From positions 94,799 through 158,798 of IMG/VR virus record IMGVR_UViG_3300002835_000015: DNA of 64,000 nucleotides; one strand, 5' to 3'. Position 1 is the first letter of the stretch. Every line of letters begins with the position of its first letter. Source of the stretch: a virus. Made by a program: the position numbers and the translations under genes. The notes under the pieces were generated by a model. The model was not told where the DNA came from and made no database searches. It saw only the letters and a program-made list of their open reading frames with translations. Shown here in pieces: positions 1 to 64,000 of the stretch.

Positions 1-122
1 ACTGATATTACTATATACCCCTTATTATCAATAGTACCTGCGATATCTCCCGCCTTTGTATATCCCAAATTAGGATTTATTTTCCAGAATATATTTCCAG
101 TGTTGGGGTCATATAATAACAT
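1..122 (-). CDS. HNH endonuclease-like protein, N-terminal part
   Basis: The 40 visible codons start at the ATG at 120-122 and run off the left edge. The reading contains LYDPNTGNIFWK followed by KAGDIAGTIDNKGY, the usual N-terminal pattern of phage HNH endonucleases (a DPxTG...W segment, then AGxxxGxxxxxGY). The HNH catalytic core lies outside the window, so the call rests on the N-terminal module only. It lies 10 bp downstream of the RNR gene on the same strand, which suits a mobile endonuclease beside a replication gene. Confidence 0.6.
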   Translation of the reverse strand, partial: MLLYDPNTGNIFWKINPNLGYTKAGDIAGTIDNKGYIVIS

Positions 123-132
123 TTCTTTTAAA

Positions 133-2367
133 TTATATTGCACAAGAACCACCCTCACAGGTAGATAACAAATCTTTTTCAGTATTACCATCAGAATCTG
201 GCGTATTGCAATAATAAAAGTTCTTTACACCATATTTATACCCCTGTATCTGATCTTTGATCAAAATACTCAAAGGAATATTGCCGTCAGGATAATGGGA
301 ATAATTATAGTATAAATTAACACTTATGCTCATATCAACAAATTTTTGTAACACTGCACAAATATTTAATATTGCTTTGTTGTTTGGCATTTCCCACGCT
401 AAAGTATAGTAATTTTTACGAGAAGCATAATTTGGCACTAATTGCTTGAGGATGCCGTTCTTAGCCTTTTTATAAGACATGAGGCTACGGACAGGTTCAA
501 TTCCATTTGTGCTGTTCTGGATGACGCTAGAGGACTCACAGGGCATTATAGCAGTCAGAGTAGAGTGTCTTAGACCATGAATTTTGATCCTAGCTCTCAA
601 ACCCTCCCAATCCATAATATACTCTGGCTTAACCAGTTCGTCAACTGTTTTTTTGTACCAATCGATTGGAAGCAATCCGCGAGAATATTTAGTCTCATTA
701 AATTTATTACATGGACCCTTGAGTTCAGCAAGTTTGCAGGACTCATTTAGTAAGTACCACTGAATTTTTTCCATGATTTCATGAACTAATCTTAATGTTT
801 CGGCATCATCATATTTTAGCTTGTGCTTTGCTAAAAATGCAGCAAAATTAGTAATACCAATTCCAAGTGATCTACGATTCTTTGTAAAGTTTTCACCAGC
901 CGCTACTGGATAATCTTGATAATCAATAATAGATTCTAAAGACTTTACAGCAATAGAGCAAGCTTTTTCTATGTCCTTGTTATCTTCCAGTTCAAGTAGG
1001 TTTAATGCTGACAGAATACAAATACCAATTTCGCCTTCTTTGTCATCTATAGATGATATTGGTTTAGTTGGATGGATAATTTCTTGACATAGATTACTCA
1101 TGTAAACTGGGGCATCCCATGATCCATGCTCATTAGCATTATCAATATTCATAACATAAATGCGACCAGTTTCTAATCTCTCTTTGGTAAAAATTTCAGC
1201 AAGCTTTCTTGCGTTAATTTTCTTCTTCATCTTTACGTAGCGAGCGTTTTCATATTTTTCATATAGCTTTTTGAAGTCTTCATTATTGTTCATAGAACTA
1301 TAAAGACCACCAGTTTCATGAGGACTCATTAGTGTAATGTCTTCATTTTTAATTAAACGCTCATAGAATAACTTGTTAAACTGAACAGAATAATCTAGCT
1401 TTCTTACTCTATTATCGTCAGTTCCCGCGTTATTCTTTAATGTCATTATATCTTCAATTTCATAGTGCCAAAATGGAATATGCACAGTAGCAGAACCACC
1501 ACGAATACCATTCTGACTTGTTGCTTTAACCGTTGACTCAAATATCTTTAAGTATGGGATAAGACCAGTATGAATTACTTCGCCGCCCCTAATGCTAGAG
1601 TTAATTGGGCGAATGCGGCCAATATTTAAACCAATGCCAGCCCTTCTTGCAGTATACTTTCCAACAGCGTGTACGCTTGAAAATATAGAATCAAGATCAT
1701 CTTCAACGTCTACTAGAACACAGCTAGCAAACTGTTTGATTTTAGTTCTTACTCCAGCCATGATTGGAGTTGGAAGATTAATCTTAAATGTAGAGAAACA
1801 TTCATATGCCTCTTCTACTTCCTCTACGGTATCAAATAAAGACATAGCGATTGCTACATAAGCAAACTGTGGTGTTTCATACATCTGTCCAGTAGACCTA
1901 TTCTTAATAAGATACTTATCTATCATTTGCTGTAATCCAGCATAAGTATATAAATAATCTCTATCATGATCCACGAACTTTTCAATCTGATCTATTTGTT
2001 CTTTACTCCACTTTGATAATAGAGTTTCATCATATATTTCAGCTTTTACATTACTAGATATATGAGACAACAAACTTGGTGGAGCATCATGGTTTTCCCA
2101 GAGATCTTTTCTAAGGGACATATTCAATAGTCTAGATGCAACATATTGATAGTTTGGCTTGCTGGGAGAAGTTAGATCGTTAGCAGACTTGATTAAGATT
2201 TGATGGATTTCTTCTGTGGTTATTCCATCTTTTAAAGAGAGGTTAGCATTCATCTCTATATCTGACCAAGAAACGTTAGCGATGTCTTTTATCGCCCACT
2301 CTACAACCTTATGAATCTTCTCAACTGTATAGACTTCGAAACTACCGTTCCTTTTTTGAACGCGCAT
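133..2367 (-). CDS. nrdA: Ribonucleoside-diphosphate reductase, large (alpha) subunit, class Ia type
   Basis: Reduces ribonucleoside diphosphates to deoxy forms. The 744-residue length is normal for the family. An ATP-cone-like N-terminus covers about residues 1-90. Catalytic features seen: Cys216 in FASCVLVD and Cys449 in GICILSALNL (redox pair); Asn425, Cys427 and Glu429 in MSNLCQEI (radical site); the tyrosine pair Tyr718/719 in KNFYYCN for radical transfer; and a C-terminal CEGGSC (Cys737/Cys742) that re-reduces the active site. The beta subunit (nrdB) is not in this window and may lie to the left. It is the first complete gene on the left and acts with the deaminases and ThyX further right to build the dNTP pool. 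Confidence 0.97.
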   Translation of the reverse strand: MRVQKRNGSFEVYTVEKIHKVVEWAIKDIANVSWSDIEMNANLSLKDGITTEEIHQILIKSANDLTSPSKPNYQYVASRLLNMSLRKDLWENHDAPPSLLSHISSNVKAEIYDETLLSKWSKEQIDQIEKFVDHDRDYLYTYAGLQQMIDKYLIKNRSTGQMYETPQFAYVAIAMSLFDTVEEVEEAYECFSTFKINLPTPIMAGVRTKIKQFASCVLVDVEDDLDSIFSSVHAVGKYTARRAGIGLNIGRIRPINSSIRGGEVIHTGLIPYLKIFESTVKATSQNGIRGGSATVHIPFWHYEIEDIMTLKNNAGTDDNRVRKLDYSVQFNKLFYERLIKNEDITLMSPHETGGLYSSMNNNEDFKKLYEKYENARYVKMKKKINARKLAEIFTKERLETGRIYVMNIDNANEHGSWDAPVYMSNLCQEIIHPTKPISSIDDKEGEIGICILSALNLLELEDNKDIEKACSIAVKSLESIIDYQDYPVAAGENFTKNRRSLGIGITNFAAFLAKHKLKYDDAETLRLVHEIMEKIQWYLLNESCKLAELKGPCNKFNETKYSRGLLPIDWYKKTVDELVKPEYIMDWEGLRARIKIHGLRHSTLTAIMPCESSSVIQNSTNGIEPVRSLMSYKKAKNGILKQLVPNYASRKNYYTLAWEMPNNKAILNICAVLQKFVDMSISVNLYYNYSHYPDGNIPLSILIKDQIQGYKYGVKNFYYCNTPDSDGNTEKDLLSTCEGGSCAI

Positions 2368-2393
2368 AATCCCCTCTTTCTTTTAATCAACTA

Positions 2394-3032
2394 TCAATAT
2401 TCGTTAAAAAGTTTTCTAAACAATCTTTCAAGTATAAACTTTAATATAACGGGCAAAACAACATAGATTAGCAAGAATGATAGTATAACAGACCCATGAA
2501 TTACTTCTGGATCTTGTTTTACATTAGACATTACGAAGTCTTTGCAGTCTCTTTTTAGTTGCCTCTTGCTATATTTGTCACACTCCGCAAAGTTCATTCC
2601 GCCTTGGCTAGCTATTGTAGCCCATTCGTTGCCATACTGCAAACATTTTTTGGCTAAAAAGTTTCTTTCTTCGTCTGCGTATTCAGCATCAATCTGAGCT
2701 TCTATGTCGCTAGTGTCGAAAGAACCACCAAACAGAGTTTCTGAGTTTTCATCATAGGAAAACTTGATATCTGGAAGGTATCTCAACTTTAGTGTACCAC
2801 CATCTTTACCCAAAGTCAAGCCCTGTACGTAAGCACTTAACTTTATGTACTTTTTCCAAGTGACTTTTGGGAGAGATTCAGTAAATGAAAGAATGATATT
2901 TTCAGAGGTATCTTTTATGACTTTAATATCTAATGGTTGGGGGAAACTTATATTTAGATTTTTAATGTCATAACCATTCTTTGAAAAGATAAAATCAACA
3001 ATCTGTTTAATTTGTAAAATTGGTATTGCCAT
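2394..3032 (-). CDS. Uncharacterised protein with C-terminal membrane anchor
   Basis: A 212-residue protein I do not recognise. The body is soluble-looking (about 1-180). A hydrophobic segment near 182-202 is followed by a basic tail (RLFRKLFNEY), so it is probably anchored by its C-terminus. It sits 1 bp from the next upstream membrane gene; 2394-4070 looks like one cluster of membrane and envelope proteins. Confidence 0.75.
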   Translation of the reverse strand: MAIPILQIKQIVDFIFSKNGYDIKNLNISFPQPLDIKVIKDTSENIILSFTESLPKVTWKKYIKLSAYVQGLTLGKDGGTLKLRYLPDIKFSYDENSETLFGGSFDTSDIEAQIDAEYADEERNFLAKKCLQYGNEWATIASQGGMNFAECDKYSKRQLKRDCKDFVMSNVKQDPEVIHGSVILSFLLIYVVLPVILKFILERLFRKLFNEY

Positions 3033-3033
3033 A

Positions 3034-3501
3034 TTAATTTTTCTGTATTAGTGACCAAGCCAAGCCCATAAATCTATCTGAGATTTTATTTTTTTCTTCA
3101 TCTGTTAGTTTATGATTGTCATCACCACCAGCGGCAGAAGTAATTAAATCTATGATAGCGACATCTAAATCTTTATACTTATCGTTCATAGCCCCTTCAA
3201 AGAATCCACTTGCAGATAATGCTAGCACATCATTTACTTGTTGTAACTGAGCGTCATAGGTTTTTACCCTACTAGCAAACTCTTGACTATATATAGCCAT
3301 CTTTGCTCTATCGGTAGGGTCAGTAATTAATGATGATACCGGTTTAACAAGTTCTATTATTTCATCGCTTGGGCGATCTATATTTAGAATAGCAACATCG
3401 GGCTTTGGAAAAACTGGAATTAAATTTAATACCGGTTTGTATAAAGCTAAACCTAGTAAAACTAGTGCTATAAGATTTCTAACCTTAAGAAACTTTTCCA
3501 T
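3034..3501 (-). CDS. Small membrane-anchored protein, unknown
   Basis: Start chosen at MEKFLKV because GAGG lies 6 nt upstream; a start 12 nt earlier is possible. Residues about 7-25 form one transmembrane segment, followed by a polar, partly helical domain of about 130 residues. It overlaps the 3' end of the gene at 3485. No family recognised. Confidence 0.75.
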   Translation of the reverse strand: MEKFLKVRNLIALVLLGLALYKPVLNLIPVFPKPDVAILNIDRPSDEIIELVKPVSSLITDPTDRAKMAIYSQEFASRVKTYDAQLQQVNDVLALSASGFFEGAMNDKYKDLDVAIIDLITSAAGGDDNHKLTDEEKNKISDRFMGLAWSLIQKN

Positions 3502-3760
3502 CGTTGTCCTCAATTACTTTGTTTAATAGTGGAAATACTTCGTCTAATTTCTCAGACGCTACGGTTAAATGGTATTCATCGCATTTATTTTTTAGCTGAT
3601 ACCATAAACTAACTATTTCCAAAAATCCCTCTTCTTTGTTCTCTACAACTTTGACTTTAGACTTAGCAAATAATCTAGATACCCAGTATGGAATATCTAC
3701 AAAGTTAGTTGCTAATATAAGTAAAGCAATTACAATCAACCAAACATTCCACGATTCCAT
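3485..3760 (-). CDS. Small membrane-anchored protein, unknown
   Basis: 91 residues. One N-terminal transmembrane segment (about 6-22) is followed by a charged cytoplasmic or periplasmic part. Its end overlaps the next gene, suggesting translational coupling. Function unknown. Confidence 0.72.
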   Translation of the reverse strand: MESWNVWLIVIALLILATNFVDIPYWVSRLFAKSKVKVVENKEEGFLEIVSLWYQLKNKCDEYHLTVASEKLDEVFPLLNKVIEDNDGKVS

Positions 3761-3764
3761 CTTA

Positions 3765-4070
3765 TTACCTCTTTAAATTAGTGGTCTTTGCATGAAATGG
3801 ACACACTGTTTTATGACCATCTCCTTGAACTATTATTCCCGTGCCTTTGCAAACGCATTTGGCTGGGTCTGGATCAGTATCCACAACGGGCTGTGGTTTT
3901 GGATCTACCTTAAAAACCTCTTTTTCTGCGTTATCAAAAGCTGCTTTACACTTCTCTTGCCACTCCGTTACGTAAGAAGAGTACATATTTGTTATATCTT
4001 CTGGATTGACAGAAAACATATTATTTGAGCATCCAGCTAATAATAATGCTAATAGTATATATTTATTCAT
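3765..4070 (-). CDS. Putative lipoprotein with Cys-rich C-terminus
   Basis: 101 residues. The N-terminus MNKYILLALLLAGC is a type II signal peptide with lipobox LAGC (lipidated Cys14). Near the C-terminus a CVCKGTG...VCPFH segment resembles a zinc-knuckle repeat such as those in DnaJ. Probably exported and lipid-anchored. It sits between small membrane proteins and the protease/fibre cassettes. Confidence 0.75.
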   Translation of the reverse strand: MNKYILLALLLAGCSNNMFSVNPEDITNMYSSYVTEWQEKCKAAFDNAEKEVFKVDPKPQPVVDTDPDPAKCVCKGTGIIVQGDGHKTVCPFHAKTTNLKR

Positions 4071-4078
4071 TGTAATTC

Positions 4079-5377
4079 CTAGTATAAAGTGAATGAAGAC
4101 AAATCAATTGTTGTTACAGTATATGAACTACCAGATCTATTATTTCTTGTCCAAAGTAGATTCATATTAGTATTTAATGTACTTATAAAATTACTATAGA
4201 ATGGTCCACTGTCTGGTCCGGTCCATGTTATTATCAAAACCAATTGATTATTGATGATTAAAAATGATGGGTTACCACTATCTCCACCGATTATTGATTC
4301 ATGAAATAATATTCTATTTGGGTATGTATTATAATAACTATTATTGGGATCAAGATAATTTTGTGTTGGTTGCTGTGTATATGCGGAACTGCCCGTTGGG
4401 TCCACGTATAGAAATTCTTTTACTAAAGCTTTTTCTTCTTGATCTAAAGATAGCATTGGAAGTCTGTAGATGGTATAAGTACCACTTTTATTTCTATAAA
4501 TTGTAGGTAAATATATAGACCAATTAGAAGGAAGTAATTTGGCAAAACTAATGGAATTTGGTACGTCAGAATCTAAAAGTCCCAAATAAATATCACTAGT
4601 CAATGTTGGCATTTTGTCTATTAATGTTCTTTCTATAACGACATTATCATTAGTAACAAATCTAACTTTAGCCCCGATATCTATTTCATAATGAGTAGCA
4701 AAAACTAAGTGACTTGGGCTAATTAGAGTTCCAGCTCTAGTATTTGATCCAGTTGTATTCCAAGGACTTATGCAAGTTAAATCTAAATCATAAGCCCAAC
4801 AATTAGTATTTCTAACGTATGTAGAAGTTGAATGGTTTTGAGTACTATAAATATCTTTTGCTATAGTTGGGTTTTTATTTAATAGTCTATTATCGACGCT
4901 ATCAGAACAATTTTTTGCTAAACTACCAGATGTAAATTCACAAAAAGCATCTATTTGTCCACCTATATTACAATTGACATTTACTTCTGCAATGTTAAAA
5001 TCAGATGTATTTATTCCACTTGCTATAATTTTTACTGCTCTTTTAGAAGTGCTTCCCGTTGGCACTCCAGAACATATATAGTTGTTAGGATTTAAATTTG
5101 ATAAAATACTGTTATCTGTACTATATACAGTAACTGATATATCATCTTGTTTATATAATATTATATTAAAATCAGTTATAGTAGATGAATTAGTAGATCT
5201 GAATACTGTAGCGTCATAATTCGTAGTATAACCAGAGCCAGTAGAAACTAATATCCTATCTTGGGGCTGTGCTGTGATTTTTACTCTATCTCCACCAATA
5301 TCTGGTTTTTTAAACAGATAAGATGAATTCTCAGATATAGAACCACAATTGAGAGGTATATTTTGAGCTTCTATCAT
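4079..5377 (-). CDS. Trypsin-like serine protease of the fibre cassette (copy 2)
   Basis: 432 residues, S1-type fold inferred from motifs: His229 in ATHY, Asp262 in SDIYLGLLD, Ser367 in GGDSGNP. The first ~200 residues are a Ser/Asn/Thr-rich beta-type region with CGS near the start. No signal peptide is evident, so it is probably a virion or tail-associated protease. It overlaps by 1 nt the fibre-like gene at 5377 and is a clear paralogue of the protease at 6691 (shared SDVPNSISFAK and SFLIINNQLV). Catalytic triad assignment is by motif only. Confidence 0.82.
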   Translation of the reverse strand: MIEAQNIPLNCGSISENSSYLFKKPDIGGDRVKITAQPQDRILVSTGSGYTTNYDATVFRSTNSSTITDFNIILYKQDDISVTVYSTDNSILSNLNPNNYICSGVPTGSTSKRAVKIIASGINTSDFNIAEVNVNCNIGGQIDAFCEFTSGSLAKNCSDSVDNRLLNKNPTIAKDIYSTQNHSTSTYVRNTNCWAYDLDLTCISPWNTTGSNTRAGTLISPSHLVFATHYEIDIGAKVRFVTNDNVVIERTLIDKMPTLTSDIYLGLLDSDVPNSISFAKLLPSNWSIYLPTIYRNKSGTYTIYRLPMLSLDQEEKALVKEFLYVDPTGSSAYTQQPTQNYLDPNNSYYNTYPNRILFHESIIGGDSGNPSFLIINNQLVLIITWTGPDSGPFYSNFISTLNTNMNLLWTRNNRSGSSYTVTTIDLSSFTLY

Positions 5378-6681
5378 TATGGTGTTCCATAGCTAGCTTG
5401 ACAGTAATTTACTGCCGCTACCCATCTAATATTTTTAGTTGCTAATCCAGTAACTCTAATAGACAATCCTCCATTTGTAGCATCTGCTGCTACGCTGGCT
5501 AAAGCCGAAGTCATACCAGCATCTTTCCAGCTTGTTTCAGTGGGTGTTTCAATCAAAGCGGTAGTACTAGCACCAACCCCTCTTTTAATACCTCCAACAA
5601 AATTCCATACGGCTGAAGAAGTATCCGTGTCATTATAAGCACTAATTTGTATGTTAAAATTTACCGTAGTTTTATCTGGTAAAAATATAAAATTTCTTGA
5701 AGTCGTGTTACTTGGAGATGTTACTAGAGATGCAGATCCATTTGCCGTTAAAATTACATTTGATGTATTACTTGAGGTTTCAGTTCTTAGCACTATGGTT
5801 GATCGCTGTGCATCTCCAGCAGAAGCAAAACTACCACCAGCCTGTGCCACTTCTCCATATAAAGTAGTTTTTGCGGATATACCACCTAAAATAGATGAAT
5901 ATATTCCGCTAGCAATATTGTTTTGACCGTTAATGATGCTAGAATAGTTAGCAGTTGCTGTGTTTTGATTCCCATTTCCAATAAAAGTATAATCTGAAAT
6001 AGCAGAATGACCAAATCCATTTATAATAGAAGAATAAGTTCCTCTGCTCATATTAAAAGTTCCATTACATATCAACCCATAGTTAGGAGACGTTACAGTA
6101 TTTCTTAAACCAGTGATTATGGTAGCGTTACTAGAGGCTGGTGATCCAGCAGTATTTCTATCTCCATTAAGAATAGATGTATAAACACCGCTACCAACAC
6201 AGCCATTACCAGATAAAATTGTTATATTATAACCACTTGCAGTACAAGTATTAGCGTGATAAATACCATTATAGTTAAAACTTGAACCAAGCAGTGATGA
6301 AATTATTGAGTTTCCTGATCCCAAGCATAGATTTCCGCTTCCTAATATATTGTTAAATTTTGTAGTATTATTACCAGAGATTTCAACTATTGGGGATGAG
6401 ATTACTATTCCGCCAACTGTAGATCCATCACCAACATATAGTTTTTTAGTATCGGTTGTCCATAACGGTTCTGCTACCGATGGAGTTACCAATAGTCTTT
6501 CTGAATCAAGACCCTGCTTTAATTGCAAAGTTGCAGCTTGATTTAGTACAGAACTTCTTAATGTGCTGGCAGAAACTTTTTTTGTTATTGCTTGATCATT
6601 TGGGCTATCCACCATAACAAAAAGATCATCATCTGTTACAGATGATACTGATGGTAACTGCGTTATTTTTACAACACCCAT
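5377..6681 (-). CDS. Tail fibre / adhesin-like structural protein
   Basis: 434 residues. It begins with a short module VKITQLPSVSSVTDDDLFVMVD, then LQLKQG...EPLWTTDTKKLYVGDG, a common N-terminal connector of phage tail fibres. Residues about 100-280 contain repeated YSSIINGxxNxASG-type turns typical of a beta-helix or YadA-like head. The C-terminal ~130 residues are likely the terminal domain. Paired with the downstream protease, it forms the second of two fibre-protease cassettes. Confidence 0.8.
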   Translation of the reverse strand: MGVVKITQLPSVSSVTDDDLFVMVDSPNDQAITKKVSASTLRSSVLNQAATLQLKQGLDSERLLVTPSVAEPLWTTDTKKLYVGDGSTVGGIVISSPIVEISGNNTTKFNNILGSGNLCLGSGNSIISSLLGSSFNYNGIYHANTCTASGYNITILSGNGCVGSGVYTSILNGDRNTAGSPASSNATIITGLRNTVTSPNYGLICNGTFNMSRGTYSSIINGFGHSAISDYTFIGNGNQNTATANYSSIINGQNNIASGIYSSILGGISAKTTLYGEVAQAGGSFASAGDAQRSTIVLRTETSSNTSNVILTANGSASLVTSPSNTTSRNFIFLPDKTTVNFNIQISAYNDTDTSSAVWNFVGGIKRGVGASTTALIETPTETSWKDAGMTSALASVAADATNGGLSIRVTGLATKNIRWVAAVNYCQASYGTP

Positions 6682-6690
6682 ATTAAACTC

Positions 6691-7902
6691 CTAATAAGAT
6701 AAAAAAGATGAAAGATCTATTTCAGTTAGTTGATACCCACCGCCAAGCTGAGACATCATTGTGTTGATAGCATTTTTTCTTTGAGTTATAAATGTACCCA
6801 AACTAGAACTAGTCCAAACTGTAAGAACTACTAATTGATTGTTAATTATTAGAAATGATGGACTACCAGAATCTCCGCCAATAATATCTTCATAAAATGA
6901 TAATCTAAAAGAATTTGTCGGGCGCATCAGTACAACTTGATTAGATATTGCATATAAATCAGCAACCATAGCTTTTTTTTCTTGATCCGTTATTAAAACT
7001 GGAAGTTTTATTGGATGAGAAATAGAAGGTAAATACGATGTCCAGTTTTCTGGCAAAATTTTAGCAAATGATATACTATTAGGAACATCAGAATTTAATA
7101 CACCAATAGTTATATCTGGATAATATGGAGTGTATGAAGGATCTGTTTGCAATGTTTCAATAGTTCTATTAATAACAATATTGTCTGATGTGACATATCT
7201 TATTGTTGTTCCTACTGGTGGTTGATAGTGGGCGGCAAATAAAACATGACGAGGAGAAATAAGTACTCCCGCCATATTATTGCCACCATATGAGTTCCAT
7301 GGACTTATGCACGTTAAATCTATGTCTGAAACCCAACATCCTGTATTTCTAATATAAATATTAGATGAGTTGTTTATATTAGAAAAAATAGGTTTTGAGT
7401 AACCGGGAACTTTGTTGCTTATACGACTGTCGATGGCATCAGTAGTATTTTTTGCTAATGAATTATTAGCCCAACTGTTAAAAGAGTCTATATTTCCAGA
7501 ATATGTTTTTTGAGCATACAGTCCTATTGCTGATGTTTCACCATCATTAGATATTGCTGTAATAGTACAATATCCATCATTCTGATACGTAGCTATTCCA
7601 CCATTATTATTTATAGTTAATACAGATGGATTGGATGATGAAAATTTAACAAGGCTATTGAATGTAGATTGATTGAATATATTTTGTATAGTAAAATCTG
7701 TAACATATTCAGCACTAGTTTGCCTATTGAGCATTTTATCTTTATCATAAGCTATAGAATTAGAGCCAGACACTGTAATTCTATTTATGACATTACCTAC
7801 AATGTCAAAAGATCTATCGCTAATCCTTTTTTTAGCATAATTATTGAAGTTTACGGTTGATGCTAAACCGCAGTTAATTGGATGATTTACAGATGGATAC
7901 AT
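6691..7902 (-). CDS. Trypsin-like serine protease of the fibre cassette (copy 1)
   Basis: 403 residues, paralogue of the gene at 4079. Triad by motif: His225 in FAAHY, Asp263 in PDITIGVLN, Ser345 in GGDSGSP. The N-terminal half is an Asn/Ser-rich beta region including SVLTINNNGGIATYQNDGYCTITA, which looks like a Big-type Ig-like fold. No signal peptide. Lies directly downstream of the fibre-like gene at 7904. Confidence 0.82.
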   Translation of the reverse strand: MYPSVNHPINCGLASTVNFNNYAKKRISDRSFDIVGNVINRITVSGSNSIAYDKDKMLNRQTSAEYVTDFTIQNIFNQSTFNSLVKFSSSNPSVLTINNNGGIATYQNDGYCTITAISNDGETSAIGLYAQKTYSGNIDSFNSWANNSLAKNTTDAIDSRISNKVPGYSKPIFSNINNSSNIYIRNTGCWVSDIDLTCISPWNSYGGNNMAGVLISPRHVLFAAHYQPPVGTTIRYVTSDNIVINRTIETLQTDPSYTPYYPDITIGVLNSDVPNSISFAKILPENWTSYLPSISHPIKLPVLITDQEKKAMVADLYAISNQVVLMRPTNSFRLSFYEDIIGGDSGSPSFLIINNQLVVLTVWTSSSLGTFITQRKNAINTMMSQLGGGYQLTEIDLSSFLSY

Positions 7903-7903
7903 A

Positions 7904-9409
7904 TTAGTTAGTAGTTAGTGTTACTCCTCTGGTTACTAATGCTTTTGCACTAGAGCCAGCTTTAATGATAGTGGCTGTGCCAGCACCAGTTGCTGTTTGA
8001 GATGATATAGTATAAGTAAATTGATTACTATTAGTTACCGTAATAACAGCATACCTGTTTGCATTTGTAGCTGTTGTAATTCCACTGACTCTTAATACAT
8101 CTCCACTGAGATATCCATGATTAGTTAAATTTACAGTACAAGTTGTACCAGAACAAACGAAATTTGAACCATTGGTAGTAATACTGCCTAAATTTGAAGG
8201 AGATGCGCTAGACCCTCCACTAATATTGATACTTCTTGCATTAGGAGATCCATAAGATGTTGTTCCATTAGTTCCATCCATGTATGCGAATGTTGCTAAT
8301 AAATTATCAACACTACTTTGATTTAGCGAAGCATTAGTTATAGACACATTCAAACCACAACTTTTCCATGTTCCAAGAGAAGGAAGAGTTAGTGTTTGTA
8401 AAACGGGGGTTGTGAATGTTATGGTACTAGAAAAAGAACTCCCTACCGCTACTATCGATGGAATAGATATTGATGTCATAGAAGACGAAGAGATATTAAA
8501 ATTTCCACCGTTGCTAGTAACAACATACTGTAATGATGGTAGAGATAAAGAGCTTAAGCTGTTTGCTGTTAAATTAAAATAATCAATAGTATTTAATAAT
8601 GGTAAGCTTATTGATGTCAAGTTTGAGCCAGTAAATAATAAATATTTTGCATAAGTGAGCTTTGGCATTTGAAAAGACGTTAGAGCATTTGCTGTTAATC
8701 CAAAATTCCCAGTAATATGTACAATTTCTGGTAATGACAGAGTTGTTAAACTATTCATCGTAGTAGAATCAAACAAATTTCCATTTATATATTTAAAATT
8801 ATTTAGTAATATGCTTGTAAGATTAGTGACAGTACCCATAGTAGAAAATAAATTACCGGTAAGACCTTCTATGTTGGATGAAATAGTAGCTATTCTACCA
8901 TCAACAAAATCTTGATTATTATAGAGGGGCCACGAACCTTCAACCCACGGTCCTGTTCCTGTTAACACATTTCCATTTATTGTCATTATGTTTTTAGGAA
9001 AAGTAATAAGGGCTGCATTCCTTGAATATATTGGAGTAGACCCTGTGATAGTCGTCGTTAGTGCAGGTATGCTTTCAGAAAAACTTATTGGCACACCTCC
9101 TTGTGTAATACCATCACCCATTCGTAATACTTTGGAGTCGGTAGCCCATAAAGGCTCACCTTCTAATGGAGTTATTGCATTAACTTCTGCTAATGTTCCT
9201 CTACGAATTTGTAAATTAGCTGGAGATGTAATATCAACCCACTGATTATTGCGGCGACCATATGTAATAGTGCCAGATGGTGCATCAACATCCTTCCATA
9301 ATATTTTTTTAGTTACAGGTGTTCCATCTGGATTATCTACCATTACCAAAACATCGTCTGGAGTTATAGAGGAACTAGATGGTAATTGGTGTATTCTTGT
9401 GACAACCAT
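7904..9409 (-). CDS. Tail fibre-like protein with leucine-rich-like repeats
   Basis: 501 residues. Same N-terminal module as the gene at 5377 (RIHQLPSSSSITPDDVLVMVD), then the EPLWATDSKVLRMGDG connector. Residues about 150-370 hold repeats of the form LTSISLPLL.tI, an LRR-like solenoid of the bacterial surface-protein kind. A C-terminal Gly/Ser/Thr-rich domain follows. Likely a receptor-binding or adhesive fibre; target unknown. Confidence 0.8.
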   Translation of the reverse strand: MVVTRIHQLPSSSSITPDDVLVMVDNPDGTPVTKKILWKDVDAPSGTITYGRRNNQWVDITSPANLQIRRGTLAEVNAITPLEGEPLWATDSKVLRMGDGITQGGVPISFSESIPALTTTITGSTPIYSRNAALITFPKNIMTINGNVLTGTGPWVEGSWPLYNNQDFVDGRIATISSNIEGLTGNLFSTMGTVTNLTSILLNNFKYINGNLFDSTTMNSLTTLSLPEIVHITGNFGLTANALTSFQMPKLTYAKYLLFTGSNLTSISLPLLNTIDYFNLTANSLSSLSLPSLQYVVTSNGGNFNISSSSMTSISIPSIVAVGSSFSSTITFTTPVLQTLTLPSLGTWKSCGLNVSITNASLNQSSVDNLLATFAYMDGTNGTTSYGSPNARSINISGGSSASPSNLGSITTNGSNFVCSGTTCTVNLTNHGYLSGDVLRVSGITTATNANRYAVITVTNSNQFTYTISSQTATGAGTATIIKAGSSAKALVTRGVTLTTN

Positions 9410-9410
9410 C

Positions 9411-9659
9411 TTAAACTCCTAATATGCCAGAAGATCCGGTAGTATAATAAGTAACGTCATCAAATCTATCTTTTAGTCTGTTTTCTATAGCTGTATATGA
9501 ATAAGATTTCTCATATTCAAATGGACTTATAAGAGCTTGATAATTGCCACTCCCACTAACTGGCTTTCCGAACCAGCAATATACAACGGCTGAACCGTTT
9601 TGAATTGTTTCTCTACCAGAAACTACATTAGTGATTACATCTGTTGTTGAAATTGGCAT
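9411..9659 (-). CDS. Small structural-type protein, unknown
   Basis: 82 residues, no membrane segment, beta-rich composition. It lies 1 bp upstream of the fibre gene at 7904 and is probably co-transcribed and virion-associated. Not recognised. Confidence 0.65.
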   Translation of the reverse strand: MPISTTDVITNVVSGRETIQNGSAVVYCWFGKPVSGSGNYQALISPFEYEKSYSYTAIENRLKDRFDDVTYYTTGSSGILGV

Positions 9660-9672
9660 ATTTTACCCCTTT

Positions 9673-10593
9673 TTAGAATTGATCTTTTAATGTCCAAATT
9701 ACTTTTCTTGGAGGAAAGCCGTCTACATCACTAAATACCCAAGAGCCATTCTGTGCTAACATTTCTGCTGCATCTCGTTCTCTTATCCAGAAACTTCCAT
9801 CTGGTTGATCTAAACGCTTCTCACCATTATTCCAAACCCCCCAAGAGTTTTGGACTAAGAATAGTGTTTCATTATAAATTTCATGAGTATCATCCATCCC
9901 AATCCAAGCCATCGCGTGACCCCATGATCCAGATCGGGCGGCAATACCATTCTTATCTCTTCTAGAACTAAATCCAGAATTACTGCATACACTAATAGAA
10001 TAACCGTTGGCTATTGCATCTCTGGCTTGATCTATTGTGTTAATTAAACTGATAGTCTTAACTTGATGTTTCTTTGCTGCTTTTACTAATTCTTCTGGAA
10101 CACCAGTACGACCCCATCTGCCACCAATAGCACTATATGTTGAAAGATCATAATCTCCGTACTTTTGACGAAGTAATATTCCTCCATTTTGGTGGACGAA
10201 TTTAGCAGCACCACCACAAGTCATACCTTCACCGCCGTGTCCGCGTGAACCATAAATACCTTCAGTAGCACCACGGGCCACAAACTCTTCTCGTTGTCCA
10301 TTTATAATTTCACAACTGCGTGTAATATCTACGCTATTTCGCGTTGCATGTGAAACACAATCTCCTTGGACTTGCCTTTCTGATGGACCAAAAGAGGGAT
10401 CAAACTTCAAGAGAGACTTAAACGGTAGGGATAGTTTTCCTTTTCCAGTACCATATAAATCATGTGCTGCCACACCAAATAGTGGATGTGGCAGTTCTCC
10501 TAAGAGCTTGTCCAACTCTTTTGGGTCACAGTATGATCCTACAAAGCCATCTTTATAGGCTTTTAATAAATCTTTCGGTGTCTTGAACATCAC
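9673..10593 (-). CDS. Papain-like (C1A-type) cysteine protease
   Basis: 306 residues. The papain triad is clear: Gln77 and Cys79 in QGDCVSHA, His226 in WGHAMAW, Asn249 in QNSWG. No signal peptide or pro-peptide is obvious. Its start overlaps the end of the holin-like gene at 10590 by 4 nt. Candidate roles are lysis, entry or virion maturation. The protease identity is firm; the role is inferred. Confidence 0.9.
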   Translation of the reverse strand: MMFKTPKDLLKAYKDGFVGSYCDPKELDKLLGELPHPLFGVAAHDLYGTGKGKLSLPFKSLLKFDPSFGPSERQVQGDCVSHATRNSVDITRSCEIINGQREEFVARGATEGIYGSRGHGGEGMTCGGAAKFVHQNGGILLRQKYGDYDLSTYSAIGGRWGRTGVPEELVKAAKKHQVKTISLINTIDQARDAIANGYSISVCSNSGFSSRRDKNGIAARSGSWGHAMAWIGMDDTHEIYNETLFLVQNSWGVWNNGEKRLDQPDGSFWIRERDAAEMLAQNGSWVFSDVDGFPPRKVIWTLKDQF

Positions 10594-10811
10594 TTTGAGT
10601 TATCCTTTGCCCATTTAACTACTGTGTTAATTAATACTACTGTAACAGGCACAATTAGTGCTGTCATGCTACCAAGATCAAGCTTAGTTAGATTTTCGCC
10701 AATATATGTTAATAGTGCGGCTAAACCAACTAATGCTGCGTTCTTACCAACTGAAATAAGATCAGTTGTATTTAATGAGAATGCTTTTGAACCTACTTTT
10801 AGATCTAACAT
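10590..10811 (-). CDS. Holin-like two-helix membrane protein
   Basis: 73 residues with two hydrophobic segments (about 23-40 and 48-65) and a short charged C-terminus (KWAKDNSK), the size and topology of a class II holin. It overlaps the protease at 9673 and follows a PAS-domain membrane protein. Holin function is inferred from topology and neighbours. Confidence 0.6.
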   Translation of the reverse strand: MLDLKVGSKAFSLNTTDLISVGKNAALVGLAALLTYIGENLTKLDLGSMTALIVPVTVVLINTVVKWAKDNSK

Positions 10812-10812
10812 C

Positions 10813-11406
10813 TTATATCTCCTTGAGTTGAGAAATGCTTATTAAAAATCCACCATGCTCCTTGTCATTTATCCTATATGGAAATCCCATCATTTTTACT
10901 ATCTTATCATCTACTGTTTGTACTGTTTTGACTAATTTTCTATTCATTTTTAAGCAAGATTTCAATTCATCAAAAAGATCTTCTCTATCTTCTTCTTTTA
11001 TATAATTGAGCCAATCATAACCTTCTACACTGTTAATAACTTCTTGTGTTAATTCATAAAAATTATTATTGGTCCAAGTTAGTCTACCATGATCATCTGT
11101 TTCAAATAATGCCGCATCATTATAGTGAAGTGCGGCTTTTGTTCTTTGTTCTATAACTTTTTGTCTTTTTTCCATCCTATTAACGGTAGATCTTAAGTCT
11201 ACAATAGCGTCTTTTAGGCTATTTCCACCATTAGTTGTTAGTTCTTTTTTGATTGTTTCTAATGATCTACCAACTTCTTCCTGCCCTTTAACAAATTTAA
11301 CTGTTGGTTTTATTACCTTGACCCACATTAAGCTAAAAAATGTTCCTAGACCACCAATGATAGTAAATATAAAGGTGATATGTTCTGGACTTTTTATGTC
11401 TAGCAT
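10813..11406 (-). CDS. Membrane-anchored coiled-coil protein with PAS-like domain
   Basis: 197 residues. One transmembrane helix (about 10-30), a coiled-coil linker (about 40-90), then a PAS-like sensor fold from about 95 (ALFETDDHGRLTWTNNNF, then GYDWLNYIKEEDREDL). PAS domains usually sense small ligands, redox state or light; no output domain is present. It lies immediately upstream of the holin-like gene, so a link to lysis timing is possible but unproven. Confidence 0.75.
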   Translation of the reverse strand: MLDIKSPEHITFIFTIIGGLGTFFSLMWVKVIKPTVKFVKGQEEVGRSLETIKKELTTNGGNSLKDAIVDLRSTVNRMEKRQKVIEQRTKAALHYNDAALFETDDHGRLTWTNNNFYELTQEVINSVEGYDWLNYIKEEDREDLFDELKSCLKMNRKLVKTVQTVDDKIVKMMGFPYRINDKEHGGFLISISQLKEI

Positions 11407-11480
11407 AATTGCCTCCGTAGGAAAAAGAAGGATAAAGTGCCTTAAGATTTCTCAAAAGGCACTTATCCAAAAATAACGAC

Positions 11481-12098
11481 TTATTCGTTACTATCTTTAG
11501 CCTTGTAGGCAACATTACGAGTTGGTAAAGCTGCTCCAAATCTATAGGTAAGTTCACCGGGAACTGCTCTACTAGTACTTGCAGCATCATCAACGGCTGG
11601 GAAGTTACCGCTGGTAGCTCTATAAGTTACAGCAGTACCAGCACCAGTACCTCTGGTAAGACCGGGGAAATTGCCACTAGATGGAGTTGCAAGAACATTA
11701 AATGTTCTTGTAGCATATGAACCAAACTGAGTAGTCTTTAGATTCTTATTAACTACGGCTTCTGTAGCACCACCGGGGATAGTTAAAATAGTTGAAGATG
11801 ATCCATTGATTTTACCAGCATTGGTATCACCAGCGGCCATTAATAGAAATTCGCTACCAGCGGGTGGAGTATATGCAAAAGTGCCACCCTCTTTTGCCCT
11901 TGTTACACCGTGTGGATCACGAAAATTATTTGGGGCTGTAGGTGTATCTTCAGTTACAACTGTACCATAGCCCGGAACGTCAGCTAAATTGTTGATAAGT
12001 GATAGATCTGTTAGATTTTCACTAACAGCACCGCCATTTAGAACAACGCCACCGTCATTATTGTATGCATTTGCAGAAACTGCTTTTTGGGATGCCAT
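11481..12098 (-). CDS. Putative virion protein, Gly/Ala/Thr-rich
   Basis: 205 residues, soluble, beta-type composition with repeated SGNFP segments (SSGNFPGLT, TSGNFPAVD). A strong GGAG lies before ATG. It stands alone with ~70 bp gaps on either side and a GTGTATATAAT motif 70 bp upstream, so it may be a separately controlled late structural gene. Not recognised. Confidence 0.7.
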   Translation of the reverse strand: MASQKAVSANAYNNDGGVVLNGGAVSENLTDLSLINNLADVPGYGTVVTEDTPTAPNNFRDPHGVTRAKEGGTFAYTPPAGSEFLLMAAGDTNAGKINGSSSTILTIPGGATEAVVNKNLKTTQFGSYATRTFNVLATPSSGNFPGLTRGTGAGTAVTYRATSGNFPAVDDAASTSRAVPGELTYRFGAALPTRNVAYKAKDSNE

Positions 12099-12169
12099 AT
12101 TATTCTCCTTTTATTAAATAAAATTTGCAAAGTAATAATTCCGCATCCTTTTATAGTCCAGTTCCTAAA

Positions 12170-12180
12170 ATTATATACAC
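12170..12180 (-). promoter_or_regulatory. Candidate late promoter motif GTGTATATAAT
   Basis: Lies 71 bp upstream of the gene at 11481. Similar GTGTATA strings precede four other genes (25103, 26233, 28849, 44010). No good -35 box is seen, which fits a gp55-like sigma that uses only a -10-like element. Inference. Confidence 0.35.
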
Positions 12181-12182
12181 AT

Positions 12183-12662
12183 TTAACAGAATTTATCTTT
12201 TATGTTGTCTGCAAGTTTGTGGATTTTACGTCTAATACTTTCCCTATTTTTACCACGTTTTTCAGATATTTCTGCTATAGTCATATTGCTAAGTCTATCT
12301 TCAATCAAATCCCTATCTTCTGAATTCTTAAACTCGTCCATTAGATCAATACTAAAAAATGGATCTGTATTGGATGCTATATTTTGGTGCAACATTCCAA
12401 AAGACTTATTTTTATTGGCAAACTTAATCTCCTTCATGCACTCAATAAACACGCCCTTATATAGATAAGTTGTAAATTTAGCTCCCTTTTCTGCATTGTA
12501 GTTAACGAATGTTTTCCATAACGCATTAAGTTGGCAAGTCTTTATAGAATCAGCATCTAATTGATTTCTAAATCTCTTAGAAGCCTTATTCATAATTTTA
12601 ACAATATTTTCATCCTTAAGGGCAACCTGTATCTTATCATCTATGCAATTACTCATCATCAA
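12183..12662 (-). CDS. Sigma-factor-like protein (regions 2 and 4)
   Basis: 159 residues. A region 2-like helix appears in GAKFTTYLYKGVFIECMKEIK. The C-terminal SNMTIAEISEKRGKNRESIRRKIHKL looks like a region 4 helix-turn-helix. Shorter than a full sigma factor. It overlaps the gene at 12649 by 14 nt. Probably a phage transcription regulator; promoter specificity unknown. Confidence 0.65.
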   Translation of the reverse strand: MMMSNCIDDKIQVALKDENIVKIMNKASKRFRNQLDADSIKTCQLNALWKTFVNYNAEKGAKFTTYLYKGVFIECMKEIKFANKNKSFGMLHQNIASNTDPFFSIDLMDEFKNSEDRDLIEDRLSNMTIAEISEKRGKNRESIRRKIHKLADNIKDKFC

Positions 12663-13104
12663 ATTCTCCTTTTATAAGTTCTTGTTCAATATCAAATCTT
12701 ATATTCTGAAAATCAAACATCTGTCCTATACCAACAAAAAATCTATAACGACTAAAGATTTTTAGTATCTCAATACCGGGCATTTTATTGAGTTTATTTT
12801 TTATGGCTGGTGTAATATCGAAGTTTGTGTGACCAATCCAGCAGTCAAAATTAGCTAACATAGATATATCATCTATTACCTGCGGAGTGAGTGGCAACAT
12901 CTTATGCAAAGCTGCTGACATCATATCTTTTTTATTGTCTTCATCTTCATATGATTCGTCTTCATCATCGTCATCGTCTTCTTCACCCAAAATATCTTCT
13001 TCTGCTTCTGGCATCATATTCTGTATTATATTCTGTAATATGGGGCATGATAATTGTTTTTCAATATAATCTTCATATTTTTGCCATCCTATTTTTTTAG
13101 ACAT
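12649..13104 (-). CDS. Acidic protein of unknown function
   Basis: 151 residues with a strongly acidic stretch at about 35-57 (runs of Asp and Glu) between two ordered regions. The poly-Asp/Glu part gives a spurious Ser-rich frame on the other strand. Overlaps the sigma-like gene downstream. Unknown role. Confidence 0.7.
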   Translation of the reverse strand: MSKKIGWQKYEDYIEKQLSCPILQNIIQNMMPEAEEDILGEEDDDDDEDESYEDEDNKKDMMSAALHKMLPLTPQVIDDISMLANFDCWIGHTNFDITPAIKNKLNKMPGIEILKIFSRYRFFVGIGQMFDFQNIRFDIEQELIKGEFDDE

Positions 13105-13113
13105 ATATGACTC

Positions 13114-13485
13114 CTATTTTGTGAAAACTTCAGACGGTTTTATACAAGGTTCATCCGCCTTACTATCTTTATGCCCATTTATGATTTTTGCTTTAGTATC
13201 TTTACTAATAAGATTGAAAATTTTAATTAGACAATCTTCTCTACCTTCTTCTACAAGGGCATTTTTTACTATATTCATAGTTTCTAGTATCGCCCTATCT
13301 TCTGCTAAAGTGTCGATTATATAACACAGTGATTCAATAGATTCATCACTATAATCCTCCAGTTCTACATCCACTATCGTAGAATCTGAACCTTTAGAAA
13401 CTATATAACTTATTTTTGCTAAAACTTCATTAGGTTCTGAAACTTGTTCATTATCTGGTTTTTTCTTGAAGAAATTAAATAACAT
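13114..13485 (-). CDS. Unknown soluble protein
   Basis: 123 residues, acidic and helical in the middle. Its start overlaps the end of the glycosyltransferase at 13475 by 11 nt. No family recognised. Confidence 0.65.
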   Translation of the reverse strand: MLFNFFKKKPDNEQVSEPNEVLAKISYIVSKGSDSTIVDVELEDYSDESIESLCYIIDTLAEDRAILETMNIVKNALVEEGREDCLIKIFNLISKDTKAKIINGHKDSKADEPCIKPSEVFTK

Positions 13486-14548
13486 TTAATATTTTTCTCC
13501 CGGTGTTTTTCCAGCTAAAATTTTTAGCAGTTGTAATTCCATATTCGTTAACAGTTAAACTATTAGTTATATTTAGTTCATGGATATTTTGCATATATTT
13601 TATAGCAATATTTTTGGCCCTATTATCTATCCTAGCCCAATTACCTTGACCGTGAAACCATTTACCGTCATATGCAGTTTCGGTTTCTTCTATAGGTATT
13701 AACAATGCATTATTAGAGTTACAAAATTCTGTATGGGCAGAATAATCTGTGGCTATTACACGTTTTCCACAAGCCATCATTTCTAATAGCTCTAAATTCC
13801 ACCCCTCTGCTCTTGCTGGAAATATTCCACAATGAGTTTGGGACATTATATTATACACTTCTTGCTGAGTGTTCTGTCGTGGAATAATATGTATTTTAGA
13901 TCCCAGTTTAGACTTTTTATATAGATTTATCCATTCATTTTGTTCCTGCTCTGTGCAGAAAGGATTTTCGCACATCATGAATAGTTCTACATTATCATCT
14001 TCGTTAAACGCTGAGTTAAATATATCAACTAATACATCATGCCCCTTTCTTATTTCCCATTTACCACAATTAAAAAATCTTGTTGGACTATTTTGTGGCA
14101 TTTCAGACGGCTGAAAAATAGATGAATCAACACCCAGCGGGACTACTATAACGTTAGATTCTTCAATAGTTGTATTATTTAATACTATTTTCTTAGCCCA
14201 TTCTGAACATACAAACACTCTATCTAAAGATTGAAGTTGATGCTTTTCAAAATCATTAAACTTATCCAACTCAAATATCGGAAACCCTATTCTGGTTCCT
14301 TTGCCAGCAAATTGTGCCATATCATGTTGATGCCATATTTTAATACATGGGGCATTATAATCATAAAACTGAGAATTTTTTATACATTTAGAGATTATGT
14401 CGGCATCTTCTTGATTTGTTACTTGAGGTTGTCCTATCATGAATAAAGAAACTTCTATGGATTTAGATAGTTCTTTGATAATGTTTAAGGATGATACGCC
14501 GTAACCAAGCTGATTAATTGGGGCCATTACATTAATTTTAGTATTCAT
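13475..14548 (-). CDS. Glycosyltransferase, GT4-like (group 1)
   Basis: 357 residues with a GT-B layout. A Rossmann-like N-terminus (NVMAPINQLGYGVSSLN) is followed by a C-terminal donor site with the GT4 signature GWNLELLEMMACGKRVIAT, including the E-x7-E-like acidic residues. May modify phage DNA, virion proteins or host surface sugars. Overlaps the gene at 14538. Confidence 0.87.
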   Translation of the reverse strand: MNTKINVMAPINQLGYGVSSLNIIKELSKSIEVSLFMIGQPQVTNQEDADIISKCIKNSQFYDYNAPCIKIWHQHDMAQFAGKGTRIGFPIFELDKFNDFEKHQLQSLDRVFVCSEWAKKIVLNNTTIEESNVIVVPLGVDSSIFQPSEMPQNSPTRFFNCGKWEIRKGHDVLVDIFNSAFNEDDNVELFMMCENPFCTEQEQNEWINLYKKSKLGSKIHIIPRQNTQQEVYNIMSQTHCGIFPARAEGWNLELLEMMACGKRVIATDYSAHTEFCNSNNALLIPIEETETAYDGKWFHGQGNWARIDNRAKNIAIKYMQNIHELNITNSLTVNEYGITTAKNFSWKNTGRKILNVI

Positions 14549-15098
14549 AGTTTATTTTGTTATTCCTAAAAAAGAACCATCGTTTTAGTTTTGTTACGTC
14601 TTCTTCTTGATTTATATAGCTAAGATAGTTTAATACCTCGCTCAGAGAATTAAATATATGTTCGTGTGGCAACATAAAGAATAACCAATTGGGTGCTTGG
14701 CTTTTACCCTGTTCGCACCATATTAAAACTGGCTTTTTCTCCCTATTAGCTGTTACTATCTCTTCGTATGTTCCACAAGCATGAATATTAAGATCAATAT
14801 GAGCAATAATGAAGTCAGATATATCTACACATCGCAAATCTGCACTGCGTATTATACCAAATTTCTCTTTGATCTTTTCATACTTTTCTGTCTCTTTGTA
14901 GTATTCTATCCAGTGCCTAGTCTCTTCATCTTCAATAACCCCATTGATTGGTTTGTCGCACGGGTCAATGACAGTTACCCCTAGTTCGTTTAGATATGGA
15001 GTTATTCGCTTACGCCAAGTAGTTCCACCGTCTGGAACTCTATCCATAGCACCAACTAAATAAACTCTCATGCCAACTAAGTTATTTATTGAATCCAT
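14538..15098 (-). CDS. Nucleoside 2-deoxyribosyltransferase-like protein
   Basis: 186 residues. MRVYLVGAMDRVPDGGTTWR, then DISDFIIAHIDLNIHACGTYEEI and KPVLIWCEQG fit the fold of the nucleoside deoxyribosyltransferase-like family, with the acidic GTYEE segment where the nucleophilic Glu usually lies. The true start may be the internal Met10. Sits among nucleotide-metabolism genes. Substrate not known. Confidence 0.7.
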   Translation of the reverse strand: MDSINNLVGMRVYLVGAMDRVPDGGTTWRKRITPYLNELGVTVIDPCDKPINGVIEDEETRHWIEYYKETEKYEKIKEKFGIIRSADLRCVDISDFIIAHIDLNIHACGTYEEIVTANREKKPVLIWCEQGKSQAPNWLFFMLPHEHIFNSLSEVLNYLSYINQEEDVTKLKRWFFFRNNKINYEY

Positions 15099-15489
15099 TG
15101 TCTATGCTCCACCATACTTTGTTAATACCTAGAGATCTCATTATTCTATCACACTTATCGCACGGCTGACTACATCTTAATTCGCCACGCTTATTTAGTC
15201 TTATAATAACCATTTTGAGGCTATTATCTATATAATATTTACCCCATAAACGAGATATTAGATCAGTTTCTGCGTGAAAGTAAGGGTATTCACTATCTGT
15301 ATTGAACCTTTTAGCTAATACTAGTGCTTGAGTATGGGTTTTCTCTGGATTGTTTTGCCCTATTGCAAGAAGTTTATTTTTCTTGTATCCAAAAGCAAAG
15401 TGAAAAAATTTATTCTTAGTTTGTCTTTCCTCTTTGGCTTTAGGTAAAAGGCTCAGTGCTATTTCAAGTGATTGATCTATTATATTCAT
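15082..15489 (-). CDS. Cytidine/deoxycytidylate deaminase-like zinc enzyme
   Basis: 135 residues with the zinc-deaminase core: FHAETDLI (His and catalytic Glu) and SQPCDKCDRI (two Cys ligands). Shorter and more diverged than the dCMP deaminase at 17205, so the substrate could be a nucleoside, nucleotide or RNA base. Overlaps both neighbours, indicating one operon. Confidence 0.78.
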   Translation of the reverse strand: MNIIDQSLEIALSLLPKAKEERQTKNKFFHFAFGYKKNKLLAIGQNNPEKTHTQALVLAKRFNTDSEYPYFHAETDLISRLWGKYYIDNSLKMVIIRLNKRGELRCSQPCDKCDRIMRSLGINKVWWSIDNGFNK

Positions 15490-15986
15490 GAGAAATCTAT
15501 AGTATTGATAGTAATAAGCTTGATAAATTCTTGAATACTAGTTACTTTATGATTATCAAAAGCTTGTTTGGTTTTCTGTTTTGCTTCTGTCTTTTTGTAT
15601 CCAAGTGCTACAAGCGAACTAATACAATCATTGTAAAGTTGCTCATCTCGTACTGGTTTTGGTTTAGGGGTTGTTGTTGTTGGTGTAATAGTAGGTATGG
15701 TTGCCGGTTGATTAATGACGGGGTTATTTTTCTTAGGTTTGGGCTTATCTGCAACGGTGCGTTTTGGTACACTCTTGACAGCACAGCTTTGTGTTGGTAC
15801 AACCTTTACTTGTTTTGGTTTTTCAATATACGTGTAGTCTTCTACATATCCAATAACAAACTTATCTAGCTTGTTGAAGCTAATTGATTTGCCCTCAATG
15901 TATGCCTTATATGTATAAAAAATTGTTAAGCAAATGATAACAAATGCCCAAAAATTTCCAACGCTAGGATGTGGCTGTGGGTTCAT
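15486..15986 (-). CDS. Membrane-anchored Pro/Thr-rich protein with RuvA-III/UBA-like tail
   Basis: 166 residues: one N-terminal transmembrane segment (about 11-27), a Pro/Thr/Lys-rich linker (about 70-110), and a C-terminal three-helix unit with SLVALGYKKTEAKQ resembling RuvA domain III or UBA folds. First gene after the promoter at 16004. Confidence 0.7.
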   Translation of the reverse strand: MNPQPHPSVGNFWAFVIICLTIFYTYKAYIEGKSISFNKLDKFVIGYVEDYTYIEKPKQVKVVPTQSCAVKSVPKRTVADKPKPKKNNPVINQPATIPTITPTTTTPKPKPVRDEQLYNDCISSLVALGYKKTEAKQKTKQAFDNHKVTSIQEFIKLITINTIDFS

Positions 15987-16003
15987 AATTTTTTCCTACT
16001 GTG

Positions 16004-16031
16004 ATCATACCATAACTATCGTCACAGTCAA
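16004..16031 (-). promoter_or_regulatory. Sigma-70-type promoter for the 15486 operon
   Basis: -35 TTGACT, 16-bp spacer with GACGATA, extended -10 TGGTATGAT. It lies just beyond the SSB terminator, so it starts a new transcript. Confidence 0.75.
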
Positions 16032-16042
16032 GACGCAAACTT

Positions 16043-16079
16043 AAAAAAAATGGCCCGAAGCACAAGGCGACGGGCCATT
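16043..16079 (-). terminator. Intrinsic terminator after ssb
   Basis: Perfect 9-bp stem AATGGCCCG/CGGGCCATT with a 13-nt loop, followed by eight T residues on the minus strand. Confidence 0.92.
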
Positions 16080-16103
16080 CCTTAGACAGATTGACTATCC
16101 ATT

Positions 16104-16436
16104 TCACTCTTTAGAGTCTTGCCCTACAATTCCAGACGGGCCTAAAGAAATTTCATCTGCCATTACGCAGATAGAGTTCTTTTGATTCCCATCCTTATCT
16201 TGATAATCATCAATTTTTAGCTTCCCTTGAACGCCAACCAATCTGCCCTTCTTTAGATGATCCTTTAATGCTTCAGCCATTTTTCCAAAACATAGGATAT
16301 TTAAGAATAGAGTATCTTCATTGCGACGATCATTCACGGCCATACGAAACTTTGCCATAGCAGTACCCTTTTGGGTTGTGCTTAATTCCGCATCCTTTGT
16401 TAATCTGCCACAACCTAACCATGTATTAATATTCAT
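16104..16436 (-). CDS. ssb: Single-stranded DNA-binding protein
   Basis: 110 residues, an OB-fold SSB: NTWLGCGRLTKDAEL at the N-terminus, AKFRMAVND, LFLNILCFGKMAEAL, and KGRLVGVQGKLKIDDYQDKDG. It lacks a long acidic tail but ends in acidic residues (GQDSKE). Acts in replication and recombination. Last gene of its operon, followed by a strong terminator. Confidence 0.93.
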   Translation of the reverse strand: MNINTWLGCGRLTKDAELSTTQKGTAMAKFRMAVNDRRNEDTLFLNILCFGKMAEALKDHLKKGRLVGVQGKLKIDDYQDKDGNQKNSICVMADEISLGPSGIVGQDSKE

Positions 16437-16440
16437 GCTA

Positions 16441-16758
16441 TCATACCTCCAATGCTGAACGAATTCTACCTCTTACTACCTGTGTATTGCCACGATTATA
16501 AGTGCCTAGTGTAGCACTGTATACGTTTCTAGCAATTGATCGCGGAATACCCAGAAGTCGAGCAGCGAACTCTGTATCTTCACGATTATTACGAAAAAAT
16601 CCAAACCCAGACTTGTGTGCTAAAGCAGTAATTGGATTTAATGTTACACCCTTGTAGTGACCACTTTGAATGGTGGCAACAACACGATTATGATTAATAT
16701 CCCAATGATATGCATCAGCTAGGTTTGATAGTCTGTCAAAAAATTCAGTATAATTCAT
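16441..16758 (-). CDS. Unknown phage protein
   Basis: Start chosen at MNYTEFF because AAGGAG lies 7 nt upstream; a longer frame has no such site. 105 residues, soluble, with basic residues near the C-terminus. Immediately upstream of ssb, so possibly replication-linked. Not recognised. Confidence 0.7.
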   Translation of the reverse strand: MNYTEFFDRLSNLADAYHWDINHNRVVATIQSGHYKGVTLNPITALAHKSGFGFFRNNREDTEFAARLLGIPRSIARNVYSATLGTYNRGNTQVVRGRIRSALEV

Positions 16759-16759
16759 A

Positions 16760-16939
16760 TCAATCTCCTTCTTCATTGCTATTTAATTCTTCGAAAACTT
16801 GAACATCTTTAACGCCATTTTGCACATAAGCCTTTAGTTGCTCAATCTCATTTTGAATTAAAGCCTGCTGCTTTGTCAATTCTTCAATCCTTTGAGCAAC
16901 ATTTTGCAAATGTGCTTTTGCCATTTCTACAACCGTCAT
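16760..16939 (-). CDS. Small coiled-coil protein
   Basis: Start at MTVVEMAK, preceded by AAGGAG. 59 residues, mostly one heptad-rich helix (RIEELTKQQALIQNEIEQL). Unknown partner. Confidence 0.68.
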   Translation of the reverse strand: MTVVEMAKAHLQNVAQRIEELTKQQALIQNEIEQLKAYVQNGVKDVQVFEELNSNEEGD

Positions 16940-16995
16940 ATCTTTTTCTCCTTGTTCTTTCACCTTGTTATACCCATTAGTACTGTCAAAAACAA

Positions 16996-17208
16996 TCATG
17001 GTTTTTGTTCATATGTCATATAATCTAAAACTTGAAGATGAGTCCAATTAGGTTGATAATTGTCATCTGTTCCAAGTCTAGCAATATCTATATATTCACT
17101 TTCTAGCCTGACTACTAGTTCTGCAAGAAATTCTAGCTTGTTTGAGTAAACACATTCCTCTATCATATCTAGAGTCTCTTTTACTGTGCGTTTATTATTA
17201 GTACTCAT
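16996..17208 (-). CDS. Small helical protein, unknown
   Basis: Starts at the ATG overlapping the stop of the dCMP deaminase gene (ATGA), so probably translationally coupled. 70 residues, soluble, acidic helices. Confidence 0.65.
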   Translation of the reverse strand: MSTNNKRTVKETLDMIEECVYSNKLEFLAELVVRLESEYIDIARLGTDDNYQPNWTHLQVLDYMTYEQKP

Positions 17209-17630
17209 GTTTGATACTCCACACATTCGACATCAGATTCATGAAATAATTCCCTTGATAATTCAAAGTCTTTTTCCCATCTATCTATTTTGTTTACGAA
17301 TGAAACTATTCTGCTTATTCCTGACTGTATTATTAAACCAGCACATCTTGGACATGGCATAAATGGGTAAGTATATAAAGTACATCCTTCTACAGATTTA
17401 TTAGCAAATAAGATTGCATTTATCTCGCCGTGTACAATAATATTATACTTTGTATCTCTCTCTTTCAGTCTATCATTATCTTCTATATGTTTAGGAAAAC
17501 CATTATATCCAACAGAGACTATTCTATTATTTTTATCAACTATGACAGCACCAACTTTAGTCGATGGATCTTTAGACCATCCAGAAATAAATTTAGCTAA
17601 ATCAAGAAACCTATAATCCCATTTAGACAT
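17205..17630 (-). CDS. dCMP deaminase
   Basis: Converts dCMP to dUMP, the substrate of thymidylate synthase. 141 residues starting at MSKWDYRF. Zinc site: His67 and Glu69 in VHGEINA, Cys93 and Cys96 in MPCPRCAGLI; DPSTKVGAVIV is the usual N-terminal signature. Works with ThyX (22723). The start overlaps the stop of the methyltransferase-like gene (TAATG). Confidence 0.93.
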   Translation of the reverse strand: MSKWDYRFLDLAKFISGWSKDPSTKVGAVIVDKNNRIVSVGYNGFPKHIEDNDRLKERDTKYNIIVHGEINAILFANKSVEGCTLYTYPFMPCPRCAGLIIQSGISRIVSFVNKIDRWEKDFELSRELFHESDVECVEYQT

Positions 17631-18196
17631 TATAATTCCCAAACTATTTGATAGCCATCAAAAATAGGATCTATACCTATGTTCTTCATAAATTGTTTAA
17701 CGTATTTACCTTTACCGTGTCCATTTTCAAAATTGTCATCTACAGCAATTATAGTTCCGGCAGAACATGAAGGCCAAATACATAACAATTCCATAATATG
17801 GTGCATAGATGATGGGTGAGGATTGTTATGATCAAAATCGTAAGAATCTAGATACAAAAGATCTACTGTTTTGTTTATTTCTCTCAACTGTTTATTCATA
17901 TGAAATAAATAAGAAACTGAATCAGAACATATAAGACTTATATTTTTAGTTATACTTTTTGCTAATTCTATATTATATGGATTTATATCTATTGAATAAC
18001 ATTGACCTTTATTGTCTTGAATAAACTTATCAAATATTACAGTTGACATTCCAGCACCGTAATCATTTACTTGTCTTACACAGCCAGTTTCTATAATCAA
18101 CGGACTATCTTTTTTTGATAATTTGTCAATCATCAATTGAAAAGATTCTTTGCGTAATCCATTATTGTTTATTATTTCTTGTAATTCCAGTTCCAT
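17630..18196 (-). CDS. SAM-dependent methyltransferase-like protein
   Basis: 188 residues. IIETGCVRQ...GAGMSTVIFDKF resembles a class I motif I region, YSIDINPYNIELAK motif II, and LLYLDSYDFDH motif IV; TIIAVDDNF follows. Substrate unclear. Overlaps both neighbours. Confidence 0.65.
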   Translation of the reverse strand: MELELQEIINNNGLRKESFQLMIDKLSKKDSPLIIETGCVRQVNDYGAGMSTVIFDKFIQDNKGQCYSIDINPYNIELAKSITKNISLICSDSVSYLFHMNKQLREINKTVDLLYLDSYDFDHNNPHPSSMHHIMELLCIWPSCSAGTIIAVDDNFENGHGKGKYVKQFMKNIGIDPIFDGYQIVWEL

Positions 18197-19239
18197 TAAA
18201 TGCTCCTATCAAAGTGTACCCTATTAACTTTAACAAATTCTGCACATTTTGGAAGGTCTTTTATACTATCTGCCCCAACATATGCACAAGCACTTCTGAT
18301 ACCACCCAATATATCATCAATGACATCTGATACCTCACCCTTATATTCTACCGTCTTAACGCGACCTTCACTGGCCCTATAATTTTTAATTCCACCATAT
18401 TTTTCCTGTGCTGCATGGGAACTCATCCCATAGAATGTTAAAACCCTACTACCGTTTATATGACTCCATTCTCCACTGCATTCCTCTGTACCAGCAATCA
18501 TGCCTCCAAGCATAACAAAGTCTGCACCAGCAGCAAATGCTTTTACAACGTCTGCTGGAGTCCTACAGCCACCATCTGCACAAATTAGACCCAAGTGCTT
18601 GTGTTGTGCTTTTAATCCATGGGCAGCGTGAGAGCATTCATTAATTGCTGATAATTGAGGATATCCTACTCCAGCTTTTAGTCTTGTTGTACATGCTGAT
18701 CCCGGCCCAATTCCAACCTTAACAATATCAACGCCACCGTGAAGAATTAATTCATGAACCATTTCGGGAGTACATACATTGCCAGCCATTATAACGGGCC
18801 TAGTTCCAAACTTCTCCCTTATTTTTGCACAGTGGTCTACAAACTTATCTGTATATCCATTAGCAACATCAATACAGATATTTGGTATATCTTCTATTCT
18901 ATCAACTATCTTCCTAAGTTTGCTGACTTCTTCATCATTAATTCCCATGCTATACCAAAATGTATTTAGATCTTGGAGATTTTCTATATAATCTTCTATA
19001 TTATAATGTTTGTGTAGGCATGTGATACAATTTTTCTTTGATAGAGATTCTGCCATTTCGAATGTGCCAGTGGTATCCATATTCGCGGCCATTATAGGAA
19101 CACCACTCCACTCCAAAGATGAGTGAAAAAATTTAAACGTTCTTTTTACATCGACCAAGGACCGTGAGGCGGCTCGGGATCTCTGTGGAACGAGTAATAC
19201 ATCATCGAAATCAAGTTTTGTATCGTTATTAATATTCAT
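18196..19239 (-). CDS. guaC: GMP reductase (IMPDH/GMPR family)
   Basis: Reductively deaminates GMP to IMP with NADPH. 347 residues, normal for the family and without CBS domains. The catalytic loop is VGIGPGSACTTRLKAGVGYP with Cys183; the phosphate-binding ADGGCRTPADVVKAF...FVMLGGM and the mobile-flap EKYGGIKNYRASEGR follow. Feature order fits GMPR better than IMPDH. Rare in phages; could raise the A pool at the expense of G. Confidence 0.9.
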   Translation of the reverse strand: MNINNDTKLDFDDVLLVPQRSRAASRSLVDVKRTFKFFHSSLEWSGVPIMAANMDTTGTFEMAESLSKKNCITCLHKHYNIEDYIENLQDLNTFWYSMGINDEEVSKLRKIVDRIEDIPNICIDVANGYTDKFVDHCAKIREKFGTRPVIMAGNVCTPEMVHELILHGGVDIVKVGIGPGSACTTRLKAGVGYPQLSAINECSHAAHGLKAQHKHLGLICADGGCRTPADVVKAFAAGADFVMLGGMIAGTEECSGEWSHINGSRVLTFYGMSSHAAQEKYGGIKNYRASEGRVKTVEYKGEVSDVIDDILGGIRSACAYVGADSIKDLPKCAEFVKVNRVHFDRSI

Positions 19240-19299
19240 TATTTACTCCAAGAAAAAACCGACAGGGGAATTTCTTCCCCCATCGGATTTAACACACAA

Positions 19300-20169
19300 T
19301 CAAACACTAACAGCCTGCCTACGCTTGGAAAGAACTCTATTAAGTCTATCCATCTTTGCCGTAACCTCAACAACCCAATCCCGGTTACGCTTCTTACGAT
19401 TAACATGTTCAATATCATCACCGGTCATATGAACAACCTTATCGAAAATGCTATCAAATTCAGATACAACTTCATATCGACAAGTGCGAAGCTTTTGAAA
19501 CTTAGAGTCATTTGGTACGCTAACAACATCGCGTGGATTAACCTTGCAAATCATTAGACGATTGCCACCGCCATCATTATCGTTATCAATATCAATGCCG
19601 CCATAACTCTTAGCATAATCAATAGCACCAACGTGTAGACCCTTACCACAACCGTTGTCACGATTGCTGTCTACCTTACTACGCTGGACTTCGCAAATAG
19701 AACCAACGCGATTGTCAAAAGTGCCGGAATAAATATCCTTGTAGTCTTCGCGTACAGCCTTATAGGACAAGAAACAACCATCATATGTGATAGGCATGTT
19801 CTTGTTTTCCATAAAGTCGAACAACTCAATAACAGCATGGTCAGATGGATTCTGACTAAGATTATCAAGGAAATTCAACATAGGCTCAAAAGGAAAACCT
19901 TGCTTAATCATATCAAGGATTGTTCCAGTAAACATATCGGGCATCTTAATTCCATCCCAACTCAAGCCACCATCTTGGCAATTTACATATCCATCGCAGT
20001 AAGCATTAACATGCGAAATGATATCGTAAGAAGCCTCAAAGTGTTCGACATTGTTATTCTTAAGATGATTAATTAACTTATTATAGTTAGGGTGGGACTT
20101 GCCGAAGCAGTATGCCTGACCACTAACAACCGCAGTAACAGTACCGTCATTTGCAATAATGTATTTCAT
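19300..20169 (-). CDS. rIIB: rIIB-like protein
   Basis: 289 residues matching the T4-type rIIB layout: N-terminal IIANDGTVTAVVSG, a central NMPITYDGCFLSYKAVREDYKD, and GLHVGAIDYAKSYGG. It is adjacent to and downstream of rIIA, as in T4-like phages. rII proteins are membrane-associated and affect lysis timing and superinfection; the biochemical role is not established. Confidence 0.85.
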   Translation of the reverse strand: MKYIIANDGTVTAVVSGQAYCFGKSHPNYNKLINHLKNNNVEHFEASYDIISHVNAYCDGYVNCQDGGLSWDGIKMPDMFTGTILDMIKQGFPFEPMLNFLDNLSQNPSDHAVIELFDFMENKNMPITYDGCFLSYKAVREDYKDIYSGTFDNRVGSICEVQRSKVDSNRDNGCGKGLHVGAIDYAKSYGGIDIDNDNDGGGNRLMICKVNPRDVVSVPNDSKFQKLRTCRYEVVSEFDSIFDKVVHMTGDDIEHVNRKKRNRDWVVEVTAKMDRLNRVLSKRRQAVSV

Positions 20170-20197
20170 GTTATGTCTCCTTAAACTTATTATAGCG

Positions 20198-22330
20198 TCA
20201 CAGTGAGTTAAGAACAGTTTGGGCCTTCAGGCCCGATTCAATAGTATCGATATAGTCAGCAACAAGCTTCCTATCAGCATCATTCCAAGGAATCGAAAGC
20301 AGTCTGAGCATAGGATACTTCTTCATTTCCTTGTCAAACTTGCTAGCGAACTTATTATCATCGAGTTTCACATCGCTAAAACTAACCTTCTCAACATTGG
20401 GCAACATCTTTGACATGCTGTAAATCATATTCATTTCTGTTGCAATGTTATTAATGTTGGAGCAATATTCGTTGTATTCATTAATGATGTTCTTGACTTC
20501 GCTATTAGAAGTCATCGTAATGATATCCTTCCATCGATCATATCGCTCATTTGAAAGTGGAACCCTACGATTAACATTAATAATATTTTGCTTGTTGGTC
20601 TTTGTGGCATGATCAAAAACTTTTTCAAGTACGTTAACACCACGGGTCCAGTTACCACGCTCATCAAGCTTCCTATTCTTTACAACGGATGGCTTGACAA
20701 TATAAAACGTAGCATCTTCAACCATGTCAGAGTGATTCTTGCAAACATATTCAAGTACATTTTCAAGAAAACTGACATCAACTTCGTGAGAATCAATTTC
20801 AACAGAACCCTTAGACTCTGTGAAATAGTGAGCATTCTCATACTTTACGCTCATGTTGCAATCCTCAAAGCGACCAGTTTCTTCATTGAAAACCCGTGCC
20901 TGTACAACTGGACCAGAGTTTGTAAACCCATAACTAGAACGATTGTAATTAACTTTATCAAGAGTTGAAGTCAAGACAACATCTGTCCGATCAGCATCAC
21001 CAAGGATACCATACAAACGGCAGTTGTCAATAGTCTCGCTTTCCTTAAGCTTGTAGACATAGCAAGCCTGAGAGCCACCGTTCTCTTTCATGTACTGACG
21101 AATTCGACTAACTCCACCCCTAGTAAGGTTATCAATAAAAAACTTTGTGTGAGTATTAAAGACAATACGCTCAACACCGTACTTAATATCAACCTTAGAA
21201 CGATACTGGGACTTTTCCATCAAGTTAATACCACTATCTTTAGCATTGATATACTCTCCAGCAACGCTATCAAAAAGCTTCATATCATTCCAAGTGATAG
21301 ACTTTTGAAGAGACTGAACAGCAGTATTGATAGACGAACACTGATTGCTAATCTGAACATACTTCATACGGGCCTTAAACAAAGAAGGCTGGCTAGCAAT
21401 TTGTTCTTCAATCTTAACAGCAATCTCGTTAATGATATTATCAATCATGCTAAGAATATTCTTTTTAGTGTCTCGACTATATGAAAGAGACTCACGACTA
21501 GGAGTAATGTCAACATCTCCAATATTCACAAAGATTCTCAGTCCGTTAGAATACTCAATAAATTCACGATGACGTTGGAAAGACTTGTCACCATTAGCAG
21601 TAAACTGGTTAACGTCAATTGGGTATGAGATCTGACCCATCACAATAAGATTCTCTCTGGCATTGTCATCAAAGTACCAGTTGGTTCCAGCCAGAACCTT
21701 ATCAATGCTACGGAATGAGGGCTTATAAGCCACAAAGTTTGGCTTTACCTTGAAATGTTCATAAACATGGTGCGATTCATGTTGAAATCGGTTGATATCA
21801 TACTCATTCACATTGATAGAAACCTTGATACCATTCTGTTCGCTGGTATCAGACTCGTCCATCAAAGAGAAGACGGGACTGCCGCTCTCATCCTTATAGG
21901 CAGTATAAAGCCTACGAGTACCATCAAGATAAGCCTCAACGGTAAAACTATCGGAGTATGCAAAGGGAGCCTTGCTACCCAGACCAAGACAACCAACCGC
22001 ATCATTGCTATTATTTCGGGTGCTACGGAAATACGTAGTATAGAGTTGCATACAGTTTTCATGATCCATGCTAGTGCCGTAGTCACGAATAGAGAATACG
22101 GGCGAGATGGCGGTGGGGATATGAACGTCAAAAGGTACGTTTGCCTTGCCAGCCTCAACGTGAGAATCGTAGGCATTAGTAGAGAGTTCACGAACAACTG
22201 CGAGAATCTTGTTAGAATAAAGACCGTCAGAAAGGATAAAGAATGCCTTAGACGATGCTTCGATGCTGAACTTGGACTCTTCAAACTGACCGGACTTCTC
22301 AATAACGTTCGTACTAGCGTGAAGTTTCAT
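20198..22330 (-). CDS. rIIA: rIIA-like protein with GHKL (Hsp90-type) ATPase domain
   Basis: 710 residues. The N-terminal ~200 residues carry GHKL ATP-site motifs: Asn52 in ELSTNAYDSH, Asp83 and Gly85 in IRDYGTSMD, and the glycine loop GCLGLGSKAPF (about 114-123). The remainder is rIIA-like. First gene after the promoter at 22376; rIIB follows. Codon use is more GC-rich than neighbouring small genes and gives long spurious frames on the plus strand. Confidence 0.87.
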   Translation of the reverse strand: MKLHASTNVIEKSGQFEESKFSIEASSKAFFILSDGLYSNKILAVVRELSTNAYDSHVEAGKANVPFDVHIPTAISPVFSIRDYGTSMDHENCMQLYTTYFRSTRNNSNDAVGCLGLGSKAPFAYSDSFTVEAYLDGTRRLYTAYKDESGSPVFSLMDESDTSEQNGIKVSINVNEYDINRFQHESHHVYEHFKVKPNFVAYKPSFRSIDKVLAGTNWYFDDNARENLIVMGQISYPIDVNQFTANGDKSFQRHREFIEYSNGLRIFVNIGDVDITPSRESLSYSRDTKKNILSMIDNIINEIAVKIEEQIASQPSLFKARMKYVQISNQCSSINTAVQSLQKSITWNDMKLFDSVAGEYINAKDSGINLMEKSQYRSKVDIKYGVERIVFNTHTKFFIDNLTRGGVSRIRQYMKENGGSQACYVYKLKESETIDNCRLYGILGDADRTDVVLTSTLDKVNYNRSSYGFTNSGPVVQARVFNEETGRFEDCNMSVKYENAHYFTESKGSVEIDSHEVDVSFLENVLEYVCKNHSDMVEDATFYIVKPSVVKNRKLDERGNWTRGVNVLEKVFDHATKTNKQNIINVNRRVPLSNERYDRWKDIITMTSNSEVKNIINEYNEYCSNINNIATEMNMIYSMSKMLPNVEKVSFSDVKLDDNKFASKFDKEMKKYPMLRLLSIPWNDADRKLVADYIDTIESGLKAQTVLNSL

Positions 22331-22375
22331 AATTGCTAATCTCCTAAAAAGTGCTTAAGTGCTGTGTGTACTTTG

Positions 22376-22403
22376 AGTATACCAGAGTTATCGGCAGTGT
22401 CAA
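22376..22403 (-). promoter_or_regulatory. Sigma-70-type promoter for rIIA-rIIB
   Basis: -35 TTGACA, 16-bp spacer with GCCGATAA, -10 TATACT, followed by a ~45-nt leader and GGAG. Confidence 0.88.
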
Positions 22404-22423
22404 GCGGCCAGTTTAATTTTTTT

Positions 22424-22732
22424 TCAACGGTTGTCTTCTACACAGAAAGATATGGGTTCTAATGCAAAGTCAACTAAATGACCATCAATATATTCTGCCC
22501 ATTCATCAATAAAAGATCCTATGGTATCTATATCATCTGTGCAATATCTATATGAATTATAATCGTTTATAGAATCATCCCAAATCACTATAGAGTCATT
22601 GGTCACTTCTACATTCTTTATATTTTCTTTGAAGTGCTTTGCTGCTAATAACTCAAGTGGTGAATACCTATTATCACGCATAGCACGAATAATATCACTT
22701 TCACTCATTTCAAGCTTGATTTTCATTTCCAA
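22424..22732 (-). CDS. Unknown acidic protein
   Basis: 102 residues, acidic, no membrane segment. Its start overlaps the thyX stop (ATGA type), so coupled to thyX. Not recognised. Confidence 0.65.
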   Translation of the reverse strand: MEMKIKLEMSESDIIRAMRDNRYSPLELLAAKHFKENIKNVEVTNDSIVIWDDSINDYNSYRYCTDDIDTIGSFIDEWAEYIDGHLVDFALEPISFCVEDNR

Positions 22733-23358
22733 TCCAAAGCCTCACTAATTGTAGGGAATTGTTGTACAAAAATTTCTTTGCATCCATTCGCTATATCCAT
22801 ATGTTCCTTCTGAGTACCGCTTTTTTCTCTTAGTGCTATATACGTAATCCATGATCTGACATTTCCAGAAACATAAAGTCTGGTAGGAGTTGCTAGTGGT
22901 AATACAAACCTAGCACACTCTTTAGCCACCCCGTCTTTAATCATGTCATCGTATATTGATTTTGTTTTAGCGAAATGCTCACGAATTTTTGTATTCCATT
23001 TAACTCGTACTTCATCGCTAATGTCATCTATACTGTTTTGTCTATTTTTAGTATCTTGACGGCGAAGTTCAAATAACGGAATGTCTTCTGCTAACAATGC
23101 TGTATCGGCATAACGTTGGCTAAACTCTTGAAAAGTAAAGCTTCTGTGTCTTAGAATCTGAGCAGCAATACCTCTTGTTGTATTAATTTCAACAGTCATA
23201 AAGCCGTGCTCAAAAATACTCCAATGCTGATGCTCAATACAATATTTCAAAAGTTTAGCATAGTTATCGTTATCTTGTCCTTTTGGATTTGATACTCTAG
23301 CACAATATGCCATTAATTTTTCTGCATCGGGAGTAACGCTAATTAATTTTACATTCAT
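22723..23358 (-). CDS. thyX: Flavin-dependent thymidylate synthase
   Basis: Methylates dUMP to dTMP using FAD and methylene-tetrahydrofolate. 211 residues with the ThyX signature RHR-x7-SxRY at 70-83 (RHRSFTFQEFSQRY), preceded by EHGFMTVEI. Works directly after dCMP deaminase. Overlaps genes on both sides. Confidence 0.95.
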   Translation of the reverse strand: MNVKLISVTPDAEKLMAYCARVSNPKGQDNDNYAKLLKYCIEHQHWSIFEHGFMTVEINTTRGIAAQILRHRSFTFQEFSQRYADTALLAEDIPLFELRRQDTKNRQNSIDDISDEVRVKWNTKIREHFAKTKSIYDDMIKDGVAKECARFVLPLATPTRLYVSGNVRSWITYIALREKSGTQKEHMDIANGCKEIFVQQFPTISEALDWK

Positions 23359-23855
23359 GTTTTTTCTCTATTAAATTTATCTGTTCTAGTTTCCCACCAA
23401 AAATGCGCCATTGTTGTATCGCCATCAAAATATATTGGACAAAAATCTGGACGAAAAACGCTATTAAGATCACAGGCTATGCAAGTAAAAAATAATTGAG
23501 ATCTTGGATAACCATAATCTAAAAGTTTTTGTTCTATTTTCTTAAAATTATTTCCACTGAGACATCCGCTATCTACTACAATTAAGATATAGTATGGATC
23601 TAATTGATTTGGATGAATAAATGCTTCAAACTCATCTTTATATGGAATATTAACGGGTTCTATATCTATAGGCTCATCTTTATTTGATAATTTATGAGAT
23701 ATTAATTGAGCCACAAGCCCAGAATATTCATAACTTAATTGTAATATACCTATGCGACTAGACAAGTTAATAAGACTATTATGACGAATTTCATCGCATA
23801 TTTTATCTATACATTTGGTTTCCCATTCTCTATCAATAAATAAACTATTTTTCAT
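23355..23855 (-). CDS. Possible phosphoribosyltransferase-like protein
   Basis: 166 residues. ILIVVDSGCLSGNNFKKIEQKLLDYG resembles a PRPP loop (hydrophobic strand, acidic residue, SG), but the usual DD pair is absent. Could instead be another Rossmann-like fold. Overlaps thyX by 4 nt. Confidence 0.5.
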   Translation of the reverse strand: MKNSLFIDREWETKCIDKICDEIRHNSLINLSSRIGILQLSYEYSGLVAQLISHKLSNKDEPIDIEPVNIPYKDEFEAFIHPNQLDPYYILIVVDSGCLSGNNFKKIEQKLLDYGYPRSQLFFTCIACDLNSVFRPDFCPIYFDGDTTMAHFWWETRTDKFNREKT

Positions 23856-24060
23856 TATACTCTCTTTGGTGATCTAGCCACTTACCATTCGTATGATGAT
23901 TAAATATTGCCCTAGCCAGTTTACTAACGCTTGGAGCAGCACCGCTACCGCTAATAGAATTATCACTAGATTTTGCCCAATAATACTGAGCATCGTCTTT
24001 ATCTTTAATAGTCTCATATCCAAGACCTTTGGCCCACGATCTTATTTCTGTCCAAGTCAT
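23845..24060 (-). CDS. Small unknown protein
   Basis: 71 residues, Trp-rich at the N-terminus (MTWTEIRSWAKGLGYE). Overlaps both neighbours by short stretches. Not recognised. Confidence 0.62.
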   Translation of the reverse strand: MTWTEIRSWAKGLGYETIKDKDDAQYYWAKSSDNSISGSGAAPSVSKLARAIFNHHTNGKWLDHQREYNEK

Positions 24061-24404
24061 TTTTGTAATTGGTCTTCTGACCTTACCTTTTGCTTGTGGG
24101 AATACCCACTAGAAAATCCAGACATAAATGCTTCTTTTAAAAGCGGAATATCACTCTTCATTATGTTCTGGTTTTGTAGCCAATCGATGAACATTTTATC
24201 TTCGTCGCAAAGTTCTGGCCCACATAATTCATTATACCTATACTTTATGGTATTAAACATACTGTCTATGCATATAAAGTAGAAGTCATCTTTTATACAA
24301 GAATTTTCAAAATTCTGATGCCATCCAGATATTACCACAATATCTCCAGAATGGGTGTAAATTTTATCACCAATTTTTATACGCAAGGCTTCTTTAAATA
24401 TCAT
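24057..24404 (-). CDS. Unknown soluble protein
   Basis: 115 residues. The N-terminus IKIGDKIYTHSGDIVVISGW looks like a small beta-barrel. Overlaps both neighbours. Function unknown. Confidence 0.62.
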   Translation of the reverse strand: MIFKEALRIKIGDKIYTHSGDIVVISGWHQNFENSCIKDDFYFICIDSMFNTIKYRYNELCGPELCDEDKMFIDWLQNQNIMKSDIPLLKEAFMSGFSSGYSHKQKVRSEDQLQK

Positions 24405-25041
24405 ATAATTTTTCTTTTGCTATTATCTCATAATATTCTGGAGTAAATTCGCCTTTTCTCATAGCTTCATTGTACCAAGGCGTATCTTGTTTGTCAAACA
24501 GTATTCTGTGTTGCATACTGCTATTTAATCTTTTAGACCCATTTACCTCAAATTCCCAAGGGTTTTCTGAACCGTGGTTGATCAAGCAAGATTTAAAAAA
24601 CTCTTTATTCCATATAGAAGCTTGCATTGATATTGTATATAAACTATGCTGACGCAATGCATACATGTTTCCTATTATATGAAACTTATTATATAATCTA
24701 CTATCTTCATGAATTCCTAATCTATTTATTCCCTGCCGACATATTTGAATATACATATCAAATTGTGACTTTGGTATAGTTTTTCTCAAAAAATAATCAT
24801 CCTGTAACCATAATACGTACTCTGTATCGACTCTATCTAGAGCATACTTTAGACAATCTGAATAAGGTATTTTGCCCGGTAAAATAGATTTAAAACCATA
24901 GTCGTTAAATTCTAGGGTTTCTGATAAAAAATATCTTGGAATATCTATATTGTGGTCCCAGTATCTGTTGAATAATAGACCAAATTTGTTCCATAGGAAA
25001 TTGTATTTATCGCAAGTGCCGACTAATAAAGTAATGTCCAT
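24394..25041 (-). CDS. Glycosyltransferase-like protein (GT-A type)
   Basis: 215 residues. LLVGTCDKYNFLW at the start and ALDRVDTEYVLWLQDDYFL in the middle give the strand-DxD arrangement of GT-A enzymes (acidic pair before a hydrophobic turn). Substrate unknown; second sugar-transfer enzyme of the window. Confidence 0.7.
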   Translation of the reverse strand: MDITLLVGTCDKYNFLWNKFGLLFNRYWDHNIDIPRYFLSETLEFNDYGFKSILPGKIPYSDCLKYALDRVDTEYVLWLQDDYFLRKTIPKSQFDMYIQICRQGINRLGIHEDSRLYNKFHIIGNMYALRQHSLYTISMQASIWNKEFFKSCLINHGSENPWEFEVNGSKRLNSSMQHRILFDKQDTPWYNEAMRKGEFTPEYYEIIAKEKLYDI

Positions 25042-25051
25042 ATTGATTTTC

Positions 25052-25060
25052 GTGTATAAT
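25052..25060 (+). promoter_or_regulatory. Candidate promoter element GTGTATAAT
   Basis: A -10-like TATAAT in GTGTATAAT, 42 bp upstream of the plus-strand gene at 25103, with no good -35 box. Resembles the GTGTATA motif seen before four other genes. Confidence 0.4.
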
Positions 25061-25102
25061 TGTAATGAGTACTCGATTTTAGAACCTTATAAGGAGATTT
25101 TT

Positions 25103-25471
25103 ATGCCTTTTTCACCAACACAATCTGGTAACATGTTTCCCGGCAGAAACGTATTCTTCCCCGGCATTATAGCTGGTCCATCTACTGTCACTGGTACTAG
25201 TGGCATATTCATCCCATTTGCCGCATTAGAAAGTTATAATGTTGGTAATAGTGGTGAAATCGGAGAATTAGTATATTCAATAGTAGATAAGTTTGTAACT
25301 GGTTTAAACAATTTATCTGGTGTTCCTACGCTTGCAGATGATCTCCCAAGTAAGTTTAGTGCTTCAAGACAAACATCGTTAACTTCAGATAACACTGCCA
25401 CAAAAACATACTCAATGAGTTTTGATCTTAATGTTTCAAGTGCCAAGTATGATCTACAAAGCGAAGCATGA
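25103..25471 (+). CDS. Lone plus-strand gene, probable small virion protein
   Basis: 122 residues starting at MPFSPTQSG, preceded by AAGGAG 7 nt upstream. Ser/Gly/Thr-rich and beta-type, with no signal peptide. It is the only plus-strand gene for more than 10 kb on either side and is closed by its own terminator, a moron-like layout. Not recognised. Confidence 0.8.
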   Translation: MPFSPTQSGNMFPGRNVFFPGIIAGPSTVTGTSGIFIPFAALESYNVGNSGEIGELVYSIVDKFVTGLNNLSGVPTLADDLPSKFSASRQTSLTSDNTATKTYSMSFDLNVSSAKYDLQSEA

Positions 25472-25511
25472 TGGATAGGGTTTGATAGAGAACATACGTA
25501 TGTTTGGTTAA

Positions 25512-25543
25512 GAGGGCGAACTTTTAGTTCGCTCTCTTTTTTT
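25512..25543 (+). terminator. Intrinsic terminator of the plus-strand gene
   Basis: 10-bp stem GAGGGCGAAC/GTTCGCTCTC with one G-T pair and a 5-nt loop, then seven T residues on the plus strand. Confidence 0.92.
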
Positions 25544-26288
25544 GTATATGTGTCTTGATCCAATCTAAGAAGTTACTAATCCTCGTATGACAACCATCAT
25601 CATTATACGTTGAGTCTGGCTTTTTGTCAAGGGTTGTGACACAAGAATTTATACCAGCCAATTTGCCATCTATAAATAAACCGCCGCCGCTATCCCCGCT
25701 ACCTATTAAGAATTCAAGCTCTGTTCTATTTAATATAGAAGGACTGCAAATTAAAAGATCATTTTCTATTCTATCTATTTTATTTGATCCGCCCCTTTTT
25801 TTCTTGTCTCCATTCTGTATTCCAGTTATAAAAGTACCAGTTTTACCATAGCCAGCAATAGCGCATATTTTGTCAACTTCATTTGATTCTTCGTATAGCT
25901 TTGGATAAAATTCAAGCTCTATGTCTGATGTTGTATGACATAATGCTATATCTGCAAATCCAAATTGCTTCTCTTCAAAGTTTTCATGGCATATAATTTC
26001 ATCTATAACTATGATCTGTTTTTTCTTTTCGCTGTGTAAGAAAGCAAACTTAGAGTCTTTCACAACATGAGCCGCCGTTAATACCCAACGAGAATCTATA
26101 GCAACAGCAGAGGCTGAGAATAAACCATCATTATTATAAGAACCCATTATCTCTAATACGCAATCAAATTTTTTACCATATTCAATATATTTTTCATCTG
26201 GAGTATTGGGGTCTATTGTGCCAGCATATATATTAGATATTAAACCAATAAGAAATCCAACTACGAGGTTGTTGATAAGTTTGTTCAT
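25524..26288 (-). CDS. Secreted trypsin-like serine protease
   Basis: Start taken at MNKLINNL, giving a signal peptide (hydrophobic core to about residue 20, cleavage after IYA). 254 residues. Triad: His74 in LTAAHVV, Asp113 in ADIALCH, Ser200 in GSGDSGGG. A complete, conventional S1 protease, exported from the host cell; unlike the two fibre-cassette proteases it has a signal peptide. Its stop overlaps the terminator of the convergent gene. Confidence 0.9.
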   Translation of the reverse strand: MNKLINNLVVGFLIGLISNIYAGTIDPNTPDEKYIEYGKKFDCVLEIMGSYNNDGLFSASAVAIDSRWVLTAAHVVKDSKFAFLHSEKKKQIIVIDEIICHENFEEKQFGFADIALCHTTSDIELEFYPKLYEESNEVDKICAIAGYGKTGTFITGIQNGDKKKRGGSNKIDRIENDLLICSPSILNRTELEFLIGSGDSGGGLFIDGKLAGINSCVTTLDKKPDSTYNDDGCHTRISNFLDWIKTHIQKKRAN

Positions 26289-26595
26289 TATATGGCCTAT
26301 TCTTGATTTTGAGTGATATTTGTTCACAGTCAGTGACTACATTTGTATTCCAGCTTTTGTAGTCCATCAAATGGCCCAATAATAGATGACAATCAGAGCA
26401 TAATGTGATTAAATTATCTGGATTTAATTCATTACTTGGATCTAAATGATATGGTATTATGTGATGAACTTGTAGATCGTTTTTTCTCCTACACGCCTGA
26501 CAAATTGATTGATGTTTTAAATGTTCCTTCCTGACGTTAGACCACTTGGGCGATCTAGAATAGTCAGATATTTTATCTCTTAACCAATTAAACAT
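26233..26595 (-). CDS. HNH endonuclease
   Basis: 120 residues. Zinc and active-site pattern: CQAC (32-35), VHHIIPYHLDP with the catalytic His pair (44-45), NPDNLITLCSDCH (to 70). Likely a free-standing homing or recombination-type nuclease. Its 3' end overlaps the protease gene by 56 nt. Confidence 0.9.
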   Translation of the reverse strand: MFNWLRDKISDYSRSPKWSNVRKEHLKHQSICQACRRKNDLQVHHIIPYHLDPSNELNPDNLITLCSDCHLLLGHLMDYKSWNTNVVTDCEQISLKIKNRPYNEQTYQQPRSWISYWFNI

Positions 26596-26623
26596 AATTT
26601 TCCCATAAGATTAAAAAAACCCT

Positions 26624-26636
26624 TATATATATACAC
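26624..26636 (-). promoter_or_regulatory. Candidate late promoter motif GTGTATATATATA
   Basis: 29 bp upstream of the HNH gene and directly after the upstream terminator. Shares the GTGTATA core with sites at 12170, 25052, 29233 and 44657. Confidence 0.35.
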
Positions 26637-26641
26637 TAAAT

Positions 26642-26669
26642 AAAAAAGGGGGCAGCTTTCGCCACCCCC
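26642..26669 (-). terminator. Intrinsic terminator after the 26699 gene
   Basis: GGGGG/CCCCC-based stem with GTGGCGAAAGCTGC inside, then TTTTTTA on the minus strand. Confidence 0.9.
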
Positions 26670-26698
26670 TGATTCATTACTTATTAGGTAACTATTGT

Positions 26699-26992
26699 TC
26701 ACTCTTCACGAACAAAAGCCACGCCAAATTCACCCGGTGCTACGGGAGGTACAGTATCAACAGCAGTAAACTCCACGGTGGCTGGCGAACTTACATTGCC
26801 AGCATCGTCAACGTCTACTAAGGTTAAAACAACACTATCATTATCTGAGAATGATAGCTCACCAAAACTGGTGGTATTTGCTGGGAAGGGCGATGTTGAA
26901 CGAACTTCACCATTAACAGCCACTGAAAGTCTACGCTCTGAAACGTCACTATCAACAACTGGGCCAGCGGTTACATTATAAACTAGTGCCAT
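26699..26992 (-). CDS. Small Ig-like or fibronectin-like domain protein
   Basis: Start at MALVYNV with GAGAGGA upstream. 97 residues, all-beta composition with the pattern LTLVDVDDAGNVSSPATVEFTAVDTVPPVAP typical of bacterial Ig-like domains on phage particles. Probably decorates the virion. Confidence 0.72.
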   Translation of the reverse strand: MALVYNVTAGPVVDSDVSERRLSVAVNGEVRSTSPFPANTTSFGELSFSDNDSVVLTLVDVDDAGNVSSPATVEFTAVDTVPPVAPGEFGVAFVREE

Positions 26993-27119
26993 AGAAAATT
27001 CCTCTCTGTATAAAAAATCACACTTAAATGCTATAGGATAGATACTACGCATATCCATCTTTCGCAAAACTTTTAGATATCTATTAAATAGTCTGTCATT
27101 TAGCCATAAAAACATAAAT

Positions 27120-27290
27120 CTACTCTGCTTTGTATGTTAGCTCATCTACCTTTTCCATTATTATACTCATCTTGTGCTCATTTACACTGTGGCTCTGATT
27201 AATTTCATTAAGTATGTCAATATATAGTAAATTTACCGATAAAGATGATACTAATATTGAAAGTAATAATGCTACAAATGTATATTTCAT
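27120..27290 (-). CDS. Small membrane-anchored protein
   Basis: Start at MKYTFVAL with AAGGAG upstream. 56 residues: one N-terminal transmembrane helix, then a short helical tail. Spanin-like topology is conceivable but no partner is evident. Confidence 0.62.
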   Translation of the reverse strand: MKYTFVALLLSILVSSLSVNLLYIDILNEINQSHSVNEHKMSIIMEKVDELTYKAE

Positions 27291-27325
27291 GAATAAACTC
27301 CTTAAGGTGGGATATTTTAGGTAGG

Positions 27326-27529
27326 CTACCATTTTATACACCAACCGGGGGGTTTATCGTTGTCTAAAATGGCTTTTCTTTCTTCTCTAAGTAGGGCTAT
27401 TTCTTTTCTTTGGGTTTTTACTTCCAGTTTTAATGATTCTACTATATTTTTAAGGGATTCTATATCCCTCAACAGTTTATTTATATAGTCATCTATATCT
27501 ACTGGAAAGTCATTTATATTAATCTTCAT
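27326..27529 (-). CDS. Small coiled-coil protein
   Basis: 67 residues dominated by heptads (IESLKNIVESLKLEVKTQRKE). Its start overlaps the HNH-like gene's 3' end by 11 nt. Unknown. Confidence 0.62.
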   Translation of the reverse strand: MKININDFPVDIDDYINKLLRDIESLKNIVESLKLEVKTQRKEIALLREERKAILDNDKPPGWCIKW

Positions 27530-28088
27530 CTATTGATCCATAATGTTTTACTGCCGCCCTAGCATTTTGCTTGTGGGTTACTCTCTCTAAATTATCAAGG
27601 CTATTATTAGACTTATTGTGATCTATATGATTGACGATGAATAACTCTCTTAGAAATACTTTGATAGATTCTGGAGTCTTTTTATAGTCTTTTGCATTAA
27701 TTTCTTTTGGTAGATTTTGATCAAATGGCTTCCAGCTATCAATTACTAATTTATGAACTCGACAATTTAATGATTGTCTTTTAGCTCCATATCTTCCTTT
27801 TGAGCTATATTCATAATCAAAAGTACCACAATCAAATGAAATATCCACCTTATTATATCCTTGCTTACATATACGAGGTTTTAAAAGTTTTTTATATGAA
27901 GTATCAATAATGCAAATACGATAACCACTTTTTTCCTCATTAATTCTTTTAAAATGAGAGTATATATTACCACTTTTTGAAACGCTGTATTCTTTTATTG
28001 GAATTCCATTCAAGATTACTGTGGTTAACTCTTCTTCATCGTCTACTTGATCTTCTGAAAAATCAAACTCTAGTTGATTCATTTGCAT
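27519..28088 (-). CDS. HNH endonuclease with NUMOD-like N-terminus
   Basis: 189 residues from MQMNQLEF. The N-terminal part reads EYSVSKSGNIYSHFKR (NUMOD4-like). The nuclease core is RVHKLVIDSWKP...FIVNHIDHNKSNNSLDNLE, the H-N-N type seen in phage homing enzymes. A longer start 15 nt upstream is less likely. Confidence 0.85.
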   Translation of the reverse strand: MQMNQLEFDFSEDQVDDEEELTTVILNGIPIKEYSVSKSGNIYSHFKRINEEKSGYRICIIDTSYKKLLKPRICKQGYNKVDISFDCGTFDYEYSSKGRYGAKRQSLNCRVHKLVIDSWKPFDQNLPKEINAKDYKKTPESIKVFLRELFIVNHIDHNKSNNSLDNLERVTHKQNARAAVKHYGSIDED

Positions 28089-28353
28089 ATAAAGCCCTCC
28101 CAAGTGCTATTCTAACACCAAGTTTCTTATCATAGTTATCTTCTGTGCTACAAATAGCAAGTCCATGAAAACGTTCGCCAGTAGGAGAATCAATAATAAC
28201 TTCGGTAGAGCCACCCTTGGTATCTGGGCCAATAATTCCATCAGTATAACCATAGACTCTCTTACCGTTTTGCCAAGCATGATATCCATTATAAAGACGG
28301 TTGTGAAAAACTTTTACTTTGTATCCATTGTCTTGCAATTCTTTGACAGTCAT
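28063..28353 (-). CDS. Unknown phage protein
   Basis: 96 residues, soluble and mixed alpha/beta (KVKVFHNRLYNGYHAWQNGKRVYG). Overlaps the HNH gene by 26 nt. Not recognised. Confidence 0.65.
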   Translation of the reverse strand: MTVKELQDNGYKVKVFHNRLYNGYHAWQNGKRVYGYTDGIIGPDTKGGSTEVIIDSPTGERFHGLAICSTEDNYDKKLGVRIALGRALYANESTRV

Positions 28354-28378
28354 TATTCAACCTTTCATAAAAAAGTAA

Positions 28379-28465
28379 CGGAAGAAGTAGGATTCGAACC
28401 CACGGAAGTTTTTACGCTTCTTCTGATTAGTAATCAGATGCATTAGTCCACTCTGCCATTCTTCC
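28379..28465 (-). tRNA. tRNA-Ser with anticodon ACT
   Basis: Class II cloverleaf: acceptor GGAAGAA/TTCTTCC, discriminator G (Ser-like), D arm GGCAGAGTGG, anticodon loop TTACTAA in a perfect 5-bp stem, long variable arm, T arm with GTTCGAATC. The anticodon position aligns with GCT of ordinary tRNA-Ser, but base 34 is A. No CCA encoded. Confidence 0.88.
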
Positions 28466-28470
28466 TACTA

Positions 28471-28499
28471 ATTGTATCTCTATTAGTTGCTATTGTCAA
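28471..28499 (-). promoter_or_regulatory. Sigma-70-type promoter for tRNA-Ser
   Basis: -35 TTGACA, 17-bp spacer, -10 TACAAT. It begins right at the 3' end of the tmRNA, so the two RNAs can be made separately. Confidence 0.8.
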
Positions 28500-28500
28500 G

Positions 28501-28848
28501 TGGAGGCGGCGAGAATCGAACTCGCGTCCAGAATAATTTCAATATAAACATCTACATCCTTAGTTAGTTGTTCTCGCACAGCTAACAAAGCTAACAGAAT
28601 TATCTGTGTCAGATTGAATACAATCATTACCCCCATTTATGTTTGGTGAGGATACCATATCCGATTATCGGAGTCAGCATGATTGGGCAATACGGTTCAT
28701 GCCACCGCACTCTTGCCTAACTAGGTCAGGCAGCGAGAGCGAAACGAGTTTCGCCAACTAACATTTTAATCGACTTTTATACTGGCCGGTCGATTAACCA
28801 GTGGATGCCATCTATATATCCGTTTACCTGTCGATACCTTTCGCCCCC
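28501..28848 (-). ncRNA. ssrA: Phage-encoded tmRNA
   Basis: The tRNA-like ends pair GGGGGCG with CGCCTCC; the 5' part has the conserved GAAAGGTATCGACAGG and the 3' part GAGTTCGATTCTCG. An internal tag frame (28726-28755) reads GETRFALAA then TGA; with the alanine carried by the charged tmRNA the tag is A-GETRFALAA, ending in the usual LAA degron. The mature RNA is about 348 nt and CCA is not encoded. Its 5' end follows the stop codon of the thioredoxin-like gene with no gap. Confidence 0.96.
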
Positions 28849-29190
28849 TTATTTTAAGAAGTTTATTAAACCGCTTGGCCCATTATAGCCAATCTTCCTT
28901 CCCTTCTCTTTACCGTTTTCGAAAACCACAAAGGCAGGGATCGTCTTTATATTGTAGCCTTCAACGATGTCTTTGTCAACATCAAAATCTACGTCTACGA
29001 TGGTATAATTTTTTACAATCTCTGATAGTTGTGGGTCATTCTTCATATCATTCTTAGCTATGTGGCAGTATTTACACCAATCGGCGGAAAATATGATTAA
29101 AACCTTTTCGTTTGTATTATCAAAAGCAAAAACAGAAGCGATAGATATTAAACACGAAATCAAAAGGATAGATACTAGTGTATTTCTCAT
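28849..29190 (-). CDS. Thioredoxin-like protein with N-terminal membrane/signal segment
   Basis: 113 residues. Hydrophobic N-terminus (about 5-22), probably a signal peptide or anchor, then a thioredoxin fold with active site CKYC (Cys39, Cys42) in ADWCKYCHIAK and cis-Pro85 in IKTIPAFVVF. A periplasmic or membrane-tethered redox role is likely. Its TAA stop is directly followed by the tmRNA 5' end; GTGTATATATA lies ~43 bp upstream. Confidence 0.9.
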   Translation of the reverse strand: MRNTLVSILLISCLISIASVFAFDNTNEKVLIIFSADWCKYCHIAKNDMKNDPQLSEIVKNYTIVDVDFDVDKDIVEGYNIKTIPAFVVFENGKEKGRKIGYNGPSGLINFLK

Positions 29191-29232
29191 GCTATAACCC
29201 TCCAGTTGGTAAATAATATATTCTACCTTGAA

Positions 29233-29243
29233 TATATATACAC
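29233..29243 (-). promoter_or_regulatory. Candidate late promoter motif GTGTATATATA
   Basis: Upstream of the thioredoxin-tmRNA unit; same core as the other GTGTATA sites. A TAGAAT also lies 10 bp downstream but without a -35 box. Confidence 0.35.
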
Positions 29244-29250
29244 TTTTTAA

Positions 29251-29439
29251 TCAATCATTATTATCAACACCACCCTCGTATGTTAACTTGGGTATTAAAT
29301 CATCATTTGTTTGTTCTACCTTTTTGATGGTGATCACCAAGAATGTATCTCCTTGGTGATTTCCACCATCCAGTAATTTTTTCAGAGCATTACATACCTT
29401 TTCGCATGTAAGTTCTGGATTTATTTTAAAGCAAATCAT
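29251..29439 (-). CDS. Small unknown protein, paralogue of 38266
   Basis: 62 residues. Shares its plan with the 65-residue protein at 38266: CFKINPEL.CEKVCNALKKL, a DGGN segment, LVITI, then IPKLTYE near the end. Function unknown. Confidence 0.68.
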   Translation of the reverse strand: MICFKINPELTCEKVCNALKKLLDGGNHQGDTFLVITIKKVEQTNDDLIPKLTYEGGVDNND

Positions 29440-29520
29440 CTTTTCTCAATTTGACAGATTATTACTGTGACTATTGCACATATAATATATACTATACCCA
29501 ATATTGTCCAAGCGGTTGGT

Positions 29521-29733
29521 TCATTCATTTAAATCGACCTCAATTTCTGCACCATCAAATACCCAATGATCTATACTATCTATATAGTTGTGGGTTGGAA
29601 TTGGTTCATTTACAATTTTGAATTTAACGTCAAAAATTCCACTTATTCCTTGATTTTGATAAAGATACTTTATAATAGCATCCTTAACATCTTCATCGCT
29701 CATAGTTATATGAGTCTTGTTATTAATCTTCAT
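29521..29733 (-). CDS. Small unknown protein
   Basis: Start at MKINNKTHI, preceded by GGAG and overlapping the stop of the gene at 29723. 70 residues, soluble and mixed alpha/beta. Confidence 0.62.
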   Translation of the reverse strand: MKINNKTHITMSDEDVKDAIIKYLYQNQGISGIFDVKFKIVNEPIPTHNYIDSIDHWVFDGAEIEVDLNE

Positions 29734-29920
29734 GGTTCTCCATAACAAATTTTTTGCTTTGCTCATTAAATAGTTTAGATATTAGATAGAATCTTTCATT
29801 TTCTAAGTATTGAATTTGTTCGTTTATGAAATCTATTCGTTTCTTAGTATCTTGTATACCTATACTGTTTTCGTACTTTTCTTTCATATACTCATTTAGT
29901 TGTTGTTCTCTTTTACTCAT
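29723..29920 (-). CDS. Small coiled-coil protein
   Basis: 65 residues, almost all helix (RIDFINEQIQYLENERFYL). Its ATG overlaps the stop region of the 47-residue gene at 29913. Confidence 0.62.
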   Translation of the reverse strand: MSKREQQLNEYMKEKYENSIGIQDTKKRIDFINEQIQYLENERFYLISKLFNEQSKKFVMENHED

Positions 29921-30056
29921 TGGTTATTGCCTTTAGCTTTTTTGTGATATTCTCTATAGTTTTAATAACCGGTGCTGTTAATGCATAGTCTTTTTTATAT
30001 GCCTGTATAGCATCTATAATCTTCCAAGCCTCATTTTTAGAAATATCAATGTTCAT
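29913..30056 (-). CDS. Small helical protein, 47 residues
   Basis: Starts MNIDISKNEAWKII and ends KLKAITNE. Its ATGA overlaps the stop of the gene at 30053 and its end overlaps the start of 29723, so it sits inside a chain of coupled genes. Confidence 0.6.
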   Translation of the reverse strand: MNIDISKNEAWKIIDAIQAYKKDYALTAPVIKTIENITKKLKAITNE

Positions 30057-30256
30057 ACAAATAACCTGTCCTTTAGCAATTCTGCAATAGTTTCATTAAT
30101 ATTTATTCCGTTTACAACTATATCTTTGTTAGAATCATATTCATCAATTTCCATATATTTCATGGCATTATTGAAACACCAAAAGATAGCAAACTTTTGT
30201 TCTTTTGTGAGATTACCATTCATTTCTATAAATTCCCGGTTGTAATCTTGGCTCAT
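30053..30256 (-). CDS. Small unknown protein
   Basis: 67 residues, helical N-terminal half (TKEQKFAIFWCFNNAMKYM). Overlaps neighbours on both sides. Confidence 0.6.
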   Translation of the reverse strand: MSQDYNREFIEMNGNLTKEQKFAIFWCFNNAMKYMEIDEYDSNKDIVVNGININETIAELLKDRLFV

Positions 30257-30572
30257 AAGGTTTAACAGTCCATCCCATCATCATTAAATCTAATTTAATT
30301 TCATCAGTAACAACCCCTTCGTTGCCAGAACAATACCAATCCATATATTCTCCACTATTGATTATATCAGCTACTATGCCGCCAGACATTCTCCATGAGC
30401 AAGTCCACTCTTTATCACCATAAAAGAATCTGTTATTGCACAAAGCCCCATATAGGTCTGTGCAATAGACTTGGCTATTAATACATTTGGCTACTATACG
30501 TTCATTATTAATGAGATCATATTCTAAGTCTGGCTTATCAAAAACTGCTTTTAGTGTACCATTTAAGTCCAT
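30213..30572 (-). CDS. Unknown soluble protein
   Basis: 119 residues with Cys residues in two pairs and a MMMGWTVKPYEPR motif near the end. Overlaps the gene at 30563. Not recognised. Confidence 0.62.
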   Translation of the reverse strand: MDLNGTLKAVFDKPDLEYDLINNERIVAKCINSQVYCTDLYGALCNNRFFYGDKEWTCSWRMSGGIVADIINSGEYMDWYCSGNEGVVTDEIKLDLMMMGWTVKPYEPRLQPGIYRNEW

Positions 30573-31294
30573 AGCGAACTCCTAATCTTAATTAGTTCAA
30601 TTAGTTTTTCAGTATCTTCTTCGTCATACTTATGCTCCATCTCATCAATTTTGCGATAGTAATACTTTCCGTCTTTTTCTTTAGTGAACAGATCATATGG
30701 ATTCGCCCTGTAGTCTCTATCTAGCCACCAATTGTAAAGTTCCAAAATCTTTTGAGAGGCTATTGCTTGTGCTGTTGCCTTATTGTAATCTTCATCATCT
30801 GGATTAAAACCATTATCTTCATTAAGTTTAAGGTCACAGGCCCAATTTAAATAGTCTAATCCTGCTTGTTTGCATCTTCCGTTAACAAACTTATAGTTAC
30901 GCTCTGGATATGCTTTCATCAAATGAGCCTGATCACTCTCAACAAAAAGAACTAACTCATTAAAAAGACCATGAAGAATACGATAGTCAAGATCATAATA
31001 CTTCCCCGGCTTTAGTCCTGTTCGTAAATAATGAAGTTTGTCAATATATCTGTTACGAACATAAACTTCTATGGTATAGTAAATATCCATAGGAAGATGC
31101 ACAATGTCCTGTAAAAAGTTTAGAACTTCTTCAGCAATCCAGTGTCGTAAAGGGTGTTTTGTTTTAGATTCTTGTCTCCAAGTTTCCCATTCATCTAAAC
31201 CTAATGCTAATGGCTTAGTGTTTCCCCTAATAAGGTCAGCGAAATGTGAGCAACTCCAGTAATTAATTCGGGATTGTTTTATAATTTTAAACAT
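30563..31294 (-). CDS. Conserved-looking phage protein of unknown function
   Basis: 243 residues, Trp/Tyr-rich and helical: WSCSHFADLIRG, WETWRQESKTKHPLRHWIAEEVLN, LKPGKYYDLDYRILHGLFNELVLFV. Largest gene of this small-gene region. Overlaps 31294 by one base. No function can be assigned. Confidence 0.72.
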   Translation of the reverse strand: MFKIIKQSRINYWSCSHFADLIRGNTKPLALGLDEWETWRQESKTKHPLRHWIAEEVLNFLQDIVHLPMDIYYTIEVYVRNRYIDKLHYLRTGLKPGKYYDLDYRILHGLFNELVLFVESDQAHLMKAYPERNYKFVNGRCKQAGLDYLNWACDLKLNEDNGFNPDDEDYNKATAQAIASQKILELYNWWLDRDYRANPYDLFTKEKDGKYYYRKIDEMEHKYDEEDTEKLIELIKIRSSLWT

Positions 31295-31515
31295 TATAGA
31301 TCAATATTCACTTCATAATTGTTAAGTATTCTGTAAAACTCTTCTCTTATTTTGACTACAGCATCACGGGCATCTGTAAATGGATCACCATATTTTTCCC
31401 ATGTGCGTAATGCTTCGCTTAAATCCCATAATACTTTTTGCATACGGATTGCTTGATTCATTACGTCATACTCACGCTGATCTTCTGGAAGATCAAATTC
31501 AAATGTAGCTTTCAT
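31294..31515 (-). CDS. Small helical protein, unknown
   Basis: 73 residues, amphipathic helices (VLWDLSEALRTWEKYGD). Overlaps the next gene by 1 nt, hence coupled to it. Confidence 0.65.
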   Translation of the reverse strand: MKATFEFDLPEDQREYDVMNQAIRMQKVLWDLSEALRTWEKYGDPFTDARDAVVKIREEFYRILNNYEVNIDL

Positions 31516-31516
31516 A

Positions 31517-31765
31517 TTATTCCTTAAATTTAACCATTAAATATGTACCAAGAAACGCTCCAGACGCTAGCGGGATTAAGTAATAAATGTTCTTACTATA
31601 TGATACTACGCCAAATGCCAGTAGACTGTAGATTATACTAGTCAAAACTGCTGCTGTAAAGGCCCGCTTTTTGTTAACGCTCATAATGTACCAAGCGTAT
31701 AACATATCAATTGCAACATAAGTAACAAAGATTGTTAGTGCGGTTATGTAAGAAAAATCATTCAT
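31517..31765 (-). CDS. Small membrane protein, three predicted helices
   Basis: 82 residues with hydrophobic segments at about 8-28, 36-55 and 62-77. Possible membrane-active early protein; no family recognised. Confidence 0.65.
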   Translation of the reverse strand: MNDFSYITALTIFVTYVAIDMLYAWYIMSVNKKRAFTAAVLTSIIYSLLAFGVVSYSKNIYYLIPLASGAFLGTYLMVKFKE

Positions 31766-32046
31766 GGGAAATATCTCTTTCCATTTAAAGGATCATGATC
31801 ATATGGGTAATTGAATCCCCCTAAAACTTTTCGTTTTTTATCTTTGATAAAATGTAATACTTCAGTAAAACAATCTTCACACAAATCAATATCATACTCC
31901 ATACCATCATCCTTGCAACCATAACCCCAAGTAGCACCAAGACTAGCCCATGATGGCCCCATATTTATGGTATCACAAGATTGACCACAGCAATCGCAAA
32001 TGACATTATCAATTGCTTTTCTAATTTCTTCTTTGTATGTTTTCAT
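31762..32046 (-). CDS. Zinc-binding-type small protein
   Basis: 94 residues. CDCCGQSC near 18-25 and LCEDCF further on form two Cys clusters that probably bind zinc. Overlaps the membrane gene at 31517. Confidence 0.65.
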   Translation of the reverse strand: MKTYKEEIRKAIDNVICDCCGQSCDTINMGPSWASLGATWGYGCKDDGMEYDIDLCEDCFTEVLHFIKDKKRKVLGGFNYPYDHDPLNGKRYFP

Positions 32047-32115
32047 CTTTTAACTTTACTTACTATGTAAAGTATAGATCGTGCCAATAATATGCCACAA
32101 CATACTTCAAATATT

Positions 32116-32265
32116 TTAAGCAGACTTGCTGACAACATCATATTTAACGTCCTGTTGATGAATCTTTGGCTTTTTATAGCCCATAAATACTTGGCTAGTA
32201 ATAACCCCCATACCAGTTATGAGAGTTACTACTATACCCACGATAAATATGGTAAAATTGTTCAT
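32116..32265 (-). CDS. Small single-helix membrane protein
   Basis: 49 residues starting MNNFTIFIVG; one transmembrane helix, then a basic tail. Its ATG overlaps the stop of the gene at 32262 (ATGA). Confidence 0.58.
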   Translation of the reverse strand: MNNFTIFIVGIVVTLITGMGVITSQVFMGYKKPKIHQQDVKYDVVSKSA

Positions 32266-32420
32266 TTGAATAAATTTCCTAAAGAAAGTATACTTGGAAC
32301 CCACAATCCTACGAATAGTGCCTGTTGCCTATTAAGGTCACTATCTCCTGCAAACCATAGTGTAACACTAAAAACAAAACTAGCAAATGCGGCAACAATA
32401 AAATAATTTCGACTGTTCAT
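32262..32420 (-). CDS. Small two-segment membrane protein
   Basis: 52 residues (MNSRNYFIVAAFASF...). Hydrophobic stretches near 6-22 and 35-48. Coupled to 32116 by ATGA. Confidence 0.55.
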   Translation of the reverse strand: MNSRNYFIVAAFASFVFSVTLWFAGDSDLNRQQALFVGLWVPSILSLGNLFK

Positions 32421-32434
32421 AATATTCCTTTTTG

Positions 32435-32617
32435 TTAAATTTGAAACCCCTTTAATATATCTAATATTCGTCGGGCTAACGCAGCGCCGCCGACAATTCT
32501 ACCATCAGTATAATCTTCACCATATCCAGCAGAAGATTCGTGATCTTTTTGATCTTGAACTTTTTCACTACACAGTTTGATAATCTCAAGTATTCTATCT
32601 TTTTGTTTCTGATTCAT
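32435..32617 (-). CDS. Small unknown protein
   Basis: 60 residues; DHESSAGYGEDYTDGRIVGGAALARRIL gives an acidic loop, then a helix. Overlaps 32595. Confidence 0.6.
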   Translation of the reverse strand: MNQKQKDRILEIIKLCSEKVQDQKDHESSAGYGEDYTDGRIVGGAALARRILDILKGFQI

Positions 32618-32786
32618 TTATATTAATACCTTGATTGTATCCTTCGTCATATGCTGCTTTTAGCCAATCTTTTATTTGTAACCAATTATCCACAGGATCT
32701 TTGGGGCATTTTACAAGATCATCGTATATTCTCTCCATTCGTAAAGAAAATGATTCGACTTCTTCTAGCCATTCATTAAAAGTCAT
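32595..32786 (-). CDS. Small helical protein
   Basis: 63 residues, amphipathic helices with Trp residues (FNEWLEEVESFSLRMERI). Touches the next gene by one base. Confidence 0.6.
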   Translation of the reverse strand: MTFNEWLEEVESFSLRMERIYDDLVKCPKDPVDNWLQIKDWLKAAYDEGYNQGININESETKR

Positions 32787-33199
32787 TATACCACCGTATT
32801 GTCAGTTGTCAACTCTCCATTACGAACAACATAATAAATAGGCTTGCCGGATGATCTAACATATTTTCGTCCACCATCAATCATATTACCATTATCAAAT
32901 GCTTTATAATCGTGATGGAATTGAGAATATTGTAAATTACCATCATCGTCTTCTATCATGCCAAAAGTTAGTGATTCTACGCCATCAGCATTACTAATGT
33001 AAGCTTTTCCATAATGCGGTCTTAATGAAAAATATCTGTTACCAAAATCTGGATGTGGAGTTTCCCTATAAAATATATCTGCTGGATTGTCATCGCTATT
33101 TATATCAGTAGTGCAAACATATTTAATAGGAACACCATCTCTTTGAGAATAATGCTCTACAATCTTATTTATATCGTTAATAGGAAAATGTTTTATCAT
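32786..33199 (-). CDS. Unknown protein
   Basis: 137 residues, beta-rich (GKAYISNADGVESLTFGMIEDDDGN). ATGA overlap with the gene at 33196. Not recognised. Confidence 0.65.
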   Translation of the reverse strand: MIKHFPINDINKIVEHYSQRDGVPIKYVCTTDINSDDNPADIFYRETPHPDFGNRYFSLRPHYGKAYISNADGVESLTFGMIEDDDGNLQYSQFHHDYKAFDNGNMIDGGRKYVRSSGKPIYYVVRNGELTTDNTVV

Positions 33200-33360
33200 A
33201 GTAGTTTTTCTAGTTTTTTCTTAAGATCATTCATAACTTCTAATTCGATCTTCATGCATTCGGAAAGACCTTCCGGGCCACCGTGTATATCATCAAAGCT
33301 ATCTTCAATTAACCAAAGTATAACATCTATCTCGTCTTCTGTCAAGACTAGGTTTTTCAT
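33196..33360 (-). CDS. Small acidic helical protein, 54 residues
   Basis: Starts MKNLVLTEDEIDVILW and ends in a Lys-rich helix (MNDLKKKLEKLL). Overlaps genes on both sides by 4 nt. Confidence 0.62.
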   Translation of the reverse strand: MKNLVLTEDEIDVILWLIEDSFDDIHGGPEGLSECMKIELEVMNDLKKKLEKLL

Positions 33361-33545
33361 AAAATTTTGTGCTGTTTCAATATTTTATATAGATCTTTAA
33401 GCTCACTAATATCTATTCTCAGTTCATGTGGATCGCTATTATTATAACTGAAAACTCTCACAAGATAAGGTTTGTTTTTTAATTTTTTGTTATAGTGAAT
33501 TTCTATTAAGTCATATTCAAGGACTATGGTGCGAAATAGTGTCAT
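33357..33545 (-). CDS. Small basic protein
   Basis: 62 residues from MTLFRTI, mixed alpha/beta. The start lies just before a long inverted repeat (33548-33595). Overlaps 33196. Confidence 0.6.
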   Translation of the reverse strand: MTLFRTIVLEYDLIEIHYNKKLKNKPYLVRVFSYNNSDPHELRIDISELKDLYKILKQHKIL

Positions 33546-33547
33546 AA

Positions 33548-33595
33548 TGAGATACCTAGCCAACTACTAAAAACTTCATTGGCTAGGCAATCTCA
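33548..33595 (-). repeat. Long intergenic inverted repeat
   Basis: TGAGAT...GCCTAGCCAA pairs with TTGGCTAGG.ATCTCA around a 15-nt loop. It lies between the Cys-rich secreted gene and the start of 33357. No T run follows, so it is more likely an RNA-processing or translational control hairpin than a terminator. Confidence 0.6.
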
Positions 33596-33601
33596 CTAAA
33601 T

Positions 33602-33811
33602 TCAGTTACAGCAACTGCTGCCGCACTGGCGACTCTGCCTAGCCTTCTTTACAATACGAAATGGTGCTGTTAGAACACGCTTTGTTACGCTCACAACCGT
33701 TGATCCAGCCTTCCTAACTGGATTAGTCGAACATGACCCGCTGCAACAATCTGCACTAGCAAGTGTAGCAGACCCAAGAACAATTGCAACCGCACAAATT
33801 AGATTCTTCAT
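33602..33811 (-). CDS. Small secreted Cys-rich protein
   Basis: 69 residues: signal peptide (MKNLICAVAIVLGSATLASA), then CCSGSC, a PVRKAG...VTKRVLTAPFR basic middle, and a C-terminal CGSSCCN. Same plan as the gene at 38774. Likely periplasmic and disulfide-bonded, perhaps using the thioredoxin-like protein. Preceded by AAGGAG. Confidence 0.72.
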   Translation of the reverse strand: MKNLICAVAIVLGSATLASADCCSGSCSTNPVRKAGSTVVSVTKRVLTAPFRIVKKARQSRQCGSSCCN

Positions 33812-33896
33812 AAATTCTCCTTAATTAGAAATTAAAACAAAAGAATAGGTAAGGCGGGCCAATGGTTAAATTATCCCGCCCTACCATATTCAACAA

Positions 33897-34136
33897 TTAT
33901 AATTGAACAAAGAGTTCGCCTTTTGGTCTAAGCCAAGGACTAACCTTTGACAATTTTACCATCTTGTTGATTCTACCACGATTGTCTTTGTGGCGACCAA
34001 TAATATGGATTTCTCCTTCAACGTCTTTTTGTGTCCAAGTATAGTTATTGATTACGCTATTTGGATCAACGTTATCATCACCGTAGATTTCACCTTGAAC
34101 ATGAAATTTTACAACTCTGTCAAATATTTTAGCCAT
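33897..34136 (-). CDS. Small beta-rich protein
   Basis: 79 residues, alternating hydrophobic strands (RVVKFHVQGEIYG, GEIHIIGRHKDNRGRI). Unknown. Confidence 0.62.
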   Translation of the reverse strand: MAKIFDRVVKFHVQGEIYGDDNVDPNSVINNYTWTQKDVEGEIHIIGRHKDNRGRINKMVKLSKVSPWLRPKGELFVQL

Positions 34137-34159
34137 GATACACCTCTCTTTATTTATGA

Positions 34160-34423
34160 TTATATAGTTTGTCGGGCCTTACGAGAAAATTCTGATCCTT
34201 TTCCCACTACAGATTCTACAATATGATCTTCTAAAACTTCTGGACAGAATTTATTGATTTCACTTTGTAGAGTATCAACTGGATAGTTGATTTTCTCCTT
34301 GAAGAAGTAATCTTTAAATTCTTCTAGTAGCTCTAGGTTATCCATTCTACTTGTAATGTAGTCTGTATACCTTCTAACAACATAGGGTTTATTATCTTCC
34401 GTAATTGTCATTATACGTTTCAT
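34160..34423 (-). CDS. Small helical protein, tandem paralogue (copy 2)
   Basis: 87 residues from MKRIMTITEDN. GGGAGG lies at the overlapping stop of the upstream copy. Shares the plan TEdN....rrYtDyI...dn.e..e...dy...eK......L.sEI...aPeVLeD with 34426, so a tandem duplication. Confidence 0.68.
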   Translation of the reverse strand: MKRIMTITEDNKPYVVRRYTDYITSRMDNLELLEEFKDYFFKEKINYPVDTLQSEINKFCPEVLEDHIVESVVGKGSEFSRKARQTI

Positions 34424-34425
34424 GA

Positions 34426-34671
34426 TTACCTCCCACTCTTTGTTAAAGTGGCTGGGCCTTTCATGTCTTCCCAATTATCCACTAGCACATCTGGTGCTTC
34501 GTGTCTAATCTCTGCCTCTAACGCAGAAACGGAAGAATGATCTTTCTCGACCTCTAGATAATCTCTTAGTCTATCTTTAATCTCCATAAAGTTTAAAGAT
34601 CCTAAAATATGGTCGATATACTTACGTTGAAACTCAGTCCTATTCTGTTCTGTTAAAACTTTAGTCTTCAT
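34426..34671 (-). CDS. Small helical protein, tandem paralogue (copy 1)
   Basis: 81 residues (VLTEQNRTEFQRKYIDHILG...VLVDNWEDM). Paralogue of 34160. Follows a ~210-bp structured leader. Confidence 0.68.
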   Translation of the reverse strand: MKTKVLTEQNRTEFQRKYIDHILGSLNFMEIKDRLRDYLEVEKDHSSVSALEAEIRHEAPDVLVDNWEDMKGPATLTKSGR

Positions 34672-34680
34672 AAATCACCT

Positions 34681-34888
34681 CATAGAAAAAGTTAGATACC
34701 TTTCTATGATTCCTTTGTTCTCCGTAGTTCCACCACAGCTAACTCAGGCTTCGTAGTAACATCGAAAGATGTTTAAGCGGCAGATTCCCACCGCATCTAA
34801 ATTATTATAGCCCCTAACCTTTTTCAGACACACTAATTTTTTCTACAGGTGTAGGATTATTTTCTTATTTTATAAGTTAGGAAAATAG
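34681..34888 (-). other. Structured non-coding leader
   Basis: No gene. On the minus strand it holds TATAAT (34804-34809, weak -35), hairpin GCGG/CCGC (34777-34794), hairpin AACATC-TTTC-GATGTT (34758-34773), and hairpin CATAGAAA/TTTCTATG (34681-34708) directly before the ribosome-binding area of 34426. Could be a cis-acting leader or a small RNA. Confidence 0.5.
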
Positions 34889-34889
34889 T

Positions 34890-35093
34890 TCATTCTTGAG
34901 GAACAATCTTATTGTCATCAACAACACACTGTCTCAAAAGATTAACAGCAGTTTCCAATAAGGAATTGGTTGTTTTCAAATCATCAGCAAGAGTATGTTC
35001 TATATTACCACCATTAAGAAGTCCTAACATAAAAAGTCTTTCTTCATAATCAAGCAAGAACTCTTGAACATCTTTTCTGAGTTTATCGTTCAT
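34890..35093 (-). CDS. Small helical protein, possible paralogue of 36080
   Basis: 67 residues. LRKDVQEFLLDYEERL...TTNSLLETAVNLL resembles ELKDRIKNFIVSW...LFLETAISLLEE at 36080. Overlaps 35090. Confidence 0.62.
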   Translation of the reverse strand: MNDKLRKDVQEFLLDYEERLFMLGLLNGGNIEHTLADDLKTTNSLLETAVNLLRQCVVDDNKIVPQE

Positions 35094-35290
35094 TCTTCAT
35101 TCTCTCTATACAAAGGATAGTCTTGTTCATTCTTTAGTAGTTTTTCGGCCAATCCCAATATCTCCCGCTCACTCCAACCACTAAAATATCCCCTCATATA
35201 AATTTGGGTCAATTCATTACGAGGAGTATTCTCATAATATTTCTGCACAGATTCTATCCAAGTTTTGGTGGCTTGTTGTAGACGATTCAT
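35090..35290 (-). CDS. Small unknown protein
   Basis: 66 residues (RLQQATKTWIESVQKYYENTPR). Overlaps 34890 and the 32-residue gene at 35287. Confidence 0.6.
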   Translation of the reverse strand: MNRLQQATKTWIESVQKYYENTPRNELTQIYMRGYFSGWSEREILGLAEKLLKNEQDYPLYRENEE

Positions 35291-35385
35291 TTGTTATACT
35301 CAACTATCCTATCTATAAATTTTAGACATTGCATAAATGCAATAAAATAAAGAAGATAATATTCCCAACGAGGTATAGTTATCAT
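35287..35385 (-). CDS. Tiny membrane-type peptide, 32 residues
   Basis: MITIPRWEYYLLYFIAFM then a charged tail. ATGA overlaps at the end; its start overlaps the stop of 35385. Confidence 0.42.
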   Translation of the reverse strand: MITIPRWEYYLLYFIAFMQCLKFIDRIVEYNK

Positions 35386-35507
35386 TAGTTATTCTCCAAA
35401 TATTCACAAATCATACTACTCAAACCTATTGGCACAATTACTACAAAAAACAAAAATCCCAAAATCAATAGTGAGTATACTATAATATCCTCTTTAGTTA
35501 GTTTCAT
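35385..35507 (-). CDS. Tiny membrane protein, 40 residues
   Basis: MKLTKEDIIVYSLLILGFLFFVVIV... one transmembrane helix. ATGA overlap with 35504. Confidence 0.52.
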   Translation of the reverse strand: MKLTKEDIIVYSLLILGFLFFVVIVPIGLSSMICEYLENN

Positions 35508-35719
35508 TTCTTTTCCTCAAAGACTTTCATAAAATTTTCTTTCTGTTCTTTAGTGGGTCTTAAAATCACAGGGTTGTCTTTAGGATTCGCCCACAATGGA
35601 ATAATATGTCCATCAGAACAGTTATTTCGATGAGCAACTGCTTGATGATATGATACAAAAACAGAATAAGAATCTGGTTGCATAACGGCCCATGCCATAG
35701 GCTCTCGTTCAATCATCAT
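35504..35719 (-). CDS. Small unknown protein
   Basis: Start at MMIEREPMAW with GGGAAAAG upstream. 71 residues; PMAWAVMQPDSYSVFVSYHQAVAHRNN resembles small phage proteins that handle request-type inserts, but no function can be assigned. Overlaps 35709. Confidence 0.62.
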   Translation of the reverse strand: MMIEREPMAWAVMQPDSYSVFVSYHQAVAHRNNCSDGHIIPLWANPKDNPVILRPTKEQKENFMKVFEEKK

Positions 35720-35879
35720 TTCTTTTCCCTGCAAAAAAAGTTTCGTTCCATACAAATCCTAACAAAAATCCAACAGATAGCATATTAATCAAAGGATCGC
35801 TCCAAACTAAAAGAGAACATATAAAAATAGCAGTGCTAAAATAGACTATTACTACTTTATGTATTATAGTCCAATCCAT
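35709..35879 (-). CDS. Small membrane protein, 56 residues
   Basis: MDWTIIHKVVIVYFSTAIFICSL... two hydrophobic segments. Ends in the start region of 35504. Confidence 0.52.
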   Translation of the reverse strand: MDWTIIHKVVIVYFSTAIFICSLLVWSDPLINMLSVGFLLGFVWNETFFAGKRNDD

Positions 35880-35881
35880 AA

Positions 35882-36076
35882 TTACTTATTCTCCAAATCA
35901 GTTGGTCGATAACAACCGCCATATACTAGCATTGTTTTATCAGCACATTGTTCCCATAACACTTCTCGTTCTTTTAGTCTACGAATCTCTGCAATTAATT
36001 GTCCAACAACTTCATCACCAGGAGGAGGAAGCAAATGTCTACAAATATCCATGCGACCTATTTCATCTTGTTCCAT
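35882..36076 (-). CDS. Small unknown protein
   Basis: 64 residues with a helical centre (VVGQLIAEIRRLKEREVLWEQC) resembling the C-terminus of small phage helper proteins. Followed 3 bp later by the next gene. Confidence 0.58.
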   Translation of the reverse strand: MEQDEIGRMDICRHLLPPPGDEVVGQLIAEIRRLKEREVLWEQCADKTMLVYGGCYRPTDLENK

Positions 36077-36079
36077 TAG

Positions 36080-36223
36080 TTATTCTCCAATAGTTTCTTC
36101 TAACAGACTAATAGCCGTTTCTAAAAACAAATCATAATCGGCCAATCCCATAGTCTCATCATCAATAGTATTATCCCAACTAACAATAAAGTTCTTGATT
36201 CTATCCTTGAGTTCGTTAGTCAT
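36080..36223 (-). CDS. Small helical protein, possible paralogue of 34890
   Basis: 47 residues from MTNELKDRIKNF, GGAG upstream. See 34890 for the shared pattern. Confidence 0.6.
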   Translation of the reverse strand: MTNELKDRIKNFIVSWDNTIDDETMGLADYDLFLETAISLLEETIGE

Positions 36224-36239
36224 TATTTTTCTCCAAATT

Positions 36240-36416
36240 TTACTTTTTAAACTTAATAGTAATCTTGTCAATATTCTCTCTTAGTTTCAATAGATCGTCC
36301 ATAGTCAAGAACTTGATCCTTTTAATAGTTTGGAACTTCACATGATCTTTTGTTCGTTCAAAATCTATTTGATAAGTTTTCCCCTCATCAAGAGTATAAA
36401 TGGTAGGTTCGATCAT
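36240..36416 (-). CDS. Small basic protein, 58 residues
   Basis: MIEPTIYTLDEGKTYQ... ending in a Lys-rich strand. First gene after the promoter at 36450. Confidence 0.6.
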   Translation of the reverse strand: MIEPTIYTLDEGKTYQIDFERTKDHVKFQTIKRIKFLTMDDLLKLRENIDKITIKFKK

Positions 36417-36449
36417 TTTGTGGGTTTCATAGGATTTTACTCTGATGGT

Positions 36450-36477
36450 AGTTTACCATAACATCGTCACTTGTCAA
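36450..36477 (-). promoter_or_regulatory. Sigma-70-type promoter for the 36416-to-34890 gene chain
   Basis: -35 TTGACA, 16-bp spacer with GACGATG, -10 TAAACT preceded by TGG. Confidence 0.75.
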
Positions 36478-36544
36478 TAGCAATCTTGAGCGTTTTTTAG
36501 GGTAAAAGTTGAGTTTTGGTGTAAAAATATTGAGTGAGGAATTT

Positions 36545-37066
36545 ATGAAAAAAACTTGTTATAAATGTAAAATAGAAAAAGATAGATTAACAGACTTTTA
36601 TTTAAATGCTTCTGCTTGCAAGAAATGTTCTATCGAAAGAGGTAAAGAATACTATCAAAAAAATAAAGATAAGTTTAAGGAATATAAACATAATAATATT
36701 GAGAAATTTAGAGAATACCAAAGAAACTATTGGAATGAAAGAAGAAGAAAAGATCCAACATTAAGATTAATTCATAATCATAGAACAAGAGTTAGACAAG
36801 CATTAAATGGTATTTATAAATCTGAAAGTTCATTAGTATTATTAGGATGCAAAACAGAAGAACTTAAAAAGCATATTGAGTCATTGTTTATGGAAGGAAT
36901 GAACTGGTTAAATTATGGAGAATGGGAAATTGACCATATTCGCCCATGTTCCTCTTTTGACTTATCTGATCCAAAACAACAAGAAGAATGTTTTCACTAT
37001 ACTAATTTACAGCCTTTATGGAAGCATGATAATCGGCTAAAAAGTGATAAAACAGATTCTATTTGA
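36545..37066 (+). CDS. Plus-strand HNH endonuclease with N-terminal zinc finger
   Basis: 173 residues from MKKTCYKCK (GAGGAA upstream). CYKC (5-8) and CKKC (25-28) form a zinc finger; then a basic Tyr-rich helix; then the HNH core EIDHIRPCSSFDL...NLQPLWKHDN. Inserted against the direction of its neighbours; convergent with 37075. Confidence 0.87.
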   Translation: MKKTCYKCKIEKDRLTDFYLNASACKKCSIERGKEYYQKNKDKFKEYKHNNIEKFREYQRNYWNERRRKDPTLRLIHNHRTRVRQALNGIYKSESSLVLLGCKTEELKKHIESLFMEGMNWLNYGEWEIDHIRPCSSFDLSDPKQQEECFHYTNLQPLWKHDNRLKSDKTDSI

Positions 37067-37074
37067 TTAGCGGT

Positions 37075-37248
37075 TCATTTCCCACAATTAACCTTTTCAT
37101 TTGGTTGAGTTTGGGCTTCTAACCCATTAATATGCCTAATCAATATATGAATATTAATACTGTCATTCGGTCTATTAAGCAAAGAGTCCTTCAAAATTTG
37201 CTCCAATAGAACACTTTCTTTCTGTGAAATTAGGATACTCTTATACAT
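37075..37248 (-). CDS. Small unknown protein
   Basis: 57 residues from MYKSILISQ. Earlier in-frame starts would fall inside the promoter at 37308, so the internal ATG (GAAGG upstream) is preferred. Unknown. Confidence 0.6.
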   Translation of the reverse strand: MYKSILISQKESVLLEQILKDSLLNRPNDSINIHILIRHINGLEAQTQPNEKVNCGK

Positions 37249-37307
37249 TCCAAAACCTTCATTTTCCCCGTTAAATATTAAGAAAAATACCAATACCACA
37301 ATGAACC

Positions 37308-37336
37308 AGTATACCAGAGAAAGCACTGGTTGTCAA
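37308..37336 (-). promoter_or_regulatory. Sigma-70-type promoter for 37075
   Basis: -35 TTGACA, 17-bp spacer, -10 TATACT preceded by TGG. Confidence 0.82.
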
Positions 37337-37445
37337 TAGGGTATATCGGCCATTTCCATAACCGGCCTTTAACCATTTTCCATCACGGCCATAAGCAATA
37401 AGTAAAAATTGTTCACATTTAATAGTAAACAAGATCTATTAGCTT

Positions 37446-37622
37446 TTATTCAGCCACTTTTGCCGTATTATAGGATGGACTTGATGTATATTCAGGGGTA
37501 TTTGGGGCTTGTGAAAATGATTTATAAATAAAATAATGAGCAGAAGCCATAGAAACTATAGTGACAAATGCAATTATGAATAAACTTTTGATAAAAGGAA
37601 CATGAAATTGATTCTTTTTCAT
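37446..37622 (-). CDS. Small membrane-anchored protein
   Basis: 58 residues from MKKNQFHV (AAGGG upstream): one transmembrane helix (about 12-30), then a Ser/Pro-rich tail. ATGA overlap with 37619. Confidence 0.6.
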   Translation of the reverse strand: MKKNQFHVPFIKSLFIIAFVTIVSMASAHYFIYKSFSQAPNTPEYTSSPSYNTAKVAE

Positions 37623-37759
37623 TTTTCGCCCTTTGAGATAAGAATGGTGAAAATAGTACAAAATATGTAAAGGACTCCCATGAAAATCCAGACTGTTAAT
37701 TCCTGACTACTCACAAGGATACCCGTATGTTTGTTGCAGATAGTTAATTGATAGGCCAT
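37619..37759 (-). CDS. Small membrane protein, 46 residues
   Basis: MAYQLTICNKHTGILV... with a C-terminal hydrophobic helix. An internal start (20 residues) is possible. Coupled to 37446. Confidence 0.42.
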   Translation of the reverse strand: MAYQLTICNKHTGILVSSQELTVWIFMGVLYIFCTIFTILISKGEK

Positions 37760-37829
37760 ATAATATTAATGAACAATATAAAATGATCAAACCATAATCC
37801 TGTAATATTCCTAATTCATTATCGGCCAT
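37707..37829 (-). CDS. Small membrane protein, 40 residues
   Basis: MADNELGILQDYGLIILYCS... one hydrophobic helix. Overlaps 37619 in another frame and 37819. Confidence 0.42.
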   Translation of the reverse strand: MADNELGILQDYGLIILYCSLILYGLSINYLQQTYGYPCE

Positions 37830-37983
37830 AATATTTCATTATCCTGTATAGGGCGTATATGGAAAGTATTAGTAGTAGTGATGATAGTATCATTGCTGTG
37901 TTCTTATCTTTTATTAAGACGGGCAATAATGGTTTTCTAACTATGATATTACTCAATAGATTCATAGAGCCCAATGTATCCAT
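37819..37983 (-). CDS. Small membrane protein, 54 residues
   Basis: MDTLGSMNLLSNIIVRK...ILSSLLLILSIYALY; one transmembrane helix near the C-terminus. Overlaps both neighbours. Confidence 0.5.
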   Translation of the reverse strand: MDTLGSMNLLSNIIVRKPLLPVLIKDKNTAMILSSLLLILSIYALYRIMKYYGR

Positions 37984-38102
37984 AAATTCTTGAGTCGTGT
38001 TAACAATGATGGAAATCGGAATTCTTGATTATTTATACTATGAATATTCTCAACCACTTTTACTTTTCTTTTTTTACCAATTCTTGTTGGTATTTTAGTC
38101 AT
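37962..38102 (-). CDS. Small basic protein, 46 residues
   Basis: MTKIPTRIGKKRKVKVVEN... strongly basic N-terminus. GGGGAA upstream. Overlaps 37819. Confidence 0.5.
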   Translation of the reverse strand: MTKIPTRIGKKRKVKVVENIHSINNQEFRFPSLLTRLKNLWIHWAL

Positions 38103-38120
38103 AAAATTTCCCCGTTTTGA

Positions 38121-38165
38121 CTGACTGTTCCCATAAATCCCAAATCCAGAAGTTTAGGTGAGACT
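38121..38165 (-). repeat. Family B 3'-end element, copy 1
   Basis: Minus strand: a stop-like ACCTAA, then TTCTGGATTTGG, ending ACAGTCAGTC. About 70% similar by eye to copy 2. Confidence 0.55.
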
Positions 38166-38230
38166 ATATGGAATATGATACAGATTATAATAAAATCAAT
38201 TGAATAAAAAACAAGCTGACTACATAATCT

Positions 38231-38278
38231 CGCTGACTATTTCCATAATTTCCAAATCCGGAATATTAGGTGAGACTA
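38231..38278 (-). repeat. Family B 3'-end element, copy 2
   Basis: Begins with AGTCTCACCTAA, which includes the stop codon of the gene at 38266, then CCGGATTTGG and ATAGTCAGCG. Confidence 0.62.
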
Positions 38279-38463
38279 TCGGGATGGTATTCTATCTTGG
38301 GAATATGATTATCACCACCATCAACCGTTTGTATAATATCTATAACCAAAATTGATTGTGGTAGATTCCCACCATCTTGTTGAAACTTAGTGACTAGTTT
38401 CTGAATCTGCTGACAAATATATTCACATTCAATATTCTTATTAAGAGCAATTGCAAACTTCAT
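38266..38463 (-). CDS. Small unknown protein, paralogue of 29251
   Basis: 65 residues (IECEYICQQIQKL...DGGNLPQSILVIDII...HIPKIEYHP). Its stop codon is the start of family B copy 2 and its ATG overlaps the end of copy 3. Confidence 0.65.
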   Translation of the reverse strand: MKFAIALNKNIECEYICQQIQKLVTKFQQDGGNLPQSILVIDIIQTVDGGDNHIPKIEYHPDSLT

Positions 38464-38470
38464 AATCTAT

Positions 38471-38518
38471 CGCTGACTGTTTCTATAATTTTCAAATCGA
38501 GAAGTTTAGGTGTGACTA
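38471..38518 (-). repeat. Family B 3'-end element, copy 3
   Basis: ACACCTAAACTTCTCGATTTG ... ACAGTCAGCG just upstream of the start of 38266. Confidence 0.55.
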
Positions 38519-38553
38519 AGGGGTATAGAAAAAGTTCTGACTATAATAATCCC

Positions 38554-38597
38554 ACTGACTGTTATCATAAAAATCGACCCGAAAAGATAGCCTGAGA
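38554..38597 (-). repeat. Family B 3'-end element, diverged copy 4
   Basis: Diverged copy with GTCTCAGGCTA and ACAGTCAGTG ends conserved. 38519-38630 holds nothing else that I can support. Confidence 0.4.
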
Positions 38598-38629
38598 CAA
38601 ATCAGACTATCATAATTGACTTATAAAAA

Positions 38630-38702
38630 AGCAACAAGCGGGATTCGAACCCGCGACAGCCAGATTGGAAATCTAGTACTCTACCAACTGAGTTATTGTT
38701 GC
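38630..38702 (-). tRNA. tRNA-Gly, anticodon TCC
   Basis: Acceptor GCAACAA/TTGTTGC, D arm ACTCAGTTGGTAGAGT, anticodon loop TTTCCAA, T arm with GGTTCGAATCC. Discriminator T as usual for Gly. No CCA encoded. Confidence 0.95.
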
Positions 38703-38710
38703 ATCTAAGG

Positions 38711-38746
38711 AAAAACCCCGAATACATTGTTAAGAGGTATCCGGGG
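38711..38746 (-). terminator. Intrinsic terminator after 38774
   Basis: 10-bp stem CCCCGGATAC/GTATTCGGGG with one G-T pair, then TTTTT on the minus strand. Confidence 0.9.
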
Positions 38747-38773
38747 CATTTTCCCTAAATTTTGTTAGTTAAT

Positions 38774-39103
38774 TCACTGACAGCAACTTACAGTTGTGGA
38801 ACGATTAACAAGACGGCGCCTTAGTGGTTGATACTTTACAACTTCCTTTGTTGAAGTTGAACCACAGTTACAGACTGGGGCACAGTTACAAACATCAACA
38901 GATGCTACTGTTTCAGTACAACTCTTTGGGGCAGCAACTACTGCTACCGCACGAACAGGAGCAAGAACAATGTTCTTACTAATAGTTACAACCTTACGAA
39001 CTGGCTGAAGTGGGGCACGGCAAACACCGTTAGCACAATCACCAGCATAAGATGAACTAACAAAACCGAAAACTAGCATAAGTGCAATAATAGCATTCTT
39101 CAT
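38774..39103 (-). CDS. Secreted Cys-rich protein
   Basis: 109 residues: signal peptide ending SSYA, then CANGVC, PVRKVVTISKNIVLAPVR, and a CNCAPVCNCG cluster; C-terminal SCCQ. Same plan as 33602. Probably exported with disulfide bonds. This composition recalls small secreted planctomycete proteins. Confidence 0.72.
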   Translation of the reverse strand: MKNAIIALMLVFGFVSSSYAGDCANGVCRAPLQPVRKVVTISKNIVLAPVRAVAVVAAPKSCTETVASVDVCNCAPVCNCGSTSTKEVVKYQPLRRRLVNRSTTVSCCQ

Positions 39104-39164
39104 AAAATCTCCTTAGTTAAAGTTACAATCCATAATAAAAGAAAGGGTCAAGTTAGCAACCTGA

Positions 39165-39404
39165 CTACTTCTTGTCTTCTTCCTCCTGAAGAAGTTCTTT
39201 TGATATCTCGTTATAGAGAATATCAGAGTTCTGTTGTTTTATATAAGAGTATGGGTCCAAGTTAATATCTTTAGTGGTATATTGATAAGAATCTTGTAAC
39301 AGAATAGTTTCAGTATGTTGCCAAGCTTTCTCATGAAGAGAAGGAACACCTGTTACAGTTTTATCAAATGATAGTGTTATAGTTAGTACTAATGGCAATA
39401 TCAT
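39165..39404 (-). CDS. Small secreted or membrane-anchored protein
   Basis: 79 residues with a hydrophobic N-terminus (MILPLVLTITLSF) and an acidic C-terminus (LLQEEEDKK). Unknown. Confidence 0.58.
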   Translation of the reverse strand: MILPLVLTITLSFDKTVTGVPSLHEKAWQHTETILLQDSYQYTTKDINLDPYSYIKQQNSDILYNEISKELLQEEEDKK

Positions 39405-39413
39405 ATACTAATA

Positions 39414-39479
39414 TCAGTTATTATAAAACCCGCTAGCAAAACCAAAGCACATACCAACGATCAGACATAGTTCAATCAT
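39414..39479 (-). CDS. Tiny membrane-type peptide, 21 residues
   Basis: MIELCLIVGMCFGFASGFYNN with GGAG ~7 nt upstream, just after the promoter at 39513. Ends next to the start of 39165. Confidence 0.35.
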   Translation of the reverse strand: MIELCLIVGMCFGFASGFYNN

Positions 39480-39512
39480 ACATGTCTCCAAAATGGTTAC
39501 GATCACACCACC

Positions 39513-39540
39513 ATTGTAACACAAGTGACACTCGACGCAA
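39513..39540 (-). promoter_or_regulatory. TTGCGT/TACAAT promoter
   Basis: -35 TTGCGT, 16-bp spacer, -10 TACAAT followed by GGTGGTGTGAT; near-identical downstream box at 40459. The -35 overlaps half a family A element. Confidence 0.65.
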
Positions 39541-39564
39541 GTGCTTGTCTCTTAACGACTTACG
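39535..39564 (+). repeat. Half-size family A dyad
   Basis: CGCAAGTGCTTGTC then AACGACTTACG: one word-plus-reverse-word dyad, overlapping the -35 box of the promoter at 39513. Confidence 0.45.
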
Positions 39565-39596
39565 ATACTTGGTACTATTACTTAAAAATTTGATCC

Positions 39597-39625
39597 TTGA
39601 CAAGACCCCTGAAATGTATTATATT
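39597..39625 (+). promoter_or_regulatory. Plus-strand sigma-70-type promoter
   Basis: -35 TTGACA, 17-bp spacer, -10 TATATT; drives the plus-strand gene at 39696 with a ~65-nt leader. Confidence 0.78.
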
Positions 39626-39695
39626 TATGCAGCTGGGTAGATATATTATATACTCTATCACCCATCCCTATAGTTAATAATCAGGAGAATTTAGT

Positions 39696-39860
39696 ATGGA
39701 TGATCTTATATTTTCAACAGTTGGAAAATTATATATTGAATTAATAAGAGTTCAAAAAATAGCAGAAGTACAACAAGCCAGAATAGCAGAATTAGAGGGA
39801 ATAATTAGTAATCAAAGTTCTACACAAAAACAATCAGCAAAAGACGGCGGAAAACCATAG
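39696..39860 (+). CDS. Lone plus-strand small coiled-coil protein
   Basis: 54 residues (MDDLIFSTVGKLYIELIRVQ...), helical to about residue 35, then a Ser/Gln/Lys-rich tail. AGGAG 8 nt before ATG and its own promoter. Convergent with 39871. Unknown. Confidence 0.72.
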   Translation: MDDLIFSTVGKLYIELIRVQKIAEVQQARIAELEGIISNQSSTQKQSAKDGGKP

Positions 39861-39870
39861 TTAGAATGTG

Positions 39871-40068
39871 CTAAATGTTTTTAAGATCCAAGTTCCATTT
39901 TTTCTTAGCAAATCTTTTCAATGGATGAATCGCCCGTTCACCAACATGTAAAGAATAAAATGGTTGACTATGATCAAAAGGATAAATCTTAGCAATACTA
40001 CCATTACCATATTCAATTACAAAACCTTTTTTCTCCAAAGCTTTCATAATCTGATTAATATTTTTCAC
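39871..40068 (-). CDS. Small basic protein, weak HicA/YcfA resemblance
   Basis: 65 residues: INQIMKALEKKGFVIEYGNGSIAKIYP, then HVGERAIHPLKRFAKK. The helix then GF.....GS.. strand layout recalls HicA-type dsRNA-binding folds, but the catalytic His is not placed as usual. Overlaps 40065. Confidence 0.55.
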   Translation of the reverse strand: MKNINQIMKALEKKGFVIEYGNGSIAKIYPFDHSQPFYSLHVGERAIHPLKRFAKKKWNLDLKNI

Positions 40069-40151
40069 AACCTTGTGCCTCCGTAATTATACAGAAGAAA
40101 TCCAGAAGCTATAAAAGACACATAGAACAAAATCATTAGTATAGTAATCAT
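40065..40151 (-). CDS. Tiny membrane peptide, 28 residues
   Basis: MITILMILFYVSFIASGFLLYN... single hydrophobic helix. Its ATGA overlaps the stop of 40148. Confidence 0.48.
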   Translation of the reverse strand: MITILMILFYVSFIASGFLLYNYGGTRL

Positions 40152-40339
40152 TCTAACTCCGTAATACTCTCTATATTTTCTGGCCCAAAATCCCCAAAGA
40201 ACTCAGGATCAATATAAAGTTGATCACTTAAATATTTAGCAATCTTCTCTTTGTCATAAGATTTACTATCGGTGCTATGATCATATAAACAATATTCATC
40301 ATCAACACCCAGTTCAATCACAACCTTAATAAGCTTCAT
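40148..40339 (-). CDS. Small acidic protein
   Basis: 63 residues from MKLIKVVIEL (GGGAG upstream), acidic C-terminus. Follows the promoter at 40459. Confidence 0.6.
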   Translation of the reverse strand: MKLIKVVIELGVDDEYCLYDHSTDSKSYDKEKIAKYLSDQLYIDPEFFGDFGPENIESITELE

Positions 40340-40458
40340 ATAAGGACTCCCATAACAACCCAGACTACTCTTGACTACTCCATATAGCAAAATATTTTTA
40401 GGGAATAAATAATCGTTATATAATATTCCACCAGTTTATTATCCTGCATCACACTACC

Positions 40459-40487
40459 ATTGTACCATACGTTACTATTTGACGCAA
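40459..40487 (-). promoter_or_regulatory. TTGCGT/TACAAT promoter for 40148
   Basis: -35 TTGCGT, 17-bp spacer, -10 TACAAT followed by GGTAGTGTGAT, matching the site at 39513. Confidence 0.68.
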
Positions 40488-40514
40488 GTTGTTGTGTTTC
40501 ATAGGGTTACGACA
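40483..40514 (+). repeat. Half-size family A dyad
   Basis: CGCAAGTTGTTGTG...CATAGGGTTACGA: one dyad of the family A word, overlapping the -35 box. Confidence 0.45.
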
Positions 40515-40542
40515 AGTCTACCATATTACTATTTCGGAATAT

Positions 40543-40587
40543 TGGCTGACTATCAGCAACGACAGCAAATCTGGTGGATTACATAGG
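40543..40587 (-). repeat. Family B 3'-end element, copy 5
   Basis: TAATCCACCAGATTTGC ... ATAGTCAGCC. Overlaps the end of a possible 31-residue gene; the next promoter follows downstream. Confidence 0.5.
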
Positions 40588-40648
40588 ACAAAAGAATAGG
40601 AATAAGATATATTGTAATAAGACTCACACTAAAAATATCAAATATCAT
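40553..40648 (-). CDS. Possible tiny membrane peptide, 31 residues
   Basis: MIFDIFSVSLITIYLIPILL... then ICCRC. AGGA before ATG. Hydrophobic nature supports it; no other evidence. Confidence 0.32.
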   Translation of the reverse strand: MIFDIFSVSLITIYLIPILLSYVIHQICCRC

Positions 40649-40738
40649 TCTTGTCCTAACTCCTTACAGGATCAGCACTTACATCCATTGTATCGTCATT
40701 CCATCCATTCGTCTATAGGGCCGGTTTGAGATACTTTC

Positions 40739-40828
40739 GCTAAGTCTAGTAGCCACAAGAGTTTACGACAAAGTTTCGCGGCCCCGTTTTTCGCAAAGTC
40801 TTGTCCCATAAGGGTTTACGTCGAGTGG
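40739..40828 (-). repeat. Family A element, copy 1
   Basis: Two dyads of the word CATAAGACTTTACG around TCGCGGCCCCG. Here it lies beyond a conventional terminator of 40903. Confidence 0.8.
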
Positions 40829-40837
40829 TCTAAATAT

Positions 40838-40877
40838 CAAAAGAAGAACCGCCGCAGGATTGCTCCCACGGCGGTTC
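40838..40877 (-). terminator. Probable intrinsic terminator after 40903
   Basis: 9-bp stem GAACCGCCG/CGGCGGTTC, then TTCTTTTG on the minus strand. Confidence 0.78.
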
Positions 40878-40902
40878 CCCTCAGATCACCCTGCCACGAA
40901 GA

Positions 40903-41850
40903 TCAAACGGCGTTCGCAAACTCCATCGCCTTTTCCAAGGCCTTGATATTGTCGTTAGCATTAGCACCGAACCAGAGAGAGTCGAGGCGATTATCCTCAG
41001 TTCGACCCTTATTATAGTTCAGATATTCATTGTAACCATTATAAGCAGCCCACCAAGTACCACGCACATTCGTGGCCGATTGCTTCGGGCCTTCAACGAG
41101 GGCCAGAATCTCGTCCATGATATTACGGGTACGAGTCTTAATATCATCATCAACAGTACCTTCGATACCAAGCATCGTCTTTACATAGCGACGAATATCG
41201 CCCTGATTAAAGTTCTTCGACGCAAGAAATCGGAACTGCTCCGCAGTAGCCTCAAACTGTGAGTTGATATTATCCATGATATCACGAACCTGTTCCAGAT
41301 TATTCTTGCTGGAACGAGTATGGCGAATCCTAATAAGTTGGCTACTCTTATTATTATGGGCCATAGCCAGAGTATTCACGCATACGACACGAATAGGCGT
41401 ATAGCCAACACGAATCGCGGTCGTACCATCGTGCGAGTTACTAAGTAGAATAAACTTACTAACATCATCACCCGGAACAATCTCGCTGCTATCACGGTTG
41501 AGTTGTGCGAGAACCCAAACCTTTTGACCACTGTGAAGCGAACCAGCGGTATGGATGCCACACTCGCCAGCATCAATAAATGGCTGGAACCAATCAAAAG
41601 AATCCTTATTCTGGAGCGGCGTATAACGCGGCCCCACAACACCAAGGATACTACCGTCAGTCTTACGGTATGTAGCACGATGCGAAACCGGAACACCGTC
41701 AACGGTTTGCAGATCCTTAAGTCCAACTTCCCAATCCAGACCAGCAGCGACAATAGCATCTTCGACGCCAATATCAGCATCGACCTTATTGCCAAGACCG
41801 TGCCAAGGGGTAGCACCAACAAACATCATCTGTTCAACAGCAGCAGGCAT
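40903..41850 (-). CDS. DUF932-family phage/plasmid protein
   Basis: 315 residues. TPWHGLG near the start, LDWEV, VVGPRYTPLQN, SHDGTTAIRVGYTPIRVVCVNTLA and IRHTRSSKNNLEQ are hallmark segments of the DUF932 (TIGR03299-like) family, common in phages and plasmids and of unproven function. More GC-rich than the left half of the window; marks the start of the early-type region. Own strong promoter. Confidence 0.88.
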   Translation of the reverse strand: MPAAVEQMMFVGATPWHGLGNKVDADIGVEDAIVAAGLDWEVGLKDLQTVDGVPVSHRATYRKTDGSILGVVGPRYTPLQNKDSFDWFQPFIDAGECGIHTAGSLHSGQKVWVLAQLNRDSSEIVPGDDVSKFILLSNSHDGTTAIRVGYTPIRVVCVNTLAMAHNNKSSQLIRIRHTRSSKNNLEQVRDIMDNINSQFEATAEQFRFLASKNFNQGDIRRYVKTMLGIEGTVDDDIKTRTRNIMDEILALVEGPKQSATNVRGTWWAAYNGYNEYLNYNKGRTEDNRLDSLWFGANANDNIKALEKAMEFANAV

Positions 41851-41892
41851 ATCTAACTCCTTCGTGTAGGTTTCTCGTTCTCTGATGCACTG

Positions 41893-41920
41893 ATTATACA
41901 GTATGTTATCGGCGTGTCAA
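41893..41920 (-). promoter_or_regulatory. Sigma-70-type promoter for 40903
   Basis: -35 TTGACA, 16-bp spacer with GCCGATAA, consensus -10 TATAAT. Confidence 0.92.
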
Positions 41921-41948
41921 GGGCCAAACTTGCGAAAAAATCTATTCG

Positions 41949-42030
41949 TCGTAAGTCGTTTTGCAGCAAGAGTTTACGTCGCGGCCGGGCCAGCAGGCTC
42001 ATCGTAAAGTCTTATGGGCTATAGATTTAG
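41949..42030 (-). repeat. Family A element, copy 2
   Basis: The TAG stop of 42019 lies inside its second dyad; core GCGGCCGGGCC. Confidence 0.85.
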
Positions 42031-42513
42031 GAGAGGCAGTCCCAAGTCACGCTCACAAAGTTTAGAACCTTCATGGTCATCAGGATATCCACACTCTTCG
42101 GGCAGATAGCAATATACACCCAATGCTCTCGCTCTTGGATATTCTTCTTTAATAGTATCCGTAATATGCTTTATCGTTTTTCCAGAGCAAATAAGATCAT
42201 CAATAACCACATACCTAAAAGGAGCAACCCCCTCAGTTGTAAAATCGCTATATCTTCTTTCATCTTTTCTTACCACCAAAATGTTTTTGTTAAGAATCTC
42301 AGCAATCTGTGGAACAACCATCAGACCACTTACTCCGCAACAAGCGATACTGTCAAAGTCTTTACTAATCTTTCGCAGATCACAAACAGCCTTAATAATA
42401 ATCTTATTTCTAATCTTATGATTCAATACATGGCAAGTGTGGCTAGCACCTTGAATGATTCCGCCATCGGTATTACGAACTTCTTCGATTTGCATTTCGT
42501 TTAACGATTTCAT
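42019..42513 (-). CDS. Phosphoribosyltransferase
   Basis: 164 residues. PRPP loop VVIDDLICSGKTIKHI with the acidic pair, and an N-terminal FDSIACCGVSGLMVVPQIAEIL characteristic of type I PRTases (orotate/hypoxanthine types). Base specificity cannot be told. Likely salvages bases to nucleotides. Its promoter is not obvious; a tRNA-like sequence lies just upstream. Confidence 0.82.
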   Translation of the reverse strand: MKSLNEMQIEEVRNTDGGIIQGASHTCHVLNHKIRNKIIIKAVCDLRKISKDFDSIACCGVSGLMVVPQIAEILNKNILVVRKDERRYSDFTTEGVAPFRYVVIDDLICSGKTIKHITDTIKEEYPRARALGVYCYLPEECGYPDDHEGSKLCERDLGLPLLNL

Positions 42514-42516
42514 AAA

Positions 42517-42599
42517 TACGGACGGTACGATTCGAACGTACTAGAAGAGAGAAAGGATAATCCTTATAATAGATACTTGTCCCACCAAGTCGCATCCGT
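42517..42599 (-). tRNA. Degenerate tRNA-like sequence
   Basis: Acceptor ACGGATG/CGTCCGT and T arm GTACG-TTCGAAT-CGTAC are perfect, and a D arm ACTT/AAGT is present. The anticodon arm is poor: the best reading is loop ATTATAA (TAT, Ile) with a 4-bp stem and an 18-nt variable region. May be a decayed or unusual tRNA. Confidence 0.5.
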
Positions 42600-42610
42600 A
42601 ACGAGAGAGT

Positions 42611-42769
42611 TTATTCATCATCCAGTTCGTTAGCGATAGAGTGATAATCAAACTCCCAAGAGTTTTTCATATCTTCAATATCGTTATCATCCTCAAAAAC
42701 GAGATCGTCATCGTACAACTCGTCGATGTTGCTAGAATCATAATAATCACGATCATCATAATAAAGCAT
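42611..42769 (-). CDS. Small acidic protein, 52 residues
   Basis: MLYYDDRDYYDSSNIDELYDDD... Asp/Tyr-rich, similar in style to 56009. Possible DNA mimic by composition only. Follows the promoter at 42791. Confidence 0.62.
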   Translation of the reverse strand: MLYYDDRDYYDSSNIDELYDDDLVFEDDNDIEDMKNSWEFDYHSIANELDDE

Positions 42770-42790
42770 AATACCTCTCCTTCAACCACT

Positions 42791-42819
42791 ATTCTACACC
42801 AACGATCAACGATTGTCAA
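42791..42819 (-). promoter_or_regulatory. Sigma-70-type promoter for 42611
   Basis: -35 TTGACA, 17-bp spacer, -10 TAGAAT; abuts the tRNA-Lys 3' end. Confidence 0.85.
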
Positions 42820-42820
42820 G

Positions 42821-42893
42821 TGGGGCCTGTGGGACTCGAACCCACGACCAAAGGTTTAAAAGACCCTTGCTCTACCAACTGAGCTAAAGCCCC
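42821..42893 (-). tRNA. tRNA-Lys, anticodon TTT
   Basis: Acceptor GGGGCTT/AGGCCCC-type stem, D arm GCTCAGTTGGTAGAGC, anticodon loop CTTTTAA, T arm GTGGGTTCGAGTCCCAC; discriminator A; no CCA. Confidence 0.96.
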
Positions 42894-42904
42894 AACTTAG
42901 CCGT

Positions 42905-42932
42905 ATTATAACGGCATTTTTTCAGTTGTCAA
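42905..42932 (-). promoter_or_regulatory. Promoter of tRNA-Lys with palindromic -10
   Basis: -35 TTGACA, 16-bp spacer, -10 TATAAT set inside the dyad GCCGT-TATAAT-ACGGC, a possible operator. The -35 lies within the end of gene 42922. Confidence 0.82.
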
Positions 42933-43107
42933 CCCCTACATTTTCGTAAGAGAAGGACTCTATTGGATACCCAGTTTTTTGAGATAGCACATCGAACATA
43001 TCATTCAAATCAATATCTTCTGGTACACTCAACCGGCACTCTGTCATAATCTTTTCAGAACCAATAGCAGTTTCACTAAACATATTATAGAAACGAATGG
43101 TTTTCAT
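42922..43107 (-). CDS. Small unknown protein
   Basis: 61 residues, soluble (CRLSVPEDIDLNDMFDVLSQKTGYP). Promoter at 43126. Confidence 0.62.
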   Translation of the reverse strand: MKTIRFYNMFSETAIGSEKIMTECRLSVPEDIDLNDMFDVLSQKTGYPIESFSYENVGVDN

Positions 43108-43125
43108 ACTCTCTCCTTTGGTGGG

Positions 43126-43154
43126 ATTCTACTCTAGAGCTATCGACTTGTCAA
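43126..43154 (-). promoter_or_regulatory. Sigma-70-type promoter for 42922
   Basis: -35 TTGACA, 17-bp spacer with GTCGATA, -10 TAGAAT. Confidence 0.9.
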
Positions 43155-43175
43155 GAGGTCAAACTATAGTTTTTC

Positions 43176-43217
43176 TCGCTGACTATCTTCCACAATCGCA
43201 AATCCGTAGGATTAGGT
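43176..43217 (-). repeat. Family B 3'-end element, copy 6
   Basis: ACCTAATCCTACGGATTTGC ... ATAGTCAGCGAG, then the promoter at 43126. Contains the dyad AATCC-TAC-GGATT. The upstream 70 bp (43218-43285) has no gene with a normal start. Confidence 0.62.
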
Positions 43218-43285
43218 AATCCAGTGGGTGTTTTTGTTTGGGCAGAACACCAAAAACTGCTCAGAACGCCAGCCTCCGTTTTGGT

Positions 43286-43314
43286 ATTGTACTCTAGTTA
43301 TCGGCACTTGTCAA
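43286..43314 (-). promoter_or_regulatory. Sigma-70-type promoter without an evident gene
   Basis: -35 TTGACA, 17-bp spacer with GCCGATAA, -10 TACAAT. The ~130-nt region downstream holds only a short frame without ATG plus family B copy 6, so a small RNA or a peptide with unusual start is possible. Confidence 0.82.
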
Positions 43315-43331
43315 TAGGATTCTTTAACTTG

Positions 43332-43413
43332 GTCTAAGTGCTTATACATAAAGAGTTTATAACAAAACCGGCCGCCAGCGTTTGACGTAAAGTCTTATGT
43401 CTCAATACTTTAA
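43332..43413 (-). repeat. Family A element, copy 3
   Basis: Abuts the 3' end of tRNA-Trp instead of a stop codon; core GGCCGCCAGCG. Confidence 0.85.
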
Positions 43414-43414
43414 G

Positions 43415-43485
43415 CAAAGGCGGGTGGAATTGCACCACCATCTACGGTTTTGGAGACCGTCGTTCTACTATTGAACTACGCCAAT
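43415..43485 (-). tRNA. tRNA-Trp, anticodon CCA
   Basis: Anticodon loop CTCCAAA in stem ACGGT/ACCGT, D arm GTTC/GAAC, T arm GGTGG/CCACC, discriminator G. The acceptor stem has two T-T mismatches near its end. Confidence 0.88.
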
Positions 43486-43488
43486 GTA

Positions 43489-43573
43489 CGGCTGGAACAA
43501 GATTCGAACTTGTGGAGGATTTCTCCTCGTCGGTTTAGTAAACCGGTGCATTAGACCGCTCTGCCATCCAGCC
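43489..43573 (-). tRNA. Second tRNA-Ser with anticodon ACT
   Basis: Class II: acceptor GGCTGGA/TCCAGCC, discriminator G, D loop GAGCGGTCTAATGC, anticodon loop TTACTAA with one C-A mismatch at the stem base, long variable arm. Its anticodon aligns with that of ordinary tRNA-Ser. Confidence 0.86.
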
Positions 43574-43576
43574 AAA

Positions 43577-43648
43577 CTGGCAAGACAAGATTCGAACTTG
43601 TAACCTAGCGGTTAACAGCCGCTTGCACTACCGTTGTGCTACTTGCCA
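43577..43648 (-). tRNA. tRNA-Asn, anticodon GTT
   Basis: Acceptor TGGCAAG/CTTGCCA, anticodon loop CTGTTAA in stem GCGG/CCGC, discriminator G. Confidence 0.94.
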
Positions 43649-43653
43649 ATCAA

Positions 43654-43726
43654 ATGCCCGAAGAGGAATCGAACCTCTAACCAGCTGATCCAAAGTCAGC
43701 CGCTCTACCAGTTAAGCTATCGGGCA
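43654..43726 (-). tRNA. tRNA-Gln, anticodon TTG
   Basis: Acceptor TGCCCGA/TCGGGCA, anticodon loop CTTTGGA in stem GCTGA/TCAGC, T arm AGAGGTTCGATTCCTCT. Confidence 0.94.
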
Positions 43727-43730
43727 ATAA

Positions 43731-43802
43731 AGCCGACAGAGGGAATCGAACCCCCGACAGGTTGTTTACAAAACAACTACTCTACCACTGAGTTACGTCG
43801 GC
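43731..43802 (-). tRNA. tRNA-Thr, anticodon TGT
   Basis: Acceptor GCCGACG/TGTCGGC, anticodon loop TTTGTAA in stem GTTGT/ACAAC, T arm GGGGGTTCGATTCCCTC. First of the five-tRNA cluster after its promoter. Confidence 0.94.
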
Positions 43803-43811
43803 AATCATCCT

Positions 43812-43840
43812 ATTATACTCAATAATCATGATCCTCGCAA
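43812..43840 (-). promoter_or_regulatory. Promoter of the five-tRNA cluster
   Basis: -35 TTGCGA, 17-bp spacer, consensus -10 TATAAT; overlaps the end of gene 43819. Confidence 0.8.
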
Positions 43841-44013
43841 GCCCTACGCTTTTGGGCCGAACGAGTACGCTGACGCTTGGGACGATTATCGAACACGGTA
43901 AACTTGTGTTCCTGATGTCCCTGACGCATCTCCCAAGGCATAACTTTCTTGATTTTGATTACGTTGTGGTTGCGTCGAGGACGCATATCGTCGTTGTTGT
44001 GGAGGGTAATCAT
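43819..44013 (-). CDS. Small basic protein, probably leaderless
   Basis: 64 residues, Arg/Lys/His-rich (RPRRNHNVIKIKK, RPKRQRTRSAQKRR), likely nucleic-acid binding. ATG lies 6 nt after the -10 box, so the mRNA would begin at or next to the start codon; ATGA overlap with the HNH gene gives a second route of translation. Confidence 0.68.
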   Translation of the reverse strand: MITLHNNDDMRPRRNHNVIKIKKVMPWEMRQGHQEHKFTVFDNRPKRQRTRSAQKRRACEDHDY

Positions 44014-44633
44014 GTTTGTATTCTATCGGACTTGTTGTTGTTTGTCAAGCCGTACTCACTAGCCCATTTAAAAATCGTAGTACGAGATACTTTAAGTTTT
44101 TTTGTCAGTTCTATATAAGTATAATCTTTTAATAGATTTTGTAAATATACTTTAGTTGGTTTGTTTAGTATTTTACTTTTTGCAAAACATTTGGGTGAAC
44201 AATATAGTTTGTTCTTCGTCTTATTTTCGCACACTGCACATTTTATAGTCTTGCGATATTTTTTTGGCTCATATTTAAACTCATTTTTGGATTCCACATG
44301 AGTTTCTCTATGACAGTTAGCACACAGAAGATCGCATTTATCTACTTCTTTTTTTAAGATATCTTTAGAATATTTTGTCATATTCATGCCACATATATCA
44401 AACAGTTTTTGAGATGGATCTTTATGATGAAACTCTAAAACTTCTGAATATTTAGCATACCCACATTTACAACATTTTCCTCCAGCATAGTCTATAAGTT
44501 CTTTTCTTATTCTAATACGACGATATTTAGTGGCCTCGCCAGAACATTTTAAACAACGATAGTATTTTCTATCATTAATAAGACTATGTTTTACAAAACC
44601 ATGTTTTTTACATTCTTTTATTTGATGTTTCAT
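44010..44633 (-). CDS. HNH endonuclease with zinc fingers and C-terminal HTH
   Basis: 207 residues from MKHQIKECK (AAGGAG upstream). CxxC fingers (YRCLKCSG, CCKCGYAKYSEVLEFHHKDPS, DLLCANCHRETH) include the HNH site; a second finger AVCENK...CSPKCF and a C-terminal ELTKKLKVSRTTIFKWASEYG helix-turn-helix follow. Free-standing homing enzyme. The promoter of 43819 lies inside its 3' end. Confidence 0.87.
   Translation of the reverse strand: MKHQIKECKKHGFVKHSLINDRKYYRCLKCSGEATKYRRIRIRKELIDYAGGKCCKCGYAKYSEVLEFHHKDPSQKLFDICGMNMTKYSKDILKKEVDKCDLLCANCHRETHVESKNEFKYEPKKYRKTIKCAVCENKTKNKLYCSPKCFAKSKILNKPTKVYLQNLLKDYTYIELTKKLKVSRTTIFKWASEYGLTNNNKSDRIQT
44020..44048 (-). promoter_or_regulatory. Sigma-70-type promoter for 43819
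   Basis: -35 TTGACA, 17-bp spacer, -10 TAGAAT, then 6 nt to ATG. Confidence 0.85.
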
Positions 44634-44656
44634 GCTGTATCTCCTTCGGATACATA

Positions 44657-44665
44657 GATATACAC
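44657..44665 (-). promoter_or_regulatory. GTGTATATC motif upstream of HNH gene
   Basis: Weak member of the GTGTATA set, 24 bp before the HNH start. Confidence 0.22.
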
Positions 44666-44671
44666 CAAATG

Positions 44672-44929
44672 TCATCTTTTTGATGATACTGTACTATATT
44701 TTCTTTGTTCTGGCGGAAAATCGTACCATTGACCATTTTCATGTTGATAAAAAACTTTGTTTACGTTAGGATCATACGCCATTAAACAGTATTGTACCGG
44801 ATAAACTACCTTTGTCAACTCTTTTTGTTGAGTCAACTCTGGGATTTTTATATTCCCACTTTGATAATCTTTTACACCATTATAGGCCAACCCTAACAGG
44901 GCAATAAGCACACCAACCCATTGTAGCAT
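44672..44929 (-). CDS. Small membrane-anchored protein
   Basis: Start taken at MLQWVGVLIALLGL (AAGGA 8 nt upstream); longer starts exist. 85 residues: one transmembrane helix, then PVQYCLMAYDPNVNKVFYQHENGQWY. Two promoter-like sites lie inside the frame, so a shorter product is possible. Confidence 0.62.
   Translation of the reverse strand: MLQWVGVLIALLGLAYNGVKDYQSGNIKIPELTQQKELTKVVYPVQYCLMAYDPNVNKVFYQHENGQWYDFPPEQRKYSTVSSKR
44791..44818 (-). promoter_or_regulatory. Internal promoter-like site
   Basis: TTGACA, 16-bp spacer, TACAAT inside gene 44672. May be fortuitous. Confidence 0.35.
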
Positions 44930-44947
44930 TGTTCCGTTCCTTGTCAA
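44920..44947 (-). promoter_or_regulatory. Promoter-like site at the start of 44672
   Basis: TTGACA, 16-bp spacer, TACAAT followed by GGGTTGGTGTG, similar to the box after the sites at 39513 and 40459. Confidence 0.45.
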
Positions 44948-45006
44948 GACCCGCTTCTCATCCATAGAGTATTTATCGGTCAAAAGGCCCGACCAACTTT
45001 AGAAAA

Positions 45007-45090
45007 TCCTAAACCCTTACTCTGCAACACTTTACGACAAATCGCCGCGGCCCGCCTTGATGCAAAGTCTTATGCACCAAGGACTTATGG
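45007..45090 (-). repeat. Family A element, copy 4
   Basis: Ends 5 bp before the stop of 45095; core GCCGCGGCCCGCC. Confidence 0.85.
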
Positions 45091-45094
45091 CTAT

Positions 45095-45334
45095 TCAATC
45101 ATCATCCCGTGAAAGTTCCCACCCTGCGGCCCTAACTATACTTTTTGTAGCGATTACATTAGTTTTAGGAGTAGCACTAATATAATCTCTATATCCCTGT
45201 TCATCCACATAAAAGTGCTCGTCGATAGTATCGAACTTATTTGTTAGCAACAAACCACAAATAGCCGCTTCTAGAGCATTAGGTTGAGACAGAATAACTT
45301 CTAGTGTGCCGCTCTTTACATAGTATTTAGCCAT
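45095..45334 (-). CDS. Small unknown protein
   Basis: 79 residues from MAKYYVKSGTLEV (GGGAG upstream), resembling small phage proteins that begin KYYVKSG.LEVI. Overlaps 45337. Confidence 0.68.
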   Translation of the reverse strand: MAKYYVKSGTLEVILSQPNALEAAICGLLLTNKFDTIDEHFYVDEQGYRDYISATPKTNVIATKSIVRAAGWELSRDDD

Positions 45335-45336
45335 GA

Positions 45337-45570
45337 TCAACTCCCTAAAGAAATAACTACGGTATTATCATACTCACCAAAGTCTAAATCAACGATGAAG
45401 TCATTATCATCCAGAATAGACTCTAGTGTTTCTTGGCTAATCAAAGTGTCAGTATTAGTACCAAAACTAACGTCACTATTACAAATAGCATCCATTACAT
45501 CGCTATAGTTCAACTTATTATGTTCGCAGACTTCTCGTAGGTCGAGATATGTCCAAGCATAACTTTTCAT
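45337..45570 (-). CDS. Small acidic protein
   Basis: 77 residues, acidic (DDNDFIVDLDFGEYDN). Middle gene of the 46304-promoter operon. Confidence 0.62.
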   Translation of the reverse strand: MKSYAWTYLDLREVCEHNKLNYSDVMDAICNSDVSFGTNTDTLISQETLESILDDNDFIVDLDFGEYDNTVVISLGS

Positions 45571-45577
45571 ATTATCC

Positions 45578-46285
45578 TCAGTGTGATGGAAACAACACGT
45601 TAGCCAAACCCTTGACGCACAAGTTACAGTCTACACTACCCTCGGTCGGTGTGCAAGTCACAACGCCACGACCACGACGGATTTCGGGGCAAGTGATAAA
45701 CTTTGTATCATTCAGCACAACCAGTTTAGGTAGACTCTTACGCCACACTTCCGCCGCTGCTTTACGCTTAGGACGTTTCTTGGCAATCTTTTCGTCGCTA
45801 TCGCACCACGCGAACAGTTTGAAACCTTGAGCCTTTGCCTCATTCATATCATTATCATTATGAACACTGGCATATACATTCATATACTTTTCCATAGCCA
45901 CAAGCCGACTATCATAGATATGAGTATAAAACCACATATCGGGCAGACTAGTACCATCGGCAAGAATACTCTCACAAGCCCACGTTACATTAGCAACATA
46001 GTCAAGGTCGAGTTGACCATCCTTGAACCAATCACCACGCTCATGCCAACGAATAGACTTCTCTTTACGAATCGCTTCCAGAATCATCGCTCTAATACGA
46101 TTCTTCTCGGTGATAAGATTTTGCATACCGGCAGGACGAACATTAGGATACATCTTCTCGGTTTGCTCAGCATAGCAACCGTCGCCCAAATAAACACAAG
46201 TAGGGGGACAAGTATCGCCAACGGGCCGACTCACGACCAAACAACCCTTGCCCAACTTATCGTTACCGTTTGCAACTTTCATCAT
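45578..46285 (-). CDS. Cys-rich phage protein (GCYAE family)
   Basis: 235 residues. The N-terminus NGNDKLGKGCLVVSRPVGDTCPPTC, then LGDGCYAEQ, is a recurring phage protein signature; further Cys at DCNLC near the C-terminus suggest metal binding. WACESILADGTSLPDMWFYTHIYD and KLFAWCDSDE are other conserved-looking blocks. Enzymatic activity unknown. First gene after the promoter at 46304. Confidence 0.78.
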   Translation of the reverse strand: MMKVANGNDKLGKGCLVVSRPVGDTCPPTCVYLGDGCYAEQTEKMYPNVRPAGMQNLITEKNRIRAMILEAIRKEKSIRWHERGDWFKDGQLDLDYVANVTWACESILADGTSLPDMWFYTHIYDSRLVAMEKYMNVYASVHNDNDMNEAKAQGFKLFAWCDSDEKIAKKRPKRKAAAEVWRKSLPKLVVLNDTKFITCPEIRRGRGVVTCTPTEGSVDCNLCVKGLANVLFPSH

Positions 46286-46303
46286 GTTTCTCCTATGCTA
46301 ACG

Positions 46304-46332
46304 ATTCTATACTACAGTATCGTCATTGTCAA
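46304..46332 (-). promoter_or_regulatory. Sigma-70-type promoter for the 45578-45095 operon
   Basis: -35 TTGACA, 17-bp spacer with GACGATA, -10 TAGAAT. Confidence 0.9.
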
Positions 46333-46371
46333 GAGAAAACTTTATAGGTTGTTGCAGAAAACGAAACAACT

Positions 46372-46452
46372 TGTAAGTGCTTGTGCTACAAGAGTTTACG
46401 TCGATCCCTGCGGCCCCGATTTGACGCAAAGTCTTATGATACAAGGATTTAG
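46372..46452 (-). repeat. Family A element, copy 5
   Basis: Abuts the 3' end of tRNA-Asp; core TGCGGCCCCG. Confidence 0.85.
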
Positions 46453-46526
46453 CGAGAATGACGGGACTCGAACCCGCAACCTCTAGCGTGACAGGCTAGC
46501 GATCTAACCGATTGATCTACATTCCC
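46453..46526 (-). tRNA. tRNA-Asp, anticodon GTC
   Basis: Acceptor GGGAATG/CATTCTC, anticodon loop CTGTCAC in stem CTAGC/GCTAG, T arm GCGGGTTCGAGTCCCGT, discriminator G. Confidence 0.95.
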
Positions 46527-46529
46527 AAA

Positions 46530-46601
46530 TAGCCCCAAGAGGAATCGAACCTCTAACTAGACTTTAGAAGAGTCCTGTTATCTCCATTTAACTATGGGGC
46601 C
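46530..46601 (-). tRNA. tRNA-Arg, anticodon TCT
   Basis: Acceptor GGCCCCA/TGGGGCT, anticodon loop CTTCTAA, T arm AGAGGTTCGATTCCTCT, discriminator A. Confidence 0.93.
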
Positions 46602-46609
46602 GTGTATCT

Positions 46610-46637
46610 ATTATATCGTACTCATTCAATGCCGCAA
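46610..46637 (-). promoter_or_regulatory. Promoter of tRNA-Arg/tRNA-Asp
   Basis: -35 TTGCGG, 16-bp spacer, consensus -10 TATAAT. Confidence 0.8.
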
Positions 46638-46662
46638 GCCCCCACGGTTTCCCGTGGAGGCT
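46637..46662 (-). terminator. GAAA-loop hairpin after 46691
   Basis: AGCC.CCACGG-GAAA-CCGTGG.GGCT, about 11 bp, 28 bp beyond the stop; no T tract follows. Possible terminator or processing hairpin. Confidence 0.55.
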
Positions 46663-46690
46663 GAAGCGGTTTGATGATAGAATCAGTCGA

Positions 46691-46951
46691 TCAAGCCTCG
46701 ACCGTTTCCTTTTCGGTCTTAGACTTCTTAGGATTCGCAGAGTCGCCCGCAGCCTCGGCAGTCACACCAGTAACACGGGCACGCCACACCTTATAACCCT
46801 GCTCAGAAAAACTCTTGACCTCGCCAGCCTTGACATTCGCATGAACATCACCGGGCAGGGCATCATTCAGGGCAGCGGTCAGACTCTCCACAACCGAATC
46901 ACGATCCAGTTCGCTGGCAACAATATCAACATTGAAAGTAAACTTTTGCAT
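46691..46951 (-). CDS. Small unknown protein with Lys/Glu-rich tail
   Basis: 86 residues from MQKFTFNVD (GGAG upstream). N-terminal alpha/beta part, C-terminal ANPKKSKTEKETVEA tail. Two tandem promoters upstream. Confidence 0.68.
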   Translation of the reverse strand: MQKFTFNVDIVASELDRDSVVESLTAALNDALPGDVHANVKAGEVKSFSEQGYKVWRARVTGVTAEAAGDSANPKKSKTEKETVEA

Positions 46952-46992
46952 AGTAATCTTCTCCAAAAAGTGTAATCGAACCAAGTAAAGTA

Positions 46993-47021
46993 ATCATACC
47001 CAAACCATCATCACTTGTCAA
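46993..47021 (-). promoter_or_regulatory. Proximal promoter of 46691
   Basis: -35 TTGACA, 17-bp spacer, -10 TATGAT. Confidence 0.85.
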
Positions 47022-47081
47022 GGTCTGATCCGAACTTTTCTTGTTTCGTGATCGGTCAGAGTCTTGTCGTGTGATGCTATC

Positions 47082-47109
47082 AGTATACCTTAGTTATCGG
47101 CACTGTCAA
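47082..47109 (-). promoter_or_regulatory. Distal promoter of 46691
   Basis: -35 TTGACA, 16-bp spacer with GCCGATAA, -10 TATACT. The ~65 bp to the proximal promoter holds no gene. Confidence 0.87.
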
Positions 47110-47140
47110 CCCCTTTCCATTAGTATTTTTCACGATTGTT

Positions 47141-47222
47141 CCTAAGTCGTTATACGATAAGAGTTTACGTTGAACCGCCGCGGCCGTCCTCGCCGCAAAG
47201 TCTTATGCGGCAAGGCTTTAGG
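47141..47222 (-). repeat. Family A element, copy 6
   Basis: Ends 1 bp from the stop of 47224; core CCGCGGCCG. Confidence 0.88.
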
Positions 47223-47223
47223 C

Positions 47224-47607
47224 TCAGGAGAGAAAACCCTCACAACCCTTGTCAACAAGGTCACGCAGCAGATTCTCAGCCGCTTCGGGAGTACTGAGAG
47301 TGACGCTGTTCTTTGTGCCTGGAGTTGCAGGAACGAAAGTATCGTACTTCCAGCCACCAACCAGAACATCGCTCCAATCCTTGGCTTCCTTCAAACCCCA
47401 TCCGGTGTGAGTTCGGATAGCCTTGATGCAGTAGATACGATTATCCAGAGTCATACCGCCAGTGATAGTAACGGTCTTGTTCCGATTCACCTTAAGAGCA
47501 TCCTCAAAGGCGATGGAGATCTTGTCGTAGATCGTATCATAGGATTCAATCTTAGAAAGAATCCACAGAGCCTCACGAACAGTCAGAGACACACTAATCA
47601 TATTCAA
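47224..47607 (-). CDS. Protein with L7/L12-C-terminal-like motif
   Basis: 127 residues. The stretch YCIKAIRTHTGWGLKEAKDW closely recalls the helix-turn of ribosomal protein L7/L12 C-terminal domain, which binds translation factors. An internal Met3 is also a good start. Could interact with translation GTPases; inferred only. Confidence 0.65.
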   Translation of the reverse strand: MNMISVSLTVREALWILSKIESYDTIYDKISIAFEDALKVNRNKTVTITGGMTLDNRIYCIKAIRTHTGWGLKEAKDWSDVLVGGWKYDTFVPATPGTKNSVTLSTPEAAENLLRDLVDKGCEGFLS

Positions 47608-48029
47608 ACCCTTTCTTCCAAAATGTATACTTGTTTGCCGTTAGTTAGTAAAGTGGCGTATTCGGTATTGTCCCAAATAAACTCATTGCTATCGCTTTCT
47701 CGTCGCCAGTGCGGATCTCTCAATGGATTGTAGTATAACTTCTCAAGATTGTCAATAGGTAGAGCAGGATGAAAATCCTTCCTCAACATAACTTCTTCAC
47801 ACCGTACCCACCCACTAACATCATGCACACCAGCCTCAAATACCTGTTTAGCCTTATTTGGCCTATTCCACAGGATACAACTCCTCATTTCCAACTGGTA
47901 TTCTTTGGGGTCATAATAATACACATCAACAGTTTCTCCACCCTGCTTAACTTTAACTTGCCAAAACATATAGTGAGGCCCGTTACTCAGGTGGAATCGC
48001 ACTTCGCCATGTAGTGGTTTCTGTTTCAT
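47604..48029 (-). CDS. Unknown protein, probably leaderless mRNA
   Basis: 141 residues from MKQKPLHGEV. ATG lies 6 nt after the -10 box. Trp/Tyr-rich (YMFWQVKVKQGG, WRRESDSNEFIWDN). Overlaps 47224 by 4 nt. Confidence 0.7.
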   Translation of the reverse strand: MKQKPLHGEVRFHLSNGPHYMFWQVKVKQGGETVDVYYYDPKEYQLEMRSCILWNRPNKAKQVFEAGVHDVSGWVRCEEVMLRKDFHPALPIDNLEKLYYNPLRDPHWRRESDSNEFIWDNTEYATLLTNGKQVYILEERV

Positions 48030-48035
48030 GTTTAT

Positions 48036-48064
48036 AGTATACCTTATCGGCAATCGTTTGTCAA
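48036..48064 (-). promoter_or_regulatory. Sigma-70-type promoter for 47604-47224
   Basis: -35 TTGACA, 17-bp spacer with GCCGATAA, -10 TATACT, then ATG after 6 nt. Confidence 0.9.
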
Positions 48065-48068
48065 GAAC

Positions 48069-48464
48069 CTAAAACTTTTCTGTGAAATCCGAAGAAATAC
48101 CCATTTGTTCTTGAACATCTCCGTCTGTCAGAGTATCACTATCCATCATAAAATCCAGATCATCAAAAAATATCTCAATATCCGGATTGTCGCACATTAA
48201 ACTAGCAAAGTTAAAAATCATAAAATAGGCTGTTGCCTGAACCCAAGAAGCACACAAACCAGAATGAAGTTCAATAGTATCCCTATTGTTATAAACGTAC
48301 TCAATACAAGACTGTTTTGTATTATCACTCATGTTATTCCATACAGGAATATCAAACTTATTAAGTTCATAAGATAACTCACCCTTAGATTGTGTCATCC
48401 AATCATTACGATAAGCATCATACGTTTCCTCAATCATGCCAATAGCAATCTTTCGACTTTGCAT
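48069..48464 (-). CDS. Unknown acidic protein
   Basis: 131 residues, helical N-terminus, acidic C-terminal part (FFDDLDFMMDSDTLTDGD). AAGGAG before ATG. Unknown. Confidence 0.7.
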   Translation of the reverse strand: MQSRKIAIGMIEETYDAYRNDWMTQSKGELSYELNKFDIPVWNNMSDNTKQSCIEYVYNNRDTIELHSGLCASWVQATAYFMIFNFASLMCDNPDIEIFFDDLDFMMDSDTLTDGDVQEQMGISSDFTEKF

Positions 48465-48482
48465 AAAATCTCCTTTTCGGGC

Positions 48483-48511
48483 ATTGTACCTTATCGACCA
48501 AACCTTGTCAA
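48483..48511 (-). promoter_or_regulatory. Sigma-70-type promoter for 48069
   Basis: -35 TTGACA, 17-bp spacer with GTCGATAA, -10 TACAAT. Confidence 0.9.
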
Positions 48512-48590
48512 TACCTTAAAAAATGTACCTATACTGGTCTAACGTCCAGTGGTGTTTTAGACTTCCACCGCTTATAAAGTACACATATTC

Positions 48591-48631
48591 TCGCTGACTA
48601 CAGCCACCCCAGCCAAATCCGTAGGATTAGG
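48591..48631 (-). repeat. Family B 3'-end element, copy 7
   Basis: TCCTAATCCTACGGATTTGG ... GTAGTCAGCGAG. Its TAA is the stop of the 28-codon frame at 48627. 48512-48590 otherwise holds only a small GTGG/CCAC hairpin. Confidence 0.62.
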
Positions 48632-48713
48632 AAAAACAATGTCGGCTTCCGCCATACTCGACCAACATTTCAGATAGCCTCTTTTGATATCATTGTGGCT
48701 ATCCCCGTCCATT
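48627..48713 (-). CDS. Possible 28-residue peptide
   Basis: MDGDSHNDIKRGYLKCWSEY...HCFS, right after the promoter at 48723 and ending exactly at family B copy 7. GGGA lies before ATG. Weak but positionally consistent. Confidence 0.4.
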
Positions 48714-48722
48714 GTTTCCCTA

Positions 48723-48751
48723 AGTATATCTCTATTATCGGGCGTTGTCAA
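48723..48751 (-). promoter_or_regulatory. Sigma-70-type promoter for the 28-residue frame
   Basis: -35 TTGACA, 17-bp spacer with CCCGATAA, -10 TATACT. Confidence 0.88.
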
Positions 48752-48769
48752 GAGTTTTCTTTAAAAAAT

Positions 48770-48850
48770 CCTAAATGGTTGAACCATAAGACTTTACGTC
48801 AAGTCTCTGTCGCCCCCCTTATCCTAAACTCTTGCGAGTAAAGGACTTAG
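48770..48850 (-). repeat. Family A element, copy 7
   Basis: The TAA of 48847 lies inside its last word. Confidence 0.85.
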
Positions 48851-49020
48851 GAGTTCTTATAAACTAGATCAACATACTTATCGACCAGTTCACTTACCGA
48901 TATCTCATGTAATCCAATCAACTCTTTAGCCTTGTCTACATTATGCTTATTTACAGCGGCCATTCTATTCTTGAAAAAACTAAGAATATAAATCATAGCC
49001 TTTGTACGATCTTCATTCAT
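48847..49020 (-). CDS. Small helical protein, 57 residues
   Basis: MNEDRTKAMIYILSFFKNRM... helical. ATGA-type overlap with 49017; stop inside family A copy 7. Confidence 0.65.
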   Translation of the reverse strand: MNEDRTKAMIYILSFFKNRMAAVNKHNVDKAKELIGLHEISVSELVDKYVDLVYKNS

Positions 49021-49271
49021 GATGGATAATCCTTTGGGTAATCGTTTTCTGGTCGTTTTGGTTTTGGCTGTCCCTCATATGGCATCCACCACGGAGCATC
49101 CATACGATCTACTATACCGGGACTTTCTTCACAAATCAAGATATGTTCACTTACCGGATCATCCTTATGAATCTCATACCTTCCCTGCCACACCCCAATA
49201 TACTCGCCAAAGTAATAAACCTTTTGGCCGTTGATGGGGCGACGAGGACCAAAAAAACTAATCCATTCCAT
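49017..49271 (-). CDS. Small Trp/Pro-rich protein
   Basis: 84 residues, beta-type (RPINGQKVYYFGEYIGVWQGRYE) with PWWMPYEGQPKPKRP; the family of small phage proteins with NGQ.VYYFG...VW.G..E is recurrent but unassigned. Confidence 0.68.
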   Translation of the reverse strand: MEWISFFGPRRPINGQKVYYFGEYIGVWQGRYEIHKDDPVSEHILICEESPGIVDRMDAPWWMPYEGQPKPKRPENDYPKDYPS

Positions 49272-49432
49272 TACTCACCCCCATAACTACGATATATCTC
49301 GTAGCATTTTTCGATAGTCTCATCAGACTCATCATCATTTTTTACAGAGATACCATTCTCATACTTATGAAACAGTTCGCTAAAAAGTCCGTAAAGTTTT
49401 CTTTCCTGTTGTCTACACTTTTCAATATTCAT
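49271..49432 (-). CDS. Small helical protein
   Basis: 53 residues from MNIEKCRQQE (GAGGGG upstream). Touches neighbours by one base on each side. Confidence 0.62.
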   Translation of the reverse strand: MNIEKCRQQERKLYGLFSELFHKYENGISVKNDDESDETIEKCYEIYRSYGGE

Positions 49433-49656
49433 TATTTTCCCCTCGTAATAATCAAACACATTGTACCAGTATCACTATCGGTATATCTCACAGTCTCATG
49501 AGGCCCGTAATACCAAGCATCATTCTTGGAGAAGTTGAATACAACCTCATCGGTCTTGAGTTGAGTATCATTATACCCACCCTCATACCCAAGAGTCAAT
49601 ACCCTCATATCACCGGGATAACCCTTCAACTGCTCAATCAGTTCATTAACGGTCAT
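49432..49656 (-). CDS. Small unknown protein
   Basis: 74 residues; TVNELIEQLKGYPGDMRVLTLGYEGGYND is a common phage protein opening with unknown role. Overlaps 49653. Confidence 0.7.
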   Translation of the reverse strand: MTVNELIEQLKGYPGDMRVLTLGYEGGYNDTQLKTDEVVFNFSKNDAWYYGPHETVRYTDSDTGTMCLIITRGK

Positions 49657-49913
49657 TCTTCATTCTCCGGAGGAAACATATTGTTCCAAGATTCATCATC
49701 GTTACCGCTCAACAGAATCTCACGCTGTTCAGCATTAAGATGAGGAAAGCACTGTTGAAGATAACCACCATTAAGCCACTCGTTAGCAGCACTCAGTTTA
49801 ACAGTGATACTAAACGGCTTAGCACTCATGGTGTAACCTGAAAAAGTAAGATTCTCACCATCAACCGTTCGGGTCACCTTATCACTCAGACAATACCGCT
49901 CAAAGCCAATCAT
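49653..49913 (-). CDS. Small unknown protein
   Basis: 86 residues; first gene of the 49935-promoter operon. C-terminus helical (LNAEQREILLSG...). Confidence 0.66.
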   Translation of the reverse strand: MIGFERYCLSDKVTRTVDGENLTFSGYTMSAKPFSITVKLSAANEWLNGGYLQQCFPHLNAEQREILLSGNDDESWNNMFPPENEE

Positions 49914-49934
49914 AGTTTTTCTCCTTGTGCTACC

Positions 49935-49963
49935 ATTCTACACTAGTATTATCGGCTTGTCAA
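49935..49963 (-). promoter_or_regulatory. Sigma-70-type promoter for the 49653-48847 operon
   Basis: -35 TTGACA, 17-bp spacer with GCCGATAA, -10 TAGAAT. Confidence 0.92.
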
Positions 49964-49981
49964 TAGGCTTTTCTTTAGCAA

Positions 49982-50065
49982 TCCTAAGTTGTTGGTGGGT
50001 AAGACTTTACGACGAATGTGGCCGCGTCAGTTTGTCCTAAACTCTTAGAGGATAAGCATTTAGAG
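49982..50065 (-). repeat. Family A element, copy 8
   Basis: Follows the tRNA-like gene at 50112 by ~45 bp; core GGCCGCGTC; flanked by AGCGAACC as in copy 9. Confidence 0.83.
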
Positions 50066-50111
50066 CGAACCCCTTTTGAATATGGTATACCGGCTGTTAA
50101 TGGATCGACTT

Positions 50112-50187
50112 AGTGGATAGATGGATTCGAACCATCAACTCCTCTTGTATTTAAACAAGTGGAACTCTACCTTTGAGTTATACCCAC
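50112..50187 (-). tRNA. Unusual tRNA, anticodon uncertain (TAA or AAA region)
   Basis: Acceptor GTGGGTA/TATCCAC, D arm ACTC/GAGT, T arm GATGG-TTCGAAT-CCATC are normal. The anticodon arm is a perfect CTTGT/ACAAG hairpin with a 6-nt loop TTAAAT, or CTTG/CAAG with an 8-nt loop; neither gives a standard 7-nt loop. Leu(TAA) would need the 8-nt form. Confidence 0.6.
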
Positions 50188-50567
50188 CGATAGTTTTACA
50201 AATAGTGTCCGGTATCACGCACTATTCAACCCTAACGGCTCTCGCAGTCTTAGGTTTCTATCCGACCCCTGTTTGTTACCAGCGAACCTTTTACGCCCCG
50301 ATTCTTACCCTCACCAGTATGGAGCGACCATACCGATTTGGAACCGCCCACGCTCACTTTCGTCCAGTTGCGAACTGGCTCAGGCAAGAGGCGACGGCTA
50401 CTGGTTGTATTGCTCGTGGTGAGGATGCCATCCCTCATAGATTGGTATCACTATACAGTATATAACCCTACTGTCAACCCCGGCGATGATTACGTCTTCG
50501 CTGAACGGGAGGTTTATCGTGATAGGTTATCCAATCTAGTCCCGTCGCATGGACCCACGGATGTTTG
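50188..50567 (-). ncRNA. Candidate structured non-coding RNA upstream of the tRNA
   Basis: 380 bp with no credible gene, clearly more GC-rich than its surroundings. Minus-strand hairpins include CCAGTT-CGC-AACTGG, GTATGG-TCGC-TCCATAC, GGATG-GCATCC and AATAGTG/CACTATT, with conserved-looking unpaired ACGAAAGTGAG and GGTGAGGGTAAG. A promoter (50450) lies inside; the RNA would run into the tRNA. The setting (phage, next to tRNAs) recalls large ornate RNAs such as GOLLD or ROOL, but no match is claimed. Confidence 0.5.
50450..50477 (-). promoter_or_regulatory. Promoter within the structured-RNA region
   Basis: -35 TTGACA, 16-bp spacer, -10 TATAGT; would start a ~260-nt leader ending at the tRNA. 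Confidence 0.72.
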
Positions 50568-50762
50568 TTAGATTTTTTGCCTTCGTCGTATTTCGTCAGA
50601 GCAATAGCAGATTTCATCAGCATAGTAGCCATAGTTCGGCTGGTCAGGCCATGCTTTCAAAACTTCCCTACAATCTTTAATCGTAAAAAGAAGTTCAGAA
50701 TAAGTCATCTTCTTAACCTTTTTAGCGTAAGCCGCATGATCCATAAACTTAGTGGCAAACAT
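50568..50762 (-). CDS. Small unknown protein
   Basis: 64 residues from MFATKFMDH (AGGAG upstream); the earlier ATG lies 1 nt after the -10 box and cannot be in the transcript. Cys pair near the end (ICYCSDEIRRR). Confidence 0.68.
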   Translation of the reverse strand: MFATKFMDHAAYAKKVKKMTYSELLFTIKDCREVLKAWPDQPNYGYYADEICYCSDEIRRRQKI

Positions 50763-50781
50763 CTTTGTCTCCTGTGTCATG

Positions 50782-50810
50782 ATTATACACTCCTATTATC
50801 GGTCTGTCAA
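50782..50810 (-). promoter_or_regulatory. Sigma-70-type promoter for 50568
   Basis: -35 TTGACA, 17-bp spacer with ACCGATAA, consensus -10 TATAAT. Confidence 0.93.
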
Positions 50811-50840
50811 GAGCATATTCTGTAGAAAAAACTTTTTGAT

Positions 50841-50920
50841 GCAAGTCTATAGGAGATAAGAGTTTACGTCGAATCCGGCCGCGGCGGTTTGCCCTAAACT
50901 CTTGGTAGTCAAGAACTTAG
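50841..50920 (-). repeat. Family A element, copy 9
   Basis: Only copy in which the central arms AAGAGTTTA and TAAACTCTT pair perfectly; core CCGGCCGCGGCGG. Confidence 0.88.
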
Positions 50921-50935
50921 AGCGAACCAGCCTTT

Positions 50936-51439
50936 TTAGGCTTCTACCTCATCATCAGAGAAAAACTCTGCCAGATTATAATCTTCCCATACCTGAACAG
51001 GAATCAACCCCTTATCATCCCCATATTCAGTATACAAATCATCTCCATCCTTCCAAATGCCACAATAACCCATACCCGGTTCAAAATAGGACGCAATCAC
51101 CCTAAAACCCCTCAATACCAGTTCCTCATACAGTCCAATAGGCGGCGACCACGCACTATCAAAACTCATAGTGGCCTCATTATCCACAATGGTAGGATTC
51201 AATCCATGAACTTCTCCGTTATCACTACCAATATCCCATTTAGTTCCCCAGTTATTTACACACCAGTTATACCAATAATCAGGATTAGATTCGTCGGTAA
51301 TAAGTTCGCCCTGCTCATCTTTTGGTACGGGCAAATAATGTTCACAAGCCTTACCTTCCTTATAGGCAAGAACAAACTCCATAACCTTAGACCGATCCTC
51401 ATGGCTAATCGTCAACTTATTCAAACACCAGTTAGGCAT
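50936..51439 (-). CDS. DUF1281/Api92-like protein
   Basis: 167 residues. MPNWCLNKLTISHEDRSKVMEF, NWCVNNWGTKWDIG and MSFDSAWSPPIGLYEEL are the hallmark blocks of the family found in phages and plasmids (ferredoxin-like fold). Function unproven. Confidence 0.85.
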   Translation of the reverse strand: MPNWCLNKLTISHEDRSKVMEFVLAYKEGKACEHYLPVPKDEQGELITDESNPDYWYNWCVNNWGTKWDIGSDNGEVHGLNPTIVDNEATMSFDSAWSPPIGLYEELVLRGFRVIASYFEPGMGYCGIWKDGDDLYTEYGDDKGLIPVQVWEDYNLAEFFSDDEVEA

Positions 51440-51458
51440 AACTGTCTCCTTTAGTGCG

Positions 51459-51486
51459 ATTCTACTCTTATCTTATCGGTTGTCAA
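51459..51486 (-). promoter_or_regulatory. Sigma-70-type promoter for 50936
   Basis: -35 TTGACA, 16-bp spacer with ACCGATAAG, -10 TAGAAT. Confidence 0.9.
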
Positions 51487-51500
51487 GAGTCTAAACTTTT

Positions 51501-51540
51501 GGCTGACTATACCCACTCAGCCCAAATCCGTAGGATTACC
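51501..51540 (-). repeat. Family B 3'-end element, copy 8
   Basis: GGTAATCCTACGGATTTGGG ... ATAGTCAGCC, between tRNA-Glu and the promoter at 51459. Here an in-frame stop breaks the coding reading seen in other copies, arguing for a DNA/RNA role. Confidence 0.6.
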
Positions 51541-51553
51541 TGATACAAGCCAA

Positions 51554-51625
51554 TGACCCCACGGAGAATCGAACTCCGATCTCCACCGTGAAAGGGTGGC
51601 GTACTAGCCGTTATACAATGGGGCC
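51554..51625 (-). tRNA. tRNA-Glu, anticodon TTC
   Basis: Acceptor GGCCCCA/TGGGGTC, anticodon loop CTTTCAC in stem CCACC/GGTGG, T arm CGGAGTTCGATTCTCCG. Lies 7 bp after the stop of 51633, so probably co-transcribed. Confidence 0.95.
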
Positions 51626-51632
51626 AATATAT

Positions 51633-51788
51633 TCACCAGACTACCTTCTCAATCCTGAGATCACTACCATACTTATCTTTAGCCTTTCTCCAAGCGTCAT
51701 ACTGGCTAAACGATACCACATAGCCCACAAATCGGCCATGTTGGAACACTCTCCACGACATTCCTGCGAGACATTGGGTTGTAGTCAT
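51633..51788 (-). CDS. Small unknown protein, 51 residues
   Basis: MTTTQCLAGMSWRVFQHGRFVGYV... AGGAG upstream. Followed directly by tRNA-Glu. Confidence 0.62.
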   Translation of the reverse strand: MTTTQCLAGMSWRVFQHGRFVGYVVSFSQYDAWRKAKDKYGSDLRIEKVVW

Positions 51789-51807
51789 AAACTTTCTCCT
51801 TAGTCGC

Positions 51808-51835
51808 ATTATACACATTATCGACCAGTTGTCAA
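51808..51835 (-). promoter_or_regulatory. Sigma-70-type promoter for 51633/tRNA-Glu
   Basis: -35 TTGACA, 16-bp spacer with GTCGATAA, consensus -10 TATAAT. Confidence 0.9.
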
Positions 51836-51853
51836 TACCATCTTTAGTTTTTC

Positions 51854-51934
51854 TCTAAATCCTTATCCCATAAGACTTTATATCAAATCGGGCCGCCCAT
51901 CATTGTCCTAAACTCTTATTCACAAACACTTTAG
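51854..51934 (-). repeat. Family A element, copy 10
   Basis: Overlaps the stop codon of 51931; core GGGCCGCCC. Confidence 0.86.
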
Positions 51935-52086
51935 GTCAACACAATATCATCCCCCGATACATAATACTGATCGTCAGCATGATTCAATACAAGATACATA
52001 GGAGGATTAGTTTTATCCGATACGTCAATAATAACAACATCCTCATCCTGCATAATATCATGAACAATATTGCCAATCTTATACAT
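51931..52086 (-). CDS. Small acidic beta protein, 51 residues
   Basis: MYKIGNIVHDIMQDEDVVIID... like a small SH3-type barrel. Coupled to 52086. Confidence 0.62.
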   Translation of the reverse strand: MYKIGNIVHDIMQDEDVVIIDVSDKTNPPMYLVLNHADDQYYVSGDDIVLT

Positions 52087-52553
52087 CATACCCTCTTATA
52101 AACTGTAGTGATAATATCTTGATTATTCTTATAGAACGTCCGCACCTTCACAGACGATTTAATCTGATCTTTCGGATACTTCTGAATATATTCCCAAGCA
52201 TCCTTAATATGTTCGCTTGTCCAAATCCGGTCAACAAACTCACCAACCCGTACAGTAAACGCAATATCAACAGTTCCGTTCTTGCTAATCACCAGAAACA
52301 AGAACACAATATGCTTCTGTTCATCAGTTATATCATGATACTTACTAGGGTCAATCCATTGCAAGTCCTGTTGCTTTTTACATTCGACCAAACATCCCAA
52401 CAAATCATTGGAATAATCATACAGAATATGGCTATCTCTTTTCCAGCCACTATGCCGTGTGAGAATATCATGAAGCATCTGCTCTTTTCCTCCCCTACCT
52501 TTTAGGTTAATGGAAGAAATAGCCTCTACGTTGATACTGCTAATAGGACACAT
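52086..52553 (-). CDS. Possible PD-(D/E)xK nuclease-like protein
   Basis: 155 residues. ILYDYSNDLLGCLVECKKQ places an acidic residue, then Glu-Cys-Lys on a strand (D...ExK pattern) as in restriction-type nucleases; HIVFLFLVIS and VDIAFTVRVG are further strands. Only suggestive. Confidence 0.58.
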   Translation of the reverse strand: MCPISSINVEAISSINLKGRGGKEQMLHDILTRHSGWKRDSHILYDYSNDLLGCLVECKKQQDLQWIDPSKYHDITDEQKHIVFLFLVISKNGTVDIAFTVRVGEFVDRIWTSEHIKDAWEYIQKYPKDQIKSSVKVRTFYKNNQDIITTVYKRV

Positions 52554-52586
52554 GATTTCACCAAGTGTGATTGGTTAGCAGTCGCC

Positions 52587-52615
52587 AATATACTGTCAGT
52601 ATCGGGTTTTGTCAA
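52587..52615 (-). promoter_or_regulatory. Sigma-70-type promoter for 52086-51931
   Basis: -35 TTGACA, 17-bp spacer with CCCGATAC, -10 TATATT. Confidence 0.88.
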
Positions 52616-52633
52616 TAGAATGCTTGAGATTTT

Positions 52634-52722
52634 TCTAAGTCTATGGCAGATAAGACTTTACGTCAATCCCATGCGGAGTGCCTCGCCCTAAACTCTTGGC
52701 TTGCAAGAACTTAGAGCGAGGT
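52634..52722 (-). repeat. Family A element, copy 11
   Basis: Flank AGAGCGAG; the gene at 52745 ends 23 bp away, one of the looser spacings. Confidence 0.84.
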
Positions 52723-52744
52723 CACTTCACCACCACGAGAAATA

Positions 52745-53152
52745 TCAGAAGAGAAGGTTTGCCAAACCCGTCTTGAATGCTGCACCAGCCAACAGCGGCC
52801 TACGGCAGTTCACGGTACGTTCAGCGTAGAAGTTGCGAATCTTACCGTCCGCAGTCTGGCACGTTACCAGATGATTGCTACGCTGAAAGTTGCTATCGTT
52901 GCGACGATATGCACTACGAGCATTCAGCCTGCGAATAGCATTATCGTCCAGCACATGAACACTCAGCACCTTTGCCAGATAACGCTCAGGGTCACCAGCA
53001 TTAGGCTGGAGATATTCAAAGTTATAGAACTCTCCGGCCTTTGCCGTTGACAGCGACCCATGAGCACCACCATAGATGCCATAAGCAGCAAACATAGCAA
53101 GGCAGCAAACAACAACCGTAGCAATCGAACCAAAAAGAAGAACATCGTTCAT
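52745..53152 (-). CDS. Membrane-anchored protein, unknown
   Basis: 135 residues from MNDVLLFGSIATVVVCC: one N-terminal helix, then GEFYNFEYLQPNAGDPERYLAKVLSV and ARSAYRRNDSNFQRSNHLVTCQT..KIRNFYAERT, a pattern recurring in phage membrane proteins. Function unknown. Confidence 0.74.
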   Translation of the reverse strand: MNDVLLFGSIATVVVCCLAMFAAYGIYGGAHGSLSTAKAGEFYNFEYLQPNAGDPERYLAKVLSVHVLDDNAIRRLNARSAYRRNDSNFQRSNHLVTCQTADGKIRNFYAERTVNCRRPLLAGAAFKTGLANLLF

Positions 53153-53198
53153 AAAAATCCCTTTCGTGTAGTGAAGACCAACCAAACCAGATAGCCCC

Positions 53199-53226
53199 AG
53201 TATACATCTATTATCGGCATTGTCAA
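53199..53226 (-). promoter_or_regulatory. Sigma-70-type promoter for 52745
   Basis: -35 TTGACA, 16-bp spacer with GCCGATAA, -10 TATACT. Confidence 0.92.
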
Positions 53227-53254
53227 GCCCTATCCTTGAAGAAATCTTTTTGCC

Positions 53255-53336
53255 ACAAGTCCTTATGCCACAACAGTTTGTGAAAAACGCCTGCGGCCAC
53301 CCATGCTGCAAAGTCTTATGCAGCAAGGGTTTATGG
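53255..53336 (-). repeat. Family A element, copy 12
   Basis: Ends 1 bp from the stop of 53338; core TGCGGCCACCC. Confidence 0.87.
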
Positions 53337-53337
53337 C

Positions 53338-53571
53338 TCATTCAAAATCCACGAAGATAATCTGATTGTATCCTCGCGGCTTCACGGTATAACCATCACC
53401 ATAGTCGTAGGTATCGGCCTTTACCGCAGTCATATTCGCCAGAGACTTAGCCTGTCGAATAACGCTACGCTGAGACTCAGCATTACGAGGCTGAAACTCA
53501 TACCGCTTCACCCAACCATAGTTAGCCTCACCGCCAAACGTATCAGTAACCGTCACAACACACTTCGTCAT
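53338..53571 (-). CDS. Small unknown protein
   Basis: 77 residues from MTKCVVTVTDTFGGEANYGWVKR; this opening recurs in phage proteins. GGAG upstream. Unknown. Confidence 0.7.
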   Translation of the reverse strand: MTKCVVTVTDTFGGEANYGWVKRYEFQPRNAESQRSVIRQAKSLANMTAVKADTYDYGDGYTVKPRGYNQIIFVDFE

Positions 53572-53593
53572 TTTCACTGTCTCCTTTGGTTTT

Positions 53594-53621
53594 ATCTTAT
53601 CACACAATCAAACGTTGTCAA
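53594..53621 (-). promoter_or_regulatory. Sigma-70-type promoter for 53338
   Basis: -35 TTGACA, 16-bp spacer, -10 TAAGAT; overlaps the end of 53618, with no family A copy in between. Confidence 0.8.
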
Positions 53622-53860
53622 GCATACGGATTCAAGATATCAGCAGCCCAATCCTCAATACGGTTACCAGCAGCACCACGGCTACTGTCTTTCCTGATAG
53701 ATATCTTGCGAACATCATCCGCAAAAAACGTACCACATTCTCCCATGCTACAGTTGTCGAGGGTAACAATAAGAAACTCGTTACCATTGTCGATAACAGC
53801 ATGAGACATGGTGCCAAGAGCATCAGCAGCAGCGAGTCTCATTTCCTGAAGGGTAATCAT
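53618..53860 (-). CDS. Small unknown protein
   Basis: 80 residues from MITLQEMRLAAADALG; two-part alpha/beta protein with CSMGECG. Coupled to 53862 (stop and start 1 nt apart). Confidence 0.68.
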   Translation of the reverse strand: MITLQEMRLAAADALGTMSHAVIDNGNEFLIVTLDNCSMGECGTFFADDVRKISIRKDSSRGAAGNRIEDWAADILNPYA

Positions 53861-53861
53861 G

Positions 53862-54071
53862 TTATTTCCAGTTGTTACGGCGACATTCTTCAGCCCATTC
53901 AGCATCTTCACGACGAGTACGATCATTGTACCCATAACCACCATTAGTCAGGTAGTTATCTTTCACAGCATCATAGCCATCATCACTATCCACAAACGGC
54001 TCGCAATGTTCCTTGCAACGCGAGCAAATATCACCACGATAGATCGTCACACCACAGCAGTCACTCAACAT
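53862..54071 (-). CDS. Small zinc-ribbon-type protein
   Basis: 69 residues; DCCGVTIYRGDICSRCKEHCEP gives a CC...CxxC...C ribbon. Tail acidic, then Arg-rich. Possible metal-binding regulator. Confidence 0.72.
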   Translation of the reverse strand: MLSDCCGVTIYRGDICSRCKEHCEPFVDSDDGYDAVKDNYLTNGGYGYNDRTRREDAEWAEECRRNNWK

Positions 54072-54103
54072 TTTTCACTCTCTTTCTTACTCTTTATATC
54101 GGT

Positions 54104-54132
54104 ATTCTACCAGCCTAAACTTTAGAAGTCAA
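54104..54132 (-). promoter_or_regulatory. Class 2 promoter for 53862-53618
   Basis: -35 TTGACT, 17-bp spacer starting TCTAAAG, -10 TAGAAT, followed by CCGATATAAAG. Confidence 0.85.
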
Positions 54133-54150
54133 GCATATTTTTTTGAAAAT

Positions 54151-54231
54151 CGTAAGTTGTTGTGTCTCAATAGTTTGCGTCAAATGCGGCCGCTGGGCCT
54201 TGGCGTAAACTCTTACGCATCAAGGCTTTAG
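54151..54231 (-). repeat. Family A element, copy 13
   Basis: Ends 1 bp from the stop of 54233; core GCGGCCGCTGGGCC. Confidence 0.87.
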
Positions 54232-54232
54232 A

Positions 54233-54298
54233 TCACTTGGTCTTAGAGTCGTTCATTTTCTTTAAGGCTTCCACAATCATAGGGATTCCAGAAAACAT
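54233..54298 (-). CDS. Tiny peptide, 21 residues
   Basis: MFSGIPMIVEALKKMNDSKTK. Last of a chain of four tiny genes; stop abuts family A copy 13, as real operon ends do. Confidence 0.42.
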   Translation of the reverse strand: MFSGIPMIVEALKKMNDSKTK

Positions 54299-54301
54299 TT
54301 T

Positions 54302-54376
54302 TTACCCCATAAGAAAAGTTGCGATACAACCACAAACAAACGCCACAGACAGGACAATCTTATCCTTAATGGTCAT
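54302..54376 (-). CDS. Tiny membrane peptide, 24 residues
   Basis: MTIKDKIVLSVAFVCGCIATFLMG, one hydrophobic helix; 3-nt spacing to the next gene. Confidence 0.42.
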   Translation of the reverse strand: MTIKDKIVLSVAFVCGCIATFLMG

Positions 54377-54377
54377 T

Positions 54378-54482
54378 TTATTTCCTTAATGGAAAAACAA
54401 GATCACAAACAAACCAAGCACAACCAAGGCCAACAACAAATCCCACACTGAAACTATTCCAGTCTAGATATATATCGGCCAT
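54378..54482 (-). CDS. Tiny membrane protein, 34 residues
   Basis: MADIYLDWNSFSVGFVVGLG... one helix. Ends 1 nt before the next start. Confidence 0.45.
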   Translation of the reverse strand: MADIYLDWNSFSVGFVVGLGCAWFVCDLVFPLRK

Positions 54483-54497
54483 CCGTAGCCCTTTCCT

Positions 54498-54641
54498 TTA
54501 GTTATACTTCATCCGAATCATCATCTGAACAATCTCAGGACGAGTCATGATACACTCCCACATATACCAATCACAGAAGTTGAGCCAACCCTGCTCAGTA
54601 ATCTGCCCACGCTGAAACATAGTCCACATGGTTTGATACAT
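54498..54641 (-). CDS. Small Trp/Met-rich protein, 47 residues
   Basis: MYQTMWTMFQRGQITEQGWLNF... amphipathic. First gene of the 54666-promoter operon. Confidence 0.58.
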   Translation of the reverse strand: MYQTMWTMFQRGQITEQGWLNFCDWYMWECIMTRPEIVQMMIRMKYN

Positions 54642-54665
54642 TTTACCACCGTTTTCCTTATTAGC

Positions 54666-54694
54666 ATTCTACACTACTATTATCGACTTGTCAA
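54666..54694 (-). promoter_or_regulatory. Sigma-70-type promoter for the tiny-gene operon
   Basis: -35 TTGACA, 17-bp spacer with GTCGATAA, -10 TAGAAT. Confidence 0.91.
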
Positions 54695-54713
54695 GCCCCA
54701 GTCTTCAATATTT

Positions 54714-54793
54714 CTAAGTCCTTACTGCACAACAGTTTGCGTCAAACGCTGGCGGCGGGCCTTGGCGTAAAGTGTTACGCTTCAAGGCTTTAG
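54714..54793 (-). repeat. Family A element, copy 14
   Basis: Ends 1 bp from the stop of the 18-codon frame at 54795; core GGCGGCGGGCC. Confidence 0.87.
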
Positions 54794-54794
54794 G

Positions 54795-54851
54795 TCACCA
54801 CCGGCCAGTACCATACCATTTCAATAGTTCATAGACATTTATTGCATACAT
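54795..54851 (-). CDS. Possible tiny peptide, 18 residues
   Basis: MYAINVYELLKWYGTGRW, its ATG next to the stop of 54851, its stop abutting family A copy 14. Supported by position only. Confidence 0.35.
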   Translation of the reverse strand: MYAINVYELLKWYGTGRW

Positions 54852-55156
54852 CACACCACCATGCCTTCCATAAAAGGATATTCCTTACCATTTACAGTCA
54901 CGAACCACTCATACTTGTGCTGATGCACACGAACGGGGCTATACTGGTTGATTCTATCTTTGGTAGTGCTGGTTTGCCATCCCCCCGTTTGCAGGGTATA
55001 GGTATTGTCAGCATGAATCTTTACCACATAGGTACTGTGGAGCAAAATACCAACCGATCCACATGGTAGGATTTCAGCGTAGGTGTTGTTTCCTACCTTG
55101 CGGCTATCCTTATTCCGCTTGCCACGAACCATAGAAACTGCTTCGGCGTGAGTCAT
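54851..55156 (-). CDS. Small conserved-looking phage protein
   Basis: 101 residues. MTHAEAVSMVRGKRNKDSRKVGNNTY, then SVGILLHSTYVVKI and LQTGGWQTSTTKDRINQYSP: a beta-rich pattern recurring in phages, role unknown. Confidence 0.78.
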   Translation of the reverse strand: MTHAEAVSMVRGKRNKDSRKVGNNTYAEILPCGSVGILLHSTYVVKIHADNTYTLQTGGWQTSTTKDRINQYSPVRVHQHKYEWFVTVNGKEYPFMEGMVV

Positions 55157-55186
55157 ATTCTTTCCTTTGGTGGTGATGATGTTAGG

Positions 55187-55215
55187 ATTCTACGCTATAA
55201 AACTTATTCTGTCAA
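55187..55215 (-). promoter_or_regulatory. Sigma-70-type promoter for 54851
   Basis: -35 TTGACA, 17-bp spacer, -10 TAGAAT; the -35 overlaps the stop of 55212. Confidence 0.87.
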
Positions 55216-55403
55216 GTCTCAACAAAATCAGTAAGTTCATTCTGATTGAAAAGCCCAAACTGGCCATTCTCATCCTTGACGAAAAACATGATCAGCGGCT
55301 TTCCGTTTTCGATGATAACGTCGAAACTGTTGACCACAACCTTAGTACCGGAAAGAGTCTTTGCGGTCATGGTTACTACGTTGGTGATATCATTGGTGAT
55401 CAT
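55212..55403 (-). CDS. Small beta-rich protein
   Basis: 63 residues (TAKTLSGTKVVVNSFDVIIENGKPLIMFFVKD). Unknown. Confidence 0.65.
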   Translation of the reverse strand: MITNDITNVVTMTAKTLSGTKVVVNSFDVIIENGKPLIMFFVKDENGQFGLFNQNELTDFVET

Positions 55404-55429
55404 GTTTTCTCCTTTGTTCTTATATCGAC

Positions 55430-55458
55430 ATTATACAGTCCGTTCTTTAGGCTGTCAA
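55430..55458 (-). promoter_or_regulatory. Class 2 promoter for 55212
   Basis: -35 TTGACA, 17-bp spacer with CCTAAAG, -10 TATAAT, then GTCGATATAAG. Confidence 0.9.
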
Positions 55459-55485
55459 CAAGAAAATAAAAGATTCTTGATTTGT

Positions 55486-55566
55486 TCTAAGGTCTTGAAT
55501 CTAAAGAGTTTACGTCAAGTCTGTGCGGCCCGATTCGTCGTAAAGTCTTATGCGACAAGTAGTTAG
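55486..55566 (-). repeat. Family A element, copy 15
   Basis: Here it faces the plus-strand HNH gene rather than a stop codon, probably because that gene was inserted; core GTGCGGCCCG. Confidence 0.84.
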
Positions 55567-55625
55567 ATTATTATGATATTGGTGTATAAACCATAGTCTA
55601 CATTTCCATACCGGAGACGAGTACT

Positions 55626-56024
55626 ATGGCAAAATATGATCCACAAGAATATCAGCGAAATAAAGAGTCTTACAAGATTAGAAACCAAAGATACAAGAGC
55701 AAACATAGGTCTATGGTGAACCAAAAACAATCGGAATATAGATCAAAAACAAAAGATAAAATCAATCAGTATTCTAAAAGTCGTAGAAATAAAATAAGGA
55801 TTCTATATGATGAATACATGAAAGATAAATCTTGCTTACATTGTGGATATGATGATTCTCGCTCTCTCGTATGGCATCATACCGACCCATCACAAAAGAA
55901 AAATGGAGTTGTTCAGTTGGTTGGTAAAAAACACGGGTGGGATACTATCATGACAGAAATAAACAAATGTATATGCTTATGCCATAATTGTCATAATATA
56001 TTACATAATCACCAGTCACCATAG
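55626..56024 (+). CDS. Plus-strand HNH endonuclease
   Basis: 132 residues: Lys/Arg/Tyr-rich N-terminal helix, then CLHCGYDDSRSLVWHHTDPSQK and CICLCHNCHNILH (zinc-HNH core). Inserted against the local direction; its 3' end overlaps 56009. Confidence 0.87.
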   Translation: MAKYDPQEYQRNKESYKIRNQRYKSKHRSMVNQKQSEYRSKTKDKINQYSKSRRNKIRILYDEYMKDKSCLHCGYDDSRSLVWHHTDPSQKKNGVVQLVGKKHGWDTIMTEINKCICLCHNCHNILHNHQSP

Positions 56025-56308
56025 TCATCCATTGAAGGATTATAGTATTCATCTTCGGCCCAGCCTACTGACCCCATAGCGCTGTCGTGATCTCCATCCA
56101 TGCTGTCATCATAGTGATCATCGTAATCATCATCGTGGTCATCATCCAACTGGCTCTCAATCTCATGATCGGCATCGGCATGATAGGCTGAACTATCCTC
56201 GCCATAGAAAGCGTCATGGTAATCGTAGTTATAATCGTCAAAGTGGCTGCTCATAGTATCTTCCTCATAAGAGTTTTCGGGATCGAACAAAGGATCAGGA
56301 TGACTCAT
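56009..56308 (-). CDS. Asp/His/Tyr-rich acidic protein
   Basis: 99 residues from MSHPDPLFD, with long acidic Asp/His/Tyr runs (about 25-85). Extreme charge suggests DNA mimicry or metal binding; neither is shown. Confidence 0.66.
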   Translation of the reverse strand: MSHPDPLFDPENSYEEDTMSSHFDDYNYDYHDAFYGEDSSAYHADADHEIESQLDDDHDDDYDDHYDDSMDGDHDSAMGSVGWAEDEYYNPSMDDYGDW

Positions 56309-56312
56309 CTTT

Positions 56313-56381
56313 TTACTCTTTTGCAATGGTACAGAAACAAAGCCCAACATAGGCCACAACGAACAGCATAGCACTAAACAT
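56313..56381 (-). CDS. Tiny membrane peptide, 22 residues
   Basis: MFSAMLFVVAYVGLCFCTIAKE, one helix, between 56390 and 56009 in the same operon. Confidence 0.42.
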   Translation of the reverse strand: MFSAMLFVVAYVGLCFCTIAKE

Positions 56382-56389
56382 AGTTTTTG

Positions 56390-56599
56390 TCAAGCCTCCA
56401 CGATTTCGGGATAAATATCTTCGACCAGAATCTCAGCCAGACCCGTAACCTCTGCCCAATCCATCGGGTGGCAGTCGGGTTCGTCAATCGGCTCTACCAT
56501 AGGCTCGATGATACCCTGCTCTGCAAGGTAACTCAGTTGGCTGTTTGCTTCGTCTAAGTCGTGAAACATTTTCGAGCCCTCGTTGGTTGTGATCATCAT
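56390..56599 (-). CDS. Small acidic protein, leaderless
   Basis: 69 residues from MMITTNEGSKMFHDLDEANSQL. ATG 6 nt after the -10 box. Unknown. Confidence 0.68.
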   Translation of the reverse strand: MMITTNEGSKMFHDLDEANSQLSYLAEQGIIEPMVEPIDEPDCHPMDWAEVTGLAEILVEDIYPEIVEA

Positions 56600-56605
56600 G
56601 CCACG

Positions 56606-56633
56606 ATTATACACATAATATCGGCCAATGCAA
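56606..56633 (-). promoter_or_regulatory. Sigma-70-type promoter for 56390-56009
   Basis: -35 TTGCAT, 16-bp spacer with GCCGATAT, consensus -10 TATAAT, then ATG after 6 nt. Confidence 0.85.
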
Positions 56634-56676
56634 GTGGAGATATGAATCTTTTTCCTTACAATGCTGCAAGTTTCGC

Positions 56677-56754
56677 AACTCGTTGACGGATAAGAGTTTA
56701 CGTCAAACGCGGGCGGCGGGCCTCGTCTCAAAGTCTTATGCGGCAAGGCTTTAG
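56677..56754 (-). repeat. Family A element, copy 16
   Basis: Ends 1 bp from the stop of 56756; core GGGCGGCGGGCC. Confidence 0.87.
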
Positions 56755-56755
56755 G

Positions 56756-57088
56756 TCAACCCCTCCAACCGAAGGGTGAAACTTCCTCGCCCGATGCCAT
56801 AATGGCAGCATACTGGTCGGCCAACGCTGCCTTACGCTCAGCCGAACCGGGCTTGCCAACGGGTACAATCATGGTATCCTCTCCCCCATTGTAGCGAGAG
56901 TCAACCTTTTCCGCCTTAGCCTTACTACCCTTGCGGAGAGCCTTGCGATTGAACTTGTGAATCTTTTCACTGTGAATCGGGCCATACAATCCATCGGCAA
57001 GGGACGGCTGATGCCGAGTGGCCATACCAACAAAGCACATGCGAACCTGACGCTTGGCATCTTCGATAATCTTGAACTTGGTAGCCAT
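56756..57088 (-). CDS. Small basic protein, unknown
   Basis: 110 residues; basic middle (KFNRKALRKGSKAKAEKV), then VPVGKPGSAERKAALADQYAAI. Possibly nucleic-acid binding. Confidence 0.7.
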   Translation of the reverse strand: MATKFKIIEDAKRQVRMCFVGMATRHQPSLADGLYGPIHSEKIHKFNRKALRKGSKAKAEKVDSRYNGGEDTMIVPVGKPGSAERKAALADQYAAIMASGEEVSPFGWRG

Positions 57089-57115
57089 TTTCTTTTTCCT
57101 CTTGGTGATGAACGT

Positions 57116-57144
57116 ATTTTACAGAAACTTTTTTGTCTTGTCAA
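57116..57144 (-). promoter_or_regulatory. A-rich-spacer promoter for 56756
   Basis: -35 TTGACA, 17-bp spacer with AAAAAAGTTTCTG, -10 TAAAAT; sister sites at 57785 and 58067. Confidence 0.85.
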
Positions 57145-57159
57145 CCCCTCTAGTGGGGG

Positions 57160-57375
57160 TCATGAGACGCCCATCCAAGAGGCTTTTTCCATACAGAAGT
57201 TATAGAACATATCGTTCAGCATTTCTTCGTAGTTGCTTTCCGTGAGTCTACGCCGATCATTCGTCGCCTCGCACTCAGCAAACAGTTTACCGTCTGCCGT
57301 ATACAGTAGCACCACATTGTACGTTTCGCTACCCCAAATCTGACGCAAAGCATTTTTGATTTCGTTGGATATCAT
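57160..57375 (-). CDS. Small unknown protein
   Basis: 71 residues (VVLLYTADGKLFAECEATNDRRRLTE). Unknown. Confidence 0.65.
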   Translation of the reverse strand: MISNEIKNALRQIWGSETYNVVLLYTADGKLFAECEATNDRRRLTESNYEEMLNDMFYNFCMEKASWMGVS

Positions 57376-57402
57376 TTTGTTTCCTCTTTCTCTTATATCG
57401 TC

Positions 57403-57430
57403 ATTATACAGGGTATTTCTTAGAGATCAA
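57403..57430 (-). promoter_or_regulatory. Class 2 promoter for 57160
   Basis: -35 TTGATC, 16-bp spacer with TCTAAGAA, -10 TATAAT, then GACGATATAAG. Confidence 0.83.
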
Positions 57431-57460
57431 GCAAAAAGTTTCCTTAAAAGATCGCAAGGT

Positions 57461-57543
57461 TCGTAAGTCGTTATGCGACAAGACTTTGCGAAAAACCGAG
57501 CCGCCACCGCTCGACGTAAAGTCTTGCGGCTATTGAGTTTACG
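57461..57543 (-). repeat. Family A element, copy 17
   Basis: Includes the TAA of 57539; core GAGCCGCCACCG. Confidence 0.86.
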
Positions 57544-57754
57544 TTGCGTGAATGAATACCTTTTCGCTCGTGGTCTTATTTGTGATCGTCACAATCCAGT
57601 TACGACCACTACCATCCTCACGCATGATGCCATTCACAAGGCCAGCATAAACCCTACCCTTCGGATCGATCACACTAGTATACTTACCAGCGATCATGGA
57701 CGAGAAGATAGTATTGAGGCTGTTCTGTCGATTGGCGTAGGCGGTTCCGAACAT
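57539..57754 (-). CDS. Small beta-rich protein
   Basis: 71 residues (YTSVIDPKGRVYAGLVNGI). Unknown. Confidence 0.65.
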   Translation of the reverse strand: MFGTAYANRQNSLNTIFSSMIAGKYTSVIDPKGRVYAGLVNGIMREDGSGRNWIVTITNKTTSEKVFIHAT

Positions 57755-57784
57755 TTTCTTTTTCCTTGTGGTGATGATGAAGTT

Positions 57785-57812
57785 ATTTTACAGAAACTTT
57801 TTTGCTTGTCAA
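57785..57812 (-). promoter_or_regulatory. A-rich-spacer promoter for 57539
   Basis: -35 TTGACA, 16-bp spacer with AAAAAAGTTTCTG, -10 TAAAAT. Confidence 0.85.
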
Positions 57813-57818
57813 TCCCCT

Positions 57819-58040
57819 CTATCGTAGGGTAATCAAGCCATTGAAGTGCGAGAAGGTAAGAGTAAGAGTCTTGCCAGGATACTTCTGGTCGATATACGCT
57901 TGAGCGGTACTCTTGCGATTATCGGTAGCGGCAACGTGTTGCACTACCATACCATTCTCATCCGTAACCTTCCAAACTTTCTTTTCCACAATCCTAGGAA
58001 GGGTGCCGATGAAGTCGTTGATATGAGTTGCTTGTTCCAT
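57819..58040 (-). CDS. Small unknown protein
   Basis: 73 residues (KKVWKVTDENGMVVQHVAATDNRKSTAQAYIDQ). Unknown. Confidence 0.66.
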   Translation of the reverse strand: MEQATHINDFIGTLPRIVEKKVWKVTDENGMVVQHVAATDNRKSTAQAYIDQKYPGKTLTLTFSHFNGLITLR

Positions 58041-58066
58041 CTTCTTTCTCTCTTTCTTGTGATTCT

Positions 58067-58095
58067 ATTCTATCAAAACTTTTTCGTATCGTCAA
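58067..58095 (-). promoter_or_regulatory. A-rich-spacer promoter for 57819
   Basis: -35 TTGACG, 17-bp spacer with GAAAAAGTTTTGA, -10 TAGAAT. Confidence 0.8.
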
Positions 58096-58100
58096 CCCCC

Positions 58101-58247
58101 TCAAATGGCGAAGGTGTTCATAAACCTTTCGGCCTCATATGAACTCTTGAACGTAGCAAGCAGTTGACGGTGATATCCATTCGGATACTTCTTTTCCCGA
58201 TAAACCTTATACTTACCCTTCACAACGATCAGAACCAGATTTTCCAT
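58101..58247 (-). CDS. Small basic protein, 48 residues
   Basis: MENLVLIVVKGKYKVYREKKYPN...; begins like small phage beta-type proteins. Promoter at 58281. Confidence 0.62.
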   Translation of the reverse strand: MENLVLIVVKGKYKVYREKKYPNGYHRQLLATFKSSYEAERFMNTFAI

Positions 58248-58280
58248 TTCTTTCTCTCTTTCCTTTTCTCTTATATCGAC

Positions 58281-58308
58281 ATTATACCATCCATACTTTA
58301 GAAGTCAA
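58281..58308 (-). promoter_or_regulatory. Class 2 promoter for 58101
   Basis: -35 TTGACT, 16-bp spacer with TCTAAAGTATGGATGG, -10 TATAAT, then GTCGATATAAG. Confidence 0.9.
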
Positions 58309-58374
58309 CAAAAATCTTTCCTTACAATATCGTAAGATTTCTTACAGCAAATATCATGCCAAAACTCTGCTTAT

Positions 58375-58459
58375 CTTAAGTTGTTATGCTGTAAGAGTTT
58401 GCGTCAAGCCCCTGCGCCCCGCCTCGCCGTAAAGTGTTATGTAGCAAGGATTTACGTCG
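58375..58459 (-). repeat. Family A element, copy 18
   Basis: Core CCTGCGCCCCGCC; the stop of 58482 is 23 bp away. Confidence 0.84.
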
Positions 58460-58481
58460 AGTGCATACCTCTAGTGGGGGG

Positions 58482-58802
58482 TTAGCCCACCTTGAACATG
58501 AAAACCCTAGAAATCCCACATGACGATACCCCCCAACTGGGGCAATCATACAGCCAATCGGGCAACCCCTTACAATGGGGAGGATGATAGCCGTCAACGT
58601 GTAGCGTATTATTATCATCCGGCAACCGCTGTACGATCAGGCCATGAGATTCTAGTTTGCAAATCATTTCAGAAACAGACATTATTTTTTCCTTGGGTTG
58701 CATATCATATCCAAGATTATACTTTTTTCGCAAGTATCTTACCTTATCCTTAGTAGCATTTGCGTCCATTCCAATCCGATTCAATCTTGCAAAACTATTC
58801 AT
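58482..58802 (-). CDS. Unknown protein
   Basis: 106 residues from MNSFARLNRIGM (AAGGA upstream). Helical N-terminus, Cys/His/Pro-rich C-terminal half (HPPHCKGLPDWLYDCPSWG). Not recognised. Confidence 0.66.
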   Translation of the reverse strand: MNSFARLNRIGMDANATKDKVRYLRKKYNLGYDMQPKEKIMSVSEMICKLESHGLIVQRLPDDNNTLHVDGYHPPHCKGLPDWLYDCPSWGVSSCGISRVFMFKVG

Positions 58803-58830
58803 TTTCTTTCCTTGTGAGAGTATTCTATAT

Positions 58831-58851
58831 AATCTCCTTACTGGGGAGATT
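58831..58851 (-). repeat. AATCTCC/GGAGATT inverted repeat
   Basis: 7-bp dyad with a 7-nt loop at the end of 58850, next to TAGAAT. May be an operator or weak terminator for 58482. Confidence 0.45.
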
Positions 58852-59068
58852 AGATTCCCTCTCCATCGTCAAGACCGGGAATGTAATCGATATCAGCATG
58901 AGAAACATAGTCGGCGTTGAGCCGACCAACGTTGCCTTCCTCGTCGCGTACAGTAAGGGTATTATCGTCGTTCACCGACTCGACTCGATAAACCGGATAG
59001 TTCTCACAATCAAGCCCATATTCTTCATCACTCTCAACCCAATCGCCAACTGAAAAACTGCCGATCAT
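58850..59068 (-). CDS. Small acidic beta-barrel-like protein
   Basis: 72 residues (FSVGDWVESDEEYG...YPVYRVESVNDDNTLTVRDEEGN), an SH3/KOW-like arrangement. Promoter at 59110. Confidence 0.67.
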   Translation of the reverse strand: MIGSFSVGDWVESDEEYGLDCENYPVYRVESVNDDNTLTVRDEEGNVGRLNADYVSHADIDYIPGLDDGEGI

Positions 59069-59109
59069 TTTCTTTTCCTTTTCTCTTCTGTCTTACTTCT
59101 TATATCGAC

Positions 59110-59137
59110 ATTATACAGACATATCTTTAGGTTGCAA
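59110..59137 (-). promoter_or_regulatory. Class 2 promoter for 58850
   Basis: -35 TTGCAA, 16-bp spacer with CCTAAAG, -10 TATAAT, then GTCGATATAAG. First early promoter from the right. Confidence 0.86.
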
Positions 59138-59220
59138 GCGAAATCTTTTATTTTTTTTATTTTTTTTAGAGAATATATTATTCTTTATTCTTTGGCATAG
59201 CATTTGCTAGGGTCATTTAA

Positions 59221-59302
59221 CGTAAGTCCTTATCCCATAAGAGTTTAGGGCAACTTTTGCGGCCATAACTCGTCGTAAAGTCTTACGCCACAACACTTTA
59301 GG
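59221..59302 (-). repeat. Family A element, copy 19
   Basis: Rightmost copy; core TGCGGCC. 59138-59220 is a T-rich tract with no gene. Confidence 0.85.
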
Positions 59303-59493
59303 GCAAGAGGGGGTTTTTTCGTTTTATATCAAGGGGTTTAGAAAATCGCCATACCTTGCGGGTGGTCCAAAAACAATAAGGACCATCATAACAAATTGGC
59401 CAGTTTATTAGCCATTTTCCCCTATAATAATCTTTTATAAATCATCTTTGTGCCGATACAAGTATCAATAATGAGCCCAGTAGCATCGATTCT
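59303..59493. other. Non-coding stretch between early block and 59610
   Basis: No supportable gene. Holds AATTGGCCAGTTT (repeated at ~59517) and several GGCC-containing short palindromes. Confidence 0.4.
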
Positions 59494-59528
59494 AAAAAAA
59501 ATGGCCGGGTCATCATATCAATTGGCCA
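59494..59528 (-). terminator. Probable intrinsic terminator after 59610
   Basis: TGGCC/GGCCA stem with a 17-nt loop, then TTTTTTTT on the minus strand. Confidence 0.65.
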
Positions 59529-59609
59529 GTTTCCACCAACTAACAATCAACCCTGCACCATATTTTATTCATCTACAGATTACTTACTATATATTAGCCG
59601 AATTCCCCC

Positions 59610-59921
59610 CTAGTATCTATAAACATTATATCCATAGAAATTAGGAGCAGTCGGAACAGGACTATAAAGGAGATAAGCTGGATAAATTACTGTCTGAACA
59701 GGTACTACCTGAGTATTTACTACTGGCTGATAAACTATTGTTGGAACATAGGTAACAGTATTCTGTTGAACATAAGACCATGATACAACTGGTTGAAACT
59801 GCCGAACAGGAGCATAAACTGGCTGAGTATGAATATTTCTTGCTCTTGTCCATTCACAAGCATTACTACTATTTCCAATACAACAATATAAACCACAAAC
59901 TAATAGCATAAAAATTTTCAT
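59610..59921 (-). CDS. Secreted Val/Tyr/Pro-rich protein
   Basis: 103 residues: hydrophobic signal-like N-terminus (MKIFMLLVCGLYCCIG), then repeats of the YxPVVxxQ type (VVSWSYVQQ, TIVYQPVVNTQVVPVQTVIYP). The style is frequent in planctomycete secretomes. GGAG upstream; probable promoter TATAAT after the terminator of 60055. Confidence 0.68.
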   Translation of the reverse strand: MKIFMLLVCGLYCCIGNSSNACEWTRARNIHTQPVYAPVRQFQPVVSWSYVQQNTVTYVPTIVYQPVVNTQVVPVQTVIYPAYLLYSPVPTAPNFYGYNVYRY

Positions 59922-59982
59922 TATTAATCTCCTAAAGGTATTTTTGACTTCATGTCACCTTATTATAACGGCCAACCCCCAT

Positions 59983-60023
59983 AAAAACAACAACGGCCAC
60001 AACTAATTTCTTAGCTATGGCCG
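59983..60023 (-). terminator. Intrinsic terminator after 60055
   Basis: CGGCCA...TGGCCG with an inner CTAA/TTAG helix, then TTGTTGTTTTT on the minus strand. Confidence 0.82.
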
Positions 60024-60054
60024 CCGTTATAATCAATTTTTAATTAAAATAACT

Positions 60055-60300
60055 TTAAGAAAGCACACTCTGCTCAACCTGAATATTCGTTGATGCTGTA
60101 GTAGCAGGCTTTGTCTTTCGTGGACGTCCTCTGCTCTTCTTTAGTGATAACTTTCTTCGCTGTCTACGAACCATGGCAGTACTAATGTTTTGTCCAGTTA
60201 TTTTGCTTAGTGATGCTGCTAAACTCTCATCACATAATACATTATGATTATTTTGAATATAGTCCAATTCTGAGGGTGCCCACTTTTTATAATTAGCCAT
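60055..60300 (-). CDS. DNA-binding protein: SANT/HTH-like domain plus AT-hook
   Basis: 81 residues. KKWAPSELDYIQNNHNVLCDESLAASLSKITG...TAMVRRQRRKL is a helix-turn-helix of the Myb/SANT-like kind; SRGRPRK is an AT-hook. A chromatin-type or regulatory protein, divergent from the plus-strand late block. The start of 61149 has a related helix. Confidence 0.8.
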   Translation of the reverse strand: MANYKKWAPSELDYIQNNHNVLCDESLAASLSKITGQNISTAMVRRQRRKLSLKKSRGRPRKTKPATTASTNIQVEQSVLS

Positions 60301-60389
60301 AAAATACTCCTATACTTATTAATTGTTGACAATCATCCATCAAAACATATTATAATAACAGTTGACAAGTTTAGCGCAAGGATAAACAT
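60301..60389. promoter_or_regulatory. Divergent control region
   Basis: Holds plus-strand TTGACA twice and TATAAT, but spacings (19 bp) are not ideal; exact promoters uncertain. Separates minus and plus transcription. Confidence 0.5.
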
Positions 60390-60560
60390 ATGACATTTTC
60401 AAATTTAAATTCGCCCAATTTTCCAACCATTACTGATAGCGTACTATCTATAAAAGCTTCTGGATCAGTAAATGATGAAGTTATTAATGATTTATTATTA
60501 GATAACGGAAAGAGCATAGCAGAATTACTAAATGACCAAAAAACAACAGAACAAAGATAA
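60390..60560 (+). CDS. Small acidic protein, 56 residues
   Basis: MTFSNLNSPNFPTITDSV... with AAGGAT before ATG. Ends inside the gp55-like gene (29-nt overlap). First gene of the plus-strand block. Confidence 0.7.
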   Translation: MTFSNLNSPNFPTITDSVLSIKASGSVNDEVINDLLLDNGKSIAELLNDQKTTEQR

Positions 60561-61188
60561 ATTGCCCAATGGCGTAGAAACAGAAGAATTTTTATTAGTT
60601 TTGGATAATATTACTAAAAGATTAGCTAATAAATTCAGATTCGCCTATCATAGCATAGAAGATATGAAGCAACAAGCTGCTATTTTTGCTTTGGAAGGAT
60701 TAAAAAATTATGACAAGAAAAGGCCCCTGGAAAACTTTCTTTGGACCCATGTTCGTAATAGACTATTTAATTACAAACGTAATAACTATCAAAGGCCCGA
60801 CAAACCTTGTTTAACTTGTCCATTTTTTGATAAAGGTTGTAAAGTGAGCATTAATCAGTGTGAACAATATAAAAATAAAAATGATTGTGAACTATATGCA
60901 GCATGGGCAAAAAGAAATGAGGCCAAAAAGAATATTATTCAACCAGGTTATATTGAGAATAACACCTCATTAGGCCCATCTCTTCCTGCACCACTATTAG
61001 AAAACCAAGAGTTAATTAAATTTTTAGATTCTAACATACAAAGTGATTATAGAGAAAGTTATTTAAAACTAAAACATGGAACTAAAATTAATAAGACCGA
61101 GCTTAAAAAACTCAAAGCTCATATTCAAAAAATAATGGAGGAAAACAATTGGAAAATAGAAACATTCCAAGAAAACGAGGACAACTAA
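60532..61188 (+). CDS. gp55-like late sigma factor
   Basis: 218 residues. Region 2-like helix KFRFAYHSIEDMKQQAAIFALEGLKNYD...LENFLWTHVRNRLFNYKR, as in T4 gp55-type sigma proteins, followed by a Cys cluster (PCLTCPFFDKGC...QCEQY...DCELY) that may bind zinc. No region 4. Probably directs late transcription; sits next to packaging genes as expected. Confidence 0.75.
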   Translation: MTKKQQNKDKLPNGVETEEFLLVLDNITKRLANKFRFAYHSIEDMKQQAAIFALEGLKNYDKKRPLENFLWTHVRNRLFNYKRNNYQRPDKPCLTCPFFDKGCKVSINQCEQYKNKNDCELYAAWAKRNEAKKNIIQPGYIENNTSLGPSLPAPLLENQELIKFLDSNIQSDYRESYLKLKHGTKINKTELKKLKAHIQKIMEENNWKIETFQENEDN

Positions 61189-61964
61189 GTTTAGAAGAAG
61201 AAAAATACATTCGTGATAACTATAGTTCAATACCATTACAGCAAATTGCTGATGCTCTAAACAGAAACTTAGCTCCAGTAGAAAGATACGTTAATGAGAA
61301 TCAATTATCTGTGGTTAATAATTCACAAGATGATCAGATACTAAAACAAAAATTACACAGTAAAACCTTTTGGTTAGAAATACTAAGACAATTTGATAAA
61401 GAGAGCGGTGAACTAGAATATTTTGAAAGTACCTGGGTTAATTTAGTCAAACAATTTCGTGAAGATGTTTTACCCGCCGAAGAACTTCAGATTAAACAAT
61501 TTATAACTATTGATATTCTGATTAATCGAAGTATGAAAGAACGAAAGCGTCATATTGCTGAAACTGAAAAATTACAAAAGCAAGTTGACAAAGAATATGA
61601 AAAAAGTGAAGATCAAAGAGACATACCGAAATTGGCTAATTTAGAAACTCAATTAAGTTTTGCTCGTAACAGTATTGCAAACTATACTAACGAATATACT
61701 AAACTTTTAAATGAACAACAAAAGATTAGCAAAGACCTTAAAGCTACTCGTGAACAGCGTATCAAAAGAATAGAAGATGGTAAAAGCAGTTGGACAGGAT
61801 TAATACGCATGTTGGAAGACGAAGAAACACGAGAAAAAGAAGGACGTCAAATGGAGATTATCAGTTTAGCTACCGAAAAATACAAACAGCAATTAGCTGG
61901 CTATCATTCTTTTCAGGATAATACTGTAGATAAACCTCTTTTAACACCAGATACTGTGGAGTAA
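61149..61964 (+). CDS. HTH and coiled-coil protein, possible small terminase
   Basis: 271 residues. N-terminal helix-turn-helix (LEEEKYIRDNYSSIPLQQIADAL), central helices, coiled coil (about 135-200), and a C-terminal TREQRIKRIEDGKSSWTGLIRMLEDEETREKEGRQME. DNA-binding plus oligomerisation layout and position upstream of terL suit a small terminase subunit. Inferred. Confidence 0.6.
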   Translation: MENRNIPRKRGQLSLEEEKYIRDNYSSIPLQQIADALNRNLAPVERYVNENQLSVVNNSQDDQILKQKLHSKTFWLEILRQFDKESGELEYFESTWVNLVKQFREDVLPAEELQIKQFITIDILINRSMKERKRHIAETEKLQKQVDKEYEKSEDQRDIPKLANLETQLSFARNSIANYTNEYTKLLNEQQKISKDLKATREQRIKRIEDGKSSWTGLIRMLEDEETREKEGRQMEIISLATEKYKQQLAGYHSFQDNTVDKPLLTPDTVE

Positions 61965-61966
61965 AT

Positions 61967-62962
61967 ATGAAAACAGCAATTGTTACGGGAATAACAGGTC
62001 AAGATGGTAGTTATTTAGCAGAAAATTTATTAGACAAAGATTACAAAGTTATTGGATTATACAGAAGATCCAGTACCAATACCTTCAATAGAATCAAACA
62101 TATAGATAATCCTAATTTTATTTTGCAAGAATATGACATTACTGATCCTAGCGGATGCATATCTTTAATATCATATATCCAACCTGATGAATTTTATAAT
62201 TTGGCGGCCCAAAGTCATGTGGCCACAAGTTTCAAACAACCAACTACAACATTTGAAATTAATGCTATTGGTGTTATTAATGTTTTGGAGGCTATTCGAC
62301 TATTTTCAAAACATACTAAGTTTTATCAGGCTAGTACTAGCGAAATGTTTGGGCGAAATTACTCAGTTGATAGTGATGGTAACAAATATCAAAATGAAGA
62401 AACCTCCTTATTGCCACAAAGTCCTTATGCTGTAGCTAAGTTAGCTAGTCATCGAATGGTTCAAATATACAGAGAGGCTTATAACTTATATTGTTGTAGT
62501 GGAATACTATTTAATCATGAAAGTCCACGACGCGGCGAAAACTTTGTAACGCGTAAGATTACCAGATATATTGGTCGATTAGTTAATAACAAACTACAGC
62601 CAGATGAGAAATTGCGATTAGGAAACATAAAAGCAGTTAGAGACTGGGGACATGCTAAAGACTATGTTGAAGCTATGAGACTAATGCTAAATAACAATAT
62701 AGCCGCAAATGATTTTGTTATTAGCACCGGACAATGCTATAGTGTTGAGCAGTTTTTGCAAATAGCTTTTGGTCTAATAAATAAAGATTGGAATAATTAT
62801 GTTGTTATAGATCCTGAATTCTACAGACCAGCCGAAGTAGATTATCTGAGAGGAAACTCTGATAAAGCTAAAAAGTTACTAGGTTGGGAGCCTAAAATAC
62901 CATTCGAAGATTTAGTCAAAGATATGGTAAATCAAGATATTGAGATAACAAAGAATGATTAG
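61967..62962 (+). CDS. gmd: GDP-mannose 4,6-dehydratase
   Basis: 331 residues, an SDR enzyme: NAD(P) loop GITGQDGSYL (8-17), catalytic Thr124 and Glu126 in ASTSEMFG, Tyr154 and Lys158 in SPYAVAKL. Makes GDP-4-keto-6-deoxymannose, precursor of fucose, rhamnose and perosamine sugars. With the glycosyltransferases it may modify virion or host surface glycans. Confidence 0.93.
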   Translation: MKTAIVTGITGQDGSYLAENLLDKDYKVIGLYRRSSTNTFNRIKHIDNPNFILQEYDITDPSGCISLISYIQPDEFYNLAAQSHVATSFKQPTTTFEINAIGVINVLEAIRLFSKHTKFYQASTSEMFGRNYSVDSDGNKYQNEETSLLPQSPYAVAKLASHRMVQIYREAYNLYCCSGILFNHESPRRGENFVTRKITRYIGRLVNNKLQPDEKLRLGNIKAVRDWGHAKDYVEAMRLMLNNNIAANDFVISTGQCYSVEQFLQIAFGLINKDWNNYVVIDPEFYRPAEVDYLRGNSDKAKKLLGWEPKIPFEDLVKDMVNQDIEITKND

Positions 62963-63227
62963 AAACTTTGATGATCCTGAGTATAAAAAATGGAGAAATA
63001 AAATTTATGCAAGGGATAATCATACTTGTCAATGGCCAGGATGTTCTAATAAGAAAAAATTGAATGCTCATCATATTCGTCGTTGGGCTGATTTTCCAGG
63101 ACTACGGTTCGCTGTTGATAATGGAATAACATTGTGTAAAGATCATCATAAAGCAATTACTGGTGTAGAAACTTATTATGAGGCTGTTTTTTATAACATA
63201 GTAAAACAGAAAAATAATGACAAATAA
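62955..63227 (+). CDS. HNH endonuclease
   Basis: 90 residues: CQWPGCSNKKKLNAHHIRRW...NGITLCKDHH, a compact zinc-HNH. Terminase-linked HNH proteins are common and aid packaging in some phages. Overlaps both neighbours. Confidence 0.9.
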   Translation: MIRNFDDPEYKKWRNKIYARDNHTCQWPGCSNKKKLNAHHIRRWADFPGLRFAVDNGITLCKDHHKAITGVETYYEAVFYNIVKQKNNDK

Positions 63228-63708
63228 TAATACTTATAATAATTTTACCATTATAATAGACACGCGCGAACAACAGCCGTGGAATTTTGAGAGTTATACA
63301 ACGGCACATAAGAAACTTGATACTGGAGATTATAGTATCGAAGGACTGGAAAGCATTCTTACCATCGAAAGAAAAAAGAGCGCTAGTGAATTTGCTACAA
63401 ATATAGTGGAAAGTCGATTCAAAGATGTTATTATGCGCTTGAGTCAATTTAAATATTCATTTTTATTATTAGAATTTGACTTAGAGGACCTACTAATATA
63501 TCCGATAGGCAGTACTGTTCCTAAAAAAATGTGGGATAAAGTTAAAATTACTCCAGCTTTTTTAGTTAAAAATATACTTGAATTACAATTAAATCATAAT
63601 ATCAAAGTAATATTTTGTGGTAATGCAACTAGTGCTGAAAAAATAGCTGAATTTATATTTAAAAAAATACACTATATCGAAATGGTAAAAAAAACAGATG
63701 CCCAATAA
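63217..63708 (+). CDS. ERCC4-type (XPF-family) nuclease
   Basis: 163 residues. Active-site blocks IDTREQQPW (Asp15, Glu18), GDYS (Asp38) and IERKK (Glu51-Arg-Lys53) of the ERCC4 fold. Likely a structure-specific nuclease for recombination or packaging. Overlaps terL by 11 nt. Confidence 0.9.
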   Translation: MTNNNTYNNFTIIIDTREQQPWNFESYTTAHKKLDTGDYSIEGLESILTIERKKSASEFATNIVESRFKDVIMRLSQFKYSFLLLEFDLEDLLIYPIGSTVPKKMWDKVKITPAFLVKNILELQLNHNIKVIFCGNATSAEKIAEFIFKKIHYIEMVKKTDAQ

Positions 63709-64000
63709 TACTGATATAATATTTGACGATGCATGGTTGGGCTTGGGTGATCTATCAGCCCTGAGTTTGCCTAATAATGTAATGATACACAGGTCTGAGA
63801 AAGATATAGAATTTCCAGATCTTCATTTGATGCGTATATTAAAAAATCCTAAATATATTGGTAGTATGGTTAAATTACTATTTAATATAGAATTACATCC
63901 TATGCAAGTTGTAATTTTACAAGAATTTTGGATACGACCATTTCCAATGTATATTGCTAGTCGTGGTTGGGGAAAATCATTCTTATTAGCTTTGTATTGT
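63698..64000 (+). CDS. terL: Terminase large subunit, N-terminal part
   Basis: 101 codons visible, running off the right edge. MPNNTDIIFDDAWLG..., ELHPMQVVILQEFW, then Walker A ASRGWGKS (Lys93) of the packaging ATPase. Nuclease domain is outside the window. Confidence 0.9.
   Translation, partial: MPNNTDIIFDDAWLGLGDLSALSLPNNVMIHRSEKDIEFPDLHLMRILKNPKYIGSMVKLLFNIELHPMQVVILQEFWIRPFPMYIASRGWGKSFLLALYC

Follow-up and report, generated by a model that had tools for sequence, protein, structure and literature searches.

Nineteen copies of an element of ~80-85 bp with four palindromic words are arrayed on one strand of the window (the whole stretch of viral DNA analysed, 64,000 nt). Do they end the transcription units in front of them, or do they serve the promoters behind them? 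We favour the second answer: with a probability of about 0.6, the copies form an array of operators, working at the DNA level, for a protein that recognises their sequence and acts on the promoter from the same face of the helix.

The nineteen copies proposed from the letters alone were all recovered in an alignment over ~85 bp, at the places claimed and on one strand. A profile built from them gave exactly 19 matches of at least 12 bits in the 158,798-b record, each on both strands, and no further copy elsewhere in the record at that threshold. CGTAAAGTCTTATG, with up to 2 mismatches, matched 25 times in the record, 24 times inside the array; the reversed control matched once. The copies are listed below, with d standing for the distance from the element to the -35 hexamer.

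40735..40821, minus strand: copy 1, the only copy without a promoter by our rules
41946..42032, minus strand: copy 2, d=25
43329..43415, minus strand: copy 3, d=14; adjoins the tRNA-Trp 3' end
45004..45090, minus strand: copy 4, d=56; promoter without a CGATA box
46368..46454, minus strand: copy 5, d=35; adjoins the tRNA-Asp 3' end
47137..47223, minus strand: copy 6, d=27; top score
48766..48852, minus strand: copy 7, d=14; G-G type
49979..50065, minus strand: copy 8, d=15; G-G type
50836..50922, minus strand: copy 9, d=25
51850..51936, minus strand: copy 10, d=14; G-G type
52630..52716, minus strand: copy 11, d=14; G-G type
53247..53336, minus strand: copy 12, d=20 with the match end 3 bp long (~23 in the common frame)
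54147..54233, minus strand: copy 13, d=14
54709..54795, minus strand: copy 14, d=14
55482..55568, minus strand: copy 15, d=23
56670..56756, minus strand: copy 16, d=36; weak promoter
57458..57544, minus strand: copy 17, d=27; TTGATC-16-TATAAT
58371..58457, minus strand: copy 18, d=62
59217..59303, minus strand: copy 19, d=79; TTGCAA-16-TATAAT; first of the array

The window and related viral contigs hold 308 copies, 204 of them distinct and nearly all of these identical in length. The word order is W1-W2-core-W1'-W2', as the sequence-only reading had it, and each word approximates a 5-4-5 palindrome, C(G/A)TAA-N4-TTA(C/T)G, as read off the alignment and consensus; the whole element measures ~82 bp. 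Both inner words were matched in 183 of the 204 distinct copies and lie 38 bp apart in 182 of these 183, a spacing that is unambiguous, with more than one word pair possible in no copy. The mismatch said to be kept in the centre is indeed kept (C-C 129, G-G 23, C-G 17, G-C 9, other 3; n=181). Orientation relative to transcription is constant in 305/308 copies. The array is made up of ~1-kb units running in one direction, each with an imperfect palindrome at its end; unit order is mostly conserved among relatives, and some units have been gained or lost.

The claim that a promoter follows nearly every copy holds for 18 of the 19, 17 by the main rules plus 56670 with its weak -35; the exception is 40735, where a weak TAGACG-17-TACAAT can be seen by eye, 19 bp off and out of phase. 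The promoters are listed with the position of a CGATA box, given in bp after the start of the -35.

41893..41920, minus strand: promoter of copy 2, CGATA at +9
43286..43314, minus strand: promoter of copy 3, CGATA at +11
44920..44947, minus strand: promoter of copy 4, without CGATA
46304..46332, minus strand: promoter of copy 5, CGATA at +10
47082..47109, minus strand: promoter of copy 6, CGATA at +10
48723..48751, minus strand: promoter of copy 7, CGATA at +11
49935..49963, minus strand: promoter of copy 8, CGATA at +9
50782..50810, minus strand: promoter of copy 9, CGATA at +9
51808..51835, minus strand: promoter of copy 10, CGATA at +12
52587..52615, minus strand: promoter of copy 11, CGATA at +11
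53199..53226, minus strand: promoter of copy 12, CGATA at +10
54104..54132, minus strand: promoter of copy 13, CGATA at +31, directly past the -10
54666..54694, minus strand: promoter of copy 14, CGATA at +9
55430..55458, minus strand: promoter of copy 15, CGATA at +31, directly past the -10
56606..56633, minus strand: weak promoter of copy 16, TTGCAT, spacer 16, TATAAT; CCGATAT in the spacer by reading
57403..57430, minus strand: weak -35 promoter of copy 17, CGATA at +30
58281..58308, minus strand: promoter of copy 18, CGATA at +30
59110..59137, minus strand: weak -35 promoter of copy 19, CGATA at +30

In all arrays together, 246/275 copies have a promoter directly downstream by a relaxed rule. 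Among the 278 standard-length copies with 131 bp of downstream sequence, a strict promoter lies no more than 130 bp away in 216, and these form 52 homology groups. Their modal distances from element to -35 cluster at 14 bp (11 groups) and 15 (8), at 22 (1), 23 (4), 24 (6), 25 (9), 26 (2) and 27 (5), and at 34, 35, 38 and 56 (1 group each) and 62 (2); none of the 52 groups has a mode at 16-21 or 28-33 bp. The phasing at 10.5 bp is R=0.72, a value that in 10,000 jitter controls never exceeded 0.46, and distances to stop codons, for groups with a non-abutting stop, gave R=0.09 (n=21). The spacing thus follows multiples of ~10.5 bp, as expected of a helically phased upstream operator, with exceptions: single copies lie off the pattern at 17, 20, 28 and 82 bp, and R is flat across periods from 10 to 12. 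Between homologous promoters, the distance shifts by about one turn (spacings 14/24/35, 27/37, 3/14 and 14/24); of 13 spacing steps within homologous groups, 7 measure 9-11 bp, 41 and 43 fit four turns, and 4, 6, 7 and 48 fit none. Shared ancestry may account for some of the phasing; element, AT-rich stretch and promoter may have been copied as composite units, which leaves the 52 groups short of full independence. An element is absent from 142 of the 290 distinct strict promoters in the arrays, about half, which also counts against an operator role.

The CGATA box occurs in 51 of 53 groups with an element and in 7 of 45 without (Fisher p=1.3e-17). It starts 9-12 or 30-31 bp from the -35, placing it at about -26, in the -35/-10 spacer, or two turns downstream, just after the -10. 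Its distance from the element is 23-26, 33-37, 43-47 or 54-58 bp in 52/55 groups.

Because a strong promoter carrying a small shared box usually follows it at a whole number of helix turns, the element resembles a docking site for a promoter-controlling protein, not a terminator. Regulation of the promoter at the DNA level is very probable. The element would be a double-stranded DNA site that goes with the promoter following it. Its four 14-bp words, all near-palindromic and grouped into two pairs of 29 bp on either side of the GC-rich core, would bind copies of a sequence-specific protein. As element and promoter core are mostly whole turns apart, the bound protein may meet its partner on the same face; this partner could be a protein on the CGATA box or the alpha C-terminal domain of RNA polymerase. 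About 20 presumably early promoters would be switched together, which suggests a way for a large phage to control some twenty promoters as one set. Given such DNA-level regulation, the sign of control is somewhat more probably repression; coordinated repression is placed slightly ahead of class-I-like activation, since CGATA falls within the region that polymerase occupies and is found in either of two positions, separated by two turns.

The competing possibility of a phased class-I-like activator site is a real but lesser one. Here the bound protein would contact the alpha C-terminal domain and raise transcription, and CGATA would be a promoter element read by a modified polymerase or a phage factor. 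By our own arithmetic, the centre of the nearest word falls at about -60, -71 or -81 (-60.5, -71, -81.5), matching class I CRP positions; at class I activator promoters and the Fis-activated rrn P1, sites near -61, -71 and -82 lie on one helix face. Activation is also in keeping with the phased spacing, with an AT-rich stretch at -46..-55 (0.76 with the element vs 0.57 without) and with the extra palindrome often present near the -35 of weak -35 variants. It is opposed by the quality of the hexamers, which is equal with and without the element (perfect TTGACA, 0.86 vs 0.87), and by the CGATA box, whose two positions are separated by 21 bp and both fall under the footprint of polymerase. Unlike the class I and Fis systems, the element is present in about 20 copies in a phage, with four words each, and is coupled to the CGATA box.

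Two related phages, G021 and G030, keep the promoters and CGATA boxes and have paired CTGCCAAAATGGCAG palindromes in place of the four-word element. With at most 1 mismatch, CTGCCAAAATGGCAG occurs 31 times in G021 and 21 times in G030; 12 of the 13 other records lack it, and the remaining one holds a single site. Searched with the four-word profiles, G021 gave no match above 17 bits and G030 no match at all. The paired palindromes are 29 bp apart, and the nearest one lies 22-25 bp from the -35 in 15/28 promoters; 11/28 distances are at least 48 bp, and the 24 distances under 75 bp give R=0.49. A CGATA-like box was found in 24/28 promoters with palindromes vs 11/40 without. In diverged arrays (121 copies), CGATA accompanies 66/71 promoters, R reaches only 0.47 at 10.5, and 27/71 promoters fall outside the phased classes. 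An extra palindrome lies in between in 10 of these 27 and in 2 of the 44 in-phase promoters, an account of the out-of-phase promoters given after the fact.

A more speculative possibility is a two-part regulon code of large uncultured phages, in which a constant CGATA box would be read by a conserved phage protein and an exchangeable upstream operator would set specificity. Each genome would have one operator type throughout, either four C(G/A)TAA-N4-TTA(C/T)G words or two CTGCCAAAATGGCAG, much like immunity groups, although the search for an integrase in these phages gave no match. The reader of CGATA is perhaps a protein encoded beside the array and conserved in related phages, which we regard as a putative regulator:

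60055..60300, minus strand: 81-aa three-helix HTH-like protein with an AT-hook-like tail, upstream of the array

The code of element, phased spacing, core box and exchangeable word predicts testable partners, and the exchange of words between related phages would be a natural experiment on a genome-wide regulon changing its specificity. None of 50,697 phage records matched either of two marker proteins from this region; therefore these phages may have no cultured member.

Searches for an element-binding protein found none, and no phage gene was found that cleanly separates the two word types. The latter would suit binding of the words by a host nucleoid or regulatory protein, with the two types reflecting different hosts. 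This is unlikely: in the cellular collection, the two-word pattern appeared as single sites of variable length (38 stretches, about the chance estimate), and the type-2 palindrome was present in 2/12 cellular genomes, at one site each, a set from which the true hosts may be absent.

Less likely still is a main role as terminator, roadblock or processing site, the first interpretation of the array, with a bound protein halting upstream transcription or the RNA being cut there. Stops or tRNA 3' ends adjoin the left edge of many copies, as a gene-end role predicts. A stop inside the element or within 5 bp, claimed for about eleven copies, was found in 8/19 when measured at the left edge (9/19 with a doubtful 55-aa ORF); over all arrays, a stop lies within -10..+35 of that edge in 25/43 homology groups, the ORF being measurable for 239/281 copies. 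Both tRNA neighbours, tRNA-Trp from 43414 and tRNA-Asp from 46452, were confirmed. Placement relative to stops cannot separate the models, because a compact genome sets stops beside any functional element. The constant orientation and the few terminator-like sites (18 in 19.9 kb vs 13.1 expected) also suit a gene-end role, as do copies that fold well: on the transcribed strand, 3/5 beat shuffles (z -2.1 to -3.7).

Those folds, however, differ between copies, and no covariation was seen on the dyad diagonals of the aligned copies; one diagonal (columns 8-18 vs 27-37) has a slight Watson-Crick excess. The differing folds, the missing covariation and the kept mismatch support the earlier preference for a protein-binding word over an RNA stem. 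The GC stem and following T tract of an intrinsic terminator were not found. T tracts are missing from most copies, as claimed, with TTTTT near the right edge in 30/308. No intrinsic terminator overlapped the 308 copies in a strict scan. This counts for little, as a strong terminator-like hairpin of the DUF932 gene escaped the same scan; a laxer one marked stems of 5 pairs in two places within copies, 43379 and 57516. Copy 40735 lies behind that hairpin, 82 bp past the DUF932 stop. What is kept is the position relative to the downstream promoter, and a gene-end role leaves both this spacing and the CGATA link unexplained. The sequence-only reading is thus partly supported: its DNA bridging is possible between element and core promoter, and roadblock action may add to the promoter role.

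Recombination sites bounding mobile cassettes, integron attC-like or exchanged by homology like PeSL cassettes, would fit the ~1-kb unidirectional units with terminal imperfect palindromes and their gain and loss, but are very improbable, as unit order is mostly conserved, recombination calls for no phasing with a promoter, and a tyrosine recombinase (Phage_integrase match) was found in 0/14 records searched, several of them fragments. In the consensus, the attC GTT box was not seen.

The closest known systems are the PeSLs of T4-type phages and the stoperators of mycobacteriophages, each with a defining feature not seen here. PeSLs are the promoter early stem-loops of Arbiol et al. 2010 and Comeau et al. 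2014. In the parts of the sources consulted (PMC4503421, PMC3950731), they likewise combine a palindromic element with an early promoter, are intergenic and recur in a gene-rich variable region. The promoter directly downstream is shared (18/19 in the window, probably of early type). PeSLs form a transcript stem-loop as terminator, whereas no stem-loop or T tract was shown here. They also mediate shuffling of flanking genes; in the arrays studied here, order is mostly kept, and units are gained or lost. Fixed-length four-palindrome geometry, phased spacing, the core CGATA box and another element throughout related arrays set our element apart. HGTV-1, a large tailed virus with many tRNAs, likewise has an inverted repeat and a promoter-like motif before many genes; the motif is TATA, of archaeal promoter type, and the part of the description consulted includes no four-word build or core box (PMC3950731). 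Stoperators of cluster A mycobacteriophages, as far as the excerpts consulted go (PMC6550527, PMC9283540), each consist of one asymmetric 13-bp site to which a repressor binds, as against ~80-bp multi-palindromes phased to a promoter; their immunity repressor blocks elongation, and no repressor was found here. They too number in the tens, lie mostly in one orientation to transcription and differ in sequence between phages, as the element does.

All 19 copies of the four-word element claimed from the sequence could be aligned (minus strand, 40735-59303), and a profile built from them found no further match of at least 12 bits in the 158,798-base record. The four-word build described earlier was recovered in the consensus of the aligned copies, which on the transcribed strand reads CCTAAAnCCTTGnnGCATAAGACTTTACG, a GC-rich core of ~24 bp and then CGTAAACTCTTnTnGnATAAnGACTTAGG. 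All four words are near-palindromic (C(G/A)TAA-N4-TTA(C/T)G); as read from the alignment columns, the words within a pair are offset by 15 bp and the two pairs by 53 bp, about 5 helix turns. Searching viral contigs with a degenerate form of the two inner words gave 53 matching stretches, and a sequence model gave matches in 14 of 18 records, with a maximum of 50 on both strands, or ~25 copies. When the words were sought in related genomes with the profile, 308 copies were found across 49 oriented loci, counting the window; because loci overlap and related contigs duplicate one another, these are not independent, and 204 are distinct. The common orientation was favoured by 305 of the 308, at a median spacing of 855 bp. 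Length was identical in 284 of 301 copies scoring at least 35 (match length 87), and the inner-word spacing in 182 of the 183 distinct copies matching both inner words.

Employing a strict sigma-70 rule, we found a promoter within 130 bp downstream of 216 of the 278 standard-length copies with 131 bp of downstream sequence. Most of those shown among the remaining 62 (listed with duplicates removed) have a weak -35 (TTGCAT, TTGCAA or TTGATC) together with TATAAT; homologues of copy 40735, which follows a DUF932 gene, lack such a weak -35 promoter. Under a relaxed rule, 246 of 275 copies have a promoter. Of the 290 distinct strict promoters in the arrays, 142, or roughly half, have no element; the element is thus an extra feature that some promoters carry and others do not.

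The distance from column 87 of the alignment to the -35 was taken as the modal value in each of 52 groups defined by downstream homology. Copies scoring below 35 or with a match length other than 87 were excluded from phasing counts, and the distance limits for copies or promoters differ by test (70, 75, 110 or 130 bp). Modal distances were 14-15 bp (19 groups), 22-27 (27), 34-38 (3), 56 (1) and 62 (2); none of the 52 groups had a mode at 16-21 or 28-33 bp, although individual copies were seen at 17, 20, 28 and 82 bp. In this test, devised like the box test below after the data had been inspected, the resultant length R was 0.72 at a period of 10.5 bp (maximum 0.46 in 10,000 jitter controls), with an equal fit at periods between 10 and 12 bp. 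As a control, the distances to stop codons in groups whose stop does not abut the element gave R=0.09 (n=21). Spacing steps within homologous groups were 4, 6, 7, 9, 10, 10, 10, 10, 11, 11, 41, 43 and 48 bp, about one helix turn in 7 of 13. Shared distances may come partly from composite duplication of element plus promoter. The promoter is the anchor of the element's position.

A small box, CGATA, lies in the core of these promoters, either in the spacer (offset 9-12 from the -35; approximately GCCGATAATA) or right after the -10 (offset 30-31; GTCGATATAAG). It was present in 0.93 of 148 element-bearing promoters versus 0.29 of 142 element-less promoters of the same arrays; counted by homology group, the figures were 51/53 with the element and 7/45 without (Fisher p=1.3e-17). 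Distances from element to box clustered at 23-26, 33-37, 43-47 and 54-58 bp in 52 of 55 groups.

We further examined the downstream regions in 14 related records. Most carried diverged four-word elements, with 121 near-complete copies in 11 loci (counts here omit L197, a duplicate of locus L186, and the type-2 loci L185 and L193). A promoter lay within 75 bp of 71 copies, 66 of these having CGATA, with R=0.47 at 10.5 bp; 44 promoters fell in phased classes and 27 outside. An extra palindrome (CCTTACGATATTGTAAGG and variants) stood between element and promoter in 10 of the 27 out-of-phase cases versus 2 of the 44 in phase. The same palindrome and its variants occur in the window at ~57420-57450, 56640-56665 and 58318-58345, directly upstream of weak -35 promoters. 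A third motif, TTTGGCATGATATTTGCTG / CAGCAAATATCGTGCCAAA, was seen at ~58345-58365 and 59195-59215 and in L185, near the first array promoters of several related phages.

Two related records, G021 and G030, lack the four-word element and have a different word. With the four-word profile, G030 gave nothing and G021 weak matches of up to 17 bits; upstream of many of their promoters stand two copies of CTGCCAAAATGGCAG at a distance of 29 bp, flanking a GC-rich core (15 and 11 such pairs, respectively). This word occurs 31 and 21 times in the two records, once in G023 and not at all in the remaining 12 of 15 records. A CGATA-like box, with CGATC and CGTATA accepted too, was found in 24 of 28 type-2 promoters with an upstream palindrome versus 11 of 40 without. 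Palindrome distances were 13 bp, 22-25 bp (15/28), 36 bp or at least 48 bp (11/28), with R=0.49 for the 24 distances below 75 bp. Replacement of the word across an entire array while promoter and box stay the same is the pattern expected from a trans-acting sequence-specific protein.

The sequence-only reading had doubted an RNA stem, and the absence of covariation on the dyads bears this out; its proposal of a terminator or processing site was not supported as the main role when examined by mutual information and folding, by Watson-Crick excess along every diagonal, and by scans for terminators. Among 181 of the 204 distinct copies (effective number 57), the three dyad diagonals showed no Watson-Crick excess versus independence (+0.08, -0.68 and -0.19, summed over pairs). 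The mismatch said to be kept in the central dyad was confirmed: its opposed columns 24 and 61 pair in 0.17 of copies, versus 0.35 expected. The highest excess, at columns 14 and 31 (0.48 versus 0.28 expected), lies outside the dyads and leads a faint excess along the diagonal of columns 8-18/27-37, for which the dyads do not account. Five copies folded on both strands gave structures that differ between copies; on the transcribed strand, three of the five beat their shuffles (z -2.1 to -3.7). A strict scan found no terminator overlapping any copy and also missed the hairpin behind the DUF932 gene, adjoining copy 40735, which a laxer scan detected. An integron-like cassette array is disfavoured, since unit order is mostly conserved and no tyrosine recombinase was found in the 14 records searched, several of them fragments, and a cellular origin is opposed by cellular genome contigs, whose 38 matching stretches carry a single site each, vary in length (39-51 bp) and are near chance level by our own rough estimate.

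These analyses established a fixed geometry, clustered spacing, association with the box, another word in two relatives, and dyads without RNA covariation. We give a probability of roughly 60% to the full reading of the element as a docking site for a protein that acts on the promoter behind it from the same helix face, with coordinated repression favoured; this figure was lowered slightly to give due weight to the fold z-scores and to the poorer phasing of other arrays. A protein would bind the words of the element and contact the promoter. CGATA lies inside the polymerase footprint, at two sites two turns apart, which favours repression. Activation is favoured by the word centres, which lie near -60.5, -71 and -81.5 and so coincide with class I activator positions, and by an AT-rich stretch at -46 to -55 (0.76 in element-bearing promoters versus 0.57 in those without) that suits an UP element. 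We place repression a little ahead of activation.

One candidate binding protein is encoded just upstream of the array:

60055-60300, minus strand: 81-aa HTH-like protein with an AT-hook-like tail

It shows good conservation across many uncultured phages and had no match in the isolate collection. A scan of viral contigs found relatives in 183 stretches, of which 80, some of them already-known array contigs, were kept; a four-word element lay within ~3 kb downstream in 45, type 2 in 2 and neither in 26, where the array can start further off, while 7 were too short. The protein is common to both word types, with a nearly invariant TAMVRRQRRKL...RGRP in 36 sequences. In its predicted model, a three-helix domain is placed with high confidence (mean pLDDT 92-94 over residues 11-50), and the tail is disordered; no solved structure matched at E<=0.001, and helix-turn-helix proteins were among the weak matches. 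Being constant, like the CGATA box, whereas the words are exchanged, it would be a better candidate for the box than for the words. A proteome comparison of type-1 and type-2 records revealed no convincing DNA-binding protein tracking word type, although a gene could have been missed because G030, G002 and G000 are partial. A 103-aa protein, HTH-like by eye and apparently type-1 specific, was ruled out by its presence in type-2 G021 at 84%.

We call the set a member of the phage operator arrays. According to the available parts of the sources, the element has its layout in common with the promoter early stem-loops (PeSLs) of T4-type phages (PMC4503421, PMC3950731), whose stem-loop finds no support here, and its number, orientation and phage-specific sequence in common with the stoperators of cluster A mycobacteriophages, which, unlike the element, are 13-bp sites (PMC6550527). 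The element was not described in the literature searched, in which subscription papers are thinly covered and the PeSL originals fall outside. Among known phages, neither the region (megablast), a single element nor two marker proteins of the region had a match. A distant search with 7.5 kb returned 94 records; the 20 matches listed were ~70-80 bp each, mostly labelled tRNA genes.

The window is the final 64,000 bases of this uncultured virus record. Genes for DnaB, PolIII alpha, RecA and ribonucleotide reductase, together with receptor-type tail genes (Mtd_N), mark the virus as a phage of bacteria. Endonuclease-like ORFs were noted by eye within array units at 55626-56024 (plus strand) and 44010-44675 (minus strand); HNH families had 2 or 3 matches, member not named, among 77 scanned proteins, a set outside which 55626-56024 falls. 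The ORF at 60532-61188 (plus strand), transcribed away from the array, resembles sigma-70 region 2 (E 1.8e-4, below Pfam's cut-off) and by this similarity may possibly encode a late sigma factor. A tRNA-like gene with undetermined anticodon lies within the array region (50111-50188), and a phage tmRNA gene with the tag GETRFALAA is located at 28500-28848.

What the first reader, a model, noticed from the sequence alone, without database searches (positions are those of the whole stretch)
50112..50567. GC-rich structured RNA running into an abnormal tRNA
380 bp without a gene, distinct in composition, with at least four strong hairpins and unpaired A/G-rich strings, and an internal TTGACA/TATAGT promoter. 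It continues into a tRNA. Phage loci of this kind host large ornate RNAs (GOLLD, ROOL), yet I cannot match this one to either from memory.
Basis: partly seen in the sequence, partly recalled or inferred. Interest (0 to 1): 0.62.

Follow-up and report, generated by a model that had tools for sequence, protein, structure and literature searches.

The report
Phage array of swappable RNA modules
A virus of bacteria carries a long non-coding RNA built like a string of beads: separate folded RNA pieces, one of them a tRNA look-alike without an anticodon, joined by a fixed short linker and reshuffled between related viruses. No described RNA family matches it, and it may be a set of RNA decoys or tools used against the host.

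Summary
The structured RNA is real, conserved and new. It is not one RNA running into a tRNA but a four-part member of a modular RNA array. On the minus strand of the window: module A (50560-50413), linker CAAUACAA, module C (50404-50279), and module D (50262-50189, closed by a pseudoknot strand at 50093-50087) with a tRNA-like structure (50187-50112) inserted inside it. About 100 IMG/VR contigs carry related arrays. 68 distinct C-bearing arrays show about 45 orders drawn from at least 22 module types, with AATACAA linkers 17 times denser than background. Modules A, C and D are supported by compensatory changes: A keeps 94.6% of pairs with 36/43 changed on both sides, and its pseudoknot, not used in the model, keeps 99%. 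Neighbouring modules vary independently (rho 0.06). The tRNA-like part keeps a covarying acceptor and T-arm, but its anticodon arm has no anticodon. Rfam (GOLLD, ROOL, RNase P, introns, tmRNA) gives nothing except tRNA; named phages have no match. The 'internal promoter' is part of a module A hairpin. Best guess for function, not shown: a transcript of exchangeable RNA decoys or effectors aimed at tRNA- or RNA-handling host proteins.

The parts
50413..50560 (-). Module A: four-way-junction RNA (P1 closing stem, short P2 arm, long P3-P6 arm with pseudoknot, P7 arm whose loop is T-loop-like in divergent members)
   Evidence: CM hit 130.5 bits, E 2e-35 (the window copy was among the 28 seed sequences); 94.6% standard pairs, 36/43 pairs with both-side changes
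50525..50530 (-). 5' strand of module A pseudoknot (AUAACC), pairs with 50462-50467
   Evidence: helix 4, 99.1% paired, CG 40/GC 29/UA 1 at one pair; not part of the CM
50462..50467 (-). 3' strand of module A pseudoknot (GGUUAU), in the loop of P6
50405..50412 (-). Linker CAAUACAA between modules
   Evidence: AATACAA once per 271 nt in arrays versus once per 4731 nt in all loci
50279..50404 (-). Module C: P1 CCAG/CUGG, arm ACCG/CGGU, exchangeable arms, 3' hairpin with loop GGGGCGUAAAA
   Evidence: 68 distinct C modules, all hairpin pairs standard with compensatory changes
50189..50262 (-). Module D: P1 GAUAG/CUAUC, two hairpins; loop AUACCGG (50209-50215) pairs with 50087-50093
   Evidence: 22/22 distinct D modules have a 7-8 nt complementary strand downstream, in three sequence versions
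50112..50187 (-). tRNA-like structure inserted inside module D; 22-nt anticodon arm, no anticodon
   Evidence: Rfam tRNA 45.7 bits; acceptor and T-stem covary, anticodon arm varies in length and sequence
50087..50093 (-). 3' strand of the module D pseudoknot (CCGGUAU)
50568..50780 (-). Small ORF directly upstream, probably on the same transcript in this phage (start may be the ATG at 50762)
   Evidence: not conserved as neighbour: other arrays lack it
50782..50810 (-). Promoter-like TTGACA-N17-TATAAT upstream of ORF plus array
   Evidence: read directly from the sequence; the same kind of promoter directly precedes arrays in relatives

Best explanation
A phage-encoded mosaic non-coding RNA: a single transcript made of autonomous structured RNA modules joined by single-stranded AAUACAA linkers, reshuffled as cassettes among related phages. 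In this phage the order is A - C - D, with a tRNA-like structure held inside D. Shown by comparison: the folds, the pseudoknots, the linkers, the independent exchange of modules, and the lack of an anticodon in the tRNA-like part. Inferred: it is transcribed as one RNA and acts in trans, each module being a decoy or inhibitor that presents a tRNA-like or other fold to a host protein that handles tRNA or RNA (for example an anticodon nuclease or another defence ribonuclease). Modules would then be gained and lost in an arms race. The linkers would keep the folds independent and possibly be where the transcript is cut.
For: Conserved folds with compensatory changes in A, C and D. The tRNA-like part keeps acceptor pairing and T-arm while the anticodon arm varies freely, and at least three kinds of tRNA-like structure occupy the same slot in D. 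Other arrays carry further tRNA-like modules with oversized anticodon arms (E3, E9). Block exchange: A and C identities are almost uncorrelated (rho 0.06, 64 arrays); 12 array pairs share A at 98% or more with C below 75%, and 9 the reverse. Phages whose flanking DNA is 91-97% identical carry different arrays. Downstream genes differ widely, so the RNA does not serve one gene. Precedents for RNA-level counter-defence by phages: RNA anti-CRISPRs (PMC10651486) and phage tRNAs against tRNA-cleaving defence (PMC11555353), both from abstracts found.
Against: No transcript, host or binding partner is known. No module resembles a known decoy or host RNA other than tRNA. Shuffling could also be neutral recombination at short shared linkers. 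In a stringent all-pairs covariation test with a simulated null only 4 pairs passed, two in the proposed structure (one the pseudoknot) and two non-pairing artefacts, because the sequences are close relatives.
Confidence: 0.45

Rival explanations
1. An ornate structural RNA like GOLLD or ROOL: the modules assemble into a multimer or cage, or an RNA-protein scaffold, that may hold tRNAs or act in virion assembly.
For: Phage origin, pseudoknots, an embedded tRNA; GOLLD sometimes carries tRNAs in its linker region (PMC12286853).
Against: Module order and number change freely between close relatives, which is hard to reconcile with a fixed assembly; no Rfam match to GOLLD or ROOL.
Confidence: 0.2
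2. A precursor of several separate small RNAs: host ribonucleases (RNase P, RNase E and others) cut at the linkers and release independent regulatory RNAs, including a working though unusual tRNA.
For: AAUACAA linkers between closed folds; L122 has module C as first element of a tRNA transcription unit.
Against: The tRNA-like part has no 7-nt anticodon loop and its loop sequence is not conserved; D's pseudoknot closes over it.
Confidence: 0.15
3. A cis-acting leader that regulates the next gene.
For: In a minority of arrays the next ORF starts 20-36 nt after module C, too close for a promoter of its own.
Against: More than 40 different downstream gene starts among 72 arrays; 44/72 have a promoter-like site before the next ORF; in the window the next ORF has its own TTGACA/TAGAAT site.
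Confidence: 0.07
4. A DNA-level element (recombination hot spot or protein-binding cruciforms) that does not act as RNA.
For: Cassette exchange; AATACAA also forms the tail of promoters and the start of gene leaders.
Against: G-U pairs are tolerated at many positions; T-loops, acceptor stems and pseudoknots make sense only in RNA; orientation in the window follows transcription.
Confidence: 0.05

Closest known systems
GOLLD RNA (Rfam; PMC12286853)
   Same: Large structured phage RNA, near tRNAs, sometimes with a tRNA in its linker region; function unknown
   Different: No CM match; built of interchangeable modules; inserted tRNA-like part has no anticodon
ROOL RNA
   Same: Phage RNA rich in pseudoknots near tRNA islands
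   Different: No CM match; one continuous fold versus shuffled modules
Viral tRNA-like structures and tmRNA
   Same: tRNA acceptor and T-arm combined with a pseudoknot
   Different: No coding part and no tmRNA match; the pseudoknotted domain D encloses the tRNA-like part; multi-module context. The phage has a separate ordinary tmRNA at 28498-28848
Phage RNA decoys: RNA anti-CRISPRs (PMC10651486) and defence-evading phage tRNAs (PMC11555353)
   Same: Possible working principle: a phage RNA that looks like a host RNA
   Different: CRISPR-repeat mimicry was not tested for; no anticodon to restore; multiple unrelated folds on one transcript; function here untested
Type III toxin-antitoxin RNA antitoxins
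   Same: Tandem pseudoknotted RNA units with short A-rich linkers (own knowledge)
   Different: Units there are short near-identical repeats of about 35 nt beside a toxin gene (own knowledge); here they are 50-170 nt and unrelated to each other

Membership tests
GOLLD (Rfam) | Match to the Rfam covariance model | tested here: not met
   No GOLLD match at E<=10 in the window region, at gathering threshold in 14 related loci or at E<=5 in 7 loci
ROOL (Rfam) | Match to the Rfam covariance model | tested here: not met
RNase P RNA / group I intron / tmRNA | Match to the Rfam covariance models | tested here: not met
   a weak alpha_tmRNA match (14.2 bits, E 3.3) lies outside the array of L034
Decoding tRNA (RF00005) | Acceptor, D- and T-arms | tested here: met
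   45.7 bits; 7/7 acceptor and 5/5 T-stem pairs in the window copy, covarying in relatives
Decoding tRNA (RF00005) | 17-nt anticodon arm with a 7-nt loop carrying an anticodon | tested here: not met
   22-nt arm in the window; loop size and sequence differ among relatives (UUUAAAUA/UUAAAU, AGAGAU, GAAAA, CUAUA; only L129 can form a 7-nt loop)
Phage RNA decoy / counter-defence RNA | Inhibits a host defence in trans | not testable with these tools
   needs experiments
Ornate nanocage RNA | Homo-oligomer formation | not testable with these tools
   needs cryo-EM or mass photometry

The most novel reading that the evidence does not exclude
Phages carry a combinatorial locus of structured RNA cassettes, the RNA counterpart of an anti-defence gene island, in which dozens of unrelated folded RNA modules, many of them anticodon-less tRNA mimics, are mixed on one transcript to disable host RNA-handling defences.
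Probability: 0.35. Interest if true: 0.92.

Novelty: categorically new. Interest (0 to 1): 0.8.

Why it matters
It adds several conserved RNA folds with no counterpart in Rfam, and a new kind of organisation: a transcript assembled from exchangeable RNA modules with a standard linker. If the modules are decoys, each one points to a host protein worth finding, and the locus would be a ready-made library of natural RNA inhibitors. The tRNA mimics without anticodons make the question of what phages do with tRNA-like RNAs directly testable.

Tried and rejected
Known Rfam family: none except tRNA, even with the E-value limit at 10. Protein-coding: the overlapping ORFs are not conserved. Internal promoter: explained by helices P5/P6 of module A and not conserved. 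Named phages: no module match (one search gave only four chance-level 33-nt Listeria phage hits, E 0.3); L122's matches were only to its ordinary tRNA-Gln. Bacterial genomes: exact core absent; one hit, a contig in an Alphaproteobacteria MAG from Lake Lanier (L139), has the array followed by the same phage gene seen after other arrays and looks like a mis-binned phage contig. Host: not identified; structural proteins mostly have no PHROG and the DNA polymerase is about 30% identical to scattered phages. Papers: searches for modular or tRNA-like phage RNA arrays found no description, but only open-licence papers are held. Fold energy of the whole stretch is uninformative. My own error: one row of alignment A2 and one of A5 were mistyped and do not occur in any locus (found); A5 was discarded, and C was re-counted from real sequences.

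Full report
Observation. The window is 94799-158798 of a 158,798-base IMG/VR virus record. On the minus strand, between a 70-aa ORF (50568-50780) and a tRNA-like gene (50111-50188), lies a stretch richer in GC (0.51-0.535 against about 0.40) with no conserved frame. Rfam finds only tRNA. Minimum free energy is not unusual for the whole stretch (z -0.97 and -0.66).

Homologues. Neighbouring proteins were used to fetch related phage contigs. blastn showed parts of the RNA in many of them, with variable content between conserved blocks. Pattern scans of IMG/VR with conserved pieces of modules C, A, E1 and D brought the set to about 100 contigs (my count over the lists). A few loose-pattern hits are chance (for example L084, L097, L115), and most of the rows are chance matches that were removed by a structure filter. 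Nothing convincing was found in named phages, and in 84,980 species genomes there was only one contig, which looks like a mis-binned phage.

Anatomy. The sequences are strings of closed folds separated by AATACAA or a near variant. AATACAA occurs once per 271 nt in arrays against once per 4731 nt in all loci on both strands. Among 68 distinct C-bearing arrays there are about 45 orders of at least 22 module types, counted with sequence tags, some arrays being cut by contig ends. Most tested modules close on themselves with 5-10 terminal pairs in the predicted fold; E1, E6, E13 and D do not by simple MFE. Most large records carry one array. The window has A, C, D and a tRNA-like part.

Module A. 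A covariance model finds A in about 90 arrays with E down to 1e-41. Of 43 pairs, 36 show changes on both sides; 94.6% of cells pair, against 33-43% when partners are slid and 83% when shuffled. The alignment is fitted to the model, so this leans towards the structure, but the six-pair pseudoknot was not in the model. It is 99.1% paired and includes a CG/GC swap in about 30 of 71 sequences. An all-pairs test on a structure-free alignment with a simulated null gave four pairs at E<=0.05: the pseudoknot CG/GC pair, a P4 pair, and two that mostly do not pair and look like alignment artefacts. A is a four-way junction. In divergent members the fourth arm has a T-loop-like sequence (UUUGAUU in L091, UGCGAUU or UGCGAAU in others), so it may be a much altered tRNA fold; that step is inference.

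Module C. In 68 distinct copies the closing stem CCAG/CUGG is nearly invariant. The 3' hairpin pairs in every copy, with A-U to G-C, U-A to C-G or A-U, and C-G to U-A or A-U changes, around a conserved loop GGnnCGUAAAW. The arms between are exchanged as blocks.

Module D and the tRNA-like part. 22 distinct D modules each have a hairpin loop complementary over 7-8 nt to a strand 5-6 nt downstream of D or, when a tRNA-like structure is inserted, 75-97 nt downstream. Three versions covary (AUACCGG/CCGGUAU, AGUACCGA/UCGGUACU, AGUACCAC/GUGGUACU). So in the window the tRNA-like part sits inside D's pseudoknot. Its acceptor and T-stems keep pairing through several compensatory changes among seven copies, one of which (L169) has two unpaired acceptor positions in this simple count. 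Its anticodon arm does not keep a size or sequence: CCACUUGU UUAAAU ACAAGAGG here, CCACUC AGAGAU GAGAGG in L044, CCACA CUAUA UGUGG in L169. A shorter type apparently without a D-arm occupies the slot in L167, L175 and L222. It is therefore tRNA-like, not a decoding tRNA.

Exchange. Among 64 arrays with both A and C, identities of A and of C are almost uncorrelated (rho 0.06). 12 array pairs share A (98% or more) with C below 75%, and 9 the reverse. This phage and L003 are 92-97% identical in flanking DNA but share only short pieces of the array. Downstream genes are of more than 40 kinds by their first eight residues, and 44 of 72 arrays have a promoter-like site before the next ORF.

Promoter. 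The likely promoter here is TTGACA-N17-TATAAT at 50810-50782. It lies so close to the annotated ATG that translation probably starts at 50762.

Function. No partner, transcript or host is known. The exchange of modules, the tRNA-like parts without anticodons, and the use of RNA by phages against host defences (PMC10651486, PMC11555353) make decoys or inhibitors acting in trans the most likely reading; this is inference. GOLLD, which can carry tRNAs in its linker (PMC12286853), is the nearest known RNA in spirit, but the model does not match and the free order of modules argues against one fixed assembly.

Novelty. I found no described family and no paper on such arrays in the library held, which lacks most subscription papers. 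The parts (pseudoknots, tRNA-like structures) are known kinds; the cassette organisation is, to my knowledge, not.

Noticed in passing
window 40730-59309, about 18 intergenic copies (e.g. 49979-50075, 50836-50932): A diverged element of about 84 nt repeats in intergenic regions: four spaced copies of a motif like TAAGACTTTACG arranged as inverted pairs around a GC-rich centre, often just upstream of a promoter; looks like a DNA-binding iteron set or terminator.
   Followed up: partly
window 38110-51549, six copies (e.g. 48583-48640, 51492-51549): A second repeated intergenic element, CTGACTA...CCAAATCCGTAGGATTAGG, with a small hairpin (family D3).
   Followed up: no
window 28498-28848: Phage-encoded tmRNA with tag GETRFALAA beside a tRNA-Ser.
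   Followed up: no
L026:10038-10100, L030:8551-8614, L029:9339-9401, L047:5102-5164, L048:5432-5494: Pistol self-cleaving ribozymes near tRNA clusters in related phages, about 2-4 kb downstream of the RNA array; none found in the window.
   Followed up: no
L143:15780-19639 (minus strand; record positions about 75780-79639): DNA polymerase (phrog_405) split into two ORFs with about 660 bp between them; possibly an intron or homing-gene insertion.
   Followed up: no
L122:11504-11680: In an otherwise different contig, module C alone follows a promoter and precedes an ordinary tRNA-Gln, so C can occur outside the array.
   Followed up: partly
window 60532-61188: Protein with a weak match to an RNA polymerase sigma factor family (phrog_1740, E 6e-6).
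   Followed up: no
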